DNA from: a virus
IMG/VR virus record: IMGVR_UViG_3300049847_000163
Coordinates: 1 to 40,754 of that record
Length of the DNA stretch: 40,754 bases
Strand: one strand, 5' to 3'
In this document: piece after piece, positions 1-40,754 of the stretch
Layout: every line of letters begins with the position of its first letter
Position numbering within the stretch: position 1 is the stretch's first letter
Position numbers and translations under genes: made by a program
Notes under the pieces: model-generated
What the model was told of the DNA's origin: nothing
Seen by the model: only the letters and a program-made list of their open reading frames with translations
Databases searched by the model: none

Positions 1-11
1 ATAGAGGGCAT
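1..11 (-). CDS. Start of next leftward gene (cut by window edge)
   Basis: An ATG at position 11 on the minus strand lies one base after the TGA stop of the 367-aa gene, so the next gene of the virion operon probably starts here and runs out of the window. Only the first codons (Met-Pro-Ser) are visible, so nothing can be said about its product. Confidence 0.4.
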
Positions 12-12
12 G

Positions 13-1116
13 TCACCGGTTCCCTGCTACGTTGCCGAGTGCATCTACAGGAGCACTATAGTCTGCATCACTAAAAGGTGTTGGACTCATGGATGGGGAG
101 TAGACACTTGGAGTGTTCGTTACTGGAGGGCCAACTTGCGGCCTAGCCCCATAAGACTGGCCTAGTTGTCTAGGATCAAGCTGTGCTGGAGCCGCGCCGA
201 GAGGGAGTTGTAGCTCCCCCGAGTGATACTGCTGTCCAAGTTTATTCACTTGGGCAACAAGCGCAGGTAAGTTCTTCTCTGTGAACGCCAACGCCTGATC
301 GTAGTTCATCCCTTGCGCTAGGCTATCTTTCATCAACTGATTACGCATCGCGTTGATGCCTGCTGGAGATAGAGTCTTTATCGGTGATGGAAGAGCAGCC
401 CTTACGCTGCCCTGTGCACCTTTACCCAATGCAGCAGCTTTGTTCATCTGTGCAGCTTGTTGCATCTTCAGGTCGTATCCGAGCAATGCTGTCTGCCCTG
501 ACAGTGCGGCATACTCTCGGATCGCTGCCGGGGGTAGCTCAACTACATCGTAGTGCCCTGTCTCATCAGGCTCTCCAGTAAAGCCGTAGACCTTACCGTC
601 TTCACCCAATTCAATACTATGGATGTCTGCATAGGCTGGGTTGCCGGATGTTTTGAGCATCGCAAGAACCTTTTGCCCTGCGATAGCTTGTTGCTGAATA
701 GACTGTTGTTGTTTCTGTGCGTTAGCATACTCGGGGTCAGCATCAGATACCATCCCCCTAGATGCGTACAAGTTAGCTAGTTCACGACGCGCATCAGGAG
801 AGTCAAGCCCACCATACTTTGCGCTTATCGTACCAATCTGTTGTCTGAAAGCAGGGTCAAGCGGCTCAGCTTTGTACTGAGCCTGTGCCGTTGATAGATT
901 GCCTTGGGCCTCTTTTGCATCAAGCCCCGCACGGTTAGCAGCAGCTGTAGCGTTGAATACATCGTAGCTATCATCAGCCCCAAGTTGGCGCTCAGCCCGA
1001 GTTGCGTTAATATCAGCTGTTCTTGATTTGTCGAGGTTCTGGTACATACCAGATGCTGCATTCATAGCATCCACATATCCATAGCCTATATCACCTAAAG
1101 TATCTAGTACGCTCAT
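13..1116 (-). CDS. Probable internal virion protein, 367 aa
   Basis: I do not recognise the family. The protein is rich in Ala and Gln with long helix-forming stretches (roughly residues 40-150 and 215-320) and has a Pro/Ser-rich, probably disordered C-terminus (about 320-367). There is no signal peptide or membrane segment. The start has a good ribosome site (AGGAG, 5 bases from ATG). It is the last complete gene of the leftward virion operon, after the conserved 559-aa structural protein. In short-tailed phages that position usually holds ejected internal head proteins, and the helical Ala/Gln-rich make-up fits. That role is inference from position and composition. Confidence 0.5.
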   Translation of the reverse strand: MSVLDTLGDIGYGYVDAMNAASGMYQNLDKSRTADINATRAERQLGADDSYDVFNATAAANRAGLDAKEAQGNLSTAQAQYKAEPLDPAFRQQIGTISAKYGGLDSPDARRELANLYASRGMVSDADPEYANAQKQQQSIQQQAIAGQKVLAMLKTSGNPAYADIHSIELGEDGKVYGFTGEPDETGHYDVVELPPAAIREYAALSGQTALLGYDLKMQQAAQMNKAAALGKGAQGSVRAALPSPIKTLSPAGINAMRNQLMKDSLAQGMNYDQALAFTEKNLPALVAQVNKLGQQYHSGELQLPLGAAPAQLDPRQLGQSYGARPQVGPPVTNTPSVYSPSMSPTPFSDADYSAPVDALGNVAGNR

Positions 1117-1124
1117 GGTTGCTC

Positions 1125-1886
1125 CTAAAAGAAAGCGCCGAGGTCAAGGAAGTCTAGCGCCTCGCTAGTACTTGCGTCAGTAGCTGCGCTAGTAGCAGCG
1201 TTAATAATATCTGTATCTGCAATAGAGGACGCCGCTGCTGATGTCATATCTCCAGTTGTACCATCGTACCAACTAGACATATCCGTAGCTGGTGCCTCTG
1301 TATAGCCTGCTGCCCCACCTACGTTGTACTGATTATCTGCATTGAATATGTCAGAGTTAAAGCTGATGTCGCCATTGGCATCCTTTGACCAGTCTGTCCC
1401 TACGTTTTCCAGTAAGTCACCCGTCTTAGGATCAACAATCCGCAACTGCCCGTCTTCACCTATGATAGCGAGATTGCCCTCTGCTGTAGTGAAGGAGTTT
1501 TTGTCAAGCCATGCTTGATAGTCGGGAACTGCTTTCCAATTCCCGTAGGCGTCCTGAGCATACTTGATAAGACCTTTCTGCATTAGCCCTTGTACGCCAT
1601 CACGCCCCATGAGCAGCGGTAACAAGCGCATAACACCACCAGCAATATCCCGGCCTGACTTCTGCTGCGCATTCAATGGACGTATCCGGTTAGTACGATC
1701 CACCATCGCACGAGCACGTTCTATCGCCCAGTCCTTGTCGTAGTTAGCGAGTGCGGGCATTTGATAGCGCTGCATAGTTCGCTCTTGAATATCGCGTGAA
1801 TTGTCAAACGCACGGCTAACATCCGCTGCGATCTGTCGTTGTTGGTCTGATAGGTAATCCCCATCACTAAGTCCGAGTTGCGCCAT
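1125..1886 (-). CDS. Probable virion-associated protein, 253 aa
   Basis: No family is recognised. There are two adjacent ATGs (1889 and 1886). The second is preferred because the GGGAG ribosome site is 5 bases from it and only 2 from the first. The N-terminal half is charged and helical, with many Arg and Gln. Residues about 85-105 include a short hydrophobic patch (VMRLLPLLMG). The C-terminal third is Asp/Ser/Ala/Thr-rich and of low complexity. It sits between two low-complexity virion-operon genes with gaps of about 10 bases, so it is co-transcribed with structural genes. A minor or internal virion protein is the simplest reading. Confidence 0.5.
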   Translation of the reverse strand: MAQLGLSDGDYLSDQQRQIAADVSRAFDNSRDIQERTMQRYQMPALANYDKDWAIERARAMVDRTNRIRPLNAQQKSGRDIAGGVMRLLPLLMGRDGVQGLMQKGLIKYAQDAYGNWKAVPDYQAWLDKNSFTTAEGNLAIIGEDGQLRIVDPKTGDLLENVGTDWSKDANGDISFNSDIFNADNQYNVGGAAGYTEAPATDMSSWYDGTTGDMTSAAASSIADTDIINAATSAATDASTSEALDFLDLGAFF

Positions 1887-1897
1887 CATAGCTCCCG

Positions 1898-2524
1898 TTA
1901 AAAACCACCATCTGCGCCGCCATCAGTACCATCAGTACCATCAGTACCATCAGTACCGCCATCGCTACCGCCATCGCTACCGCCTTGGCCTGCTGCATTA
2001 CCGCCATCGTTACCATTGACCCCATCACCCTGAGTAGCTGTACCGTCAGCAGGGCTGCTATCTGCTGGGGCTGCTTCTGGAGCATCTAATGGAGCTAAGT
2101 TAGTTACGTTGGAGACATCAGGTGTTGCTACAGGTGTCGTCTCTGCTACTTGGGGTGCCTGGGGGTTATTATTGTTATTGGCTGTATTAGCTACTGCATT
2201 AGAGACTGCATGGCCTATCACATTAGCGACTGGCCCAGGTACACCAATAGCACTCAGTCCTATGCTTACAGCAGCCCCTGCGACGCCTGAAACACCTGCA
2301 ACACCACTGGTATTCCCAGATGCCCCAGCAGCCGCTGCTCCGGTGCTACCATCAGTGCCATCAGTACCCCCACCTGAAGTCCCAAAACTACCCCCTACAG
2401 CAGTGCTGTTAAGCGGTGTCGATCCAAATAAAGAAGAGGCATTAAATAGATCGTTAGCGCCAGATTGACGTCGCATTCTCCGCCGTGGGTAGTATTGGTA
2501 TTCATCACCAAAAAGATCGCTCAT
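1898..2524 (-). CDS. Low-complexity protein with Gly-Thr-Asp repeats, 208 aa
   Basis: The ATG at 2524 lies one base after the stop of the preceding 67-aa gene, so translation is probably coupled. An open frame continues upstream but only through the neighbour. The N-terminus is basic and aromatic (YYPRRRMRRQ). The middle is Gly/Ala/Val-rich and could form a glycine-zipper-like or membrane-active segment (about residues 65-110). Residues about 120-180 are Ala/Pro/Asp-rich. The C-terminus is a run of Gly-Thr-Asp and Gly-Ser-Asp triplets encoded by a 9-bp minisatellite. No enzymatic motif is seen. Position suggests a minor virion or ejected protein; the Asp-rich tail could bind divalent cations, but that is speculation. 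Confidence 0.5.
   Translation of the reverse strand: MSDLFGDEYQYYPRRRMRRQSGANDLFNASSLFGSTPLNSTAVGGSFGTSGGGTDGTDGSTGAAAAGASGNTSGVAGVSGVAGAAVSIGLSAIGVPGPVANVIGHAVSNAVANTANNNNNPQAPQVAETTPVATPDVSNVTNLAPLDAPEAAPADSSPADGTATQGDGVNGNDGGNAAGQGGSDGGSDGGTDGTDGTDGTDGGADGGF
1920..1955. repeat. 9-bp tandem repeat, 4 copies (CCATCAGTA)
   Basis: Four consecutive copies of CCATCAGTA (plus strand) encode the Gly-Thr-Asp repeats at the C-terminus of the 208-aa gene. They are followed by diverged 9-bp units (CCATCGCTA). Two further CCATCAGTR units occur near 2349 in the same gene. Confidence 0.85.
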
Positions 2525-2525
2525 A

Positions 2526-2729
2526 TCAGTTCGATCCCAGTTGTCGTGCTTGTGCGTCTGTGAGTATACCAGCAGTAACCAGCATATCAAGCGTGACGTA
2601 GCGGTCTTTGTACGTACCTCGTACCCCCTGAGCGACTTCTACATGCTCCTTGACTGCACCAAGAAACGACTGCATAGCCTGACTCTCATTCTGAGGTATC
2701 TGCCCCAGTCCAGGTTTATTGTTTATCAC
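2526..2729 (-). CDS. Small virion-operon protein, 67 aa
   Basis: Unrecognised. It starts on an ATG that overlaps the TGA of the upstream 559-aa gene (ATGA overlap) and ends one base before the next ATG, so it is locked into the operon by translational coupling. The sequence is soluble, with one amphipathic helix (about residues 17-33) and a C-terminal stretch (VTLDMLVTAGILTDAQARQL) that resembles a short helical docking segment. No motif assigns a function. Confidence 0.55.
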   Translation of the reverse strand: MINNKPGLGQIPQNESQAMQSFLGAVKEHVEVAQGVRGTYKDRYVTLDMLVTAGILTDAQARQLGSN

Positions 2730-4405
2730 TGTGGTTTCCCCTCAGTTAGATCATCGATACTTGTAGCCATGTGTATTTCGTATACATCTGGCTTACCCTC
2801 TACTTGCATAAACCAACGCTCCGTATCCCGGTAGAACCTTGGGAGTCTAAACGGCTCACTCGAAGTTACCTCACGAGAAAACTTAAGTTGGTCATTCACA
2901 AATAGAGAGAATATAAGTGGTAGCACAGTACCACCTTCTTGCCTATACTCGCCAGTAATCTTTACTGCTGCAAAGCTCGTGATATAAGGCATCACGAAAG
3001 CTTTACTCCGCCAGCGGTAAACTAACCTCTCAGAGCTAGCTTCCCACTCGTACAGTACGTTATCGCGGTTCTTCTGTCCGACGAAGAAGAAGTCTGTATC
3101 AGGATTTGCGTAGGCCGCCGTCGCGTAGAAGTTTAACGTCGTCAGTTTATCTCGTTGTTCTACGCCTGTAGCTCTATCGTTATAATCAAAGACGAACCCG
3201 GCCCCTTGGGGGTCAACAAGGCTGTAATCTTGCCCATGATCGGTTAGGTAGAAACCAACATAGCGCCCATCATGGATTACTCCATGCAATGTTGTCGGGT
3301 TAAATCTCTGCCACTCATCACGACTTAGTACATCACGAGTAATAACCTGTAGCCCACCGTAACCCACCCATACGAGGCCGTCAGCGCTTGCGTAAAGTAC
3401 CCCTCGATCACCGGATACCATTGAGCGCTTAGACGCACAGGGATAGGGATCAGGTAACTTTTCGATAGACAAATTCTTTGGGCTTACGCCGCTAACAAGA
3501 TAGGTGAATCCTGTGGTAGCTACAACTATTGTACTACCATATATACCTAAAGCTACTATAGGATACTCAAAAACCTTCGTATATTCAGGAGGATATGCGT
3601 GGGGCTGATATGCTTCTGATATATACAACTGATTCCCAGCAAACCCTGCTAAAAATCCTCCTGGGTGTGAAATAAGCCCCGTCATATTATGGGGTGGGGG
3701 GTACCACTGCTGTGAAGGTAGGCGTTCTAGTAGATCAATATCCAAGAAGGTATCTACATAGGATGTCTGAGAAACCAAAATCATATCAACGAATAAAATC
3801 TCTGTTGTAGATGTACCAGTCTCATATCGGTAAATTCGGATATGAGTGACATTCTCCGAAGTAGGCGCAGCAAACCCTGAAATAGTCGCTGCTTGCCCAT
3901 CCATCATACCTACAACTACAGACGGATTTGACGGTACGCCTTCTTCAGCTAGGGCTGTGACAAAGGTGTACAGGTATGCACGCTGCTTCACCGTCCCCGT
4001 ACCACCTGTACCTAGTGCTACTATGGGTGGTGTGGTAGGTGCGTCTACACCCAATGTATAAGCTTGTGAAGGGTAAGGAAGCTGTGTTGTAGCTCGGGCT
4101 AAAGTAGTAACCTTCGGCCTACCATCTCCCGTATAGTATATGCGCCCTTCAGTGTCTCCTGGAAGAAAGCTGCGTTGGACGTTCACGTCTGCATTCCAAG
4201 ATAGCCAATAACCGTTCAAATTATATATTGTTTCGATGAACCCACGACGTAGCTTCGTAGGATCAACGAGCGGGGCGCGTAAAGCCCGTATCTCTCCAGA
4301 CCACAACTTGCAATTCTCCGCAACTACAGCAGCATTCGGAGGCAGTAATCTCTGCGAGATACGCGGCGCGATCCCGCCAAAATTCTGTATGCGTAGGCTT
4401 GGCAT
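2726..4405 (-). CDS. Conserved phage structural protein, 559 aa
   Basis: The N-terminus (NFGGIAPRISQRLLPPNAA, then VAENCKLWSGEIRAL) is a signature I recognise from large virion proteins of many podovirus-like phages, usually annotated only as structural. The rest is rich in beta strands and aromatic residues with regularly spaced Gly-Tyr and Trp, consistent with a propeller-like tail or nozzle component. The C-terminal region ends in a beta-rich segment (YRDTERWFMQVEGKPDVYEI). It starts just after the TAG of the third oxygenase gene. Its exact place in the particle is not shown by the sequence; tail/nozzle is inference from size and gene order. Confidence 0.7.
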   Translation of the reverse strand: MPSLRIQNFGGIAPRISQRLLPPNAAVVAENCKLWSGEIRALRAPLVDPTKLRRGFIETIYNLNGYWLSWNADVNVQRSFLPGDTEGRIYYTGDGRPKVTTLARATTQLPYPSQAYTLGVDAPTTPPIVALGTGGTGTVKQRAYLYTFVTALAEEGVPSNPSVVVGMMDGQAATISGFAAPTSENVTHIRIYRYETGTSTTEILFVDMILVSQTSYVDTFLDIDLLERLPSQQWYPPPHNMTGLISHPGGFLAGFAGNQLYISEAYQPHAYPPEYTKVFEYPIVALGIYGSTIVVATTGFTYLVSGVSPKNLSIEKLPDPYPCASKRSMVSGDRGVLYASADGLVWVGYGGLQVITRDVLSRDEWQRFNPTTLHGVIHDGRYVGFYLTDHGQDYSLVDPQGAGFVFDYNDRATGVEQRDKLTTLNFYATAAYANPDTDFFFVGQKNRDNVLYEWEASSERLVYRWRSKAFVMPYITSFAAVKITGEYRQEGGTVLPLIFSLFVNDQLKFSREVTSSEPFRLPRFYRDTERWFMQVEGKPDVYEIHMATSIDDLTEGKPQ

Positions 4406-4407
4406 AG

Positions 4408-5028
4408 CTACCCCGAGAAGTTATTTGTTGCTGGGTTGATAAGTCCCCATATTAGCTGCATCGAGTTCCTACGTCCATTCGTAATTGGTAGTACTTGATG
4501 CGGGAAGTTCTTGTTTGAGGGGAACATGACAAACTCCCCAACTTCAGGCTTAATTTTCAACCCTTGCCTGGGAAACTCTATCTCTCCCCCACTATAGTCG
4601 TTATTGAGGTACAGCACTGTAGTGATACCCCGTTGAAAATCTACTCCTACCATAGTGCCTGTAGTCGTCTGTGCGTGGTCATCCGTATGCAATTTAATCC
4701 CCCGCCCAACAGGGTAACTGAAAAGCTCTGTATTAGTTCTAAAGGGTGTAGCAGTCGTATCGAAATTATCTCTCGCATATTGATATGCTATATCATTAAG
4801 CCGCGCAGCTAGAGGTACAGCAAAATCTGGGAATACAACAGATACAGATTGCCTTGCTTCATAATCAACTACAGCTTTCCCATCTAAACCATAAGCTCCG
4901 TGTTCTGCGTACTTCTTTGTGACCCAACACTCATCGATATAATTATTGAATAGAGCCGCGTCGAAAGCCAACTTACCACGTAGTAATGTGGTTCCTTCTT
5001 TCATCACGCTTTCAGCATAGCTAATCAT
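4408..5028 (-). CDS. 2-oxoglutarate/Fe(II)-dependent oxygenase (P4H-like), copy 3
   Basis: A 206-aa protein of the prolyl-4-hydroxylase-like 2OG-Fe(II) oxygenase fold. The iron ligands are visible as HTD in KLHTDDH and the distal His in FPHQV. The 2-oxoglutarate-binding Arg is in GRR. Between them lies the usual YLN...GGEIEFP strand pair and the KPEVGEFVMFPS strand. The ATG at 5028 overlaps the upstream TGA (ATGA) and is preferred over a TTG five codons upstream. The family hydroxylates protein side chains (commonly proline), nucleic acids or small molecules, using O2 and 2-oxoglutarate. The substrate is unknown. It is the last of three paralogous genes embedded in the virion operon. Confidence 0.85.
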   Translation of the reverse strand: MISYAESVMKEGTTLLRGKLAFDAALFNNYIDECWVTKKYAEHGAYGLDGKAVVDYEARQSVSVVFPDFAVPLAARLNDIAYQYARDNFDTTATPFRTNTELFSYPVGRGIKLHTDDHAQTTTGTMVGVDFQRGITTVLYLNNDYSGGEIEFPRQGLKIKPEVGEFVMFPSNKNFPHQVLPITNGRRNSMQLIWGLINPATNNFSG

Positions 5029-5639
5029 AAATCGAATCTCCAAGTTGTTTGTAGCAACATGCGTTGCCCTGAGACTATTGGTAGGACACCATGCTTGTAC
5101 TTGTAATGTGCAGGGAACATAACCAACATACCATACTTAGGCTCTATTCGTAGGTCGGGATTTGGGAAGTACAACTCTCCCCCCTCGAAATCAGTTCCTT
5201 GCGTGCTTAGATATAACAAAGCCACAAGTTGATTCGCCCAATTAAACTGTACTGTACCAACCCCATAGTCCATATCTGCGGGGTCTTGGTCATCACAATG
5301 GATTGGGCATCCTACTCCCTCTCCATATAGCAATACAACACTAGACTGCCGTGTAGGAGTTCTCCCCGTGTAATTATAGAAACTCTCTGCTGCGGTTACT
5401 TCTTGCTGAATCCGTTGTTCTAGTAAAGGCTTAGCAGCTAACTCCACATCATAGCTACGCCTACCACGTTCTCTACCGTTGTCCGTGCTGTAAGTACGTG
5501 ATGGCTTTTTAGTTTCCTCCCATGTCTGCTGTATTGCACTCCTATAATCGTCTTCTAGTGTAAGCATGCGTATACGAATACCATCCTTGCCATCAGGGGT
5601 AGATACGTTAAACAGTGGATTAGGCAGCGGGCGTATCAT
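5025..5639 (-). CDS. 2-oxoglutarate/Fe(II)-dependent oxygenase (P4H-like), copy 2
   Basis: A 204-aa paralogue of its two neighbours. The iron-binding HxD is HCD (in CPIHCDDQ), the distal His is in YKYKHGVLP, and the 2-oxoglutarate Arg is in SGQR. The strand GGELYFP matches GGAIEFP and GGEIEFP in the other copies. I start it at the ATG at 5639, giving [10 protein letters not shown], because copy 1 begins similarly ([13 protein letters not shown]). A TTG at 5684 would add 15 residues with no support. It overlaps copy 1 by 20 bases and copy 3 by 4 bases, so all three are translated as one unit. All catalytic residues are present, so it is probably active. Confidence 0.85.
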   Translation of the reverse strand: MIRPLPNPLFNVSTPDGKDGIRIRMLTLEDDYRSAIQQTWEETKKPSRTYSTDNGRERGRRSYDVELAAKPLLEQRIQQEVTAAESFYNYTGRTPTRQSSVVLLYGEGVGCPIHCDDQDPADMDYGVGTVQFNWANQLVALLYLSTQGTDFEGGELYFPNPDLRIEPKYGMLVMFPAHYKYKHGVLPIVSGQRMLLQTTWRFDL

Positions 5640-6246
5640 AAAAATAATAATGTCTGACAAAAGCAAATCTACCGCCAATAACAACTGGTGTTACTTGGTG
5701 GGGAAACTTGTAGTTAGATGGGTATACTAGCATCGTACCGCTTTTAGGTATGATCGATAACTGCTGCTTCGGAAACTCTATAGCTCCTCCTTCCAGATCA
5801 GGACTAACAACATAGAGTATCGCTGCTAACTGGTTGAGCAAGTGCATCACATACTTAGTCTTCCCCTGTTTTTCTGGTGCTTTATGTTGGTCATCTGTAT
5901 GAAGCCCTGAATAAGCGCCAACCCCATAGAATAAAAACTGTTCCCGGCTCTTGTACGGGAACTTACCCTCGCCCCACTGCGTAACAACTTGCTGCATCTC
6001 AGCGTCTAACGTACTAAAAATACTGACTACTAGGCTATCTCTAGTTTGTATATCTACGGAAGTTCTAAGCCGCTTACTCTCGTCCCCGCTTGCTGCATTG
6101 GGATCGAATGACAAAGCCAGCGCTGCTCCCTCTGGTAGAAAGCGCTGCGCTAGCTCTGCGTATAGATTAGCTGGGAGTGTTAGCTGCTTGTGTACAACTT
6201 CACCTTGCACCTCGTAGACTGGGTTTGGGATAGCTTGTGCCAGCAT
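5620..6246 (-). CDS. 2-oxoglutarate/Fe(II)-dependent oxygenase (P4H-like), copy 1
   Basis: A 208-aa 2OG-Fe(II) oxygenase with HTD in GLHTDDQH, the strand GGAIEFPKQ, distal His in YKFPHQVTP and Arg in IGGRF. The open frame extends upstream through the repeat tail of the preceding gene and there encodes a Cys-Asp-Ser run, but that is a frame shadow. The real start is the ATG at 6246, two bases after the TAA of the 307-aa adhesin-like gene. No clear ribosome site precedes it, so ribosomes finishing the adhesin probably reinitiate here and couple the two products. The adjacent (Val-Thr-Pro)8 tail is a plausible but untested substrate. Confidence 0.85.
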
Positions 6247-6248
6247 GA

Positions 6249-7172
6249 TTACATAGCAGCGCCAATAGCTCCACCTACGGGTGCTACAAGTCCCACAGGA
6301 GTCACAGGAGTCACAGGAGTCACAGGAGTCACAGGAGTCACAGGAGTCACAGGAGTCACAGGAGTCACAGCAGCAACAGGGGCTACAGGAGCACCACAAG
6401 ATGTATTTGCTTGCAACGCAGTACACAATGCTACCCATTGTGCCGGAGTTGCATTGTTGATGAACGCGGTAATCAGTGCATTCATATCAAGATGCAACGG
6501 ATCAGCTATAGTCCCTGTGCCTAAAATCGGTGCTAGTGCATGTGCACGGGCAACAAGCGTAGGAAATTCTGCGGGCACCCCAGGGCCAGGATTAGGTAGT
6601 GTTTGGTTCTCTACCGCGAGCAGTGAAGTAGAATCAATCCGCAGTGCAATACGGTTATTTGTATCGACATAGATAGGATCAGTTGTGCCCGGTAGTGCCC
6701 CTACAGTGAACCACTGTGTACCATTCCAATGATAGAGTATGTTAGGTACTGTTGCTGTATTGACGACATACTCAACGCAACCGCTAGGCGCTGTGTTAGG
6801 TGGAGTAGTTACTAACGCGGTATTACTAGGAGAGCATCTACCAGCAAGCGCCTTAATAATCTCATCGCCAATATACTCCTTGAACTGCTGCACATTCCAT
6901 GATAACTTTACACATGACCCTGCTGGGAAAGCCCTAGCGATCGTATTATCCTGTGCTCGTTGTACTTGTATGTTGTCATTACCTAAAGGGGTAGTAGATG
7001 TGTACTTAACAACTTCGCTGCCTACACGATCTTCGATTGTTAGATAGCAGTAGTCGCCCAACGTAAATTCAAATAGTACACCTTCACCTACACTTAAAGG
7101 TAGGATAGTGTCCCCCGGTGCTATTGGAGCACGCAAGGTAGCGGTAAGAAAATTAACTAGTCGTAGTGCCAT
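6249..7172 (-). CDS. Adhesin/fibre-like virion protein with (VTP)8 tail, 307 aa
   Basis: The N-terminus (residues 1 to about 115) aligns without gaps over the first 48 residues to that of the 413-aa protein and shares the later segment FPAGSC...VQQFKEYI, so both carry one virion-attachment or baseplate-like module. The middle contains segments typical of fibre proteins ([28 protein letters not shown]). The C-terminus is a Pro/Thr/Val-rich tail with eight Val-Thr-Pro repeats, then [14 protein letters not shown]. The tail is probably extended. It overlaps the 59-aa gene by 20 bases and is followed two bases later by an oxygenase gene. Receptor-binding or fibre function is inferred from domain style and location. 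Confidence 0.65.
6295..6366. repeat. 9-bp minisatellite, 8 perfect copies (ACAGGAGTC)
   Basis: Eight identical head-to-tail copies of ACAGGAGTC (plus strand), with degenerate partial units on both sides, encode the Val-Thr-Pro repeats of the 307-aa minus-strand gene. Identical third codon positions in every copy indicate recent expansion by slippage. The 9-bp unit keeps the frame, so copy number can vary without breaking the gene. Confidence 0.95.
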
Positions 7173-7332
7173 TTTGGTTCTCTTTTATCTGTTTCAATTC
7201 TGTCGCGATAAGAACGCTCTCTTGCGCAGCTTCTCTGCCTCGTGCTGCCCATAAACCTACTTGCGCCTCTGCAAGTTCAGTCCGTGTCTGCCATAGCTTC
7301 AATTCAAGCTCTAATTCTTTTTGCGTTTTCAT
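7153..7332 (-). CDS. Small coiled-coil protein between two adhesins, 59 aa
   Basis: The ATG at 7332 overlaps the TGA of the 413-aa gene (ATGA). The frame runs to a TAA at 7153, inside the next gene. The translation begins MKTQKELELELKLWQTRTEL and is almost wholly helical with heptad-like Leu/Ala spacing (about residues 5-50). It is charged, with no membrane segment. A gene of this type, a short coiled coil wedged between two related adhesins, also occurs at 15,390. A trimerisation partner or fibre chaperone is a reasonable guess, not shown. Confidence 0.6.
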   Translation of the reverse strand: MKTQKELELELKLWQTRTELAEAQVGLWAARGREAAQESVLIATELKQIKENQNGTTTS

Positions 7333-8570
7333 ACATTTACCATAAGTTGTATTTTATATATTGTACCGTTCACTTCAATTGGTAGATACTGTCCAGAGGC
7401 TGCCCCTGCTGTGGTTACAAGTAGGGCTGTTGTAGCGCTAGTATCATTGAATACCAACCCACCATTATCTACACGAAACCCAAAACGAGACTGGCCTTTC
7501 CATGTAAACCCCCACATACCAGTTGTATCATTATAGCTTGAGTTTAGTGCATCAATACTATTACCATTCCACTCTACTCCTAGCTTAGAGCGTAACTGTA
7601 TTAAAGCTTTAACACGTGGAATATCCGTGTCGGCTATATCACTGAAATCGATGCCAATAGCCTTAGTTATCCCTGTTTCATCAAGAGAACCTGCTCCAAA
7701 ATGTATCCCCCGCAACCATCCACAAAACTCACCTGCGGAACTACGGGGTTGCGATACAATAGCAAAGGCTGTAGACCGCTGGTTGTATTTATTCGCACCT
7801 ATTCCCGCTGGTGTTGCAGACACATTATCTGGACGGTCACGGAAGTAAGACATATACCCAATTTTTTCGTTGGGGTTATTAGAGTCCTGGCTATATACTG
7901 AAGCAGTTGCCCCGTATAAAGGAGCTAGTGCACCCGGCGCTGTCCATGCTTCACTGACGCTACCTATGATAGTACCTGTAGCTCCTACGTCTGCTCGTGC
8001 AGTAAACTTTGCGCCATAGAGAGACGCACCCCCTGAAGTACGTTTTACAGAAGCTAGAAAGCCATACTGAGATTTATCTATGGCTGTGGAATACCCGATC
8101 CATAGTCCCTTGTCTAACTGCAATAAATTATCCCCTGCTACAAGCGATGTATCCCATACAGCATCTTTGAATGCTACAGCACCGTTAAACTGATTACTCC
8201 CAACCCAAGTATTATTCCTACCTAGTAAAGTTGTGTCAATTAGAGGTTGTTGAACTGTGCACTCTTGAACCTTTTGGCATACAAAATCATCAAGGTACCT
8301 GCAAGTGATAGATACGCAAACTGAAGCCCCAGCAGGAAAGTTCTGGGTATCTCGGTAACGAGTGATAGCTAACTCACCGTCTACAATTCGTCCGCCATCA
8401 AAACGTACTTCTTCTTGTATACCGTTAGCCTCAATTATTAGGTATACGTAACTATCTACAGGTAGATTAAATTGCACTACATCTTCGAGTGCAATCTTCA
8501 TAGTTGTATCAGTATGCTGTAGAGGGCACCGTAGTATAGAGCAAGCTGCTATACATAGAACTTTTTTCAT
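7329..8570 (-). CDS. Adhesin/fibre-like virion protein, 413 aa
   Basis: The start MKKVLCIAACSILRC looks like a signal peptide but is more likely a virion module. It aligns residue for residue with the N-terminus of the 307-aa protein (shared L5, L13, R14, P16, D21-T22, then Y-x-Y-L-x-I-E). A ribosome site AAGGAA lies 5 bases upstream. Residues about 115-400 look like a tail-fibre or spike shaft and head: many Gly/Ser/Thr, SLYGAKFTARADVGATGT, and a C-terminal region ending in GQYLPIEVNGTIYKIQLMV, a style common in phage fibre ends. It is followed by ATGA-coupled small coiled-coil and second adhesin genes. Confidence 0.65.
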   Translation of the reverse strand: MKKVLCIAACSILRCPLQHTDTTMKIALEDVVQFNLPVDSYVYLIIEANGIQEEVRFDGGRIVDGELAITRYRDTQNFPAGASVCVSITCRYLDDFVCQKVQECTVQQPLIDTTLLGRNNTWVGSNQFNGAVAFKDAVWDTSLVAGDNLLQLDKGLWIGYSTAIDKSQYGFLASVKRTSGGASLYGAKFTARADVGATGTIIGSVSEAWTAPGALAPLYGATASVYSQDSNNPNEKIGYMSYFRDRPDNVSATPAGIGANKYNQRSTAFAIVSQPRSSAGEFCGWLRGIHFGAGSLDETGITKAIGIDFSDIADTDIPRVKALIQLRSKLGVEWNGNSIDALNSSYNDTTGMWGFTWKGQSRFGFRVDNGGLVFNDTSATTALLVTTAGAASGQYLPIEVNGTIYKIQLMVNV

Positions 8571-8582
8571 GTTTATTCCTTG

Positions 8583-9587
8583 CTAGATCGTCGAAGCAGC
8601 TAGGGCAAAGTATGGCCGCCACTGTACGCTTTGCCCCTCAATTGCAAAATCAAGTTGTATATTACCTAGCTTGATACCCTTATCCCATAGCTGAAGTTCG
8701 ATATTAGCAAAACCTAAAAAGAAGGCTGCTCGTACATAACCTATACCTATAGCTGGGTCATACTGTACGTTGTATAACGTAGAGTTTGTTCCTTGCTCTG
8801 TATACACATCTACGATTGTTACTTGATCTATCGGCGTGCCTAGTACCTTGAAAAAATATGTCCTGAAAGCCTCGAAAGGAACTTGCTGTATCCCACTATT
8901 ATTCACATCGAACGGGCCGACTTCACTGCTTATCGGCTCTGCCCAAGCTAGCGCTAATGGGGTAGCGGGGGGTAAAGGTACTGTGCAATCTCCCTGAACT
9001 ACTGGGGAACAACTTCCAGTAGTTACGCATGTATCTATAGTATCCGTAGCTATACACGGAACTACTCCGCATGAAGGATCAATAGCACCTAGAGGCCCTT
9101 TCCCTATAGCATCCTCACAACCAGGAGCACATGCCTTCTCGCGTTCAGTACGGCAGGCAACAACTACAGCCTCACACCTACGTATACGAAACTCTACTGT
9201 AAAACAATACTCATCGTTGATAAAAATATCACCTAGGTAATAGCCATACGGTTGGAGTAAGAAATCAGTATCCCAATAAAAACATACCTCGTTCTCGTTA
9301 TTGATTGAGAAAGCATCATAGGTCGCAATAATTACTTCGCGCCCTTTACGCAGCAGTTCAATCCGTACACAAGCACAACCAAACAATAGTTGTTGCGTTG
9401 GACTTAACAAACTTGTATTCATCTTGAACCAAGACTTTGCTACTGATGTGTCAATATCAATAATCCCACAACCGCTATACCTACGCTTTCGTGGTAAAGG
9501 GGCCGAGCGAGTAATACAACCACATAGCTGTGCTAAAGACTCCGGTGGTACAACTACTGGAAGTGGGGGAGTAATTGGAGTAGGCAT
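8583..9587 (-). CDS. Cysteine-rich virion-operon protein, 334 aa
   Basis: I do not recognise the family. The ATG overlaps the TAA of the upstream gene (TAATG), so it is tightly coupled. The protein has an unusually high number of Cys, most in residues 20-210, including CGC, CAC and a cluster ERKACAPGC...SCGVVPC. The segment 55-140 has aromatic beta-strand patterns (VCFYWDTDFLLQPYGYYLGD) and the C-terminal 110 residues are beta-rich without Cys. It lies between the connector-like and adhesin genes, so a tail or tail-adhesin adaptor is likely. The Cys may bind metal or form disulfides after release. Function is inference. Confidence 0.5.
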   Translation of the reverse strand: MPTPITPPLPVVVPPESLAQLCGCITRSAPLPRKRRYSGCGIIDIDTSVAKSWFKMNTSLLSPTQQLLFGCACVRIELLRKGREVIIATYDAFSINNENEVCFYWDTDFLLQPYGYYLGDIFINDEYCFTVEFRIRRCEAVVVACRTEREKACAPGCEDAIGKGPLGAIDPSCGVVPCIATDTIDTCVTTGSCSPVVQGDCTVPLPPATPLALAWAEPISSEVGPFDVNNSGIQQVPFEAFRTYFFKVLGTPIDQVTIVDVYTEQGTNSTLYNVQYDPAIGIGYVRAAFFLGFANIELQLWDKGIKLGNIQLDFAIEGQSVQWRPYFALAASTI

Positions 9588-10192
9588 TAGAAACGTGCTC
9601 CTCGCATAAGCAGTGGCCCTGTTGCTCGCTGCATCACGCGGCTATTTTTAGCTCTGGTGATACCTGCATTGAACCGTTTTGTATAGTACGTAGCTAAAGC
9701 TGCGCTTGTCCAAGAAGACTTAGGCATTGCGAAACACCGAGAAGCTGCGCCATCAGCAATAGTTTCTGCCCAGTCTTCGTATAGGTCATCGTCCAAGTCA
9801 CATGCATCTTGAAGCGGCTTGATCGCGGTCTGAATCATTATCGCCTGTTCTTCATCTTGATTGTGCGGAGGGATAATTATCCGATCTCCATCAATACGAA
9901 ATCCATGACAAGCGCACCCCGAGCAAAAGCCTTGTCTATTTACGCTTAGGCAACAGCCACCTATGCGTATCTGCGATATAGCTACCAGACGTGTTCCAGC
10001 AGGGACTTCGATTGGGTAGTCCCCGACGCCCTCTTGAGCATCTAGGGTCACAGTATGCCGCCAAATATGACTACGTTCACATAACTCAATCGTAGCCTTT
10101 CTAAGATGGAATACACCTATCTCAGGAGGGACACTAACTAGCCCTCTTGCTCCAAACAGGTCTGGAATTAGGTCTTCAAAAGTTCGCGCCAT
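9587..10192 (-). CDS. Probable head-tail connector/tail protein, 201 aa
   Basis: The N-terminal pattern (FEDLIPDLFGARGLVSVPPE, then FHLRKATIELCERSHIWRHT) followed by a short beta domain (YPIEVPAGTRLVAISQIRIGG) and a helical C-terminus (LYEDWAETIADGAASRCFAM) resembles a family of small connector or tail proteins in podovirus-like phages, in which a helix with Glu-x-Cys-Glu-x-Ser precedes a Trp. It overlaps the upstream gene by 17 bases. Its position, two genes after the capsid genes and before the tail-type genes, supports a connector or tail-completion role. The exact role cannot be read from sequence. Confidence 0.6.
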   Translation of the reverse strand: MARTFEDLIPDLFGARGLVSVPPEIGVFHLRKATIELCERSHIWRHTVTLDAQEGVGDYPIEVPAGTRLVAISQIRIGGCCLSVNRQGFCSGCACHGFRIDGDRIIIPPHNQDEEQAIMIQTAIKPLQDACDLDDDLYEDWAETIADGAASRCFAMPKSSWTSAALATYYTKRFNAGITRAKNSRVMQRATGPLLMRGARF

Positions 10193-10898
10193 CTTGGACT
10201 ACCTGTTGTGGTTGCTGAAGCTGTGGAGTCACCTGACGTTGTTGCGTACGTGCGTTCGTACCTATGGAAGACTTAACTCCGAGTAAATGGTAAAACGCAT
10301 CGTAGTGCATCCTAGCACGTTGCAGTGATGTTTGAGACTCAGTATCCCGCATAAAGGCTCGGTACAACGCCCAATCCTTCATAGCATTAAAATAGAGCGC
10401 TGCGTCTCCACCAGTAAAAACAATATCGTCGTCGATACTACCAATCATTTGTGGGGAAGACTGCCCTAGTATCTGTACATACTGATCTGGGTATTGTTCG
10501 ACTGGGCTAACATAGAAAACTCTTGGGTTAGCTGCGTCTATACTGAATGAACGCACCTCGGTAGCTGTCTTTGATATACAGCTAGTCTTATTGAAGTAGC
10601 GTATTAAATTATAGTCGTTGCGTAAAATAGGCGACCCTAATGCCCCATCTACAGCTATATTATTGGTGACATCCATAAGCTTTGCTATCGATGTCGGAAT
10701 ACGCTGTGCTGCTCCTGGCCTCAGCTTAATAGTCTGAGTAACTGCAAATAGATCAGGCTTAAAAAGCGCAAGTTGCTCTATCGCTTCAGTGATGTATTCA
10801 AATATATCATTGAGCAGCCAACGTACATGCTCATGCCCTGGCTCTCTATCATTAAGCTCGTCACTGATTGTGTCAACTAAGCGCTTTACTAACATCAT
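10176..10898 (-). CDS. Probable head-tail connector (DUF6682-like), 240 aa
   Basis: I place the start at the ATG at 10898 (MMLVKRLVDTISDEL) because a TTGGAG ribosome site lies 6 bases upstream. The open frame begins 9 codons earlier. The layout matches a small phage family (DUF6682-like, from memory): an N-terminal helix with a 'last rung' segment WLLNDIFEYITEAIEQLALFKPDLFA, then T-x-K-L-x-P-G-A-A-Q-R-I-P and a later RVFYVSPVEQYP. Such proteins sit between the capsid and tail genes and probably form part of the head-tail interface. The C-terminal 30 residues are Gln-rich. It overlaps both neighbours, indicating coupled translation. Confidence 0.6.
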   Translation of the reverse strand: MMLVKRLVDTISDELNDREPGHEHVRWLLNDIFEYITEAIEQLALFKPDLFAVTQTIKLRPGAAQRIPTSIAKLMDVTNNIAVDGALGSPILRNDYNLIRYFNKTSCISKTATEVRSFSIDAANPRVFYVSPVEQYPDQYVQILGQSSPQMIGSIDDDIVFTGGDAALYFNAMKDWALYRAFMRDTESQTSLQRARMHYDAFYHLLGVKSSIGTNARTQQRQVTPQLQQPQQVVQDGANF

Positions 10899-11223
10899 CA
10901 AATACTCCAAGTCCTGATGTATCAACTTCAGATGCCCCGGAACCCTTGCTCATTTTCTTGATATTCTCAAGAAACTCTGCGTACATATTCTGCGCCTTAG
11001 CGAAAGGTGTTTCGTCAGGTATGTCAAGTCCTTTCCGCATAGCGGCCTCACGCAATTCTACCAGTGTTCTCGGTGCTCGCTCACGCAAAGCTACTGGCCC
11101 CTTATCAGGGACTAGAAACTCTGTAAACTCCAATCCATTACCTATACGGTCTGCATGGTATGCGTCTACATAGATATATACATGCCCATGTATATCCTTC
11201 ACATACTTTATATCCTCAACCAT
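10873..11223 (-). CDS. Small virion-operon protein, 116 aa
   Basis: Unrecognised. A strong AAGGAG ribosome site precedes the ATG. The N-terminal 60 residues suggest a small beta domain (IKYVKDIHGHVYIYVDAYHADRI cut at its centre), followed by helical segments with Arg/Glu (ALRERAPRTLVELREAAMRK) and a Lys/Ser/Gly tail. It is the first gene after a strong hairpin that follows the head genes. A minor head or assembly protein is possible, but nothing in the sequence decides. Confidence 0.5.
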   Translation of the reverse strand: MVEDIKYVKDIHGHVYIYVDAYHADRIGNGLEFTEFLVPDKGPVALRERAPRTLVELREAAMRKGLDIPDETPFAKAQNMYAEFLENIKKMSKGSGASEVDTSGLGVFDDVSKALS

Positions 11224-11239
11224 CTTAAGCTCCTTGTAG

Positions 11240-11265
11240 GGGCAGAGGCCGAAGCCTCTGTGCCC
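11240..11265 (-). terminator. Strong cUUCGg hairpin after the head genes
   Basis: On the minus strand GGGCA-CA-GAGGC and GCCTC-TGCCC pair around a TTCG loop closed by C-G, the extra-stable cUUCGg tetraloop, with a 2-base bulge. No T-run follows, so it is not a textbook intrinsic terminator. It lies between the 196-aa head gene and the ribosome site of the next gene. It may attenuate transcription or protect/process the capsid mRNA end. Confidence 0.6.
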
Positions 11266-11274
11266 TCATCTCAT

Positions 11275-11865
11275 TTACGCGTTTCCATGATCGAGATCAA
11301 GTACGTGCGCTGTAATCCACATATTCAAACCACCTCCGCCACAATCAGGTAGTACACCTGCTGTAGGTACTGCTGTGAGTACCATATTGAGGTAGTCCTC
11401 ATCAGTAATCATAACACCTGCACCAGCAGCTACAGGTACATAATTAGCAAGCACGCAACCCGCAGCATTCTTACGGACGACGCTTGCATCAACCGCACTT
11501 GCGATCACCGTAGCTTCATTCTTCAAGTTAATGGAGAACGTTAGCCCCGCCATTGGGTTTACGATACCGTAAGACACGCCCAAGAGCAACGTGCTGGGTA
11601 ATAGCAAATGCGTCTGAAGCTCGTCGTTAGCCGCGACTGGATGGTCACGAAAATAACACACGAGGCTCTGATCCTTACCACCTTTGCCATAGGGCACAGC
11701 AGCACGCAGATCAATGCGACGCGTCACACCGTAACTACGCTCACGCTGATGATCCGCGTAAGAATAGGGAGGGTTACATGCAGGTGGAGTTGTACCACTC
11801 GGGAGCATCTGGTTCGTAGTACGGTTCGATGCGTTCCCGCCTTCAAAGATTTTGTGAATAGCCAT
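11275..11865 (-). CDS. Probable second head (decoration/minor capsid) protein, 196 aa
   Basis: Unrecognised family, but it sits directly downstream of the major capsid gene with its own good ribosome site (AAGGAA), and its N-terminus MAI is like that of the coat protein. It is a soluble, beta-rich protein with SYGVTRRIDLRAAVPYGKGG near residue 45, LLLPSTLLLGVSYGIVNPM around 90-110 and a Gly/Cys turn (DCGGGGLN) near the end, followed by MWITAHVLDL. The C-terminal third resembles small head or tail proteins. Decoration protein or head-fibre role is inferred from position only. Confidence 0.5.
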   Translation of the reverse strand: MAIHKIFEGGNASNRTTNQMLPSGTTPPACNPPYSYADHQRERSYGVTRRIDLRAAVPYGKGGKDQSLVCYFRDHPVAANDELQTHLLLPSTLLLGVSYGIVNPMAGLTFSINLKNEATVIASAVDASVVRKNAAGCVLANYVPVAAGAGVMITDEDYLNMVLTAVPTAGVLPDCGGGGLNMWITAHVLDLDHGNA

Positions 11866-11898
11866 GATATTTCCTTATTTACCTTTCAAGGTTGGGGG

Positions 11899-12855
11899 TT
11901 ACTGGAAACGAACGTATGCCATCGCCAAGCCTTCGCTCTGAATGACTTTATGCCCATAGACAGTCATGCCTTGCATGTAAGTATCCCAGCTATCCTTGTC
12001 GTTATCGACAACACGGGTCTTCTCGATCTGGGCCGCAAACGCGGTAGCCCCACGCCAGCCTGCAATGATCTGGTAGCAATCAGTGCTAACTGCGGCATCG
12101 AACACCTTGCAAACATTATGTGAGATGTACACATCGAAACCAGCAATCTTCGCAGGAATTTTTCCATTGAGGACACCGTTAGACGCAATATCACAGCAAG
12201 CTCCAGCTAGTGCTGGGTTCTGCGTGATTTTTGGGCTGTTAAGCAGGTACGACTCTGCAATATCTGGTAGCACGATGAACAGGTCATTCATAGGAACACA
12301 CTGCTCTTTTAGAGTAGCGCGAATATATGTCATGACTTCCCATATGTTTGCAGAAGTGATAGACAACGGAGCGCCGACAGCACCCAAGTTGTATACACCA
12401 GACTTAACGCCTGCTTTTGCACCTTTATTACAAGGATGTGCATCAAGCGCCATCTTGCATAGAAGCTCTGCGTCGATCTCTTCTGTCATCTCGTAGGCCG
12501 CGGACTTCAGAAGTGACGACTCCCATTTAGACCAATTGCAGATTTGCTCAATATCAACTTGAGAAATCTTCACGGAGAACTCAAGCAACTGGTCGATAGT
12601 CATCGTCACAGGGCACGTATCAATCGTGTCATGTTTGATTGTGCCGTCCTTGACGTTGCGTCGTACTGTTACCTTTGGGGTACGGAAAAAAGTGATTTGG
12701 TCACCACACTTCTTCAGTTCACCCGTGTACTCAGTAGTTGTGATGTCACCCATGACTGCCGTGCAGTAAAACTGCTCGATCAAGTCCATCGAGAACATCG
12801 GAGGAATCAGGCTCCCACTGTATTGGGGGTAGCCGGATGCTGCTGGAATAGCCAT
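11899..12855 (-). CDS. Major capsid protein, 318 aa
   Basis: The 318-aa length, a strong AAGGAG ribosome site and location right after a coiled-coil scaffold candidate point to the coat protein. The N-terminus (SGSLIPPMFSMDLIEQFYC, then GDITTTEYTGELKKCGDQIT) and the segment RRNVKDGTIKHDTIDTCPVTM followed by LLEFSVKISQVDIEQI match a P22-coat-like/HK97-fold capsid group in which 'G..g.tI.i' and 'k....a..idd.d' strands surround the long spine helix. The last third (IAGFDVYISHNV...WRGATAFAAQIEKTRV...GMTVYGHKVI) is the typical closing part. It contains eleven Cys, unusual for a coat protein. Confidence 0.8.
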   Translation of the reverse strand: MAIPAASGYPQYSGSLIPPMFSMDLIEQFYCTAVMGDITTTEYTGELKKCGDQITFFRTPKVTVRRNVKDGTIKHDTIDTCPVTMTIDQLLEFSVKISQVDIEQICNWSKWESSLLKSAAYEMTEEIDAELLCKMALDAHPCNKGAKAGVKSGVYNLGAVGAPLSITSANIWEVMTYIRATLKEQCVPMNDLFIVLPDIAESYLLNSPKITQNPALAGACCDIASNGVLNGKIPAKIAGFDVYISHNVCKVFDAAVSTDCYQIIAGWRGATAFAAQIEKTRVVDNDKDSWDTYMQGMTVYGHKVIQSEGLAMAYVRFQ

Positions 12856-12866
12856 ATTAGTGCTCC

Positions 12867-13994
12867 TTAACGATTAAAAATACCAGCGTCGTCTTCGACT
12901 CGGCCCTCAGCCTTAGCCTTATGGAACGCTGTTTTGTACGCTTCCCAATCTGTAGCTGAAAGGGTTTTGCCTCTTAGGTACTCAGCTTGCTTCTTAGCAT
13001 AGTCTGAAGACTTGAAGACAACCTTTGCCGCAGGTTGGCGCTCAGCAGCGGACTTAGGTGGTACGACTAACCCCTGTAGCCCACTGCCCTTACTGTCATT
13101 ACGCATTTGAAATTCATTGAACAAAGCAACAATACCTGGGAGATACTTCTCTTTCCGGTAATGCGCAAGCATGTGCCCCTTCAATACACCAAGTTTGTTT
13201 CCTGATGGACTATCTAAGAAAGCTTTCCACTCAGGTGTCTTAACAGTGCTTTCCCACTTTGGTACATGAGGTGTTAGCTCTCTGTTGTAGTAGGTTTGCT
13301 CTGCGGCTCTAGCTGCTTCTACAGCTAAAGCCTGATGTGATTTAGCAATATCAGTAACTTGTTGCCCAACTGGAAACAGTTGTTTCACTTGTTCCTTTAG
13401 TGCCTCAACTTCCGAAAGCAGCGACTTAACAATAGGTACGAATTGCTTTTTGGTTATTCCACGAATCATCCGAATATCTTTGGGATCAAAGGTCTGCACC
13501 TCATCCTCAGAGAGTTCGTCTGTTGTATCGTCGAGCCCAGCAAGTCGTTCCTTCTGCACACGTTTAGCTTCGAGTTCTCGAAACTCATCACGTTGGCGCT
13601 CTGCTTCAGAAACACGTGCTTCCAATGTCCGTACTGCATCATCTTGAAAATGCAACCGTGCCTCGGCTAAATCAGCCCTCTTCGCTTCTGCTTGAACACG
13701 TCCAAGCATAGAAGAGTACTTCTGCTTAAGGGCAGCAATCTCTTGCTGAACCTCTGCGATAGTCTCAGGCGCTGTTGCATTCTGCAACTTGCCGTTCAAA
13801 ACATCGAGTTGTTGTGTGTAGTTTTCAAGAGCCTTTTCATCTGAAGGAGATATATTTACTATCTCCTTAATAGGCTCTGTATCAACTATAGGAGCAGCAG
13901 GGGTAGCAGCAGCCGCAACAATAGTTGCTTGCGCTGCGTCTGCCTGGGCCTTCATTTTATCTCTTTGCTTCGTGATTACAGATGGGACTGCCAT
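12867..13994 (-). CDS. Probable capsid scaffolding protein, 375 aa
   Basis: The ATG at 13994 (MAVPSVITKQ) is chosen because TTGGAG lies 7 bases upstream. An ATG two codons earlier is only one base from it. The protein is highly charged. A long coiled coil spans about residues 55-150 (LENYTQQLDVLNGKL; AEARLHFQDDAVRTLEARVS), an acidic stretch follows (DDTTDELSEDEV), then another helical part and a basic C-terminus rich in Lys (residues about 325-375). Coiled coil, acidic middle, basic C-terminal tail and position directly before the coat gene are standard for scaffolds, in which the basic end binds the coat protein. Confidence 0.7.
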   Translation of the reverse strand: MAVPSVITKQRDKMKAQADAAQATIVAAAATPAAPIVDTEPIKEIVNISPSDEKALENYTQQLDVLNGKLQNATAPETIAEVQQEIAALKQKYSSMLGRVQAEAKRADLAEARLHFQDDAVRTLEARVSEAERQRDEFRELEAKRVQKERLAGLDDTTDELSEDEVQTFDPKDIRMIRGITKKQFVPIVKSLLSEVEALKEQVKQLFPVGQQVTDIAKSHQALAVEAARAAEQTYYNRELTPHVPKWESTVKTPEWKAFLDSPSGNKLGVLKGHMLAHYRKEKYLPGIVALFNEFQMRNDSKGSGLQGLVVPPKSAAERQPAAKVVFKSSDYAKKQAEYLRGKTLSATDWEAYKTAFHKAKAEGRVEDDAGIFNR

Positions 13995-14024
13995 TTTCAT
14001 TCTCCAAGGGCCTACTTAGGTGCC

Positions 14025-14261
14025 TCATTCAACATTAAATAAACTGATTAGTTCTCGTGTACGACGCGCAGAGCCTTGGATTCTTCGTACCTGCTCTGGT
14101 TGTTCCGCCATCACGAGTGCTTCTTTGTCTGTTTCGTATAGGTGTATTAGATACTCCAAAAGTGCTCTGCCTTCTGGCTTACCCTTAACACGCAAAACTG
14201 CGTCTTTTAGCCGTGCACTATCTACCACAGCAACCGCCCCGCTGTGCAGGTGCTTTCGCAA
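14025..14261 (-). CDS. Small protein overlapping the 50-aa gene, 78 aa (start uncertain)
   Basis: The frame opens at a TTG (14261), 43 bases inside the preceding 50-aa gene. A GTG (in GTGGTAGATAGTG, overlapping that gene's stop) would be a shorter alternative. The coding part is plausible: ARLKDAVLRVKGKPEGRALLEYLIHLYETDKEALVMAEQ is a well-formed helical sequence. It may be the second half of one protein whose first half is the 50-aa gene, one frame away, through a frameshift, an assembly error or ordinary translational coupling. It lies just upstream of the scaffold gene. Function unknown. Confidence 0.5.
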   Translation of the reverse strand: MRKHLHSGAVAVVDSARLKDAVLRVKGKPEGRALLEYLIHLYETDKEALVMAEQPEQVRRIQGSARRTRELISLFNVE

Positions 14262-14370
14262 TAGGTAGTTTCAGGCTACCTAGAGTACGTGCATTGGTAG
14301 ATGTCTTCAGTGCAGGTAAATTGATTGGACTCTTACCGGGCGCTGGTTTGGGGAGGGACTGTGTTGCCAT
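14218..14370 (-). CDS. Small Pro-rich protein, 50 aa (too short for common cut-offs)
   Basis: ATG at 14370 with a good ribosome site (AAAGGAAG, 4-5 bases away), stop TAG at 14218. The translation starts MATQSLPKPAPGKSPINLPA and ends in QRGGCCGR. It is basic and Pro-rich, probably unstructured. The end overlaps the frame of the 78-aa gene by 44 bases. The strong ribosome site and the lack of one for the downstream frame suggest that expression of the second depends on the first. Confidence 0.55.
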   Translation of the reverse strand: MATQSLPKPAPGKSPINLPALKTSTNARTLGSLKLPIAKAPAQRGGCCGR

Positions 14371-14415
14371 CTCGCTTCCTTTCAAAAGTTTAACTATACT
14401 CCTATTACCTATATA

Positions 14416-15387
14416 TTAAGGTAAACGTGTTGCGATAATGATTGCGCCAATATCAAGGCCAACAGCCAGCGCTGTGGCGTTATTTGTACGCCATGCCTGT
14501 AAGCCCAGCATGGCGGTCAAGGCGGGCAGCGTTGTACCGACGGCACCTGTCAGCGTACCGTTCGCAGTAAACGCCGTGCCAATACGATTGAGGTGCCATC
14601 CCACCTTATAGCCCGCCGATGTTGGCAAGCGTGGCGCATATAACGTCAACACATACGCATCGGTAGCCAGTGTATTGATAGGAAAATTTGCGCCCAAGTC
14701 AACAGGAGCATTAGCCGCGCTACCGCCCGTGAATAGCTTGAGGTTCGTATCAGCGGCCCCGTGACCAACGCCGATACAGTTAAGTAAGGTAGAAGGCTCA
14801 ACATTGGTGGCCGCTAGTGGCGTAGCTTGAATACCTACAAACTGACGTGCCCCGGCTACAGCGGCTGCATCTGAACAGCCAAACATAATCTGGAAAAAGA
14901 AGCCACCGAGCGTGTCATTGCCCAGCGTCACGAAAGTGGACGCTTGTCTTAATTGCGAAAAAGCCGCTGCTGTCGCAGCCGACACATAACCATTCCGAAT
15001 TTCACGCGCCAACGCATTCGTTACTGCTACAACTCTTGCAGTCAGCGTACCCGTAGCAGACAGTGCAGAAAACCCCTGTACGCCAGGAACAACACCGCCC
15101 GCGCCAGGTATCCAACGCGCGATGACGCAGTTGCTGTCGCTAATATTGGGTGCAGTCCATGAGGTACCGTTAAACCCCACTACAGCAGCAGTTAGTGTTC
15201 CTGCAAGCGTCACATCACCTGTACCACCGTCAACTCCCGTTTGCGTCAGCGTCATACCCTGTGCACTAAGTGATCCCCCAAGAATTAGCTTTTTGATAAC
15301 AGCGCTGCCAGCAGTAGTCGCGTTTAGATCAGCCCGTTGTATAGACTCATCTAAAATTTGCCCGCCACGTGCTTGAGTAAGTGCCAT
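14416..15387 (-). CDS. Fibre/adhesin-like virion protein, 323 aa
   Basis: The N-terminus MALTQARGGQILDESIQRADL parallels MALTLVRGSTQILDGSITWA of the 362-aa protein, so both share an attachment end. Residues 40-100 have the Gly/Thr/Val beta style of fibre shafts (TGDVTLAGTLTAAVVGFNG). The rest is Ala/Gly/Thr-rich with NGTSWTAPNISDSNCVIARW. Base composition is higher in G+C than the adjacent genes (see findings), suggesting a module acquired from elsewhere. No enzymatic motif is visible. Receptor-binding protein is the likely role, but the receptor is unknown. Confidence 0.55.
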   Translation of the reverse strand: MALTQARGGQILDESIQRADLNATTAGSAVIKKLILGGSLSAQGMTLTQTGVDGGTGDVTLAGTLTAAVVGFNGTSWTAPNISDSNCVIARWIPGAGGVVPGVQGFSALSATGTLTARVVAVTNALAREIRNGYVSAATAAAFSQLRQASTFVTLGNDTLGGFFFQIMFGCSDAAAVAGARQFVGIQATPLAATNVEPSTLLNCIGVGHGAADTNLKLFTGGSAANAPVDLGANFPINTLATDAYVLTLYAPRLPTSAGYKVGWHLNRIGTAFTANGTLTGAVGTTLPALTAMLGLQAWRTNNATALAVGLDIGAIIIATRLP

Positions 15388-15389
15388 AG

Positions 15390-15662
15390 CTATTCCGTAG
15401 TGCCTTGAGTAACTCTTTTTTTCCGCATGCTGTCTATGGTAGGGATAGGCTTACCACGCATCTGGTCTGCAAGCTTTGCGTTGTCTTCAGTAACCGTAAC
15501 TAATTTCTTTTGTGTCTCAGCTAAAGCAAAATGTAGCCGTGCATTTTCAGCTTGTAGCCGTACTACATCTTGTTTGAACTGTAAAGAATTGGCATATACA
15601 ACACCAAAATCTTTGGCTAGTTCATCTACGAAAGCTGCTTGTTGTTCATCAAGAGAGGTCAT
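15390..15662 (-). CDS. Small coiled-coil protein between two fibre genes, 90 aa
   Basis: Residues about 25-70 (LQFKQDVVRLQAENARLHFA then ETQKKLVTVTEDNAKLADQM) form a convincing coiled coil with Leu/Val heptads. The ends are short and polar, with a basic Lys/Arg tail. There is no signal or membrane segment, which argues against a spanin. It is placed between two fibre genes with related N-termini, exactly as the 59-aa gene is in the second adhesin cluster. A fibre chaperone or trimerisation factor is a reasonable guess. Confidence 0.6.
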   Translation of the reverse strand: MTSLDEQQAAFVDELAKDFGVVYANSLQFKQDVVRLQAENARLHFALAETQKKLVTVTEDNAKLADQMRGKPIPTIDSMRKKRVTQGTTE

Positions 15663-15668
15663 TGCTTA

Positions 15669-16757
15669 TCACTTCAGATAATCGGCAAGTACAACATCGC
15701 CTGTTTGGGGTATAGTCAGCATCGTGATAGTAGCCCCGCTGATTGTATAGTCATTACCAGCGCCGGGATTTAGTCGAACACCATTGAGATAGACTGCTTG
15801 CTTACCTGTAAGCGGCGCTGCGGCTAGAGTGAACGTAGCGTTTGCGCCGTTAATGGTACCTGTAGGTAGCTCATTGAACACATCATTGGCTGCTTTGACA
15901 ACACCAGATACGCCTGTGGCTAATGTCAATACACCTGTACCACTCAAAGTAGCATCACCGCTGAGCGTAGTGAAGGTAGCTCCAGGGTTAGCTACCATTA
16001 TCTGACCAGCAGCACCATCTGCAATCTTTACGCCAGTTGCAGATACGTTCAAGCTTGTGCCGTTAGGTACTACTTGAACATTACCAGTACCGTCAAAACC
16101 TAGTCCACTTGCTGCTGCTAGTTTGACTGAGAAAGCATTACCTGTAAGTGCAATACCTTTGGTAGTGTCTGCGGTATAGGTAGCCCCTGTCGTATCCTGC
16201 ACTGCGGAGACTGCTGTCGTATCAACAACGATAGCATCTGCGGCTACAGTCCATTTGGTATCAGCTACACCCGTACCTTCTTGGATAAACAACTGGAAAG
16301 ATTTTTGGCTGCTTGCTGCTGCCCACTGTGTCGGACGTGTCCAAGCTCCAGCATTCATCTGCCAGAAACCATTTTGGCTTGCCGTAGTCTGTGCATTCAA
16401 CCAGACAATATCACCTGCTGCACCTGTTAAGCCATTGAAGTTCTGGACTCCAGACAATGATACGACGTTAGTGGAAACAAGTGTCCGTGCACCCCGTGCA
16501 ACACCAAATCCATTTACAAAAGTCTGTAGCGTCTGTAGGTTAACTAGGTCTGTCGCGGCTACCGGGTTACCAGCATTTGTGACTGGGAACCCGCCAGCAT
16601 TCAATGAAGCTGTCATTGCGACAGAGCCGTCCTTCTTCAGGAAGTTAGCCCCATCTACTAGAGAGGATGTTGGAACAATTGCACCTGCGGCTATCTTTGC
16701 CCAAGTGATTGACCCATCAAGAATCTGCGTTGATCCGCGAACAAGTGTCAGTGCCAT
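15669..16757 (-). CDS. Tail fibre-like protein, 362 aa
   Basis: The start has AGGAG 5 bases away. The sequence looks like a phage fibre. The N-terminus is short and shared with the 323-aa protein. A phage-fibre segment with NAGGFPVTNAGNPVAATDLVN (a very common motif before the fibre body) is followed by beta-repetitive Gly/Thr/Val segments with GDIVWLNAQTTASQNGFWQM, then several TGV-type repeats. The C-terminal 70 residues (FNELPTGTINGANATFTL; VYLNGVRLNPGAGNDYT; TGDVVLADYL) form the beta module also found in the 116-aa neighbour. Receptor binding or fibre shaft function is inferred from these motifs. Confidence 0.75.
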   Translation of the reverse strand: MALTLVRGSTQILDGSITWAKIAAGAIVPTSSLVDGANFLKKDGSVAMTASLNAGGFPVTNAGNPVAATDLVNLQTLQTFVNGFGVARGARTLVSTNVVSLSGVQNFNGLTGAAGDIVWLNAQTTASQNGFWQMNAGAWTRPTQWAAASSQKSFQLFIQEGTGVADTKWTVAADAIVVDTTAVSAVQDTTGATYTADTTKGIALTGNAFSVKLAAASGLGFDGTGNVQVVPNGTSLNVSATGVKIADGAAGQIMVANPGATFTTLSGDATLSGTGVLTLATGVSGVVKAANDVFNELPTGTINGANATFTLAAAPLTGKQAVYLNGVRLNPGAGNDYTISGATITMLTIPQTGDVVLADYLK

Positions 16758-16765
16758 GATATCTC

Positions 16766-17116
16766 CTAAATAATTACTTCAACCGAAACAATATCGCCTG
16801 TGACTACTTCAAGTATTGCAGGCATCGTGAGCAACTTATCTACGATAGTATAAGTCCCCCAGCGCTGCCTCAATCCATTGATATATACCCCATTTACTTT
16901 GAGTACATTAGTAGGTAGTGTATACATCTGCTGCCCATCTACAGTAGCGACAAAAGAAACCTCGTCAAAATCTGTTGGTAGAACTCCATTTGCTACGCCT
17001 ACACCAAAACAACGCCCTGGCAACGCGGGGACTACTGGAGCATCTGGAACAACGTAACGTGGGTCACGTACTGTACTTGATGTCTTGATATTTAGTGTAG
17101 GACTACAGGACTGCAT
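16766..17116 (-). CDS. Fibre-module protein, 116 aa
   Basis: The C-terminal half matches the module that ends the 362-aa fibre: DGQQMYTLP, VNGVYINGLRQRWG-YTI and TGDIVSVEVII correspond to NATFTLAAAP, VYLNGVRLNPG-DYTI and TGDVVLADYL. This module occurs at the ends of many phage tail fibres. The N-terminus (about 45 residues) is Cys/Pro-rich and unlike the fibre. The gene lies 8 bases upstream of the fibre gene in the transcript. It may be a separate fibre tip or cap, or a split-off domain. Confidence 0.6.
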   Translation of the reverse strand: MQSCSPTLNIKTSSTVRDPRYVVPDAPVVPALPGRCFGVGVANGVLPTDFDEVSFVATVDGQQMYTLPTNVLKVNGVYINGLRQRWGTYTIVDKLLTMPAILEVVTGDIVSVEVII

Positions 17117-17137
17117 ACAACTTTCTCTCAGCTACCC

Positions 17138-17692
17138 TTAAAATGGGACTTGCTCGGTATAAAGTGGAAATACAAACGTACCCCGTGAAGTAATGATCTT
17201 ACCCCACTGCGCGGGTAACCCTAAACCTGTTGCTCCATTACCTGCGAATAACACAGGTGTAGCAGGAGCTACGCCAGGGCTTGAACCAAAATCAACTGCA
17301 AGCCCTCCAGTACCGCCGCTGCTGTTTCCTGTATTGCTAACAACGAAGCTATTCGATGTATCCCACTCAACAGTACGTGCATCCTCTTGATAAGATACAA
17401 CCCAATCCGGTGCCTTACCTGTTACAGTAACCCTATATACCCCAGGAATGCTAAGTAGTACAAATACATTATTTATATCTACCACTACTGCTTGGCCTCC
17501 CATTACGAGGTCTACCCAAGTGTAGCTCTCCTTGCTCATCTGCAATGGTTCGACACGTTGCTGTATTATGCATTTAAGCCCAGTGCCACTACCACGCAAA
17601 ATAACTGGCTGTTCCTCTACCACAACAGTTGCTTCTACAGCCTCTATTGGGTGTATGAGCCAACCAAACCGTGAATTACCTTGTGCACCCAT
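17138..17692 (-). CDS. Virion-operon protein upstream of fibre genes, 184 aa
   Basis: Unrecognised. A good AGGAA ribosome site precedes the ATG. The protein is beta-rich: VEATVVVEEQPVILRGSGTG near the start, a PGVYRVTVTGKAPDWVVSYQ segment like an Ig- or carbohydrate-binding strand pair around residue 90, then a Ser/Gly linker (NTGNSSGGTGG) and a C-terminus with GFGSS-like Pro-rich parts. It begins 14 bases after the portal stop. A fibre-associated or head-fibre protein fits the style and the neighbours. Confidence 0.5.
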   Translation of the reverse strand: MGAQGNSRFGWLIHPIEAVEATVVVEEQPVILRGSGTGLKCIIQQRVEPLQMSKESYTWVDLVMGGQAVVVDINNVFVLLSIPGVYRVTVTGKAPDWVVSYQEDARTVEWDTSNSFVVSNTGNSSGGTGGLAVDFGSSPGVAPATPVLFAGNGATGLGLPAQWGKIITSRGTFVFPLYTEQVPF

Positions 17693-17706
17693 ATTACGTT
17701 CCTAAA

Positions 17707-19818
17707 CTAAAAAGGGTTACTCGCAACAACTTGCCGCGCAAGCCCACTACGTCCATCAGGGATTGGTGTGGGTACTGTACCTTGCCCCAACTTTGGAGAT
17801 GCCGTAGCCATAGTACCTTTACCCTGTGGTGGTGGTATAGACCCATTACCTTGATCTGGAATGAATGGAAGCTGCCGTCTATTTTTACTCCCCATCTTTG
17901 GAGGCTTACCACCTGATGACTGGATCATAGCAGCAGCTTGGCCTACTCCTGCGGGTGTAGCTGTGACAGCGTTAGCCGCATCTTGCAACTGCGCGCGCTT
18001 CTCGGGGTCGGGAATAATTTTATCTACAGGCATTTCAAGCCCACGTAAGACTTCACGTAGCAGAACCGCTAGCCCTTCTTTAGGTACAACACCTGAAGCG
18101 GCATAGGGGGTGATAAGTTGTAGTGACTCCAAACGACGTTGGATCATCGCCTCGCGCATGATAATCCCCGTAGGGCCTCGCGCAACAACTTGGGCATCAA
18201 CTTTCAAGGACTCATCAGGATCGAAGAGCATATTGTAGTTGTACATCTCAGTGATGAAAGGCTCTAAGATGTCCCGTTCAATATGCCCAATAACCTTCTT
18301 GATTCCCTTCGATGCATTACCCATAAGCATCGCAAGCCCACCAACTGTTCGCCCTGCACCAGCTACTGCGGCATTACCATAGCTGTACGCTGGTATACCT
18401 GTTGCATCATCACATGCCTTGACCTCCATATTAATGACAGACGTAAGTTCAGGGGCTACTGAGTCAATCTTATGGAAGCGGTATACAGGGCTATTCGATC
18501 CTGTCAGGTCTGGCTCAACCAACTTAACTGATGCTGGTAGTATCTCTTCAGGGGCTTGCCCATCGGAAAGACGACTTTGATCTACCTCAGCAAATGGCCC
18601 TGATGATAGACCCATATTCCTTCGTAAAGCACGGTAGGCACTATTGATAATATCCTGATGGGGCTTCATCAACATAGGTGTACTACGTCCTACAAGCGAC
18701 CCAGGTATCTTCTCATAGCTGGTAACGTAGTACGGACGGACTCCGAGAGGGCTTGGATTTATCACTGCACGGATACAGAGATTGTCTACTACCCATACGT
18801 TCACATCGTAGTACTTATCAGGGTCATCTATCCCATGCATCCCCCATCCAGTTAACATACTGCCTTTTATGCTACCCCAATAGTCAAGTACATCTATTGT
18901 ATTTGCTGTCTGAAGAAGATGTGTATTCTGCTCTAATACTTCGCGTTGTGCACGCGTCTGTACCATTTCCTGATGCCCGAACTCGTAAAGTCCTAAAGCC
19001 ATGCGAATTTTCTCGCTATCGAAATTGGGTAAGTCTATGCAATCGTATAGTGCTTTCTGCTCCATCCGCATGACTTCAACTGTATATCCCTCATTAGGGG
19101 TAGTTGCCCACGGTGCCCAGTAGAAGTCAAAGGGGCTTACACGCTCGACAACTAATACGTTTTCTACCTTTACAATGGGTGTACTGCTTCCATTTTCCCA
19201 TCGTAGAACCTTCTTATTCCGAACGATAGGCCCCTTCAGCACTGCGTAGGGGTAGGTAATTAGATCGCTGCGGAATTCTGAGAAAGCCTTGGCAAAGTTC
19301 GCCTCATCCAACTGGTCTTCGATCTTCTGCGACATATTGTCCACTGCGGTCTGAGCAGCGGTGTGCATTAAATCCATCACAATATTTTTGAGGTCTACTG
19401 CTCTATCACGGATGTACTGATCAACCTTATCCGCAGGTGCGCCAAACTGAACAATCTCCTGCTTGATCTTCTGCACGATCATGTTCCGAACAAACTGTGG
19501 GACTTCAGGGATAGGCGTTGGAGCGAGTGTCCAAGGCCGCTCACGTGTTGATGCGAGAATGTCGTCTAACCAAGCCTCTCCTGCACGGCACTTGGTACTG
19601 GTGTAGTTTACGAATACTGCTACCGATCCGAATGAGGCTAACTCCTGTGGATCGTACTCACCCTTGCGCTGTCGCAAACACTGGATCAACAGATAGTCTG
19701 TATTCGTCCGTGCGGTCTTCGCAATTCTAAAATCATCCTGTACCCTAGCGCCAAGCTCACAAGCAACTGCGTCTTCGACAGCTTGCTCGTTCTGTGTGGT
19801 ATTGGTTGGTTTTGCCAT
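17707..19818 (-). CDS. Portal protein (P22-like size), 703 aa
   Basis: The 703-aa length, the position immediately after the large terminase and characteristic segments identify the portal. These include EFRSDLITYPYAVLKGPIVR, then WENGSSTPIVKVENV and SPFDFYWAPWATTP, a pattern shared by the long portals of podovirus-like phages, in which 'D...YP.a.LKGP' precedes the wing domain. A C-terminal helical part (residues about 480-600) is followed by a Gly/Pro/Gln-rich tail (about 625-703). Twelve copies would form the ring through which DNA enters and leaves. The ATG lies 27 bases after the terminase stop and no good ribosome site is visible. Confidence 0.85.
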   Translation of the reverse strand: MAKPTNTTQNEQAVEDAVACELGARVQDDFRIAKTARTNTDYLLIQCLRQRKGEYDPQELASFGSVAVFVNYTSTKCRAGEAWLDDILASTRERPWTLAPTPIPEVPQFVRNMIVQKIKQEIVQFGAPADKVDQYIRDRAVDLKNIVMDLMHTAAQTAVDNMSQKIEDQLDEANFAKAFSEFRSDLITYPYAVLKGPIVRNKKVLRWENGSSTPIVKVENVLVVERVSPFDFYWAPWATTPNEGYTVEVMRMEQKALYDCIDLPNFDSEKIRMALGLYEFGHQEMVQTRAQREVLEQNTHLLQTANTIDVLDYWGSIKGSMLTGWGMHGIDDPDKYYDVNVWVVDNLCIRAVINPSPLGVRPYYVTSYEKIPGSLVGRSTPMLMKPHQDIINSAYRALRRNMGLSSGPFAEVDQSRLSDGQAPEEILPASVKLVEPDLTGSNSPVYRFHKIDSVAPELTSVINMEVKACDDATGIPAYSYGNAAVAGAGRTVGGLAMLMGNASKGIKKVIGHIERDILEPFITEMYNYNMLFDPDESLKVDAQVVARGPTGIIMREAMIQRRLESLQLITPYAASGVVPKEGLAVLLREVLRGLEMPVDKIIPDPEKRAQLQDAANAVTATPAGVGQAAAMIQSSGGKPPKMGSKNRRQLPFIPDQGNGSIPPPQGKGTMATASPKLGQGTVPTPIPDGRSGLARQVVASNPF

Positions 19819-19827
19819 AGCCGTAAT

Positions 19828-19856
19828 TGTATACGACAGTTAGGCTTAAAAAGCAA
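19828..19856 (-). promoter_or_regulatory. Candidate leftward promoter before the portal gene
   Basis: On the minus strand TTGCTT (19856-19851), a 17-base spacer and TATACA (19833-19828) precede the portal ATG. The block TAACTGTCGTATAC (19842-19829) resembles AACTGTTGTATAC at the strong promoter near 24,950, with the same placement relative to the -10. The predicted transcript would start only a few bases before the ATG, so evidence is weak. Confidence 0.3.
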
Positions 19857-21315
19857 CCCCCGCACTTCCCCCTATCCGTACTGCCTCCCGCCGCCCTTGC
19901 GAAAGGATACCCAATGCGAGGTACTGCGCCGCGTCATGGGGGTGTGACGACTCATTCTTTTCTGGGTGGCTCTTCGCAAGCCCGTTGAGCTTCTTGTACC
20001 CATATCCCCCTAGAAACCCTTTACGGAGTTGTACACAGCTAGGGTTAAGCAGGAACCCATTACGCTTCATCAGGAACTTCTCGATGGCCTCCTTGCGCGG
20101 CAAGAACTCGTTGGTGTAGGTAGGCATGCACCGGATGTTTGCTGCTGCCATGAGCATGAACGGACTGCGCTTGTCAATATTGCTGCGCCCTCGCCCTGCG
20201 GGGTCGCCCCAACCTTGGAACGTTCGTACCCCAGAGAAGTGCTCTGTGATAAACGGTCTGTACCAGTCCTCCAGAAACTCCTCCAAGCTGACGCCTGATG
20301 GTTGGTTAGGCACCAACTCCTTGAGAATCACCAACTGCCCTGTACGCAGCACCTGACCAAAGACCATCGCGGGGTGTAGCCCAAAGTCTACCCCGATCAG
20401 TACAGGTAGGGATTTATCGACCTTGATCTCTTCTTGTGCAATGTGGTAGTCGTCGTCATACGTTTCTGCGTATACAGGTTGTCCAGTGACGGATACACCC
20501 CACTTGGCGCAGAAGTCTACCAATATCTGCGACCGCTTCATACCGGGCAGCTTCTTCAGGTAGTAGTCGTACCCACCTTGTAGGTTCTCGATGTTCTCTG
20601 CTTCGGGGTTAGGCACCCATATACGCTTGGCAGAGTCCTCGGGATCAGGCTCCTCAAGCAGTGCACCGGGTTGCAAGAATGTCTTCCACCCTTCACGCTT
20701 CTCTACCTGCAAGGCTTTGAACAGAGGGTGGTCTGTATCGACCATGTTGAAGTCCATGATGAGTCCTGACCATGAACATCCTGAGCCAGGAATTACTTGG
20801 TAGTTCTCATCACGTTCAATTTTCGGATACCGCCCCGTGCGTTGTAACCCCACACGAATAATCTCTGCATCGGAGAACTGTGCCTCGTTGATCCACAGCC
20901 CTGTCAACTCGAATGACCTGAGTTTCGCTTGGTCCTCCTCCCGGTCTAGCGCGAGGAAGATGATCTCGGACTCCACCCGTGTCCCATCGCCGATGTCTGG
21001 GATCGTTATCACTGATGTCGGGGGTGCCGTCATCTTGATTGGTCCTAGCTCGGGAGGTATCCAGTCGAGCCACGTTTTGATCGTCGTGTTCTTGAGTTCG
21101 TTGTAGGTATTACGCACAACCCCCCATCGCGTCCGCCGCACACCCCTGAATGCGTTCTGAGCCATTGCCCGCAGCAGTATCTCCATCACCATGCCGACGC
21201 TCTTGCCAGCCGCTACAGGCCCGCCTACGGCCCGTACCATGCTGTTGTCTTGGTGGAACCTCAAGAAGGTCGGGCTTGGGTTGTAGTTAACCTTGATGAT
21301 GTTGGTGTTGCTCAT
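19846..21315 (-). CDS. terL: Terminase large subunit (DNA packaging ATPase/nuclease)
   Basis: A 489-aa protein with both terminase activities visible. The ATPase has a Walker A GGPVAAGKSVG at 31-41 and a Walker B-like LTGLWINEAQ ending in Glu144/Gln146 at about 138-146. The RNase H-like nuclease has acidic residues in VLIGVDFGL (D310), GWGDPAGRG (D371) and SHPHDAAQY (D461). It threads DNA into the prohead through the portal, the next gene downstream. The family layout is the long single-chain type common in podovirus-like phages. Base composition is G+C-rich compared with much of the operon. Confidence 0.92.
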   Translation of the reverse strand: MSNTNIIKVNYNPSPTFLRFHQDNSMVRAVGGPVAAGKSVGMVMEILLRAMAQNAFRGVRRTRWGVVRNTYNELKNTTIKTWLDWIPPELGPIKMTAPPTSVITIPDIGDGTRVESEIIFLALDREEDQAKLRSFELTGLWINEAQFSDAEIIRVGLQRTGRYPKIERDENYQVIPGSGCSWSGLIMDFNMVDTDHPLFKALQVEKREGWKTFLQPGALLEEPDPEDSAKRIWVPNPEAENIENLQGGYDYYLKKLPGMKRSQILVDFCAKWGVSVTGQPVYAETYDDDYHIAQEEIKVDKSLPVLIGVDFGLHPAMVFGQVLRTGQLVILKELVPNQPSGVSLEEFLEDWYRPFITEHFSGVRTFQGWGDPAGRGRSNIDKRSPFMLMAAANIRCMPTYTNEFLPRKEAIEKFLMKRNGFLLNPSCVQLRKGFLGGYGYKKLNGLAKSHPEKNESSHPHDAAQYLALGILSQGRREAVRIGGSAGVAF

Positions 21316-21352
21316 GCAGAAGTAGGATTACGCGATGGGGAGTTTACAGGTG

Positions 21353-21550
21353 TTAGGCTGCGAGTACTTCACGCGCGACAGCGGCATTTGCATTTGACAG
21401 TGCTTGAGCGCCTTTGGCTCCTGTGCCCTGCTTGACAGCATATTCGTAGTGCTGTTCACCCGAACGAATCTTCATATCCTTTTCGACCTGGGTCATATCT
21501 GCTGCACTCAAGTCCCATGTATGGACTTGCTCTTTGGTAGGTAGGCTCAT
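21353..21550 (-). CDS. Small protein between terminase subunits, 65 aa
   Basis: Unrecognised. Strong AAGGAG ribosome site 6 bases from the ATG. The protein is soluble and Ala-rich at the C-terminus (GAKGAQALSNANAAVAREVL). LSAADMTQVEKDMKIRSGEQH near residue 15 could form two short helices. It lies between the terminase small-subunit candidate and the large subunit, so a packaging accessory role is possible. Nothing more can be read from it. Confidence 0.55.
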   Translation of the reverse strand: MSLPTKEQVHTWDLSAADMTQVEKDMKIRSGEQHYEYAVKQGTGAKGAQALSNANAAVAREVLAA

Positions 21551-21578
21551 TTGAAACTCCTTGGGTTGGTTGGAAGTT

Positions 21579-22148
21579 TTATTCTACTACAACTATCTCA
21601 TCTGTTGTCTGCACCTCCAGAGTACGTCTGTTGTTGCCTAACAACCCTCCACCGATGTTGAATTGTACGAGTACGCCTGGGCTTGAACGCTGGTCACTAT
21701 CCTTCGGTGTTTTAGCTGTAGCAGGGTCAAGGTGGGCGTAGCGTACCAGGTTTTCGATGGCTTTGACACGTACTGCATGGGGGGATGCTATGTCGCTTGC
21801 GATATTGCTGAGCGTAGTGATGTGTTTTTCTGCGTAGTGACGGGCGGCTAAAGAGAAGCCCGCAGTAGGGCCTAGTGAATTTACCTGTATGTTGGCATCT
21901 TTAAGGCGGTTAGTGAATGCTTTGTTGTTGAGGAGGTGCAGCATTCCTTCAGGGGATAGGTTGTAGTCTTTGAGTACTTGCTCGTACATATCTTGACGCA
22001 GGACTAGATCGAAGCATAGCTCCCCCCATTGCGAAGGGTCGATGGTATCGGATATAGGGATAGGCTCCAGGCTTTCTAACTGCTGGGTAGTAGGCGGTAC
22101 GACTTCGATGTTGGAGAAGTCTTCTATGAGGGCGTTGAGGGTATCCAT
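21579..22148 (-). CDS. Probable terminase small subunit, 189 aa
   Basis: The only ATG near the start is at 22148 (MDTLNALIEDFSNIEVV). A TTG at 22184 would add 12 residues; neither has a clear ribosome site, so the start is uncertain. The central part (MYEQVLKDYNLSPEGMLHLL, NNKAFTNRLKDANIQV) looks like a helix-turn-helix-type DNA-binding domain of small terminases. It is followed by helices (ARHYAEKHITTLSNIASDIA; SPHAVRVKAIENLVRYAHL) that fit the oligomerisation domain of the family. Small terminases bind the packaging site and load the large subunit, and this gene is the first of the operon, two upstream of it. Confidence 0.65.
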   Translation of the reverse strand: MDTLNALIEDFSNIEVVPPTTQQLESLEPIPISDTIDPSQWGELCFDLVLRQDMYEQVLKDYNLSPEGMLHLLNNKAFTNRLKDANIQVNSLGPTAGFSLAARHYAEKHITTLSNIASDIASPHAVRVKAIENLVRYAHLDPATAKTPKDSDQRSSPGVLVQFNIGGGLLGNNRRTLEVQTTDEIVVVE

Positions 22149-22254
22149 AGACAGGATGGTAGCAGAGGGTGTTATTTGATGCAAGTGGGAAAAAATTTTT
22201 TGGGGGAAGGTGTATTGGGGGTTTGGTGGCTAGGAGTCCGTACGGGGAGGGGCG

Positions 22255-22299
22255 ATACAACTATTGTAGTGGGGGTTGTGGATGGTACAACTGTTAGTA
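22255..22299. promoter_or_regulatory. Two operator-like sites upstream of the virion operon
   Basis: ATACAACTATTGTAG (22255-22269) matches the perfect palindrome at 24,942 in 13 of 15 bases. GTACAACTGTTAGTA (22285-22299) matches its left half and centre, with 10 consecutive identities. The centres are about 30 bp apart, near three helical turns. They overlap the -10 and -35 of the candidate leftward promoter, which fits a regulator blocking or arranging that promoter. Confidence 0.5.
22263..22290 (-). promoter_or_regulatory. Candidate leftward promoter for the virion operon
   Basis: On the minus strand TTGTAC (22290-22285), a 16-base spacer and TACAAT (22268-22263, 5 of 6 consensus). The -35 is poor, as expected for a late promoter that needs an activator. 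Operator-like sites cover both boxes. It is 75-115 bases upstream of the possible starts of the first leftward gene. Confidence 0.35.
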
Positions 22300-22465
22300 T
22301 GGTTACGCGGTGGGGAGGTTGCAGGTGTTTGAGCGGTAGTATGAGATGAGTCTCAACCCCCGGTCGTTTTTGCCGTTGTCTTGTATGGGGGGTGAGAGCT
22401 AAACCCCGCAAAACACCGCGCCATGGCACCCCCATACCCCCTACACCGCCGACACCCGTACCTAA

Positions 22466-22493
22466 CTAACAACTGTAAACTAACAACTGTAAA
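22466..22493. repeat. 14-bp perfect tandem repeat (CTAACAACTGTAAA x2)
   Basis: CTAACAACTGTAAA occurs twice head to tail, each copy containing the core ACAACTGT. The second copy continues into AGAAGTGA. A related single copy, AACAACTGTAAAGAAAGTGA, sits at 23143-23162 just before the first rightward gene. An inverted core (ACAGTTGT) is at 22616-22623. Confidence 0.85.
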
Positions 22494-22623
22494 GAAGTGA
22501 TGTGTTACTGGTCGGGTCGGGTCGGCCGCGGGTGTTTTGCGAGGAGAATTCGACGACGCTGGCATACCCCCTAGGGTAAAAATGGGGTGATTTCGTGGTG
22601 TAAATGATACATATTACAGTTGT

Positions 22624-22647
22624 GTACGTAGTTGAGCGTACGTAGTT
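22624..22647. repeat. 10-bp direct repeat with 14-bp period (GTACGTAGTT x2)
   Basis: GTACGTAGTT is at 22624-22633 and again at 22638-22647, with four bases between, so the period is again 14 bp, as for the neighbouring CTAACAACTGTAAA pair. The 5' copy directly abuts the inverted ACAGTTGT core. Confidence 0.7.
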
Positions 22648-22724
22648 CCCGCAAAATTACTGCATTTAGTCTAGCAATTAGGCTACCCCTGACTAAACTT
22701 TTTGTAGTTTGCTGCATTTTCACT

Positions 22725-22775
22725 CTATATATATATATGATTTATATTATTATTATTATTATAGGTTTAATTTTA
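22725..22775. other. AT-rich island (possible DNA unwinding element)
   Basis: A TATATATATATA run and a row of TTA/ATT triplets make about 50 bases with almost no G or C, in a region otherwise near 50% G+C. Iteron-like hexamers lie on both sides. Such an element is a usual part of theta-type replication origins. A late promoter is an alternative. Confidence 0.55.
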
Positions 22776-22811
22776 GACTGCCTAGTCAGTTTAGACTACC
22801 TTTTTTAGGGG

Positions 22812-22840
22812 TCCCCCACAGGGAAGACGTTTTTGGGGGA
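22812..22840. other. Inverted repeat TCCCCCA/TGGGGGA
   Basis: TCCCCCA (22812-22818) and TGGGGGA (22834-22840) form a perfect 7-bp stem around a 15-base loop. It can form on either strand and has no following T-run in either direction, so it is not a standard terminator. It lies between the AT-rich island and the right group of hexamers. Confidence 0.45.
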
Positions 22841-23096
22841 AATGGGGGTGACGATACGGGGGAGTATCCGACAACCGCTTAAAAGGCTTCACATATAACA
22901 CCTGTAACATTACCCCCTCTCCTAAACAAACCCACCGCAATAGACTTTCCAGTAGGCGCGATCGTTTTTCCAGTCTAATTTGTCTAAGCAGTCTAGTTTC
23001 TTTATAATCAAGGGCTTGCGTAGCCTAGTTGTATCAGGTCTTATCCGGTTTTAAGGCTAATTTTCAAAAACATAACTAAATATTATCAAAATCCTC

Positions 23097-23124
23097 TTGA
23101 CTTTTTTCAGAAAACCCCTATCAT
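23097..23124 (+). promoter_or_regulatory. Rightward early promoter
   Basis: TTGACT (23097-23102), a 16-base spacer and TATCAT (23119-23124), each 5 of 6 to the sigma-70 consensus. The predicted start near 23131 lies 40 bases before the first rightward ATG. An ACAACTGT core (23144-23151) falls in the early transcribed region, so a protein bound there could act as a roadblock. Confidence 0.65.
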
Positions 23125-23172
23125 TCACCTAGCGTCTACTGCAACAACTGTAAAGAAAGTGAGCCACCTATT

Positions 23173-23610
23173 ATGTCCAACAAGCAGCGTTTTGAGACCA
23201 ACAAGCGAGCGATTGATGCTGCGCTTGCGGCGGGAACCTATCGGCGAGACATTGCCGTCCGTTTCGGCATCACGGATGAGTACCTGATCCGCAACTACAT
23301 TCTCGAGCAACACGGCCCCGATCATCCGTCTATGTCACGCGCTACAGCCGTAAAAGCTACACCTGTAATATTGGATAGCCTTACTTACGCGACGCCCACA
23401 GCGACGCTTACCGCACTAACATGCCGCAATCTACTCAATCACATGACCCCGCGGCAACTAGCCGAAGCCTGCCAATACGACGCGAAGGATTTTTGTGCTT
23501 GGGTGATACAGAACCGCGTAGTGAAGACGTGGCTACTGCCAAGCCGCAAGCGGGTAACTATCGAAGAAGCCCAAGCCCTGCAAGAGCATATCTTGAATGA
23601 GCTGAATTAA
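23173..23610 (+). CDS. Candidate DNA-binding regulator, 145 aa
   Basis: First gene of the rightward block, directly behind a promoter with an operator-like site. The N-terminus (KRAIDAALAAGTYRRDIAVR followed by FGITDEYLIRNYI) has the spacing of a helix-turn-helix: a helix, a turn at Gly-Thr-Tyr and a recognition helix. A second helical block (LTCRNLLNHMTPRQLAEACQ) follows. The C-terminus LQEHILNELN is repeated at the end of the next gene. It is the best candidate in the window for the protein that binds the ACAACTGT sites, but this is inference. The family is not recognised. Confidence 0.55.
   Translation: MSNKQRFETNKRAIDAALAAGTYRRDIAVRFGITDEYLIRNYILEQHGPDHPSMSRATAVKATPVILDSLTYATPTATLTALTCRNLLNHMTPRQLAEACQYDAKDFCAWVIQNRVVKTWLLPSRKRVTIEEAQALQEHILNELN
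23581..23610 (+). repeat. 30-bp gene-end repeat, copy 1
   Basis: The last 30 bases of the 145-aa gene, including its TAA, match 23872-23901 at the end of the next gene in 29 of 30 positions. Both encode LQEHILNELN and stop. The difference is one C/T change that is silent. Confidence 0.9.
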
Positions 23611-23628
23611 ACCGATCGGAGTGAGAAA

Positions 23629-23901
23629 ATGAACGATGAGCAACTACTTGACAGGTTATTTGATAACCTGACCTATGCGCAGCAATTTGCGGCGATATGG
23701 AACCGTCACGCGCGAGTATTTGTCCCCGACCTAGCCGGCGTACGCGGGGAACCTAAAGCCGTCGCGTGGGACTCTAGCGGAGAGATTGAAGGGTTAGAGT
23801 TTAGCGACGGGTCATGTTATTACCCGGGCGAAGCCCTTTACTCTAAACGGTGTACACCATCAACCGCGCTTCAAGAGCATATTTTGAATGAGCTGAATTA
23901 A
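23629..23901 (+). CDS. Small early protein, 90 aa
   Basis: Ribosome site GGAG 7 bases before the ATG. The N-terminal part has hydrophobic and aromatic residues (LLDRLFDNLTYAQQFAAIWN) and the middle is a beta-like part (AVAWDSSGEIEGLEFSDGSC). The last 10 residues are identical to those of the preceding gene through a 30-bp duplicated end, so this C-terminus may have been swapped in by recombination. Family and function unknown. The 7-bp inverted repeat CAGGTTA-TTTGA-TAACCTG (23652-23670) lies within its first 15 codons. Confidence 0.6.
   Translation: MNDEQLLDRLFDNLTYAQQFAAIWNRHARVFVPDLAGVRGEPKAVAWDSSGEIEGLEFSDGSCYYPGEALYSKRCTPSTALQEHILNELN
23872..23901 (+). repeat. 30-bp gene-end repeat, copy 2
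   Basis: Second copy of the gene-end repeat (29 of 30 identical to 23581-23610), in the same frame and including the stop codon of the 90-aa gene. Spacing between copies is 291 bases. Confidence 0.9.
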
Positions 23902-23925
23902 AAACCACTAACTAAAGGAACGGAC

Positions 23926-24213
23926 ATGAACGAAGAAACAAACGTCAAATTTGATTTGAAGCTAGACGCCACGATGACGCACACGCGTACAGTAACTGCA
24001 CTGCGCGATTACATGGTGCTGGAGCACACGCCGCAGACCTTGCGTGCGGCTCTTGTTGACCTGCTTAACATGGAGTATGGGAATGGAGCGTCACTTCAGT
24101 GGTGTATGTTGGTATTGAAAATATGCGGCATGCTTGCACGTAACCCCGTAAAGTTTAACGTGTGGGCGTCTACATTTGGTATAGCACCTTTACGTATGGA
24201 AGAGAAAAAGTAA
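23926..24213 (+). CDS. Small early protein, 95 aa
   Basis: AAGGAAC ribosome site before the ATG. No family is recognised. It is a soluble helical protein with a hydrophobic core (LRAALVDLLNMEYGNGASLQ; WCMLVLKICGMLA). The next gene begins immediately after its TAA with no gap. Part of the early small-gene array; no functional motif. Confidence 0.55.
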   Translation: MNEETNVKFDLKLDATMTHTRTVTALRDYMVLEHTPQTLRAALVDLLNMEYGNGASLQWCMLVLKICGMLARNPVKFNVWASTFGIAPLRMEEKK

Positions 24214-24699
24214 ATGTCATTCTTAGATATGAACCGTCTTGCGCAAGACCGCGCAAGCAGACAACTACCCCTTAGCTCAGACGCCGCGATGATGGCAGCG
24301 ACAGCGGTCTATATAACGACGCCAAGTGGGGCTAGTGAAGTCTCACGGCAGGCATCACAGCGTGCGCAAGCGCGACTATTGGACAAGCAAGCCTATTTGT
24401 GCAGCTACGTCATCACGTCACCGTTACAGCCGGATTCGTTCGCAGTGGTGACGCAGATGCACCCGTCTACGGGCGGCGGTACGCTGCATATTATCGTAGA
24501 CGACTTCGGCGGTGGTGTGAGCACCAGCGGTACACGGGATAAGGATTACGACCACGCGATGCCGACGCGCAGCATATCAATCGAGCATGAGAATGCAGCG
24601 ATGGCGCTGCACACAATCGGGGGGCACGTGCTTTCGGGTGTGCAGGACTGGTGTACTGAGTTGCGCAATGCCGGGTTCATAGTGATGAAAGCAGTCTGA
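24214..24699 (+). CDS. Early protein of unknown function, 161 aa
   Basis: Its ATG follows the previous TAA directly, so expression is coupled. The protein starts with an Ala/Ser/Gln-rich helix and continues as an alpha/beta domain with SYVITSPLQPDSFAVVTQMH, a Gly-rich loop (STGGGTLHIIVDDFGGGVST) and a conserved-looking HTIGGHVLSGVQDW before the C-terminus. No catalytic pattern could be assigned. Its G+C-rich coding style matches the neighbouring early genes. Confidence 0.55.
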   Translation: MSFLDMNRLAQDRASRQLPLSSDAAMMAATAVYITTPSGASEVSRQASQRAQARLLDKQAYLCSYVITSPLQPDSFAVVTQMHPSTGGGTLHIIVDDFGGGVSTSGTRDKDYDHAMPTRSISIEHENAAMALHTIGGHVLSGVQDWCTELRNAGFIVMKAV

Positions 24700-24700
24700 C

Positions 24701-24925
24701 ATGATAACAACTTACATACTACCTGCGTTTTTTGCGCAAGCATTGTTGAACGGAGACTACGCGCAGCTTAGCCAGTTAGAGTTACAGGCGTTGAAGGATT
24801 TCAACGATAGATGTACTCCGGGGGAATGCGTAGAGGTAGGAGAAGAAGAGTTTTTCACACATTCTCACGCTATGATAAATAGTATCGGTGGGTGCGTGTG
24901 CGCGGAGTTCAAATATTTAACCTAG
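24701..24925 (+). CDS. Small early protein, 74 aa
   Basis: Begins one base after the stop of the preceding gene, with no own ribosome site, so reinitiation is likely. Residues 5-30 (YILPAFFAQALLNGDYAQLS) are hydrophobic at the start and then helical and amphipathic. The rest is acidic with two Cys near the end. No family recognised. It is the last gene before the strong promoter at 24,931. Confidence 0.5.
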   Translation: MITTYILPAFFAQALLNGDYAQLSQLELQALKDFNDRCTPGECVEVGEEEFFTHSHAMINSIGGCVCAEFKYLT

Positions 24926-24930
24926 ACTAC

Positions 24931-24959
24931 TTGACAAACGAATACAACTGTTGTATACT
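24931..24959 (+). promoter_or_regulatory. Strong sigma-70 promoter
   Basis: TTGACA (24931-24936), a 17-base spacer and TATACT (24954-24959): a perfect -35, an ideal spacer and 5 of 6 at -10. Predicted start near 24966, about 50 bases before the 298-aa gene. A 15-bp palindrome covers the right half of the spacer and half of the -10, so it is probably repressible. It would drive the long small-gene array. Confidence 0.85.
24942..24956. promoter_or_regulatory. Perfect 15-bp operator palindrome in promoter
   Basis: ATACAAC-T-GTTGTAT is perfectly palindromic around a central T and lies between -35 and -10, overlapping three bases of the -10. Close variants are at 22255, 22285 and 39222, and its core ACAACTGT recurs in the divergent control region. 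A dimeric repressor binding here would exclude RNA polymerase. Confidence 0.75.
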
Positions 24960-25016
24960 TAAACCAGTGACACTCAAGTCACAACCTCAAGCACCAATTA
25001 TAGAAGGATTACTAAA

Positions 25017-25913
25017 ATGAGAAACGTACTAAGAGATAACGCGGAAGTCGCTCACTACTGGGCAAACAAAGTACAGCAGCGTGGACAGAATGCTAACGGC
25101 TCGCTCTATTTTGTAAGTGACAAAATCTACTCGTATGGGTCGCACTTTTGCATTGCGCGGTTGCTGCCTGACAGACAGGTCGCGTTTACTACGCGCAGAT
25201 ATAGCATCACGGCATCGCGGCATAAAGCACTATGCAGACAAGCCGTCTCTAATCGGACATTCGTCTATTGCTCCGACCCCGAAGCTAGCGCAGCTAGTGA
25301 GAGACGCGAAGCCCTTACCGAGATCAATAACAAATTGTCGAGTGCTGCAAAGCCGCGTATCCGGCAATCTACGCGTGATCGTTACCTCGCTGAAGCCTTA
25401 GAAGCCGCGCGGCAGTTCAATGCATACCTCGCGGCGTTGCTTGAGTCTGAACGCGTTGACGTAGACCCTATCGATATAACGGAAGTACCTACGACGATTG
25501 AAGCAGCGATAGCCCTAGCTGTTGAGCGTGAGAGGGTAGCGGCAATAGCGGAACGAGAGTATCGTAAGAAGTACCGCGAAGCCTATGACGCGTGGTGTGA
25601 AGGAACGAGCGATACGATAGATCAACAAGGGGTGTTTCCTATTGCGCTGCGTATCGTGGGCGACGAAGTGCAGACCTCGCGCGGTGCACGGGTAAAGGTC
25701 GCATCAGCGGTGAAGTTGTGGCGTGTGATACAAGTCGTACAAGAACGTAGAGCTAAGGGTAAGTATGCCCCTGCAAGTATGTATGAGCGCATGGACGTAG
25801 GCCCGTACACGCTAGAGACTATCAACACAGATGGTAGTGTGGTGATTGGGTGCCATGTGATTGCTTACGACACGCTACGCGAATGTGCTGTGAAGCTAGG
25901 AGAGAAAGTGTGA
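25017..25913 (+). CDS. Conserved phage protein of unknown function, 298 aa
   Basis: The N-terminal 90 residues have a pattern seen in hypothetical proteins of many unrelated phages: AHYWANKVQQ, a short beta hairpin, KIYSYGSHFCIARLL, then a strand pair with FTTRRYSITASRHKALCRQA and FVYCSDPEAS. The role of that family is unknown to me. A long charged helical middle (about 100-200) and a small C-terminal domain (GPYTLETINTDGSVVIGCH) follow. It is the first gene behind the strongest promoter in the window, so it is probably made early and in quantity. Confidence 0.65.
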   Translation: MRNVLRDNAEVAHYWANKVQQRGQNANGSLYFVSDKIYSYGSHFCIARLLPDRQVAFTTRRYSITASRHKALCRQAVSNRTFVYCSDPEASAASERREALTEINNKLSSAAKPRIRQSTRDRYLAEALEAARQFNAYLAALLESERVDVDPIDITEVPTTIEAAIALAVERERVAAIAEREYRKKYREAYDAWCEGTSDTIDQQGVFPIALRIVGDEVQTSRGARVKVASAVKLWRVIQVVQERRAKGKYAPASMYERMDVGPYTLETINTDGSVVIGCHVIAYDTLRECAVKLGEKV

Positions 25914-26191
25914 GCACCCTAAGTTTGAAGAGAGCACGCGACCCAGTAACAGGGCGACCTCGCTATGTGGTGCACTTCTTGAACTGCCTTACGCCTGAAG
26001 AAGCTATCGATGTTGCAGTCAATCAGGGCTATGCAACGGCATGCGAGAGAGCACGGAAGTGGCGTGGTTGGAGGTTTCATAATAAGCAGTACGGCGGCGG
26101 TATTGTCTTCGCAACTACTGACCCTATGGACGTGCTCAAAGCAGTAAATGTTATGAGTGGACGTGGGTTTACTACTATAGAGGTGAGATGA
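25910..26191 (+). CDS. Small early protein, 93 aa (GTG start)
   Basis: I start it at the GTG at 25910, which overlaps the TGA of the preceding gene (GTGA) and has AGGAGAG just upstream. The open frame extends 20 codons further but lies in the neighbour. The sequence is basic (LKRARDPVTGRPRYVVHFL; ACERARKWRGWRFHNKQYGG) with a beta-alpha-beta-like layout, and could bind nucleic acid. No family recognised. Confidence 0.6.
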   Translation: MSTLSLKRARDPVTGRPRYVVHFLNCLTPEEAIDVAVNQGYATACERARKWRGWRFHNKQYGGGIVFATTDPMDVLKAVNVMSGRGFTTIEVR

Positions 26192-26448
26192 TGACAGCAT
26201 TCAAAATATCACTACGCAAAGATACTAAGACAGGCGAAGCCCTGCTATTCTTTGTTGATGAATCAGGACAACTGGTGTGCTATGCCCATGTAGGACAACA
26301 CAGCGTCGCGAGTAGAGAGTACATGCGACGCGATACGATACCTTCGAATATCCACAGTGCAGCGCATGCGGCTTTGTTGGAGGAGTGGCAAGGGCAAGGT
26401 GGGTATACGGAAGTGAAGATTGTCAAACGCTTAGGAGCATCGGCATGA
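26188..26448 (+). CDS. Small early protein, 86 aa
   Basis: ATGA overlap with the preceding gene. An adjacent second ATG may be the true start. The N-terminus is a beta hairpin (FKISLRKDTKTGEALLFFVD followed by ESGQLVCYAH), then helices. No family recognised and no catalytic motif. It is chained to the following gene by a second ATGA overlap. Confidence 0.55.
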   Translation: MMTAFKISLRKDTKTGEALLFFVDESGQLVCYAHVGQHSVASREYMRRDTIPSNIHSAAHAALLEEWQGQGGYTEVKIVKRLGASA

Positions 26449-26984
26449 ACTCAGAACTACGCGGTGATTACAACACCGCAACCCATGTCAGGGATGACGT
26501 TAAGTACACCATCACTTACGATATAGACACGGAGTCTGGTTATCCTTGGGATGAAGACTGTTCGTATGAGGGGCTTGTGCGTGAAAGTAGGTATGCCCAC
26601 GGTTCACCAGCAGGGGATAAGAAGCCTCATGAACGTCCGATAAATCAAGGCGATATACGACATACACAGTTCTATTTTGATTGGGCTACTGCGGTTGCAC
26701 GGGCAAGAGAGCACTACTCTCCTATTGAAGCGGTGCAACAAGTGGAGCAGATGTACTTGCGTTTAGTAGAGTGGTGTAAAGATAACTGGTGTTATGTGTG
26801 TATCTGCATTTACCGAGAGAGCGAACTCATTGATAGTATTGGGTATGTAGAGACATACAATAACTACGAAACCACGCTAGCACACGAGATGTTGAATCAT
26901 CTCGTAGCGCAAAGGCGCAAAGAAGTTGTCGAGCGGGCTTATTGGGAATCTCGTGATGTATTAACTGTAGGAACATCGATATGA
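26445..26984 (+). CDS. Early protein of unknown function, 179 aa
   Basis: Start at the ATG at 26445 (MNSELRGDYNTATHVRDDVK), overlapping the upstream TGA and preceded by AGGAG at 7 bases. An upstream extension of the frame is inside the neighbour. The protein is acidic with many aromatic residues (SGYPWDEDCSYEGLV; WCKDNWCYVCICIYRESELI) and a helical C-terminus. The WCYVCICIY stretch is hydrophobic but short. No family recognised. Confidence 0.6.
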   Translation: MNSELRGDYNTATHVRDDVKYTITYDIDTESGYPWDEDCSYEGLVRESRYAHGSPAGDKKPHERPINQGDIRHTQFYFDWATAVARAREHYSPIEAVQQVEQMYLRLVEWCKDNWCYVCICIYRESELIDSIGYVETYNNYETTLAHEMLNHLVAQRRKEVVERAYWESRDVLTVGTSI

Positions 26985-27394
26985 TTACGAAAGCGCAATT
27001 GTTGAATGCACAGAAGGCAGAGATTGGAGAAGCTGCGTTAGGATATCTCGCCTGTGCGTTAGGTGTATCTGATGATGAGGCGGCATCGGAATGCACGGTA
27101 CATGATTTTGATATGGAAGATTTGCAGCACGCGATAGAACAAGTAGGCGTCATCTATGCAAACTTCTACACGATATTCGATCAGATGGGGTATAGCCCCG
27201 ATCAAATGGGGCATGACTTATGGCTTGAGCGTAATGGTCATGGCACTGGGTTTCGTGACCGTAAGCTAGGTGATTTGGGTAAGGCTATCGCAGAGTATGT
27301 GCGTACACGCATGGCTGAAGTCGATCTTGAATTAGCAACAAACGGCACGCCATATTTTATCGCACATCAGTACAGGAATAAGGAGAAACGATAA
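26981..27394 (+). CDS. Early protein of unknown function, 137 aa
   Basis: ATGA overlap with the preceding gene; AGGAA lies upstream. The middle (HAIEQVGVIYANFYTIFDQM, then GYSPDQMGHDLWLERNGHGT, followed by GFRDRKLGDLGKAIAEYV) reminds me of a small conserved phage and plasmid protein group in which 'G.gHDfWLTRnghGaGFwd' appears. That pattern is common in phage hypothetical proteins, but I do not know its function. The match is a visual impression and needs a profile search. Confidence 0.6.
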   Translation: MITKAQLLNAQKAEIGEAALGYLACALGVSDDEAASECTVHDFDMEDLQHAIEQVGVIYANFYTIFDQMGYSPDQMGHDLWLERNGHGTGFRDRKLGDLGKAIAEYVRTRMAEVDLELATNGTPYFIAHQYRNKEKR

Positions 27395-27696
27395 TGGACT
27401 ATCGACGTATGCGGCAACGGGCAGAGCTTGCCCACTCAGATACAACACCCGAAGAGCGTAAGCTGATACACCGTATCGCACAGCGAGCGCTTGATGAACA
27501 GGTGTTGCGCGGGCCTATCATACAAGTGCAGCTACTTATTACTACAGCGCATTGCAAAGCAGGCAAGCTGCGGTTGAAGGAGTTATTAGAAGCTCCTGCG
27601 TTTGATTTCGCACACGATATATCAGGTATGGCGAAACATCTATCTTGTAAGACAGGGCTGTATAACGACTACTTTTCTCCGCGGTATGAGGAATGA
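27394..27696 (+). CDS. Small early protein, 100 aa
   Basis: TAATG overlap with the previous stop. The N-terminal half is charged and helical (YRRMRQRAELAHSDTTPEER; KLIHRIAQRALDEQVLRG) and the middle has a hydrophobic strand (PIIQVQLLITTAHCK). No family recognised. Part of the ATGA/TAATG-linked early array. Confidence 0.5.
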   Translation: MDYRRMRQRAELAHSDTTPEERKLIHRIAQRALDEQVLRGPIIQVQLLITTAHCKAGKLRLKELLEAPAFDFAHDISGMAKHLSCKTGLYNDYFSPRYEE

Positions 27697-28004
27697 GCAA
27701 TCAATCTTTCCCTAATGTAGGTTTGTGGAGTGGGTATATCCGTAACCTCGGATGGAAAGTAGGCGAACAAATCGAAATCCAAGAGCGACGGAAAAACTAT
27801 AGACAGCGAACCCTGCGGCGCTACCATCTTACATTGCAGTATGTTGGTGGTCGCGTAGCAGTTGTTCACTGTAAGCGGGTTGATCTACCTAATCAGGAAT
27901 TAGTTGAGATTGTATTCGTAGCTGATGACGTGCATATACCTGCGAAGGGTACAGTCGAACACTTGCTATGGGGCGGCGTGCTGCGAGGGACGTATGCCTT
28001 TTGA
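27693..28004 (+). CDS. Small early protein, 103 aa
   Basis: ATGA overlap with the previous gene. Very basic N-terminal half (EIQERRKNYRQRTLRRYHLT) followed by beta strands (YVGGRVAVVHCKRVDLPN; QELVEIVFVADDVHIPAKGT). It could be a small nucleic-acid-binding beta protein, by composition only. The next gene overlaps by 11 bases. Confidence 0.5.
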   Translation: MSNQSFPNVGLWSGYIRNLGWKVGEQIEIQERRKNYRQRTLRRYHLTLQYVGGRVAVVHCKRVDLPNQELVEIVFVADDVHIPAKGTVEHLLWGGVLRGTYAF

Positions 28005-28374
28005 AAAGGTCTACGAGTCCTTGCTACATCGCATCATGGCGAACGTGGAAGAAGTAGACCTAGGGCATAAGGTTGATGATGAGGCCAGTCCCTGCTGGCT
28101 ATGGTTAGGACGTTGTGACAAGCGCAGTCATAGACCAAAGATTAACTTGTATGATAAGGGAAAATATACAACGAAGAGAGTGTATAGACTGTTGTATGAA
28201 TTGGTGTATGATTGTACACTTGAACCAGCACAGACACTTGACCATGAATGTGAGCAGGTGACTTGTGTTAGACCAGAGCATCTAAAGGTGATGGATGCTA
28301 AACGCAATGCTAGCTTGGCAGTGTCTCGCTGGCGTAGTAAATACGAGAAAGGGTACAAAGATGTTGATGCATAG
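27994..28374 (+). CDS. HNH endonuclease-like protein, 126 aa
   Basis: Start at the ATG at 27994 (MPFEKVYESL) with GAGGG nearby. A CWLWLG motif (residues about 32-37), typical of the first strand in phage HNH proteins, is followed by a basic hairpin and YRLLYELVYD. Then comes the core TLDHECEQVTCVRPEHLKVM, the usual LDH...C...H..HL layout with the catalytic His and a zinc-type Cys/His pattern. The Asn of the classic CVNPEHL is Arg here and the usual aHR is TKR, so activity is uncertain. Such genes are often free-standing homing endonucleases or packaging nucleases. Confidence 0.75.
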   Translation: MPFEKVYESLLHRIMANVEEVDLGHKVDDEASPCWLWLGRCDKRSHRPKINLYDKGKYTTKRVYRLLYELVYDCTLEPAQTLDHECEQVTCVRPEHLKVMDAKRNASLAVSRWRSKYEKGYKDVDA

Positions 28375-28582
28375 ATTCACAATGTTGCTCGCAGCCGTAG
28401 GGCTTGCAGCACCTCCTATGCAAGACCAGAAGGTATGGTCTGCAACGAACCGCACTAAGGGTGAACGCATGGGCAACAAAGCTGCTGGGCGTAGTACGTT
28501 GTCAGTGGCGCAAGCCAAGCGCGATAAGGCACATCGCAAGGGGGTACGCATGCACAAGCAGCGTATTAAGTCATGTCGATAA
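28361..28582 (+). CDS. Small basic protein with hydrophobic N-terminus, 73 aa
   Basis: Start chosen at 28361 (MLMHRFTMLLAAVGLAAPPM) because GAAAGGG lies 7 bases upstream. The gene overlaps the end of the HNH gene. Residues 5-20 look like a short signal-like or membrane-inserting stretch. The remainder is strongly basic (AQAKRDKAHRKGVRMHKQRI). It could be an exported or membrane-associated basic peptide, or a small DNA-binding protein. Nothing decides. Confidence 0.45.
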   Translation: MLMHRFTMLLAAVGLAAPPMQDQKVWSATNRTKGERMGNKAAGRSTLSVAQAKRDKAHRKGVRMHKQRIKSCR

Positions 28583-29043
28583 CTAACGTGTATTCTATTA
28601 GCGATGTGAAGCGACTGTGCGTCGAACATGCTGTTAAGGGGGAGAAGATACAGGTACAGAAGCGGGTGAAGTCTGACCCGGCAGCCCATTATAAATTAGG
28701 GGGATGGGAAGACGTTTATATGGACGAATGGGGACTGCTACCTGTTTCGATTGATGCACTGCGTATAATAAATCGTGGGGTTATGGTAGAAGCAGAGTAC
28801 CGCATCATACTTGTAGATTCCCGCATTGGAAGTAACACATTCCCTACAGCAATAAGTACACCTCCACGCGTAGGCGATAGAGTATATGTACTAGACCTTA
28901 CTAATATTTACTTGTATGCAACCTTTCTATGGGTAGCAACACAATCACAACTTGTATTATTCGAGCGCAGAATACTTCACTACACACAACAAGCTGCTAT
29001 ATGCCACGCTAGAGCTTTGTTAGCTGTAGCCGGGGGGGAGTAA
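28573..29043 (+). CDS. Early protein of unknown function, 156 aa
   Basis: Starts at the ATG at 28573, overlapping the previous gene by 10 bases. The pattern is alpha/beta: a helical start (SISDVKRLCVEHAVKGEKIQ), beta strands (AEYRIILVDSRI), a segment IYLYATFLWVATQSQLVLFE that is hydrophobic and could be a buried strand or a membrane segment, then a helical end. No family recognised. Confidence 0.5.
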   Translation: MSITNVYSISDVKRLCVEHAVKGEKIQVQKRVKSDPAAHYKLGGWEDVYMDEWGLLPVSIDALRIINRGVMVEAEYRIILVDSRIGSNTFPTAISTPPRVGDRVYVLDLTNIYLYATFLWVATQSQLVLFERRILHYTQQAAICHARALLAVAGGE

Positions 29044-29273
29044 TGCGCATAATTTCGCTCGAGAAAAAACCTGTTGTAAACACGGAGTTAGTTGCCGCGC
29101 TTGAAGGGCTTTTAGAACGAGCTAAGTCTGGCAATATGACCTCCCTTGTAGCTTGTTATGAGATGAACAATGGCGACATGGCTATGGAGTGGTCGGTGAA
29201 CAGTGATAGGCTGCGTATGGCGGGGCTACTGTTGAAGACTGCACATGATATTAGTGAGTTAGCAGGAGGGTGA
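29043..29273 (+). CDS. Small early protein, 76 aa
   Basis: TAATG overlap; GGGGGAG immediately upstream. VNTELVAALEGLLERAKSGN is followed by MTSLVACYEMNNGDMAMEWS. The pattern (helix, then a hydrophobic strand, then a last helix MAGLLLKTAHDISELAG) looks like a small conserved phage protein, but I do not recall a named family. Function unknown. Confidence 0.55.
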   Translation: MRIISLEKKPVVNTELVAALEGLLERAKSGNMTSLVACYEMNNGDMAMEWSVNSDRLRMAGLLLKTAHDISELAGG

Positions 29274-29274
29274 G

Positions 29275-29460
29275 ATGTTTGGTTTAACGAAACGAGAGCA
29301 GTACTGGGCGGCACAGCAGAAAGCGGCAGAGCTGGCTTTGGATTTTGTAGCGAAACAACTTGCCGCCCAGGTAGCTATAGCTAAAGCAGAAGAAGCAACT
29401 GCATTGCATACCTTGGAGTTGCAGCGGCTCAAGATGCAAGAGGGTAAGGAAAATAAATGA
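29275..29460 (+). CDS. Small helical protein, 61 aa
   Basis: Begins one base after the previous TGA. The whole chain is helical and Ala/Gln/Lys-rich (AAQQKAAELALDFVAKQLAA; QVAIAKAEEATALHTLELQR), with coiled-coil character. It ends in an ATGA overlap with the next gene. No function can be assigned. Confidence 0.5.
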   Translation: MFGLTKREQYWAAQQKAAELALDFVAKQLAAQVAIAKAEEATALHTLELQRLKMQEGKENK

Positions 29461-29741
29461 GCCTGGATGCTAAGACCTTCTTCGTATCAGTTGAAGAAGA
29501 GTACGGAACAGGAGGTCTAAAGGCTAGAGTACGATGGAACGATCCTAATGGTACTCGGTATAGGATTGAGTACACATTCACGCGGGTTGAAATGGTATCT
29601 ATCGATAAACATGACTGGCCCAAATATATACTTGATGTACTTAAACACAAGTGTGCAGAGCATTACAACGCAGCACGCGACACGATGGTGGTAACGAAGT
29701 CAGGTATATATCTTAATGTGCGCGACGAAACTGGAGGTTAA
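29457..29741 (+). CDS. Small early protein, 94 aa
   Basis: ATGA overlap with the previous gene. Beta-rich first half (FFVSVEEEYGTGGLKARVRW; RYRIEYTFTRVEM) and helical second half (WPKYILDVLKHKCAEHYNAA). Possibly a small single-domain protein. No family recognised. Confidence 0.5.
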   Translation: MSLDAKTFFVSVEEEYGTGGLKARVRWNDPNGTRYRIEYTFTRVEMVSIDKHDWPKYILDVLKHKCAEHYNAARDTMVVTKSGIYLNVRDETGG

Positions 29742-29743
29742 CG

Positions 29744-29851
29744 ATGAATGATAATGATGTAACAGTATTGCGCATTGCAGGTATGAAAATAGTTATTCCT
29801 GACCAACCTGACTTTTTTATCCGGGTATACCATAAAAAAGAATCTACTTGA
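29744..29851 (+). CDS. Very small protein, 35 aa
   Basis: GGAGG lies 6 bases upstream of the ATG at 29744, an ideal ribosome site, two bases after the previous stop. The frame encodes MNDNDVTVLRIAGMKIVIPD followed by 14 residues and a TGA that overlaps the next promoter's -35. Strand-like hydrophobic residues suggest a tiny folded or partner-binding peptide. Size is near the limit of confident calling, but the ribosome site supports it. Confidence 0.5.
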   Translation: MNDNDVTVLRIAGMKIVIPDQPDFFIRVYHKKEST

Positions 29852-29875
29852 CTTGTACTGAACAACTGATATACT
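29848..29875 (+). promoter_or_regulatory. Sigma-70 promoter with operator half-sites
   Basis: TTGACT (29848-29853), a 16-base spacer and TATACT (29870-29875). ACAAC (29862-29866) and GTTGTAT (29876-29882) are the two arms of the 24,942 palindrome, here spread 9 bases apart on either side of the -10. It precedes the 167-aa gene, whose ATG is at 29897. Confidence 0.75.
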
Positions 29876-29896
29876 GTTGTATGAAAGGGTTAGATA

Positions 29897-30400
29897 ATGA
29901 GCGATGAACTAGCAAATATGCATGACGAAGTATTAGAAGCAGTGCAACGGAATCTACCAGCAGCAATCGGCACTGCATTGAAGCAACGACTGCAAGACGC
30001 AGAAGATACGTCCCAGAAATTTATCGCTCAGTCCGCTGCGTATATGGCACTAAAGCAGCAATACGATAAGTTAGCGGCAGAACTTTCGCAACATGTAACA
30101 ATTACTTCAGCACGGAAGTCACTCGATACACGCGAGCGTGATATTGAGAAGCGGGAACTCGCTTACGAGACAGTTATGCTGCGTGTCAAGTTGGAAGAAG
30201 TACAGAAGCGCAACGAAGACCTACTGAATCTAATGCGCATCGCATTCCGTACACCCGAGAAAGTGTCGAGTTTTACTGAGACTAGCTCGAAGCAACAAGC
30301 AGTCTTTCCACCTGGGTCTACTTACCCAGTCACAGTACCTGTCGTAGATACTATGACACGTACAATCACAGAGTCTACAACCAACGCTAACAATAGTTAG
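29897..30400 (+). CDS. Coiled-coil protein with own promoter, 167 aa
   Basis: AAAGGG ribosome site 7 bases before the ATG. Residues about 20-115 form helices with coiled-coil features (ALKQRLQDAEDTSQKFIAQS; KSLDTRERDIEKRELAYETV; KLEEVQKRNEDLLNLMRIAF). The last 45 residues are Thr/Ser-rich and likely unstructured. It has its own promoter with operator arms and a weak terminator-like hairpin overlapping its stop, so it is probably a short, separately regulated unit. The family resembles helical phage hypothetical proteins; function unknown. Confidence 0.6.
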   Translation: MSDELANMHDEVLEAVQRNLPAAIGTALKQRLQDAEDTSQKFIAQSAAYMALKQQYDKLAAELSQHVTITSARKSLDTRERDIEKRELAYETVMLRVKLEEVQKRNEDLLNLMRIAFRTPEKVSSFTETSSKQQAVFPPGSTYPVTVPVVDTMTRTITESTTNANNS

Positions 30401-30408
30401 TATTTTTT
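30387..30408 (+). terminator. Weak intrinsic terminator-like hairpin
   Basis: CTAAC-AATA-GTTAG (30387-30400) forms a 5-bp stem that includes the TAG stop of the 167-aa gene. It is followed by TA and six T (30403-30408). The low-GC stem makes it inefficient, so partial readthrough into the lipoprotein gene is expected. Confidence 0.4.
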
Positions 30409-30424
30409 CTTAGGAGTTTTATTC

Positions 30425-30829
30425 GTGAAATTTTATGTTCTTCTAGCCTCCCTTGCTCTTGTAGCATGCAGCAAGGATAAGGTAGCCTTCGATACTCTCG
30501 AAACGGCTCGCACGCAAGCGAAGGCCAACGCAGAGTACAACGCACTGAAGTTCCGTGCGGAGTCACCACGCTACACTAACGCAGCTATCGAGATGCAAGG
30601 CGATAGTTCACAAACACCAGAGTGTCCACAAGGTGACGGCTGGGCCAGCGGCAAGTTAGTCAACAAGGAAGACCCTTCCAAGTTTATGGCGATCAAGTGC
30701 AGCACAGTAAGCGGCTCGATTGGGTGCATGGAGCAGACGGAGTTTTCAAAGAAGCCTTACGCTGCGGAAGATGGGCAGTGCCAAGCCACTACCAAGGTGC
30801 CTCATCCTATCCCTAAGATCGCAAAGTAA
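30425..30829 (+). CDS. Phage-encoded lipoprotein, 134 aa (GTG start)
   Basis: GTG start with AGGAG 8 bases upstream. The N-terminus MKFYVLLASLALVACSKDK is a typical lipoprotein signal, with Lys, a short hydrophobic stretch and the lipobox LVAC (Cys15), so the mature protein should be lipid-anchored. The Ser-Lys-Asp after the Cys favours outer-membrane sorting. The mature part has four more Cys (TPECPQGD; AIKCSTVSGSIGCMEQ; GQCQAT), probably paired in the periplasm. Lipoproteins of this size in early phage regions often block superinfecting phages, and outer-membrane spanins are another option, but no inner-membrane spanin partner is seen nearby. Confidence 0.75.
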   Translation: MKFYVLLASLALVACSKDKVAFDTLETARTQAKANAEYNALKFRAESPRYTNAAIEMQGDSSQTPECPQGDGWASGKLVNKEDPSKFMAIKCSTVSGSIGCMEQTEFSKKPYAAEDGQCQATTKVPHPIPKIAK

Positions 30830-30831
30830 TC

Positions 30832-30969
30832 ATGCAGACGCTAGGAATTTTTGCAGGCCGTGGCGACGTTATACTAGGTATGACGTTTGCCATGTTGTTT
30901 GGTATGTGGCTAGGTTGGCACCTCCACAAATTTAAGTCTTGGATGAAGACACGAAAGGATCGGGTATGA
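30832..30969 (+). CDS. Small single-span membrane protein, 45 aa
   Basis: ATG two bases after the lipoprotein stop; TGA overlapping the next ATG. The translation MQTLGIFAGRGDVILGMTFA continues with MLFGMWLGWHLH. One membrane span (about residues 12-30) is followed by a basic tail (KFKSWMKTRKDRV), giving an N-out/C-in prediction by the positive-inside rule. It is coupled to the lipoprotein gene and may work with it at the cell envelope. It could equally be a pinholin-like or host-inhibitory peptide. Confidence 0.55.
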   Translation: MQTLGIFAGRGDVILGMTFAMLFGMWLGWHLHKFKSWMKTRKDRV

Positions 30970-31244
30970 AGTTTCGTAAGAAGCCGGTAGTGATTGATGC
31001 AGTTCAATATGATGGGTCGCATGCAAGCCGACAACAGCTTGACGCTTGGTTAGTTGGAAGTAAGACTCCTGCATTGATCTCTGATGATGTATTGAAGATT
31101 ATTACTCTCGAAGGGGAACATCTAGTACGTCCTGGAGATTGGGTTATTCGCGGTGTAGCAGGCGAGGCGTACCCCTGCAAGCCCGAGATATTTGCAGCAA
31201 CTTATGAAGCTGTAGAGGAGGGCACAGATGCCTCAATTCGATAA
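30966..31244 (+). CDS. Conserved phage protein of unknown function, 92 aa
   Basis: ATGA overlap with the preceding small gene. Start at 30966 (MKFRKKPVVIDAVQYDG). The family is very common in phages of Gram-negative bacteria: FRKKPVVIDAVQY at the start and HLVRPGDWVIRGVAGEAYPC, then KPEIFAATYEAV at the end. Despite its abundance, no function is established that I know of. The sequence is full length here. Confidence 0.8.
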   Translation: MKFRKKPVVIDAVQYDGSHASRQQLDAWLVGSKTPALISDDVLKIITLEGEHLVRPGDWVIRGVAGEAYPCKPEIFAATYEAVEEGTDASIR

Positions 31245-31527
31245 TGCACCGCTCACTACAACAATCCCTGAGACTATAGCTTTCTGTTTAACCAATCAAG
31301 TGCCGTGGCAATCAGGGCACTATGCTACAGGTAAAGATCAAGCTGAAGCAGAGTCATGGGCAGAGGTTTTCTACATAGAAAACTATGATGAGGTGTACTT
31401 GGAGTACTACGACAAGGATATGAACCAATGGTACACAATGGAGCAGGGTGGTATACCTATAGAGGTACCCCCTGATACTTGGTGGGTTGGTCTTGCAGAA
31501 CTTCCGGTGCTTACTCATGTGGGTTAA
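31228..31527 (+). CDS. Small acidic early protein, 99 aa
   Basis: GAGGAGG ribosome site. Overlaps the end of the preceding gene by 17 bases. Acidic and aromatic (EAESWAEVFYIENYDEVYLE; YYDKDMNQWYTMEQGG), it could mimic DNA or bind a basic host protein, which is speculation from charge only. No family recognised. Confidence 0.5.
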   Translation: MPQFDNAPLTTTIPETIAFCLTNQVPWQSGHYATGKDQAEAESWAEVFYIENYDEVYLEYYDKDMNQWYTMEQGGIPIEVPPDTWWVGLAELPVLTHVG

Positions 31528-31744
31528 GTTTGTCGTGGATGGCAAGGTGGTGGACGAAGCAGATGTGGCTTCTGATGCACAAGCAGTCAAGCACGCAGAA
31601 GCTATAGCTGCTGGCATGGGCACCGTAGAGATATGGACACCAAAGTACGTTGTAGTTAAGGCTACTGAGTACAAGAGTTACGACTACGGCAAGTACAAAC
31701 AAAACGAGCTAGAGCATGGAAAAGACACCAGTAGTAGTTCGTAG
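31517..31744 (+). CDS. Small early protein, 75 aa
   Basis: Start at ATG 31517 (MWVKFVVDGKVVDEADVAS), overlapping the previous gene by 11 bases. Beta hairpin start, then helix (AQAVKHAEAIAAGMGTVEIW), then a strand and a Ser/Asp tail. The upstream part of the frame lies in the neighbour and lacks a ribosome site. No family recognised. Confidence 0.5.
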   Translation: MWVKFVVDGKVVDEADVASDAQAVKHAEAIAAGMGTVEIWTPKYVVVKATEYKSYDYGKYKQNELEHGKDTSSSS

Positions 31745-32078
31745 ATGGCGTGATAACAAGAAGCTTGTCGCTATGTTTGTGACAGTACCTTATGAAGGCG
31801 ATGCGCATAAGTGCCCTGCTTTTAGCGAGCCTGATGTATTCACTTGGGCTAAGCCGCTTATAGCTACACGACAAACTGTTGAAGTGCCTCGCGCCGAAGC
31901 AGAAGCTTTTGCGGAGCGTATACCTAGAGAAGTATTGAGGACACTACCTACGCTTACTGTCCCAATGCAGCTAGAGATATGGAGCCGTGATCGCACTGCG
32001 GCTACGCTCACACTTCGGCTCCGTGCTGTTAGGGGGAAGCAATGGCTGAGGACGACACTCTTCAACAGAAGGAAATAA
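31716..32078 (+). CDS. Small basic early protein, 120 aa
   Basis: Overlaps the previous gene by 29 bases. Basic and strand-rich (TPVVVRRWRDNKKLVAMFVT; LEIWSRDRTAATLTLRLRAV). A central helix (ATRQTVEVPRAEAEAFAERI) may form the core. No family recognised. The last codons overlap the next ATG. Confidence 0.5.
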   Translation: MEKTPVVVRRWRDNKKLVAMFVTVPYEGDAHKCPAFSEPDVFTWAKPLIATRQTVEVPRAEAEAFAERIPREVLRTLPTLTVPMQLEIWSRDRTAATLTLRLRAVRGKQWLRTTLFNRRK

Positions 32079-32332
32079 TTAAACAGTGGGTAGCGAAGCG
32101 CGATAAAGCACTCATAGAGTTAAACATTGACTGGTTTCGCAAACAACACCCTTTAGTAGGGGCAATAGCATCTTCAGACGAAGTGCTGCTTATTAGCATG
32201 CATAAAGCACGATATCAAATACCTACTATACCTACAAGGTTGCGGCATGCAAGCGGTGATTGGTTACGTGAACGTGGGTACGGCATTACGAAGGATATTC
32301 CTTTGTTGCCCCCCGGTAGATTACCTAAATAG
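32042..32332 (+). CDS. Small early protein, 96 aa
   Basis: GGGGGAA ribosome site near the ATG. Helical N-terminus (LQQKEIIKQWVAKRDKALIE; LNIDWFRKQHPLVGAIASSD). The segment YQIPTIPTRLRHASGDWLRE resembles short conserved phage proteins (common form 'P.IP..LR..S..WL..hG'), but this is only an impression. Function unknown. It is the last of the small early array before the replication block. Confidence 0.55.
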   Translation: MAEDDTLQQKEIIKQWVAKRDKALIELNIDWFRKQHPLVGAIASSDEVLLISMHKARYQIPTIPTRLRHASGDWLRERGYGITKDIPLLPPGRLPK

Positions 32333-32344
32333 AAAGGATACTTA

Positions 32345-33247
32345 ATGGCGTCAAATAAACTACGCAACCACCCAGACATTAAACGATCTGGTGATGGGTT
32401 CCTTGCGCGGCTTAGCGCGATCAAGGTGGACAAGGGATGGAATGTTCGCGTGCGCAATGAAGCGCTGCAAGAACACATCGGGCAGATCGCAACCTCGCTA
32501 GTCAATGGCGGCACTGTACCTGCGCTTGAGATATATGTTAACGATAAGAACGAGATCGTTATTGCCGATGGGCACTGCCGTAATGAGGGCTACAATCAAG
32601 CGAACAAGCAAGGCGCAGAGTTTGAGTGGGTACCTATCAGGGAGTTTGTAGGCAATGATGCTGACCGTGTGGCGTTGATGTTCACATCTGCCCAGGGTAA
32701 GCCACTGACACAGTACGAACAGGCTGAAGCGTTCAAACGTCTCAAGGGGTTCAACTGGTCGAACGCGGACATCGCCAAGCGTGTAGGCCGCACAGAACCG
32801 TTCGTGATCCGCATGCTCAAGCTGGCGAATGCCGATAGCGAAGTCAAGCAGATGGTGAAGTCTGGCAAGGTATCTGTTGGTGCAGCCGTCAAGGTTGTAC
32901 GCAAGGCGGGTAGCAAGGCTGGAGCCGAACTGAAACAGCGTATCGCTAAGGCTGAAGCGAAGGCAGCTAAGGCAGTGAAGGCTGGCGGTAAGGCCAAAAA
33001 GGTAGTTGTTACTGAACGTGATGTGGACAGTTTGAAACTACCGAAGAAGCTTCAAGATGATCTGATCGTCTTCTACCAGAATCTCCGTGAAAATATGGGG
33101 CCAATGGTGTATGATGAGGCACGGTCACTTGTAGACCTCAGTGATGCAGAACTCGAAGGAGAATCTGCTGAGCTAAGTATGGCCCTAATCGTGAGTCTCC
33201 TTCGTATTGGCGATGAGATTACTAAACTAACAGTTGAAAGGAACTGA
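32345..33247 (+). CDS. ParB-like DNA-binding protein, 300 aa
   Basis: Strong AAAGGA ribosome site. The N-terminal ParB/Srx-type domain has the first motif at 31-38 (GWNVRVRN) and the CTPase-type signature IVIADGHCRNEGY at 71-83. It is followed by PLTQYEQAEAFKRL (120-133) and a KorB-type helix-turn-helix (WSNADIAKRVGRTEPFVIRM at 138-157). KVSVGAAVKVV then matches the end of the ParB DNA-binding domain. A Lys/Ala-rich linker (about 188-220) and a helical C-terminus for dimerisation complete it. In phages such proteins are often found in replication clusters. Roles in partition, regulation or as a ParB-like nuclease are possible. No ParA is seen. Confidence 0.85.
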   Translation: MASNKLRNHPDIKRSGDGFLARLSAIKVDKGWNVRVRNEALQEHIGQIATSLVNGGTVPALEIYVNDKNEIVIADGHCRNEGYNQANKQGAEFEWVPIREFVGNDADRVALMFTSAQGKPLTQYEQAEAFKRLKGFNWSNADIAKRVGRTEPFVIRMLKLANADSEVKQMVKSGKVSVGAAVKVVRKAGSKAGAELKQRIAKAEAKAAKAVKAGGKAKKVVVTERDVDSLKLPKKLQDDLIVFYQNLRENMGPMVYDEARSLVDLSDAELEGESAELSMALIVSLLRIGDEITKLTVERN

Positions 33248-33248
33248 G

Positions 33249-33446
33249 ATGGTAAAGAAGAAAATTGATGGTGGTCGAGGTAGCAAGCACCCGCTTGCGA
33301 AACTCACTCCCGCACAGGTACGTGCAATCCGCAAGAAGCTAGCTAAGGGTACGATCTCTCGCTCGGCTATCGCTCGTGAGTACGACGTATCGCCTATGGT
33401 GATTAAGCGTATCGACTCCGGCGAGTCGTATAAGGATGTAGTCTAA
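33249..33446 (+). CDS. Small helix-turn-helix protein, 65 aa
   Basis: AAAGGA ribosome site 6 bases before the ATG at 33249 (MVKKKIDGG). The core LTPAQVRAIRKKLAKGTISR then SAIAREYDVSPMVIKRIDSG is a clear HTH of the type seen in phage HNH-associated and regulatory proteins ('lT..qV..IR..l..G..s...IA..ygVs...I..I..g..y'). Lys-rich N-terminus. It lies between the ParB-like and polymerase genes. It could be an autoregulator of the replication block or a remnant of an HNH homing gene. Confidence 0.75.
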   Translation: MVKKKIDGGRGSKHPLAKLTPAQVRAIRKKLAKGTISRSAIAREYDVSPMVIKRIDSGESYKDVV

Positions 33447-33449
33447 GCG

Positions 33450-35348
33450 ATGGATGTCATCACGCTAGACTTCGAGACGTACTATGCACCAGACTACACA
33501 CTCTCGAAGCTAACAACTGAGCAGTATCTCCGCGATCCTCGCTTTGAAGTGATAGGAGTATCAGTAAAACTCAATACTGATCCTGCTGTATTCTTCCCTG
33601 CACCACAAGTAGCGGCTGCCCTGGCTGATTTCAACTGGGATAACGCGATGCTTGTGGGGCACAATCTGATGTTCGATGGTGCCATACTCAACTGGCACTA
33701 TGGCATTACACCAAAGGCGTATGCAGACACGCTCAGTATGGCTCGTGGTCTAGGGCTACAAGCGCAGGTAGGCGGGTCATTGAAGGCACTCACAGACTAC
33801 TTCATTGCTCTCGGCTACCCACTACCCCCAAAGGGAGACGAAGTTGTATCAGCCTTGGGTAAGCGGTATGCAGACTTTAACATCGAAGCACTCGCTAGGT
33901 ATGCAGCCTATTGCCGCAATGATACTGAGGCTACCTATCAGTTGTTCAAGATATTCATGGAAGTGCTGAACTTTCCAGTCTCGGAGCTACGTGTTATCGA
34001 TGAGACAATGCGGATGTTCTGCGATCCACTGCTACGTTTAGATGGCGCTGTGCTGGCGCAGCATCTGAATGATGTGGTGACACGCCAAGATACGCTGCTT
34101 GATCGTGTAGGTGTAACCATCGATCAGATTCGTAGCGATGCCCAGTTCGCCGAGCTACTACGCGAGCGTTTTGTAGAGCCTCCTGTGAAAGTATCTGCAC
34201 GTACAGGTAAGGTCGCTTACGCTTTCAGTAAGACGGATGAAGACTTCCTCGCGCTACTTGATGATGAAGACGAAGATGTACAGGCACTCGTTGAATGTAG
34301 GCTTGGTAACAAGTCATCAATCGAGCAGTCACGCACTGAGCGTTTCATAGGCATTTGCGAGCGCGGTGCTTTACCTGTACCTCTGCAATACTATGCTGCC
34401 CATACTGGACGGTTTGGAGGTACAGATAAGGTTAACCTACAGAACCTCCCACGCGGGGGTAAGTTGCGCGACGCTATCGTTGCTCCGCCTGGGCATGTCC
34501 TTGTTGTTGGTGACTCTGCACAGATCGAAGCCCGTATGCTGGCATGGCTCGCGCAACAGCACGATCTGGTTGCAGCATTTGCTGCGGGGGATGATATCTA
34601 CTCTAGCTTCGCGTCAGATGTGTTTGGCGTCGCGGTTACCAAGGCTGATAAAGAACGTCGCTTCGTAGGTAAGACATCCATACTAGGGTTAGGATATGGG
34701 ATGGGGCCGCCAAAGTTCCAAGGTACACTTCGCCGTGGTAACGGGGGTATACGATTTGAGATGGAACTTGGCGACGCTAGCGGAGTTGTTGCTGTATACC
34801 GTAATAAGTATGCGATGATCCCCGAACTTTGGAAGCAGGGTAAGCGAGCGCTCGACGCTTTACTGCAAGGTACAACTGCACCGTTTGGGCGGGCTGGAGT
34901 ACTACAGGTAGAGCCTGTCAGCGCTACCATATCTACCCCTCAGATTCGCCTACCTAACGGCATGGCTATACGTTACCCTGGGCTACGTGCTGAAGAAGGC
35001 GACAAAGGGCAGCAGTTCTTCTACACCGCGCGCAAAGGGCGGGGTACTTACGAGGTACGCTTGTACGGTGGTAAGCTGGTAGAGAATGTTGTACAAGCTT
35101 TGGCCCGTATCGTCGTGACTGACCAGTGGATGCAAATCAAACGACGGGCTATCAAAGAGCGAGTCTTCCACCGCAGTCCTGTTGTCGCACAAGTTCACGA
35201 CGAACTCGTATGTTGTGTACCCATTACCGCTGCCCGAGAAATGCAGATGATAATGGAGGAGGAGATGCATCGCGCTCCTGACTGGGCAGCCGGGTTACCT
35301 GTGGCTTGTGAGGTAGGTGCTGCATATAGTTATGGAGATGCGAAGTAG
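33450..35348 (+). CDS. DNA polymerase, family A with 3'-5' exonuclease, 632 aa
   Basis: The exonuclease domain has ExoI LDFETY (D7, E9), ExoII GHNLMFDGA (D76) and ExoIII YCRNDTEATY (D158). The polymerase domain has the catalytic motif A GDSAQIEARMLAW (D355), motif B RRFVGKTSILGLGYGM (403-418) and motif C VAQVHDELV (D584 E585). It is a compact phage-type enzyme without the 5' nuclease domain of bacterial Pol I. It copies the phage DNA with proofreading. The ATG is 3 bases after the HTH gene stop. All key residues are present, so it should be active. Confidence 0.95.
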   Translation: MDVITLDFETYYAPDYTLSKLTTEQYLRDPRFEVIGVSVKLNTDPAVFFPAPQVAAALADFNWDNAMLVGHNLMFDGAILNWHYGITPKAYADTLSMARGLGLQAQVGGSLKALTDYFIALGYPLPPKGDEVVSALGKRYADFNIEALARYAAYCRNDTEATYQLFKIFMEVLNFPVSELRVIDETMRMFCDPLLRLDGAVLAQHLNDVVTRQDTLLDRVGVTIDQIRSDAQFAELLRERFVEPPVKVSARTGKVAYAFSKTDEDFLALLDDEDEDVQALVECRLGNKSSIEQSRTERFIGICERGALPVPLQYYAAHTGRFGGTDKVNLQNLPRGGKLRDAIVAPPGHVLVVGDSAQIEARMLAWLAQQHDLVAAFAAGDDIYSSFASDVFGVAVTKADKERRFVGKTSILGLGYGMGPPKFQGTLRRGNGGIRFEMELGDASGVVAVYRNKYAMIPELWKQGKRALDALLQGTTAPFGRAGVLQVEPVSATISTPQIRLPNGMAIRYPGLRAEEGDKGQQFFYTARKGRGTYEVRLYGGKLVENVVQALARIVVTDQWMQIKRRAIKERVFHRSPVVAQVHDELVCCVPITAAREMQMIMEEEMHRAPDWAAGLPVACEVGAAYSYGDAK

Positions 35349-35356
35349 AGGTGTAT

Positions 35357-35590
35357 ATGAAAAATTTTGTACCAAGAAAAGAGTATCGACTGTGCTTCCA
35401 TCTTTATAAATATATCGGCCAATTTAAGTTTCATCGCGTTAGGCTTTTGATCCGTCTTGTATACGCAGATGGCACTTGGGAAAAATGTAATCGGGATGAT
35501 CTTTATTTTAGATATGCTACTAAGCTAGATAGGCTATGGGTAGCTCTAGGTGATTGGTACTTTACACGCAAATACGGAGATGCGAAGTGA
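35357..35590 (+). CDS. Small basic protein with repeated C-terminus, 77 aa
   Basis: ATG at 35357 preceded by GTAGAGGTG; a GTG two codons earlier is an alternative. The protein is basic and aromatic (KEYRLCFHLYKYIGQFKFHR; WVALGDWYFTRKYG), with strand-like regions. Its last residues YGDAK, and their DNA, repeat the end of the polymerase gene, probably by local duplication. Its base composition is more AT-rich than its neighbours. Function unknown. Confidence 0.5.
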   Translation: MKNFVPRKEYRLCFHLYKYIGQFKFHRVRLLIRLVYADGTWEKCNRDDLYFRYATKLDRLWVALGDWYFTRKYGDAK

Positions 35591-36417
35591 CGACTTGTAC
35601 TGATCCTATCCGCATCAAAGCACAAGCGAGGTACGATAAAGTTGTTACCCCTGAGTCCGTAGCTAAAGCAACACTGCCTATGGATGCCCTGGAATTTGTA
35701 CGACTAACCCATAACGAAGAAGAATCTATGGATACAATGAAGCCCCTCAATATTGCACACTCGTACACGTCCATCTCTACCTATGATACCTGCCCCAAGC
35801 AATACTACGCGAAGTACGTATCGAAAGAAGTAAAGTTTCAACCGACTGAAGCCACACTCTACGGTGACCGTATGCATAAAGCAATGGAGTTCCGTTTGCG
35901 CGACAAGACCCCCTTACCACCGGAGTTCCTAGGGCTTGAGAGCGTAGCGGCAGCAGTGGAGGCCATGCCAGGAACTCTACTGGTTGAGGAGTCCTTTGCG
36001 ATAACCCGAGAGGGGGAGAATACTACTTTCTTCGGATCAAACGTATGGCTACGTGGTAAGGGTGACGCGACAATATTCAATGCAGCGAAGGCTAGTCTTG
36101 CGGTATTTGACTGGAAGACGGGCAAGCCAGTGAAAGATGAACTACAACTGCACATCATGACGGCTTTAGCGAAGCGGCGTTACCCTCAAGCAGAGACTAT
36201 TCGTACTGCATTCGTATACACCAAGACTGGCGAAATTGAGAAGGAAGTAATCCGTAGCGAGACAGTCCCAGAGATTGAGCAGAACATCGCGAATAAAATT
36301 CACCGTATCGAAGTGGCGCACGAGAAGAATCTCTTTCCTCCGCAGCCGAGTGGACTATGTAAGAACTGGTGCCAAGTCACTAGCTGTCAGTTTCATGGGA
36401 AGGGCAGGTACGGTTAA
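35587..36417 (+). CDS. Cas4/RecB-like PD-(D/E)XK nuclease, 276 aa
   Basis: GTG start at 35587, overlapping the previous TGA (GTGA) and preceded by GGAG at 7 bases. It is a RecB-family nuclease: HSYTSISTYDTCPKQYYAKY (58-77), LYGDRMHKAM with the motif I His (H97), GKGDATIF (D160), FDWKTGK (D175, K177) and the QLHIMTA helix (Q187). Four Cys, one at C69 and three in CKNWCQVTSC (258-267), match the Fe-S cluster arrangement of Cas4 and AddB. The family degrades or trims DNA ends and is common in phage recombination blocks next to DNA polymerase. No CRISPR array is visible here. Confidence 0.9.
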   Translation: MTTCTDPIRIKAQARYDKVVTPESVAKATLPMDALEFVRLTHNEEESMDTMKPLNIAHSYTSISTYDTCPKQYYAKYVSKEVKFQPTEATLYGDRMHKAMEFRLRDKTPLPPEFLGLESVAAAVEAMPGTLLVEESFAITREGENTTFFGSNVWLRGKGDATIFNAAKASLAVFDWKTGKPVKDELQLHIMTALAKRRYPQAETIRTAFVYTKTGEIEKEVIRSETVPEIEQNIANKIHRIEVAHEKNLFPPQPSGLCKNWCQVTSCQFHGKGRYG

Positions 36418-36737
36418 TGTCTACTCCTGAGAGTAAAGTTAAAGCTAAGATTAAACGAGTACTAGCGCAGTACGATGTATGGGTGAACATGCCTGTGAGT
36501 ATGGGGTATGGGCAGCACGGTATCCCTGATTTTATTTGCTGTGGTATGTCAGTTGGGGGTAGAGCGGGGTTATTCTTCTCCATCGAAGCGAAAGCAAACG
36601 GTGGTAAGCCGACAGCATTGCAAGACATGCAGATGCAGCGTATCCGTAAGGCGGGTGGGGTGACGTTTGTTATAGATGAACATAATATTGAGGAGTTAGA
36701 AGCATGGCTACGGCTGTACATAAAGACGGTGAACTAA
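36417..36737 (+). CDS. VRR-NUC domain nuclease, 106 aa
   Basis: TAATG overlap with the nuclease gene. It is a stand-alone VRR-NUC domain: N-terminal STPESKVKAKIKRVL, then GIPDFICCG (the metal-binding Asp), FFSIEAKANGGKPTALQ (Glu and Lys of the E-A-K core and the Gln of the following helix) and VTFVIDEHNIEELEAWL. Family members cut branched DNA such as Holliday junctions or flaps. In phage replication clusters this gene commonly serves as the junction resolvase before packaging. Confidence 0.9.
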   Translation: MSTPESKVKAKIKRVLAQYDVWVNMPVSMGYGQHGIPDFICCGMSVGGRAGLFFSIEAKANGGKPTALQDMQMQRIRKAGGVTFVIDEHNIEELEAWLRLYIKTVN

Positions 36738-37024
36738 CAGCAGAGCAGATAGCGCTGCAAGAAGCAACTATGAATATGACGTCCTACTTACTAAGTGGAG
36801 TAGATTTCGCTATGGTTCCTCTAGGAATCATACTGGGTGGGTCTTATGGTATGACTTCCTACGTTCTCGCAGCTTGTATCTTTGAGCACAAGAGGCAAGA
36901 GAATATAGCCTTCGATTTAGACGAAGAAGTCCAGAAGGTTGCAAAAATAATTGGCGCACAAACACAGTACTACCTAACGCAGCTAGAATTTATTGCTGCT
37001 AAAGCGCCAGGATCAGTGCAGTGA
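36704..37024 (+). CDS. Small protein in replication block, 106 aa
   Basis: Overlaps the VRR-NUC gene by 34 bases; GGAG lies upstream. The central segment (VDFAMVPLGIILGGSYGMTS, then YVLAACIF) is hydrophobic and could be one membrane span or a buried helix pair. The rest is acidic and helical (LDEEVQKVAKIIGAQTQYYL). No family recognised. It sits between nuclease and zinc-ribbon genes and so may serve the replication complex, but the hydrophobic stretch is odd for that. Confidence 0.5.
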   Translation: MATAVHKDGELTAEQIALQEATMNMTSYLLSGVDFAMVPLGIILGGSYGMTSYVLAACIFEHKRQENIAFDLDEEVQKVAKIIGAQTQYYLTQLEFIAAKAPGSVQ

Positions 37025-37299
37025 CTGGCGAAGTTATACCGTTCAAGTCGCCTACGTCGCGGCATACAAGTGGCGCTGCTGTATGCATAGGATGTAAGCA
37101 TGAGTGGGAGGCTGTTGTACCTAATGGTACGACTAGTTTAGAATGTCCAGCATGCGGTACATTTAAGGGGGTATTCAAATACCCCTATGCACCTGTAGGT
37201 GATTGCCTTGTATGTACGGGGTGCGACGGTGCGCTGTTCTACGTGACAGCTAAGGGCACGGCTTTCTGCCCTACCTGCGGAGTTCATCTAAATTACTAG
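37021..37299 (+). CDS. Double zinc-ribbon protein, 92 aa (GTG start)
   Basis: GTG start overlapping the previous TGA. Two zinc-ribbon-like Cys sets are visible: CIGC (22-25) with CPAC (42-45), and CLVCTGC (62-68) with CPTC (83-86). Zinc ribbons of this size in phage replication regions often bind DNA or another replication protein. The N-terminal 20 residues are flexible. Specific role unknown. Confidence 0.75.
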   Translation: MTGEVIPFKSPTSRHTSGAAVCIGCKHEWEAVVPNGTTSLECPACGTFKGVFKYPYAPVGDCLVCTGCDGALFYVTAKGTAFCPTCGVHLNY

Positions 37300-37308
37300 G
37301 AGCCTAAG

Positions 37309-37584
37309 ATGGCGATGATGTTTAAGGTTGCTCTTGAGCGCCTAGCGAATGGCGAGCATGGGCAAGTGATGCCAGTTACCCTCAAAGGGCATGGGCCAGA
37401 CGGCACACCGAGGGAGACGGTAGCCTTCGAACTTCAGTGGCTTGAACGCCAGGGTATCGACCCCGAAGACACAATCCTATGCCGCTACCGTGTGCGTGAT
37501 CCTGAAGATGTGCAGAGAATTAAAGACGCTTTCGCGCGACGCACAGCTATTCAGGATTTAGCAAAGCTGCATGTCTATACCTGA
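37309..37584 (+). CDS. Small protein upstream of helicase, 91 aa
   Basis: AGGAG ribosome site 6 bases upstream. A beta strand segment (QVMPVTLKGHGPDGTPRETV) and a helical end (DPEDVQRIKDAFARRTAIQD) are seen. No family recognised. It ends five bases before the helicase ATG, which has no own ribosome site, so helicase synthesis probably depends on translation of this gene. Confidence 0.5.
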   Translation: MAMMFKVALERLANGEHGQVMPVTLKGHGPDGTPRETVAFELQWLERQGIDPEDTILCRYRVRDPEDVQRIKDAFARRTAIQDLAKLHVYT

Positions 37585-37589
37585 CCCCT

Positions 37590-39227
37590 ATGCCTATCGC
37601 CCTAACTAATAAAAAAGCTCTTGTACTGAAGCTGCGTGACCCGAGTAAAGTAACAAGTGTTCTTCCCGTAACTCAGACTATCGAGCAAGACGGAGAGGTT
37701 TTCACGGCAGTGCCGCATACTGTCGATGCATGGCATGTGCTCAAGAACCTCGGCGTGAACGTGCAGGACTATGAGCCAATGCGCTGGTACTACCCCTACC
37801 CCAAGCTCTACGGTAGGCACGATCCGATGCCACACCAGTCGGAGACGGCGGTATTTTGTACAGCAAATAAACGGGCCTATATCCTCAATGAGATGCGCAC
37901 GGGTAAGACTTCGGCGACGCTGTGGGCAAGCGACTATCTCCGCGAAGCGAAACAGGTTAGGAAAGTCTTGATCCTCTGCACTATGTCATGCATGGACGTA
38001 GTGTGGAAGCAAGCGATATTTGGCTTATTCCCCCATCGTACTGTGGCTATCCTACATGGGTCACACGAGCGCCGCCTAGCACTACTGAAAGAAGACTTCG
38101 ACTACTACGTGCTCAACCATGATGGCGTGAAGATCGGGTATAACGCTAAGAACCCCGTAGGATTCTATGCTGAACTCTTGCGCCAGATCAAGGCAGGCGA
38201 GATCGGACTAATGATCGTAGATGAAGGTGCAGAGTACCGTAACTTCAGCACAGATAGGTGGAAAGCCCTGAAGGGACTAGCCTGTGTCGAGCGTATCTGG
38301 TGGCTGACAGGTACACCAACTCCCGGTGGGCCAGAGGATGCCTGGGCACAAGCCCGTATAGTTAACCCAGGCCGTGCTCCTGAATACTTCAAGACGTGGA
38401 AAGACCGCGTGATGTATCAGGTGAATAAGTACAAGTGGGTGCCCAAGCATGGGCATGAAGCAGACGTACATAACCTTATGCAACCTGCGATACGGTATAA
38501 GAAGTCTGATGTGCTCAACAACTTGCCTGTTACTTTCGATGACCGCGAAGCAACGCTAACGAAGGAGCAACTTGCAGCATACCAACAGATCAAGACTCAA
38601 GGTGTACTCGCATCTAAGCAAGGTGCTGTTACTGCGGTCAACGCCGCAGTGCTACTGGGCAAGCTGCTCCAGATCGGCGCAGGCGCAGTGAAGAATGACA
38701 ACGGCGATATAGTCCACTACCCTCCAACGAACCGTCTTGCGGTGCTTGACGAATTGATCGCACAGTCTGCCTCTAAGGTAATTGTGCTTGCACCCTACAA
38801 AGCCGTCGTAGATTTACTGGTAGCCCATATAGCGAAGACCCACAAGGTAGCCTTCATTGATGGGCGGGTAACGGGCAGGGCCAGATCGAAAGTGATACAT
38901 GACTTCCAGCACGGGGATAATCTTGATGTACTGGTCGCACATCCCAAAACAACTGGACATGGCCTAGAGTTTGCCGTAGCTGATACTGTAGTCTGGTATG
39001 CACCGATGCATTCCGTAGACTTGTACGAACAGGCGAACCATCGTATCATGTCGAATGCTCAAACCCGCAGCGCAGGCGTATATCATATCGGGTGCTCCCC
39101 TCTGGAATGGAAGATTTACAGAGCCCTGAAAGCTGGAGTTTCCCTCCAGCAAAAAATACTTGAGCTATACGACGAAGAAATTTTAGGAAAAGCCTTGACA
39201 GGTGAACTAACACCTGTTACTATATAA
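37590..39227 (+). CDS. SNF2-type (SF2) DNA helicase/ATPase, 545 aa
   Basis: Motifs in order: MPHQSE (80-85, adenine-sensing), Walker A NEMRTGKTSA (100-109), VDEGAEYRN (210-218, DExx box as DEGA), LTGTP (239-243, motif III). In the C-terminal lobe KVIVLAPYKAVVDLL (motif IV region), then DVLVAHPKTTGHGLEFAVAD and VVWYAPMHSVDLYEQANHRI (motifs V and VI). Phage SNF2-like proteins of about 450-550 aa are frequent in phages with family A polymerases and may serve in replication or recombination. Motif VI usually has QAxxRxxR; here it reads QANHRIMS, so the second Arg is not visible. Confidence 0.88.
   Translation: MPIALTNKKALVLKLRDPSKVTSVLPVTQTIEQDGEVFTAVPHTVDAWHVLKNLGVNVQDYEPMRWYYPYPKLYGRHDPMPHQSETAVFCTANKRAYILNEMRTGKTSATLWASDYLREAKQVRKVLILCTMSCMDVVWKQAIFGLFPHRTVAILHGSHERRLALLKEDFDYYVLNHDGVKIGYNAKNPVGFYAELLRQIKAGEIGLMIVDEGAEYRNFSTDRWKALKGLACVERIWWLTGTPTPGGPEDAWAQARIVNPGRAPEYFKTWKDRVMYQVNKYKWVPKHGHEADVHNLMQPAIRYKKSDVLNNLPVTFDDREATLTKEQLAAYQQIKTQGVLASKQGAVTAVNAAVLLGKLLQIGAGAVKNDNGDIVHYPPTNRLAVLDELIAQSASKVIVLAPYKAVVDLLVAHIAKTHKVAFIDGRVTGRARSKVIHDFQHGDNLDVLVAHPKTTGHGLEFAVADTVVWYAPMHSVDLYEQANHRIMSNAQTRSAGVYHIGCSPLEWKIYRALKAGVSLQQKILELYDEEILGKALTGELTPVTI
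39195..39223 (+). promoter_or_regulatory. Sigma-70 promoter inside the helicase gene end
   Basis: TTGACA (39195-39200), a 17-base spacer and TACTAT (39218-39223, 4 of 6). The spacer holds a perfect 6-bp inverted repeat CAGGTG-aactaa-CACCTG (39199-39216). It would drive the two last genes (39,266 onward). An operator-like site overlaps its start region. Confidence 0.65.
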
Positions 39228-39236
39228 CTGTTGTTT
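39222..39236. promoter_or_regulatory. Operator-like site at the start of the 39,266 transcript
   Basis: ATATAACTGTTGTTT matches the perfect palindrome at 24,942 in 13 of 15 bases, and lies over the -10 end and probable start of transcription. It supports shared control of this promoter with that at 24,931. Confidence 0.6.
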
Positions 39237-39265
39237 CCGATTAACTTTAACTGAAGGAGCCTACT

Positions 39266-39883
39266 ATGCGCTTAGTAGCCCATAAAGAGTCAAACTCTTT
39301 TGCTGTTGTTGAAGAACTTACACCTGAAGTTCTATCTACTTATGACCCTATATTCTTGGGCACGCTAGCAGACGCTAAAGCGATGCGTAAGGTATTAGAA
39401 GCTTATATTGAGTCTCAACCAGAAGTAGAGATTACACCCATCGATTTGAAAGATATTCGCGATGATGACATCGTTGGCGCCTATATCAAGCTCCGCGACA
39501 TGCGTGACACAGCGAAGAAAAAATTTGAGTCGCGCGATGATAAATATGCCGCACGAATCGACAGCTTGCAGATGGAACTACTGCGACGCTACGAAGAGCG
39601 TGGTATTGACCAGATTAAAATCGCAGGTATTGGTACCTCATTCAAGTCTACAAAAACAGTCGCATCATGTGGTGACTGGGATGTATTCTTCTCGTGGTGC
39701 CTAGACCAAGCAGATAAATTACGCTCTGAGGGCGGCGATCCTCGGGACGTATTTGCGTTCTTCCAAAAGCGTTTGACGATTGATACAGTCAAGCAGTACA
39801 TGGAAGCACACGAGGGAGGTGTACCCCCCGCTGTGAATGTCATGCAGCAGTACACCGTGTCTGTTCGACGCTCAACTACCTAG
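39266..39883 (+). CDS. Conserved phage replication-region protein, 205 aa
   Basis: AAGGAG 6 bases before the ATG. The layout is one I associate with a widespread phage family of unknown function: a helix with KLRDMRDTAKKKFESRDDKY, then coiled-coil, a beta part (IAGIGTSFKSTKTVASCGDW DVFF with the break only for length), a helical WCLDQADKLR...FFQKRLTIDTVKQYM, and a final strand (VPPAVNVMQQYTVSVRR). Members sit beside single-strand-binding-like and polymerase genes. The name and role are not established as far as I know. It has its own promoter and operator-like site. Confidence 0.6.
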   Translation: MRLVAHKESNSFAVVEELTPEVLSTYDPIFLGTLADAKAMRKVLEAYIESQPEVEITPIDLKDIRDDDIVGAYIKLRDMRDTAKKKFESRDDKYAARIDSLQMELLRRYEERGIDQIKIAGIGTSFKSTKTVASCGDWDVFFSWCLDQADKLRSEGGDPRDVFAFFQKRLTIDTVKQYMEAHEGGVPPAVNVMQQYTVSVRRSTT

Positions 39884-39891
39884 GAGTTTAT

Positions 39892-40754
39892 ATGAGTGCT
39901 ATGGTTATTTTTGACGCCCCGCAACACGCTATCGCGTTGCTTGGGCAAGAGGCTCTTGGTCTAGGCCAAGATTTGACTGGCGGGCTTAGCGGTGGTATCA
40001 ACCGTATCTCGCTCAAAGGCAGTCGCTTTCGTTTAGTTCAAGCAGGGCAAGAAGTTGCTGTACTTGAGCAGAGTACTTTGGATGTCGTGATTGTAGGTTC
40101 GACTAAGCACGTTAGCCGCATCTACTACAAAGAAAAGTACAACAGCCAAGATAAGGTGAAGCCTAGCTGCTGGTCAGCAGATGGTGTAACCCCTGCTGCT
40201 GATGCTACTGAGCGCCAAGCTAATAACTGCGCGTCATGCCCTCAAAATATCAAGGGTTCCGCGACTAATGATAATGGAACACAGTCACGTGCATGTGCTT
40301 TCCGCAAGCGTATCGTAGTTGTAGCAGCTACACAGTTGGGTACAGATACGCTACCTGAGCCGTATGCGCTTGATGTAAATGCCCTGTCGTTGTTCGGTGA
40401 TGGTAATCCCACACAGAATAAATACAGCTTGGGCGGCTACGGTAAGTTTCTATCTACCCCACGTCAAGGTTTTCCTGATGGTATCCCACCACTTGCCGTG
40501 ATTACTCGGCTGACATTGGATTCTGATTCATCTGTACCTAAGCTGTTCTTTGGTGTATCAGCAAACAATGCAGGGCAAGCAGCATTCTTGTCGAAGGAGC
40601 AAATTGCATCGGCTATTGCTATGACGAAATCTGAACAAGTACAACGTCTAGTTGCAGAAGCTACAGCCGATTTACTGACTCTTGAAACTGAAGCCGCTCA
40701 AGCAAGCGTAGCTCGTGGTATGGCTGCACCTGCCCCAACACCTGCCCCAACACC
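39892..40754 (+). CDS. Conserved phage protein, possible ssDNA-binding (3' end cut)
   Basis: ATG at 39892 with AGGAG 5 bases upstream; no stop before the window edge (287 codons visible). The core RISLKGSRFRLVQAGQEVAV is followed by LDVVIVGSTKHVSRIYYKEK, then four Cys (C93, C113-x2-C116, C135) in PSCWSADG, NNCASCPQNIKGS and SRACAF, which likely bind zinc. This is a common phage protein found next to helicase and polymerase genes. An OB-like beta fold with a zinc clip would fit a ssDNA-binding protein, but this is inference. The C-terminal visible part is helical, then Pro/Ala/Thr-rich. Confidence 0.6.
   Translation, partial: MSAMVIFDAPQHAIALLGQEALGLGQDLTGGLSGGINRISLKGSRFRLVQAGQEVAVLEQSTLDVVIVGSTKHVSRIYYKEKYNSQDKVKPSCWSADGVTPAADATERQANNCASCPQNIKGSATNDNGTQSRACAFRKRIVVVAATQLGTDTLPEPYALDVNALSLFGDGNPTQNKYSLGGYGKFLSTPRQGFPDGIPPLAVITRLTLDSDSSVPKLFFGVSANNAGQAAFLSKEQIASAIAMTKSEQVQRLVAEATADLLTLETEAAQASVARGMAAPAPTPAPT

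Follow-up and report, generated by a model that had tools for sequence, protein, structure and literature searches.

Tandem 2OG-Fe(II) oxygenases downstream of a proline-repeat tail-fibre gene in an IMG/VR phage genome: candidate prolyl hydroxylases of the virion

Viral and cellular relatives described so far

In aquatic phages, 2OG-Fe(II) oxygenases rank with the commonest "auxiliary" genes. Hydroxyproline is otherwise best known from collagen, from plant and algal walls and from oxygen sensing. The cellular P4Hs of Chlamydomonas, with (Ser-Pro)5 (3gze), and of P. putida, with EF-Tu (4iw3), act on prolines in proteins. The viral use of P4H has been called cryptic (PMC9301287). The P4H of PBCV-1 is active on proline-containing repeat peptides in a sequence-specific manner, but attempts to detect hydroxyproline in purified PBCV-1 virion proteins failed despite the active enzyme (PMC7019647). 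By analogy, this failure is a real caution for the locus presented here: a viral P4H need not be proof of virion hydroxyproline. Like our three oxygenases, the PBCV-1 collagen prolyl hydroxylase (vCPH, 5c5t) is a stand-alone viral enzyme of ~200 aa. It differs in belonging to a eukaryotic virus, in being a single copy with no coupled fibre gene reported, and in sharing only 16–19% identity with our copies.

For the 2OG oxygenases of cyanophages, a function in DNA repair has been proposed from their gene neighbours (PMC9146016), and a role in 2OG and nitrogen metabolism has been proposed as well, with the functions "not specifically investigated" (PMC9602691). A structural likeness to human EGLN3 has also been reported (PMC12774648). 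The phage oxygenases of phrog_61 are common in cyanophages, and genomes can hold many copies, as our window does: the cultured cyanophage S-SCSM1 has 24. They are about 24–31% identical to our copies, and their PHROGs category is auxiliary metabolism. Many phage homologues sit away from fibre genes: those of S-MbCM7 and S-H9-1 neighbour endonuclease V, that of syn9 falls between uvsX and primase, those of S-CAM1 and Melnitz are surrounded by small ORFs, and that of DLP_6 is near a DNA ligase. The oxygenase family is put to several uses. Cyanophage ACG-2014f encodes an oxygenase annotated as PiuC, flanked on one side by a collagen-repeat protein with a glycosyltransferase and on the other by a short tail fibre. 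We found no description of a link between oxygenases and proline-repeat tail genes in the open-access literature, so the novelty of such a link is unproven.

The locus and its three oxygenases

The window, meaning the whole stretch of DNA analyzed, spans 40,754 bases and is a complete viral record of IMG/VR. On the − strand, the order of transcription is terminase and portal genes, capsid gene, tail genes and then the left end. After a fibre gene come three 2OG-Fe(II) oxygenase genes, each with an ATG start: ox3 (5620–6246, −, 208 aa), ox2 (5025–5639, −, 204 aa), which is the most divergent copy, and the prolyl-hydroxylase-like ox1 (4408–5028, −, 206 aa). The gene upstream of ox3 encodes a tail-fibre-like protein of 307 aa with a C-terminal (VTP)8 (6249–7172, −), our proposed substrate. 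Directly after ox1 follows a virion protein of phrog_511, "internal virion protein" (2726–4405, −; PHROG E 3.9e-146). Along the transcript, the fibre and ox3 genes are separated by 2 nt, ox3 and ox2 overlap by 20 nt, ox2 and ox1 overlap by 4 nt (ATGA), and the phrog_511 gene begins 2 nt after ox1. Because of these junctions (+2, −20, −4 and +2 nt), we infer that all five genes probably share a transcript and are coupled in translation.

All three oxygenases passed the curated cut-off of PF13640, 2OG-FeII_Oxy_3 (27 bits), with 46.8 bits (E 6.2e-12) for ox1, 38.7 bits (E 2e-9) for ox2 and 37.1 bits (E 6.4e-9) for ox3, and no other protein of the record matched this profile. Their best PHROG family was phrog_61. 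The motifs were HTD/PHQ/GRR in ox1, HCD/KHG/GQR in ox2 and HTD/PHQ/GGR in ox3. In the alignment H114, D116, H177 and R187 (ox1 numbering) were identical in the three copies, and the iron triad H, D, H was invariant across 43 and 33 relatives in two alignments. A preliminary description of this DNA had reported three consecutive, overlapping oxygenases with an intact HxD...H...R set inside the virion operon. It had located them correctly: the reading frames, their overlaps, the motifs and the profile search all agree with it, and the surrounding genes have PHROG matches in head/packaging and tail families, as expected for a virion operon. A triplet with intact motifs in such a setting exceeds chance by far.

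Pairwise identity among ox1, ox2 and ox3 was only about 25–30%, and they are therefore ancient or separately acquired relatives rather than the product of a recent duplication. The preliminary description had also proposed a tree of the copies with phage homologues, and had argued for selection on each copy. The tree, built with 103 phage oxygenases, placed ox1, ox2 and ox3 on long unresolved branches and did not resolve the three copies. The likelihood was better when they were forced into one clade (AU p 0.896), so common descent stands unrejected. Selection on each copy is supported through the intact motifs kept at 25–30% identity, and only through these. It would be a guess that each copy has its own positions or contexts to act on, and the stepwise or multi-substrate modification put forward in the preliminary description is likewise a guess.

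The models of ox1 (AlphaFold2; mean pLDDT 81.4, pTM 0.81) and ox2 (pLDDT 73.4, pTM 0.75) aligned to solved members of the double-stranded beta-helix fold over most of their length. For ox1, the best Foldseek matches were the algal P4H with (Ser-Pro)5, the PBCV-1 vCPH in second place, PHD2 and the P. putida P4H; ranks 1–27 were all prolyl hydroxylases, as were almost all of the best 50. For ox2 the PBCV-1 enzyme (5c5t) came first, followed by the P4Hs of B. anthracis and P. putida, with prolyl hydroxylases in all of ranks 1–14 and in almost all remaining listed matches. In VIA-align, ox1 reached Z 19.3 to 16.3 with those prolyl hydroxylases. Its top matches were 4iw3 (19.3) and 3gze (18.9), over 182–185 residues and at 17–19% identity. 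PKHD-type proteins scored similarly lower down (Z 16.6–17.0; PiuC 16.6), so the match to peptidyl-prolyl hydroxylases speaks for fold kinship only. AlkB-type enzymes were not among the listed structural matches of ox1 and ox2 with either program; as the lists cover only the best matches, this is no proof against them. A profile search of PDB sequences gave the B. anthracis P4H (E 2.8e-25), and the best single-sequence PDB match of ox3 was the PKHD-type 3dkq, a weak one (E 0.08).

P4Hs have a Lys for the 2OG carboxylate, 10 residues after the distal His. All three window copies carry an Arg at this position (R187 in ox1) in place of the Lys of collagen-type P4Hs, and share it with PKHD-type enzymes (PiuC/YbiX); a Lys at +10 is present in phage relatives, for example in our loci L012 and L013. 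The models thus give good support for ox1 and ox2 as prolyl-hydroxylase-like by predicted fold, without the class-defining Lys.

The N-terminal 90 aa of the upstream fibre protein matched the tail fibre families phrog_8469 and phrog_30299. Its VTP run is encoded by a 9-bp tandem repeat of 8.6 copies (6294–6370, −), which Tandem Repeats Finder reported as perfect (100% matches). With 10.1%, this fibre had the highest proline content among the 24 structural-side proteins checked. As ox3 begins 2 nt past this gene on the same strand, the window has the layout of a proline-repeat gene followed by an oxygenase.

With respect to its relatives, the phrog_511 protein had tblastn matches in Bcep22-like, Stx-type and Microcystis phages, and together with its neighbours it places the phage among these podovirus-like phages. 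Close relatives of the window were found neither by megablast of 25 kb against phages nor in single-protein IMG/VR scans with ox1, ox3 and the phrog_511 protein. Only 1/50 whole phrog_511 records (L042) had a PF13640 match, for which reason the oxygenases are a rare insert in this podovirus group, in a variable fibre slot. In L042, this sole relative with an oxygenase, 10 bp separate the gene from a collagen-like (GPT)n fibre upstream of it. By contrast, the 28 fibre homologues in phrog_511 podovirus loci without oxygenase had 1.8–6.5% proline, and the proline repeat was absent from all of them. The preliminary description had called a triplet near tail genes unusual. This holds within the podovirus group, but not for phages at large: arrays of 2–10 oxygenases are common in IMG/VR contigs, and S-SCSM1 has four in a row.

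Proline-repeat tail genes and oxygenases across IMG/VR

To survey the gene neighbourhood of such oxygenases, IMG/VR was scanned using the aligned window oxygenases and phage relatives as query, the seeds being chosen regardless of repeats, and 80 loci were fetched (scan A3). Most of these loci had 2–10 oxygenases each. In many of them the gene before the array encoded a protein with PFF, PPFF, PHFP or PPYF repeats; one repeat protein preceding an array had fn3 domains. After dereplication of the oxygenases at 70% identity, a proline-repeat gene was present at most three genes upstream in 15 of the 23 groups with enough upstream sequence. Counted by gene position, proline repeats occurred at 18/58 upstream and 0/74 downstream positions (Fisher p 7e-8). 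A further scan (A7) gave a proline-repeat gene in 19/36 groups, with 19/91 positions upstream against 0/163 downstream; it is not independent, because its seeds include VTP-linked enzymes. As background, 24 of the 1179 ORFs in phrog_511 loci had a proline repeat.

In the reverse direction, we scanned IMG/VR for DNA able to code for (VTP)4 or (PFF)4. An oxygenase was present in 22/55 loci with in-frame (VTP)4 and in none of the 65 out-of-frame loci (p 2e-9). For in-frame (PFF)4 the count was 87/101; here the out-of-frame loci were uninformative as a control, being nearly all repeat genes cut by contig ends. Wherever a same-strand oxygenase lay within 1 kb of the repeat gene, the nearest one was downstream (99/99). 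These loci are redundant: the VTP-linked oxygenases fall into 6 clusters at 70% and 2 at 50% identity, and come mostly from one lineage, and the PFF-linked ones form 10 clusters at 70% and 5 at 50%. Bacterial genomes, scanned with a VTP-linked oxygenase as query, gave no hit.

Among tandem repeats, 47 with proline and 2 without lay in the three genes that precede the first oxygenase, versus 11 with and 16 without elsewhere (8 vs 4 in the same loci, 3 vs 12 in phrog_511 loci). The partner repeats (VTP, PFF, PHFP, APTP, PTPT and collagen GPT) have proline, and little else, in common. Collagen as the general partner proved too narrow, as other proline repeats form most of the partners.

The VTP-repeat proteins elsewhere carry tail-protein domains. 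Their repeats mostly have 31–90 VTP copies where an oxygenase is adjacent, the lowest count being 13, and 4–31 copies where there is none. The 8 copies of the window fall in the range without oxygenase, and the window repeat alone would therefore not predict one. Like the uncultured PFF and VTP phages, the window has its oxygenases downstream of a proline-repeat tail-type gene and on the same strand. It differs from the other VTP loci in combining three oxygenases with a short repeat in a podovirus, whereas those have one oxygenase and longer repeats. In PFF arrays there are up to 9 oxygenases, with DUF6065 genes interspersed.

Two further observations were made on these contigs. One contig, L218, had a VTP gene of 71 copies as well as a PFF gene of 34 copies; an oxygenase lay 287 bp from the former. 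The arrays of up to 10 oxygenases after fn3-type PFF/PPFF-repeat proteins in L098–L177 and L299–L416 (e.g., L101:4881-12651) also contained other genes of ~240 aa.

Candidate substrates and further observations

We infer proline as the target and the upstream fibre as the substrate, and consider it probable, with clear room for doubt, that ox1–3 hydroxylate prolines of the phage's own tail fibre. The argument for prolyl hydroxylation is statistical and draws on the proline shared by the partner repeats together with the prolyl-hydroxylase fold. The three proteins would be peptidyl-prolyl hydroxylases using Fe(II), 2-oxoglutarate and O2. Produced from the late transcript that also encodes the fibre (6249–7172), they would hydroxylate its prolines, most likely in the C-terminal (VTP)8, during or just after synthesis. 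The hydroxyproline might stiffen the extended repeat or provide a site to which further decoration is attached. If this holds, bacterial viruses produce proteins with hydroxyproline, and the maturation of their tail fibres would need O2 and 2-oxoglutarate from the host.

The preliminary description had already favoured modification of a virion protein over metabolism, which the peptidyl-prolyl hydroxylase fold and the position after proline-repeat tail genes support. It had named neither proline, nor the fibre, nor the (VTP)8 repeat, and in these points its claim is sharpened here. The modified residue could still be another one (Asp/Asn, Lys or Thr), or the modified protein another one (the phrog_511 protein or another fibre). 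We regard this as unlikely, but as a credible alternative: the collagen lysyl hydroxylase LH3 was among the fold matches of ox2, and the window encodes three fibre-like proteins (6249–7172, 7329–8501 and 8583–9587) and a protein with a (GTD)4 run, so that each of the three enzymes could have a target of its own. Against it, prolyl hydroxylases head the fold searches of both ox1 and ox2, and proline is nearly all that the recurrent partner repeats share.

A target among host small molecules or nucleic acids, with the operon setting only the late expression, would fit the published proposals of DNA repair (PMC9146016) and of 2OG and nitrogen metabolism (PMC9602691), the classing of phrog_61 as auxiliary metabolism in PHROGs, and the phage homologues located beside uvsX, primase or endonuclease genes. 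We consider it improbable, as the fold matches are peptide hydroxylases, with AlkB-type enzymes missing from the matches listed, and as metabolism would not be expected to produce a positional, strand-specific tie to proline-repeat genes. Finally, fibre slots could be a hot spot both for gene insertion and for low-complexity repeats, with no functional link between the two. The slot upstream of phrog_511 is indeed variable (a reverse transcriptase in Aeromonas phage phiARM81mr, an HNH endonuclease in Vibrio phage K249), and the oxygenases are a rare insert in the phrog_511 group. Such a coincidence is nevertheless very improbable in our assessment: repeats without proline are not enriched beside the oxygenases (2 vs 47), the repeat genes are always upstream of the oxygenase, and the fibre homologues in loci without oxygenase have no proline repeats.

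Beyond this locus, we tentatively propose that prolyl hydroxylation of proline-repeat tail fibres may be a widespread kind of phage virion modification that has not been described before, a proposal about which we are less confident than about the window itself. A lineage-specific repeat (VTP, PFF, PHFP, APTP or collagen GPT), together with one downstream hydroxylase or an array of them, would mark the receptor-binding apparatus, in a pattern that is possibly combinatorial and set by the array. The positional rule gives many phage oxygenases a concrete candidate substrate, namely the proline-repeat tail protein encoded just upstream.

In S-SCSM1, four tandem oxygenases (SSCSM1_240–243; L501:12681-17145) lie directly before two tail-fibre genes, and the short tail fibre SSCSM1_245 has RQPR/NFRQP repeats. 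A virion proteome is available for this phage, with 45 proteins detected by LC-MS/MS (PMC9602691). In phiARM81mr, the slot upstream of phrog_511 (L008:6828-8461) holds a 23S-IVS-type protein together with the reverse transcriptase, which judging from the annotation is probably part of a diversity-generating retroelement.

Several other proteins of the window stood out. The protein at 1898–2590 (−), which carries the (GTD)4 run (DNA repeat at 1920–1957), has 18% Gly and may be a second virion protein of low complexity. Cysteine numbers were high for virion proteins in the fibre-region protein at 8583–9587 (−; 16 Cys) and in the major head protein (11899–12855, −; 11 Cys). At the right end, on the strand opposite to the virion operon, a protein encoded at 39266–39883 (+) matched phrog_13900, "minor head protein".

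Follow-up and report, generated by a model that had tools for sequence, protein, structure and literature searches.

A (Val-Thr-Pro)8 tail-fibre-type gene beside three predicted 2OG-Fe(II) oxygenase genes in a phage virion operon, and the matching of fibre-tail composition to oxygenase subfamily in aquatic phages

The window, meaning the whole stretch of DNA analysed, comprises 40,754 bases of an IMG/VR virus record, and the minus strand of its left part carries a virion operon. The features of this operon are listed below.

19846-21315, minus strand: terminase
17707-19818, minus strand: portal-like protein
11899-12855, minus strand: major head protein (small structural proteins are also present in the operon)
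8583..9587, minus strand: P0006, 334 aa; its N-terminus (PITPPLPVVVPP) is Pro-rich, 8 of 30 residues being Pro
7329..8501, minus strand: P0005, 390 aa, upstream of P0002, with collinear homologues in contigs L002 and L003
7153..7332, minus strand: 59-aa coiled-coil-like protein, judged from its translation, between two fibre-type genes, with a 20-nt overlap with the P0002 start
6249..7172, minus strand: P0002, tail-fibre-type protein, 307 aa, residues 1-100 matching tail-fibre families
6297..6368, minus strand: (Val-Thr-Pro)8 array, eight identical GTGACTCCT units (Tandem Repeats Finder, codon listing and shuffles)
5620..6246, minus strand: ox1 (P0001), predicted 2OG-Fe(II) oxygenase, 208 aa (PF13640, 37.1 bits)
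5025..5639, minus strand: ox2 (P0003), predicted 2OG-Fe(II) oxygenase, 204 aa (PF13640, 38.7 bits)
4408..5028, minus strand: ox3 (P0004), predicted 2OG-Fe(II) oxygenase, 206 aa (PF13640, 46.8 bits; PHROG_61, E 2.8e-23)
2726..4405, minus strand: P0007, Bcep22/BcepMigl-type virion protein (PHROG_511 "internal virion protein", E 3.9e-146)

The genes are ordered P0006, P0005, the 59-aa protein, P0002, ox1-3 and P0007, the last starting 2 nt after ox3. P0005 showed no family match in Pfam or PHROG searches, and P0007 matched 168 phage records, the best with less than 60% identity. At the DNA level the region matched no phage record, and at the protein level neither ox1 alone nor P0007 alone gave a match in the viral contigs. 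In the Bcep22-like podovirus BcepMigl, gp61-gp63 show the same fibre N-terminal domain followed by a P0007-type protein, in the same order as in the window. In BcepMigl, however, neither oxygenases nor a Pro repeat lie between the fibre and the gp63 homologue, which is where ox1-3 are inserted in the window.

Residues 1-100 of P0002 matched PHROG_6427 (E 2.2e-14) and the tail fiber families PHROG_8469 (1.9e-8) and PHROG_30299 (2.6e-6), and the tail fibres of the Burkholderia phages BcepMigl and DC1 are homologous to it. P0002 therefore carries the N-terminal domain of known tail-fibre families, in agreement with a first-pass annotation of this DNA that had called it an adhesin. The same annotation had described a 307-aa protein with eight identical Val-Thr-Pro units, and the reading frame bears this out, with the same nine bases in 8/8 units. 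In 5,000 codon shuffles of P0002 the longest VTP run was 2, so the array is not a product of chance. Tandem Repeats Finder gave it a score of 154, the maximum in the window, with 100% matches over 6294-6370. Since third-base identity is perfect across the units, the array is most simply read as a 9-bp minisatellite of recent slippage expansion. The C-terminal tail reaches 9 Pro per 30 residues, and the residues flanking the array also contain proline. The repeat is Val-Thr-Pro and not (Gly-X-Y)n, which rules out a collagen triple helix on sequence and removes the collagen analogy previously drawn for this tail. A second perfect 9-bp tandem array, of 4.2 copies, lies at window positions 1920-1957 and corresponds to a (GTD)n tail in a 230-aa ORF (1898-2590), indicating that low-complexity tails made by slippage are a repeated feature of this genome.

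The two nearest relatives of P0002, with 45-47% identity over the N-terminal part, are found on contigs L002 and L003. At the position of the VTP array they carry 8 and 9 units, respectively, of a 15-bp, Pro-free GVNTV repeat; the position of the repeat is conserved and its motif is different. Both contigs end just past the tail repeat, inside the fibre gene, so that the genes downstream of their fibres are not visible. A capsid alignment search returned the same short contigs and one further short contig, and capsid or fibre alignment scans of genome contigs gave no match. In these contigs, which come from one metagenome, the GVNTV repeat is followed by (GV)n (L002:5740-5860 and L003:5740-5880), and the length of the fibre tail is hypervariable.

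As a recent DNA expansion, the VTP array may owe its proline content to accident. It could then be a mere slippage-prone minisatellite, a length-variable linker functionally unconnected to the oxygenases, as the eight identical 9-mers, the other 9-bp array and the different repeat at the orthologous place in L002 and L003 would allow. We consider this very unlikely, because the flanks of the array contain proline as well and because, in the other phages described below, repeats that differ widely in DNA sequence come to encode Pro-dense peptides solely in places followed by PF13640-type oxygenases.

The start of ox1 at 6246 lies two bases past the P0002 stop (TAA tc ATG); the start at 6438 given in the ORF list is merely an upstream in-frame ATG. 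Within the 25 bases upstream of the ox1 ATG (gagctattggcgctgctatgtaatc), no sequence resembling a Shine-Dalgarno site stands at the customary spacing, and the earlier description of a first oxygenase two bases after the stop without a ribosome site of its own was thus accurate. The interval given in that description spans P0002 and ox1. Additionally, ox1 and ox2 overlap by 20 nt and ox2 and ox3 by 4 nt. Together with the position of ox1 and its missing Shine-Dalgarno site, these overlaps make translational coupling likely.

All three proteins exceed the curated PF13640 cut-off of 27 bits, are 28-30% identical to one another and keep the HxD...H...R residues (H116, D118, H183 and R193 in ox1). 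Across 65 homologues the H/D/H residues are invariant, and the basic 2OG-binding residue is K in 41 and R in 24. Among solved sequences, the profile of ox1-3 was nearest to prolyl 3-hydroxylase, PKHD/PiuC hydroxylases and bacterial prolyl 4-hydroxylases. An AF2 model of ox1 (pLDDT 78) had only prolyl hydroxylases among its best 50 Foldseek matches (TM 0.5-0.65), a set in which PHD2 counts heavily because it is over-represented in the PDB. These neighbors include C-P4H-II, PHD2, PBCV-1 vCPH and an algal P4H with a (Ser-Pro)5 peptide. The model shares the DSBH fold and the HxD...H triad with Bacillus anthracis P4H, Pseudomonas EF-Tu prolyl hydroxylase, C-P4H and PHD2 (Foldseek probability 1.00), but with only 15-19% identity and TM 0.5-0.65. 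The 2OG-binding residue is Lys in collagen P4Hs and Arg in PHD2-type enzymes. Because this residue is Arg in ox1-3, we do not file them as collagen-type P4Hs. On the basis of sequence and model, ox1-3 are predicted prolyl-hydroxylase-like 2OG-Fe(II) oxygenases with intact metal and 2OG residues, which extends to three genes what had been proposed for the first.

We defined a cassette pattern in which a fibre with a 30-residue stretch of 9 or more Pro is followed directly downstream, on the same strand, by a PF13640-type oxygenase; the window shows this pattern, with 9 Pro in 30 residues and ox1 2 nt downstream. Gene calling in the survey contigs was mechanical and took the longest ORFs that did not overlap, recognition of oxygenases relied on a profile built here, and each scan covered the 80 best loci, from metagenome contigs of which many are fragmentary. 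The scan with the oxygenase alignment found at least 80 viral loci, many with tandem oxygenase arrays, and the gene just upstream of these arrays was often a Pro-dense fibre (PFFPPFFP, PPHFPPHF, FAPPGFF, APVAPAPV, SPAAPVAP or VVPPVTPP). Among the best 80 loci, a Pro-dense gene lay no more than three genes upstream of 30/58 array starts and downstream of 0/58, against a background of 69/693. The search of other phages that had been proposed for Pro-repeat fibres beside 2OG oxygenases therefore found the pairing, upstream of the same enzyme class. An fn3-domain fibre family supplies nearly all of these Pro-dense genes; outside it a Pro-dense gene was upstream of 3/31 arrays, equal to background, and this is the main limit of the survey.

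Several loci pair oxygenases with collagen-like or Pro-rich fibres. In the marine virus AG-345-F15 (L009) a collagen-like fibre lies 43 nt before the oxygenase, in L231, the only P0007-type locus with an oxygenase among the best 80, it lies just upstream, and L022, L023 and L051 have further Pro-rich or collagen-like fibres beside oxygenases. Two cultured Synechococcus phages, S-CAM7 and ACG-2014f, have a collagen-like fibre, then a glycosyltransferase and then a 2OG oxygenase in one cluster, which suggests hydroxylation and then glycosylation. In S-CAM7, gp014 and gp015 are collagen-like. The clusters are located as follows.

S-CAM7, NC_031927, 12914-20410 (L259): fibre-glycosyltransferase-oxygenase cluster
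ACG-2014f, NC_047713, 13861-19337 (L256): fibre-glycosyltransferase-oxygenase cluster

Other loci lack such a partner. L061, L066, L074 and L088 carry oxygenase pairs with no Pro-rich neighbor, the cultured phage S-SCSM1 has oxygenase arrays next to fibres in which no 30-residue stretch exceeds 6 Pro and others beside replication genes, and in S-WAM1 an oxygenase lies beside DNA polymerase and recombination genes. The enzyme class is thus functionally mixed. The first-pass annotation had counted oxygenases without any Pro-rich partner in homologous phages against its proposal; such oxygenases do occur in other phages (S-SCSM1, L061, L066, L074 and L088), and the contigs of the nearest relatives end inside the fibre gene.

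Cyanophage oxygenases (PHROG_61; annotated as "PiuC", "ferrochelatase" or "prolyl 4-hydroxylase") belong to the same family as ox1-3, and some lie beside the collagen-like fibres of S-CAM7 and ACG-2014f; the roles proposed for them in the literature concern host metabolism or DNA repair. A cyanophage genome with up to 24 copies of 2OG-Fe(II) oxygenases has been described, the functions of which were not investigated (PMC9602691), and roles in nitrogen/2OG balance or DNA repair have been proposed for phage 2OG oxygenases (PMC3037559, PMC9146016). By analogy with these three cyanophage papers, ox1-3 could serve auxiliary or host-directed purposes, acting in the hydroxylation of host proteins, in nitrogen/2OG balance or in the repair of DNA, and module shuffling would then have placed them next to the fibre. 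The S-WAM1 oxygenase beside replication genes, the scattered oxygenases of S-SCSM1 and the lack of enrichment for Pro-dense neighbors among non-fn3 arrays agree with such a role. Nevertheless, ox1-3 belong to the late virion operon, where their overlapping frames are flanked by the genes for a fibre and a virion protein, and the placement of Pro-dense genes in the best 80 loci is directional, so that we regard a host-directed role as unlikely here.

The association was then examined in the reverse direction, starting from fibres. Using the N-terminal domain of the fn3 fibre family (A5/A6, from T4-like-looking IMG/VR contigs) as query, we considered the 92 distinct members, among the matches listed, with at least 2.5 kb of downstream sequence; the Pro-density threshold had been set after the first scan and before this test. 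A PF13640-type oxygenase started within 2.5 kb downstream of 67/67 Pro-dense and 6/25 Pro-poor members (Fisher p = 9e-18; since the rows are related, this value is not taken as a probability). An oxygenase was among the next two genes in 64/67 Pro-dense versus 1/25 Pro-poor members, and two or more lay within 3 kb in 63/67 versus 0/25. Moving the threshold anywhere within 8-11 Pro per 30 residues left the split unchanged. Typical Pro-dense tail motifs are PFFPPFFP, PPHF and FAPPGF, and Pro-poor ones FGFSPFG, APFGAFGA, YNFYNYSN and SFVPYSFTP. On a maximum-likelihood tree the Pro-dense label changes 3 times, at least 2 of these being forced by well-supported branches, and the oxygenases change along with it; this amounts to only 2-3 phylogenetically independent contrasts, with which a sign test is unable to reach significance. 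Inside the Pro-dense clade (support 100/100), L294 and L327 have Pro-sparser repeats and neither oxygenase family, which reads as a clear co-loss of Pro-dense tail and oxygenase. Cultured phage records contain no member of the fn3 fibre family.

Some fn3 fibres carry a Hint/intein-looking self-processing domain after the repeat, ending in HN (L039:3464-4783, L020:2438-3757, L095:5001-6320 and L137:3122-4330). This domain call is based on sequence appearance, as Pfam at E 0.01 found only fn3 in these proteins.

A description of the Pro-poor members as fibres without oxygenases was dropped, since 20/25 precede a second oxygenase-like family that the PF13640-type profile had missed. This family, here termed HKFFE after its motif (HKFFE...WHDHGG...GHPH...PRITIAYD), occurs in 1-3 copies behind these 20/25 Pro-poor fibres versus 2/67 Pro-dense ones. 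Examples are given below.

L127:5857-6519: HKFFE family member
L137:4379-5673: HKFFE family member
L139:3795-5086: HKFFE family member
L155:6727-7380: HKFFE family member

The family matches no Pfam family and at best PHROG_2696 (unknown function). Its HxH...H...R residues are conserved, and the best matches of an AF2 model (pLDDT 87) are 2OG-Fe(II) oxygenases including 3bvc, 2rg4 and ThoJ, so the family is predicted to have a 2OG-oxygenase-like fold. Profile-profile comparison found no link between the two oxygenase families, which are connected by fold alone. As fibre type tracks oxygenase subfamily, we argue that both families act on the fibre, the PF13640 type where the tail is Pro-dense.

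Within a virion-directed role, ox1-3 might act on another fibre residue (Asn, Asp or His) or on another virion protein, and not on the VTP prolines. Three divergent paralogues for one repeat suggest several substrates, the second oxygenase-like family accompanies Pro-poor F/G/Y/N repeats in the fn3 fibre family, and P0006 carries its own Pro-rich N-terminus, making it a possible second substrate. PF13640-type enzymes, however, specifically follow Pro-dense repeats, and prolyl hydroxylases are the nearest folds to the ox1 model, which leaves modification elsewhere an improbable alternative.

The best single explanation of the locus, to which we assign about an even chance, is that at least one of ox1-3 hydroxylates prolines of the P0002 fibre, and this estimate is carried mainly by the comparative pattern. 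P0002 would be the short tail fibre of a podovirus-type phage, with a length-variable, Pro-rich tandem repeat as its C-terminus. ox1, and perhaps ox2 and ox3, would be translated from the same message directly after it and would hydroxylate the VTP prolines, perhaps also the P0006 N-terminus, before or during assembly. The fibre could thereby gain a stiffer stalk of polyproline-II-like type, or its surface in contact with the host could be altered. Our inference covers the identity of the modified residue as proline, the choice of the VTP tail as substrate and the effect that the modification would have.

Virus-encoded prolyl hydroxylases have a precedent in PBCV-1, with its prolyl 4-hydroxylase and its Pro-repeat proteins. 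The structure of this enzyme (PDB 5c5t) is among the top folds for ox1, although its sequence match to the ox1-3 profile is weak (E 0.026). PBCV-1 is a eukaryotic algal virus, whereas the window holds a phage tail-fibre operon with three paralogues. The PBCV-1 enzyme is not known to be part of a coupled fibre-enzyme pair. Hydroxyproline in chlorella virus proteins has been reported, according to the citation of Eriksson 1999 in PMC9301287, and with this precedent the maturation proposed for the window is not, in the strict sense, the new type that had been suggested. The viral use of prolyl hydroxylase "remains cryptic", and collagen can form part of tail fibres (PMC9301287). In the open-licence PMC literature we found no paper proposing dedicated prolyl hydroxylation of phage fibres.

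The finding of wider reach is that, in aquatic phages, the composition of the fibre tail goes with the oxygenase subfamily; in these phages 2OG-Fe(II) oxygenases rank with the most frequent genes that lack an assigned role. Tentatively, and as somewhat less than an even prospect, we propose that aquatic phages mature their fibres with dedicated oxygenases matched to a fast-changing low-complexity tail chemistry, combining Pro-dense or collagen-like tails with prolyl-hydroxylase-like arrays and Pro-poor F/G/Y/N tails with the HKFFE family, (VTP)8 and ox1-3 being a small podovirus version. The matched pattern would point to a specific role, post-translational fibre hydroxylation, bearing on fibre stiffness, host recognition and annotation. 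If true, part of the phage 2OG oxygenases now listed as auxiliary metabolic genes would have a function in fibre maturation.

Finally, two observations concern the arrays themselves. Twelve PF13640-type oxygenase ORFs lie within 12.7 kb at L017:2-12701, with a few other genes between them. PHROG_7084/DUF6065 proteins are interspersed in oxygenase arrays (L020:4488-5219, L020:7723-8442 and L143:2187-2939) and also occur after fibres without oxygenases.

Follow-up and report, generated by a model that had tools for sequence, protein, structure and literature searches.

The short-tailed phage represented by the 40,754-base virus record analysed here in full (hereafter the window) probably carries two independent fibre loci, the tail-fibre slot of a Bcep22/GP4-type tail and a mobile cassette, each with a separate small helper protein. 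The minus strand of the window encodes a terminase, portal, scaffold, capsid protein, two adaptors and a nozzle, and the capsid and portal proteins are distant kin of those of HMO-2011-type marine phages and Rhizobium phages; no prophage relative was found in bacterial genomes with the capsid protein as the query. The initial annotation had described two clusters of fibre genes between positions 6249 and 17116, each with a small coiled-coil gene between two large genes, and had proposed a modular unit in which the small protein serves two receptor-binding proteins at one attachment site. All six reading frames are present on the minus strand, encoding proteins of 362, 90 and 323 residues in cluster 1 (F362, CC90 and F323) and of 413, 59 and 307 residues in cluster 2 (F413, CC59 and F307; Table 1). 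The region is not a single cassette, however, as the clusters lie 5.8 kb apart with scaffold, capsid and adaptor genes between them. Judged by its homologues, cluster 2 appears to be a locus of a known kind and cluster 1 a cassette also found in unrelated phages, which distinguishes a real but ordinary tail-fibre array from the travelling fibre cassette that the same virion also carries.

Table 1. Genes of the window discussed in the text, with the reading of each and the evidence for it.
Feature	Reading	Position	Strand	Evidence
Nozzle	Tail nozzle protein; closes the tail-fibre slot at its downstream end	2726..4405	-	PDB 8jov_A (6 copies), E 9.6e-83
F307	Probable tail-fibre anchor protein with (PVT)7 repeat tail	6249..7172	-	8jov_1 and BcepIL02 fibre matches
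CC59	Small helical protein; putative assembly helper of the downstream fibre	7153..7332	-	Relatives in L002, L003 and L004
F413	Tail-fibre-like adhesin with diverged anchor	7329..8570	-	Anchor homologous to F307, E 6.6e-12
p201	Second head-tail adaptor	9587..10192	-	PDB 8jov_G (12 copies), E 1.6e-11
First adaptor	First head-tail adaptor	10176..10925	-	Pfam SU10_adaptor, 2.3e-17; BcepIL02 gp53, E 1.5e-19
F323	Fibre with short anchor (about 60 aa) and C-terminal body	14416..15387	-	L040, RcKemmy and P26059A matches
CC90	Small helix-rich, probably coiled-coil protein; putative fibre-assembly helper	15390..15662	-	Heptad test, 8-25 per 1000 shuffles
F362	Fibre or decoration-like surface protein	15669..16757	-	PDB 9nx3 and PHROG matches
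p116	Short protein with C-terminal module like that of F362	16766..17116	-	z 5.8 against F362 C-terminus
p184	Surface protein; N-terminal domain recurrent in the slot of relatives	17138..17692	-	Matches in L010, L012, L033 and L035

Within each cluster, the described resemblance between the two large proteins is real. The first 30 residues of F362 and F323 score 44 when aligned, compared with an average of 17.7 for shuffled sequences (z 7.0; none of 2000 shuffles did as well), and F413 and F307 are homologous over about 100 N-terminal residues (z 10.8; hhalign probability 97.5, E 6.6e-12), including an ungapped block of 45 residues whose score of 60 exceeds the best shuffled value, 44. Pairwise alignment across the clusters revealed no similarity between the F362/F323 and F413/F307 anchors, or between CC90 and CC59. 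Because neither the anchors nor the small proteins resemble each other across the clusters, the two are not copies of one unit and their common descent was rejected; the small helical proteins probably arose separately, and the likeness of the clusters is mostly superficial. What survives of the modular proposal is that cluster 1 by itself acts as a recurring module. CC90 and CC59 are both helix-rich. On an ad hoc heptad score (rather than an established predictor) set against shuffled sequences, calling CC90 a coiled coil is reasonable, while for CC59 the signal is weak (about 155-190 per 1000 shuffles as good).

Cluster 2 lies between the two adaptor genes and the nozzle gene, and its last protein, F307, has a fibre anchor homologous to those of known phages. 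A profile of the F307 family matches the solved GP4 tail fibre at its N-terminus (PDB 8jov_1, E 5.9e-6), a chain present in 18 copies, consistent with six trimers, and F307 itself matches four fibres of phage BcepIL02 (E 2.6e-5 to 2.9e-9). Since F307, the nozzle and the adaptor match GP4, and BcepIL02 has the same anchor and nozzle, cluster 2 is, on these homologies, taken to be the tail-fibre locus of the known Bcep22/GP4-type tail. The gene that matches 8jov_A is named "internal virion protein" in PHROGs and is read here as encoding the nozzle, as p201 is read as an adaptor from its match to the twelve-copy GP4 protein 8jov_G. The two adaptor genes adjoin (window 9587-10925), an arrangement resembling the dual tubeA of PhiGT1 and Bcep22, and relatives in which this region is covered retain the pair, though the number of fibre genes varies.

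F307 consists of this anchor and a (PVT)7 tail encoded by a 9-bp tandem repeat (window 6294-6391), with no adhesin domain visible by sequence. The F307-type proteins of two contigs from one metagenome, L003 and L004, likewise end in short repeats (VGVNT, eight and nine copies, respectively), a difference that points to a fibre tail of variable length, while relatives with a single fibre gene have a C-terminal region instead. Three oxygenase genes precede the nozzle gene within the cluster 2 block of the window; all are of the 2OG-Fe(II) type and stand in a row between F307 and the nozzle gene (window 4408-6246), unlike the arrangement in L010-L021, where the fibre and nozzle genes are adjacent. 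It might be speculated that the proline-rich PVT repeats of F307, encoded by the gene before the oxygenases, are a substrate for hydroxylation.

F413 shares the F307 anchor by the profile alignment given above, so that the slot holds more than one fibre gene with a common anchor, but it has diverged strongly. Of the 27 tested positions at which the F307 family does not vary, it keeps 10, against 12-15 in the Burkholderia phage (BcepIL02) fibres, and its own family has conserved cysteines. No BLAST match was found between F413 and the BcepIL02 fibres, and its body had no convincing match among phage records, PDB or PHROGs; relatives of F413 were found only in L003 and L004. F413 would be a second fibre or adhesin whose altered anchor may use a different contact, and the single attachment site that had been suggested for F413 and F307 is doubtful.

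What fills this slot varies among relatives, as judged from viral contigs scanned with exact peptide patterns, which miss distant relatives. Seven of them (L010, L011, L012, L017, L018, L021 and L035) have a single F307-type gene, and two others (L036 and L037) a single gene with no recognisable F307 anchor, so that none of the nine relatives with a readable slot has a small gene there; a tenth contig (L031/L033), too degenerate to read, was left out of this count. The other members of the window's own clade are short contigs. Two of these, L003 and L004, have a 413-type gene, a small gene and an F307-type gene, and in the third, L002, the 413-type gene is lacking but the small gene and the F307-type gene are present. 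The F413 gene and the small gene belong to the clade of the window. In L004 (7301-7771) a relative of p334 is shortened, to 156 aa from 203 aa in the near-identical L003 copy, by a frameshift or assembly error; a p334 profile had no significant match in PDB.

The relatives of CC59 in the three clade members occupy the same place, directly upstream of an F307-type gene in all four members with the window included. Between the L003 and L004 copies, 14 of the 20 codons with a single change are synonymous and 6 nonsynonymous, where 23% synonymous changes are expected (P 1e-5). Because of this synonymous excess, CC59 is a real coding gene, and the two copies are under purifying selection. No relatives of CC59 were found in phage records, and it matched no family in Pfam or PHROG. 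The small gene is not kept as a bridge between paired fibres, as had been supposed: since L002 has CC59 and the F307-type gene in the absence of the 413-type gene, CC59 is tied to the fibre encoded downstream.

In cluster 1, residues 88-273 of F362 match a solved protein, PDB 9nx3 ("Capsid decoration protein", E 6.2e-10), and F362 also matches PHROG 2647 ("head decoration", 4.3e-15); a match to an antibody chain (PDB 8cxc, E 5e-4) was set aside as compositional. The order of a p116-type, an F362-type and an F323-type anchor gene recurs in unrelated phages. Among 21 other F362-like loci, a protein with the C-terminal module common to p116 and F362 is encoded directly upstream in 15, making p116 the usual upstream partner of F362-like genes, and an F323-type anchor gene lies directly downstream in 6. 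The phage of contig L040, with a GpA-type terminase unrelated to that of the window and a lambda-family portal, has the cassette right after the portal gene; its F362 counterpart is 50% identical over the full length and its F323 anchor 61% identical. In L057 the F362/F323-like pair follows the tape-measure gene. No F323-type anchor was found in named phage records, but the F323 body is 49-51% identical to RcKemmy gp22, a siphophage gene adjoining tail-tip genes, and to P26059A_0006, which Curvibacter phage P26059A carries between its terminase and capsid genes. This spread would fit an exchangeable receptor-binding domain.

A capsid position for F362 seems more likely than a tail position because of the 9nx3 match and the place of the gene among head genes. 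Against it stand names given to F362-like proteins, which include "tail fiber", and the location of the genes, which is not among head genes in every carrier: they follow the portal gene in the window and L040 but the tape-measure gene in L057. The interval between the portal and scaffold genes is hypervariable, containing collagen-like fibres, a pectate-lyase-like tailspike or paralogous pairs in relatives and lysis genes in more distant ones. One slot protein, of 1177 aa (L010:2150-5683), joins a p184-type N-terminus to collagen repeats and a pectate-lyase-like domain. Cluster 1 is probably a mobile cassette made up of p116, F362, an optional helical protein and F323 and inserted in the portal-to-scaffold interval, with F362 and F323 probably decorating the virion as a separate set. 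More tentatively, the cassette could be a self-contained adhesion module that moves between unrelated phages and is able to lodge beside the portal gene, bringing head-borne adhesins and their own helper independently of the tail fibres; were this so, the podophage would gain a second, head-borne adhesin set besides its tail fibres.

No relatives of CC90, the small protein of cluster 1, were found in phage records (E up to 1) or, by the exact-pattern scan, in viral contigs, and CC90 was rejected as a conserved family; Pfam and PHROG gave weak coiled-coil matches only. It is missing from the portal-to-scaffold slot of the other podophage relatives that were read, the L004 slot containing instead a small protein of a membrane-helix and coiled-coil type. 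Among six other F362/F323-type pairs a small reading frame separates the fibre genes in one, L040, where a 62-aa helical protein is encoded between the F362-like and F323-anchor genes but has no sequence relation to CC90 beyond that of shuffles; in each of the other five pairs the two genes are separated by 0-5 bases, too few to fit a small gene. What is conserved in the region upstream of the scaffold gene is a different small protein, unlike CC90, of 78 aa (window 14025-14261); it is encoded directly upstream of that gene and has matches in L004, L010, L012 and L017, and several other relatives have small reading frames of similar size at its place.

These distributions bear on what the small proteins do. 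That each is a hub tying two receptor-binding proteins together at one site, with the clusters forming one modular unit, would account for the same gene order in both clusters and the related anchors within each pair, for the retention of CC59 in the three closest relatives and for the helical reading frame between the L040 pair. This reading is nevertheless very unlikely, given clusters without similarity to each other, the presence of CC59 without F413 in L002, and the lack of a small gene in five of six other cluster 1-type pairs and in the nine deeper cluster 2 relatives. The small genes could instead be unrelated to the fibres, minor lysis or regulatory genes for example, placed between them by chance mosaic exchange. 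They are unconserved outside the clade and mutually dissimilar, and the cluster 1 slot does take lysis and other genes in relatives, as well as the membrane-helix protein of L004; yet the constant position of CC59 upstream of F307-type genes, the purifying selection on its L003 and L004 copies and the helical reading frame at the same place in L040 make such an accident improbable.

A further possibility concerns the fibres themselves: F413 and F307 could be alternative occupants of one site, with progeny consisting of virions with mixed fibres, as for Bcep22-like phages, in which there are three or four tail-fibre genes per genome and mixed virions have been suggested (PMC10269572). The homologous anchors and this precedent speak for it. 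F413, on the other hand, keeps too few of the F307-family invariants and has its own conserved cysteines, and F307 has no sequence-visible adhesin domain, so that the two do not look interchangeable and shared occupancy is unlikely. We favour two independent loci, in which F307 carries, by homology, the anchor that joins such fibres to the tail, the exact contact being inferred from GP4, and F307 trimers may anchor at the nozzle region. The small genes most plausibly encode lineage-specific assembly helpers rather than hubs between receptor-binding proteins; most likely each product would help to fold or trimerise the fibre whose gene comes next, much as T4 gp57A acts on the fibres of T4, although neither CC59 nor CC90 has a sequence match to a known chaperone.

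The comparison with gp57A, a 79-residue fibre-trimerisation chaperone (PMC3004832), is a functional analogy between small proteins and no homology is claimed; gp57A is described as having no aromatic residues, cysteines or prolines, and CC59 and CC90 do not all lack these. F362 resembles PDB 9nx3 and PHROG 2647 in its central domain but differs from both in having an additional N-terminal anchor and the C-terminal module also present in p116. In the tail of Ralstonia phage GP4 (PDB 8jov), the nozzle, the second adaptor and the fibre N-terminus are homologous to those of the window, while no GP4 chain matched F413, F362 or F323 by sequence. The GP4 tail reportedly has three types of tail fibre, to go by the title of the study describing it (doi 10.1016/j.jmb.2023.168258). 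A close parallel to cluster 2 is found in the Bcep22-like phages (Lessievirus), with serial fibre genes between the adaptor genes and the nozzle gene (PMC10269572, PMC9144972). BcepIL02 has four fibre genes with the F307-type anchor (gp58, gp59, gp61 and gp62) before the same nozzle gene; their products are 42-66% identical to one another over the aligned N-terminal parts, compared with about 22% for F413 and F307, and a 166-aa gene between them does not look like one for a small helical protein. For PhiGT1- and Bcep22-like tails the question has been raised whether the double adaptor is linked to many fibres (PMC10386132). The family of the window bears on this question, as the paired adaptor genes stay constant while the number of fibre genes changes, from one or two here to four in BcepIL02.

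Follow-up and report, generated by a model that had tools for sequence, protein, structure and literature searches.

Putative operator sites at the predicted promoters of a podovirus-like phage genome

Why does one short, partly palindromic sequence recur at promoters along a phage genome, and what protein might read it? The question is raised by the IMG/VR virus record IMGVR_UViG_3300049847_000163, analysed here in its entirety (40,754 bases; hereafter the window), which looks like an uncultured podovirus-like phage. Genes for the terminase, portal, capsid and internal virion proteins run leftward from ~22.2 kb, and the genes for early functions and replication, which encode a family A DNA polymerase, a RecB-like nuclease, a VRR nuclease, an SNF2 helicase and a ParB-like protein, are oriented rightward from 23.2 kb. 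The 3′ limit of the record falls within a gene, and the phages RHph_TM3_14A and Rollin, which have the polymerase and much gene content in common with it, are ~61 kb. Given this truncated gene and relatives of ~60 kb, the genome is probably incomplete and sites may therefore be missing. Neither an integrase nor any known lysogeny gene could be recognised among the genes present in the 40,754 bases, and Rfam and tRNA scans of the window were empty.

Sequence and enrichment of the motif

The 8-bp core ACAACTGT is the most frequent 8-mer in the non-coding DNA of the window (2,548 bases), with six copies against 0.13 expected. A first-pass annotation of this DNA had proposed a motif scan against shuffled sequence as a check, and the enrichment holds: in 2,000 dinucleotide shuffles of the non-coding DNA the highest count for any 8-mer was five and never six. 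This test covers every 8-mer and is thus independent of the earlier choice of motif. The six copies lie where that annotation had placed the core, at 22287, 22469, 22483, 22616 (minus strand), 23144 and 24944. Across the whole window there are seven copies (1.68 expected), and the single one in coding DNA (~38 kb), at 13376 and absent from that annotation, represents approximately the background rate. The longer palindrome ATACAACTGTTGTAT, with up to three mismatches allowed, gives 10 strand-matches against 1.6 expected, a count reached in none of 100 shuffles. With leave-one-out weight matrices, 9 of 11 sites ranked 10th to 53rd among 81,508 positions, in a test for which the entries 29863 and 23035 are out of register and hence uninformative. 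When scored as an exact palindrome genome-wide, ATACAACTGTTGTAT is unexceptional; the evidence for the motif lies in its non-coding and promoter placement, not in a whole-genome palindrome count. Symmetry is also not general, since the right half is poor at four intergenic sites and two sites belong to a tandem duplication.

A full-text literature search on the motif sequence matched nothing known and retrieved no such bacterial operator. Operators of the 434 type have the form ACAA-N6-TTGT; these and LexA boxes were considered and rejected, as their spacing does not fit the motif.

Placement at predicted promoters

Five rightward sigma-70-type promoters that match the consensus at 10 or more of its 12 bases lie in non-coding DNA (22980, 23097, 24931, 29848 and 39195). 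They are predictions by consensus match, and the total count of predicted promoters in the region is not above that in shuffles. These promoters, a weak leftward candidate and the putative sites associated with them are as follows.

22255..22269, plus strand: putative operator ATACAACTATTGTAG, 13/15, over the candidate leftward −10 TACAAT
22263..22290, minus strand: weak leftward promoter candidate, TTGTAC-16-TACAAT, 8/12, directed toward the structural genes
22285..22299, plus strand: putative operator GTACAACTGTTAGTA, 30 bp from the 22255..22269 site, over the weak leftward −35
22980..23008, plus strand: predicted promoter, TTGTCT-17-TATAAT, 10/12
23026..23035, minus strand: putative half-site GATACAACTA, ~+11 to +20 of promoter 22980
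23097..23124, plus strand: predicted promoter of the first early operon, TTGACT-16-TATCAT, 10/12
23144..23153, plus strand: asymmetric site ACAACTGTAA, within the leader of the gene for the 145-aa protein, ~+13 to +22 relative to promoter 23097
24931..24959, plus strand: predicted promoter, TTGACA-17-TATACT, 11/12, upstream of a 298-aa gene (phrog_7247)
24942..24956, no strand: putative operator, perfect palindrome ATACAACTGTTGTAT, over the spacer of promoter 24931 and the first half of its −10
29848..29875, plus strand: predicted promoter, TTGACT-16-TATACT, 10/12
29862..29882, no strand: two putative operator arms, ACAACTG (29862–29868) and GTTGTAT (29876–29882), with the −10 between them
39195..39223, plus strand: predicted promoter, TTGACA-17-TACTAT, 10/12
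39222..39236, plus strand: putative operator ATATAACTGTTGTTT, 13/15, from the −10 end to about the start point of promoter 39195

A core with at most one mismatch is found at four of the five promoters, compared with 8% of random 66-bp windows (binomial P = 2e-4), and when 400 permuted cores were scored in the same way at most three of the five were hit. The fifth promoter, 22980, has a minus-strand half-site, ATACAACT, such that all five predicted promoters at this threshold (≥10/12) have some version of the motif between −35 and ~+22. Most of the individual observations of the first-pass annotation stand, and every position it gave for a core or palindrome is correct: the exact 15-bp palindrome is present at promoter 24931, which is the best-scoring non-coding sigma-70 promoter, matches of 13/15 are found at 22255–22269 and 39222–39236, and the two arms do flank the −10 of promoter 29848 (TATACT, 29870–29875). 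The similar block that it saw ahead of the portal gene was not borne out, because CTAACTGTCGTATAC (~19825–19840) shows no match within three mismatches. The spacer of promoter 39195 contains an additional and distinct perfect palindrome, CAGGTGnnnnnnCACCTG, at 39199–39216.

That the related sites linked to promoters form one family, putatively bound by protein, is well supported by the statistics and by their placement, and it is plausible that a single dedicated regulator, as yet putative, reads them. What is computed directly is where the sites are, that they are enriched and that they fall on the five best rightward promoters; protein binding, dimers and repression are what we infer from them. 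Because the sites occupy the spacer and −10, surround the −10, or fall at the −10 end or just past the start point, their placement favours repression by blocking of RNA polymerase over activation. With moderate confidence, we predict that they are operators of a phage-encoded dimeric repressor which turns down the early operons together. In such a mechanism a DNA-binding protein would bind, mainly as a dimer, to an odd-centred palindrome of 13–15 bp with the half-site (T/A)ACAAC, each operator usually offering one strong half-site and one degenerate one. Binding between −35 and ~+22 of host sigma-70 promoters would exclude or stall RNA polymerase, and the early rightward operons would thereby be turned down jointly. 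The first-pass annotation had envisaged one dedicated regulator for both early and late genes. A promoter-tied family is upheld by enrichment and position, but the sites fall into two classes and the putative link to late genes comes down to one weak leftward promoter candidate of 8/12.

Might the motif instead be a by-product of the promoter consensus and chance? The palindrome partly overlaps the TATA of the −10, it was picked after the fact, and two of its copies belong to a tandem duplication. However, both the look-elsewhere shuffles of 8-mers and the permuted-core test argue against this reading, as do the sites at 22469, 22614 and 23144, which are outside promoter hexamers, and we regard it as extremely improbable. 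It is also quite unlikely that the sites are operators of a host regulator adopted by the phage such that its early genes follow host physiology. The promoters are of the host sigma-70 type and no window protein is assigned as the regulator, which would suit a host factor, but the literature search yielded no such bacterial operator and the presence of ~10 sites within so small a phage genome points to a dedicated one. The preferred reading, a phage-encoded repressor, gives this previously unannotated genome a regulon that can be tested, with five promoters, ~10 sites and two main candidate regulators.

Asymmetric repeats and candidate regulators

The two classes of site are promoter palindromes tending to ATACAACTGTTGTAT and repeats of the asymmetric 10-mer ACAACTGTAA, with the ACAACTGT core common to both. 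All four copies of ACAACTGTAA (22469, 22483, 22614 and 23144) are within a 988-bp divergent non-coding island (22185–23172), which contains the following features in addition to the copy at 23144.

22469..22478, plus strand: asymmetric site ACAACTGTAA, iteron-like, unit 1 of a 14-bp tandem duplication
22483..22492, plus strand: asymmetric site ACAACTGTAA, unit 2 of the same duplication
22614..22623, minus strand: asymmetric site ACAACTGTAA, inverted motif match
22710..22769, no strand: AT-rich stretch, ~83% AT

The copies at 22469 and 22483 are not independent, since they are the two units of one perfect 14-bp tandem duplication. Judged by their sequence, the ACAACTGTAA sites could be weak half-site operators or origin iterons. 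Plasmid Rep proteins serve both as initiator and as repressor, and the main rival to the repressor reading is accordingly that one protein is a replication initiator and repressor, binding ACAACTGTAA beside an AT-rich origin and, as a dimer, the promoter palindromes. The 8-bp core shared by both classes speaks for this, as does the confinement of every ACAACTGTAA copy, two of them as a 14-bp tandem repeat, to the island around the AT-rich stretch. Phage KPP25, which shares the DNA polymerase, has 21 of 22 of its TCGT(A/G)ACA repeats in two origin-like islands, one of which plainly surrounds an AT-rich stretch. A comparable arrangement is found in the F plasmid, with an AT-rich region, RepE iterons and an inverted-repeat operator at repE (PMC13028717). 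As here, asymmetric repeats near an AT-rich stretch and palindromes at promoters have a common core in that plasmid; the repeats in the window are, however, few and irregular, no Rep was found, and the palindromes lie up to 16 kb away. The AT-rich stretch expected of an iteron origin is present, but there is a single 14-bp tandem pair and the other copies are scattered, making just three to four iteron-like copies with irregular spacing in both orientations. A PHROG scan of window proteins recognised no Rep-type initiator, in a genome that is incomplete. On this evidence an initiator that doubles as a repressor is possible but doubtful. More doubtful still is the broader proposal of a small Rep-like phage protein that recognises both the iteron-like repeats of the origin and the palindromic operators of every early promoter, with relatives having equivalent systems built on unrelated sites. 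If true, such a protein would couple the start of replication to early shut-off.

Returning to a phage-encoded repressor, three proteins of the window were considered for the role.

23173..23610, plus strand: 145-aa first early protein, candidate regulator favoured by position
32345..33247, plus strand: alternative candidate regulator, a ParB-like protein bearing an HTH_ParB and a KorB domain
33234..33446, plus strand: 70-aa HTH_7 protein resembling the DNA-binding tails of phage HNH endonucleases and resolvases

The gene for the 145-aa protein is the first early gene and has a copy of the motif in its leader. Its sequence and structural models suggest helix-turn-helix motifs, in models that are poor (pLDDT 51 and 72). 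Homologue searches with this protein gave none, Pfam and PHROG searches returned no significant match, and a fold search with its C-terminal fragment gave no significant match, a result that is uninformative either way. From its position and helix pattern we infer that it is the most likely regulator, in which case it would also control its own operon.

A different regulator would be the ParB-like protein, acting in the style of KorB of plasmid RK2 by loading at scattered palindromes and silencing promoters. Its domain matches (HTH_ParB, 1.1e-9; KorB, 1.2e-4, just above the Pfam cut-off) and its match to phrog_1033 (1.7e-57) mean that a ParB-fold protein with a KorB-type HTH domain is encoded in the same genome as the sites; it also has a weak PDB match to KorB (8qa8). 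The KorB OB core TTTAGCGGCTAAA, contained in an oligonucleotide printed in PMC11790492, is likewise a 13-bp odd-centred palindrome, and in RK2 it is also scattered at promoters; its sequence nevertheless differs from that of the window palindrome. Indirect evidence against it is that no comparable repeated non-coding motif is seen in three phages that encode related proteins (L238, L239 and L240), and in many phages such relatives occupy replication or recombination gene blocks, so this assignment is unlikely. The 70-aa HTH_7 protein, to judge from its sequence, is a less likely regulator. Among the candidates that the first-pass annotation had put forward, the 145-aa protein (by position and helix pattern) and the ParB-like protein (by its KorB-type domain) are thus retained, and the small HTH protein recedes, its similarity being to a resolvase or HNH endonuclease tail.

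Known systems and related phages

With enriched non-coding copies (6 against 0.13 expected) that overlap four to five of the five best predicted rightward promoters, the putative operator family adds another member to a class of control already described, that of distributed phage operators. The cluster A mycobacteriophages L5 and Bxb1 likewise have many copies of a short site genome-wide, some of them at early promoters, and the operator/stoperator consensus is phage-specific in each relative (PMC6550527). Stoperators in L5 and Bxb1 are asymmetric 13-bp sites, mostly off promoters, in up to ~30 copies per genome, and are read by a known immunity repressor, whereas here ~10 sites are partly palindromic and mostly at promoters and the regulator is only putative. 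The window sites therefore differ from stoperators proper, which are asymmetric, in one orientation, in transcribed regions and mostly away from promoters.

Searches for close relatives, whether with proteins (the polymerase, the internal virion protein, the phrog_7247 protein, the SNF2 helicase and the terminase) or with the promoter-plus-operator pattern in IMG/VR, returned none or distant ones only, and no phage carrying this set of motifs was encountered. The bare 15-mer occurs in more than 119 IMG/VR contigs, which is consistent with chance; the few contigs with multiple copies looked unrelated or had them in genes. One of these, L138, is a phage of another kind in which three similar sites, spaced ~31 bp apart, follow downstream of an HTH gene.

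RHph_TM3_14A shares with the window, at low identity, the capsid, portal, terminase, polymerase, nucleases and helicase. No shared protein was found beyond the virion and replication modules, and consequently no common regulator can be named. RHph_TM3_14A has its own unrelated motif, ACCTYTTGRCNAC, with exactly four copies in 50 kb against 0 expected, for a consensus written after the sites were seen and a scan of 50 of the 61 kb. Each copy either occupies the spacer or covers the −35 of a strong sigma-70-type promoter, these promoters being at 17577 (minus strand), 26537, 34598 and 40874. Since all four are at strong promoters, the promoter–operator arrangement recurs with a different sequence. 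This parallel suggests that operator sets evolve fast while the arrangement is kept, and operator sets at promoters could reveal phage master regulators in metagenomes without homology.

Palindromes of another kind are found among loci that have the polymerase or further genes in common with the window. Of 81 such loci (RHph counted), 19 have families in which a palindrome with 6-bp arms recurs identically in four or more copies, compared with 0 of 47 control loci and at most two in shuffles. The window has no such family, its largest exact family being one for 6-bp arms and three for 5-bp arms. In most phages or small groups the palindrome has its own sequence, and many copies are within ~25 bases of a possible gene start. 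This placement resembles that of the start-associated sequences (SAS/ESAS) of cluster K mycobacteriophages, which are located at translation starts (PMC3203893). Like the window sites these are elements repeated across a phage genome, but the window sites are at promoters, and the better analogue of SAS/ESAS is the palindromes of the relatives.

Palindrome families in polymerase-sharing phages

Families of identical 13-20 bp palindromes are frequent in loci that carry the window's DNA polymerase, being present in 19 of 81 related loci as against none of 47 controls. The 19 loci are L010, L015, L016, L025-L027, L031, L033, L035-L037, L046, L051, L056, L058, L063, L069, L071 and L085. The palindrome sequence differs in most of the phages with such families, and its copies are placed in intergenic gaps, often in the last 25 or so bases before a gene begins. 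Examples are:
L051: 310-326, family palindrome
L026: 48-65, family palindrome
GTACGTCA-N-TGACGTAC, family palindrome
ACCTAACAATTGTTAGGT, family palindrome
GTTACC-N6-GGTAAC, family palindrome with 35 near copies in Rhizobium phage RHph_TM3_14A (L010)

RHph_TM3_14A also has a promoter motif of its own, ACCTYTTGRCNAC, with four copies against a chance expectation of none, each at a strong sigma-70-type promoter:
L010: 17570-17582
L010: 26543-26555
L010: 34604-34616
L010: 40880-40892

Three TACAAC(A/T)GTTG-like sites, spaced by about 31 bp with TTTTACATTTTTGTAAAA in between, lie at 590-665 of L138, a phage contig of a different kind, directly after a wHTH-like gene.

Repeat islands in KPP25 and Rollin

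In KPP25, 21 of 22 TCGT(A/G)ACA repeats fall within two non-coding islands, the first of which surrounds an AT-rich stretch. Both look like replication origins:
L241: 12190-12640 (KPP25 ~26390-26840), first island
L241: 44050-44350 (KPP25 ~58250-58550), second island
A Rollin island (L009: 1-1455) holds several copies of the palindrome AAAAGGTAGYAAGTTACTACCTTTT together with CTAAATT repeats.

Other repeats and duplications in the window

The spacer of the predicted 39195 promoter is filled by a second, perfect palindrome, CAGGTGAACTAACACCTG (39199-39216), whose right arm, ACACCTGTTA, is a single base away from ACAACTGTTA. ACACCTGTAA is found at 22898 and 23359 too. Several AGTCTA/TAGACT repeats (22668-23000) flank the AT-rich stretch at 22710-22769 on both sides, and possibly represent a second repeat family of a putative origin:
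22668, 22774, 22792, 22941, 22972 and 22990, AGTCTA/TAGACT repeats

Within genes, near-identical DNA encoding LQEHILNELN ends both the 145-aa candidate regulator gene and the next, 90-aa gene, a duplicated 3' end:
23580-23610, end of the 145-aa gene
23871-23901, end of the 90-aa gene
Three adjacent leftward genes (4408-6438, minus strand) have in common a C-terminal domain matching phrog_61 and are perhaps paralogous receptor-binding or tail genes. Where two leftward ORFs overlap, at 6294-6370, the 9-bp unit CACAGGAGT is repeated perfectly in tandem 8.6 times.
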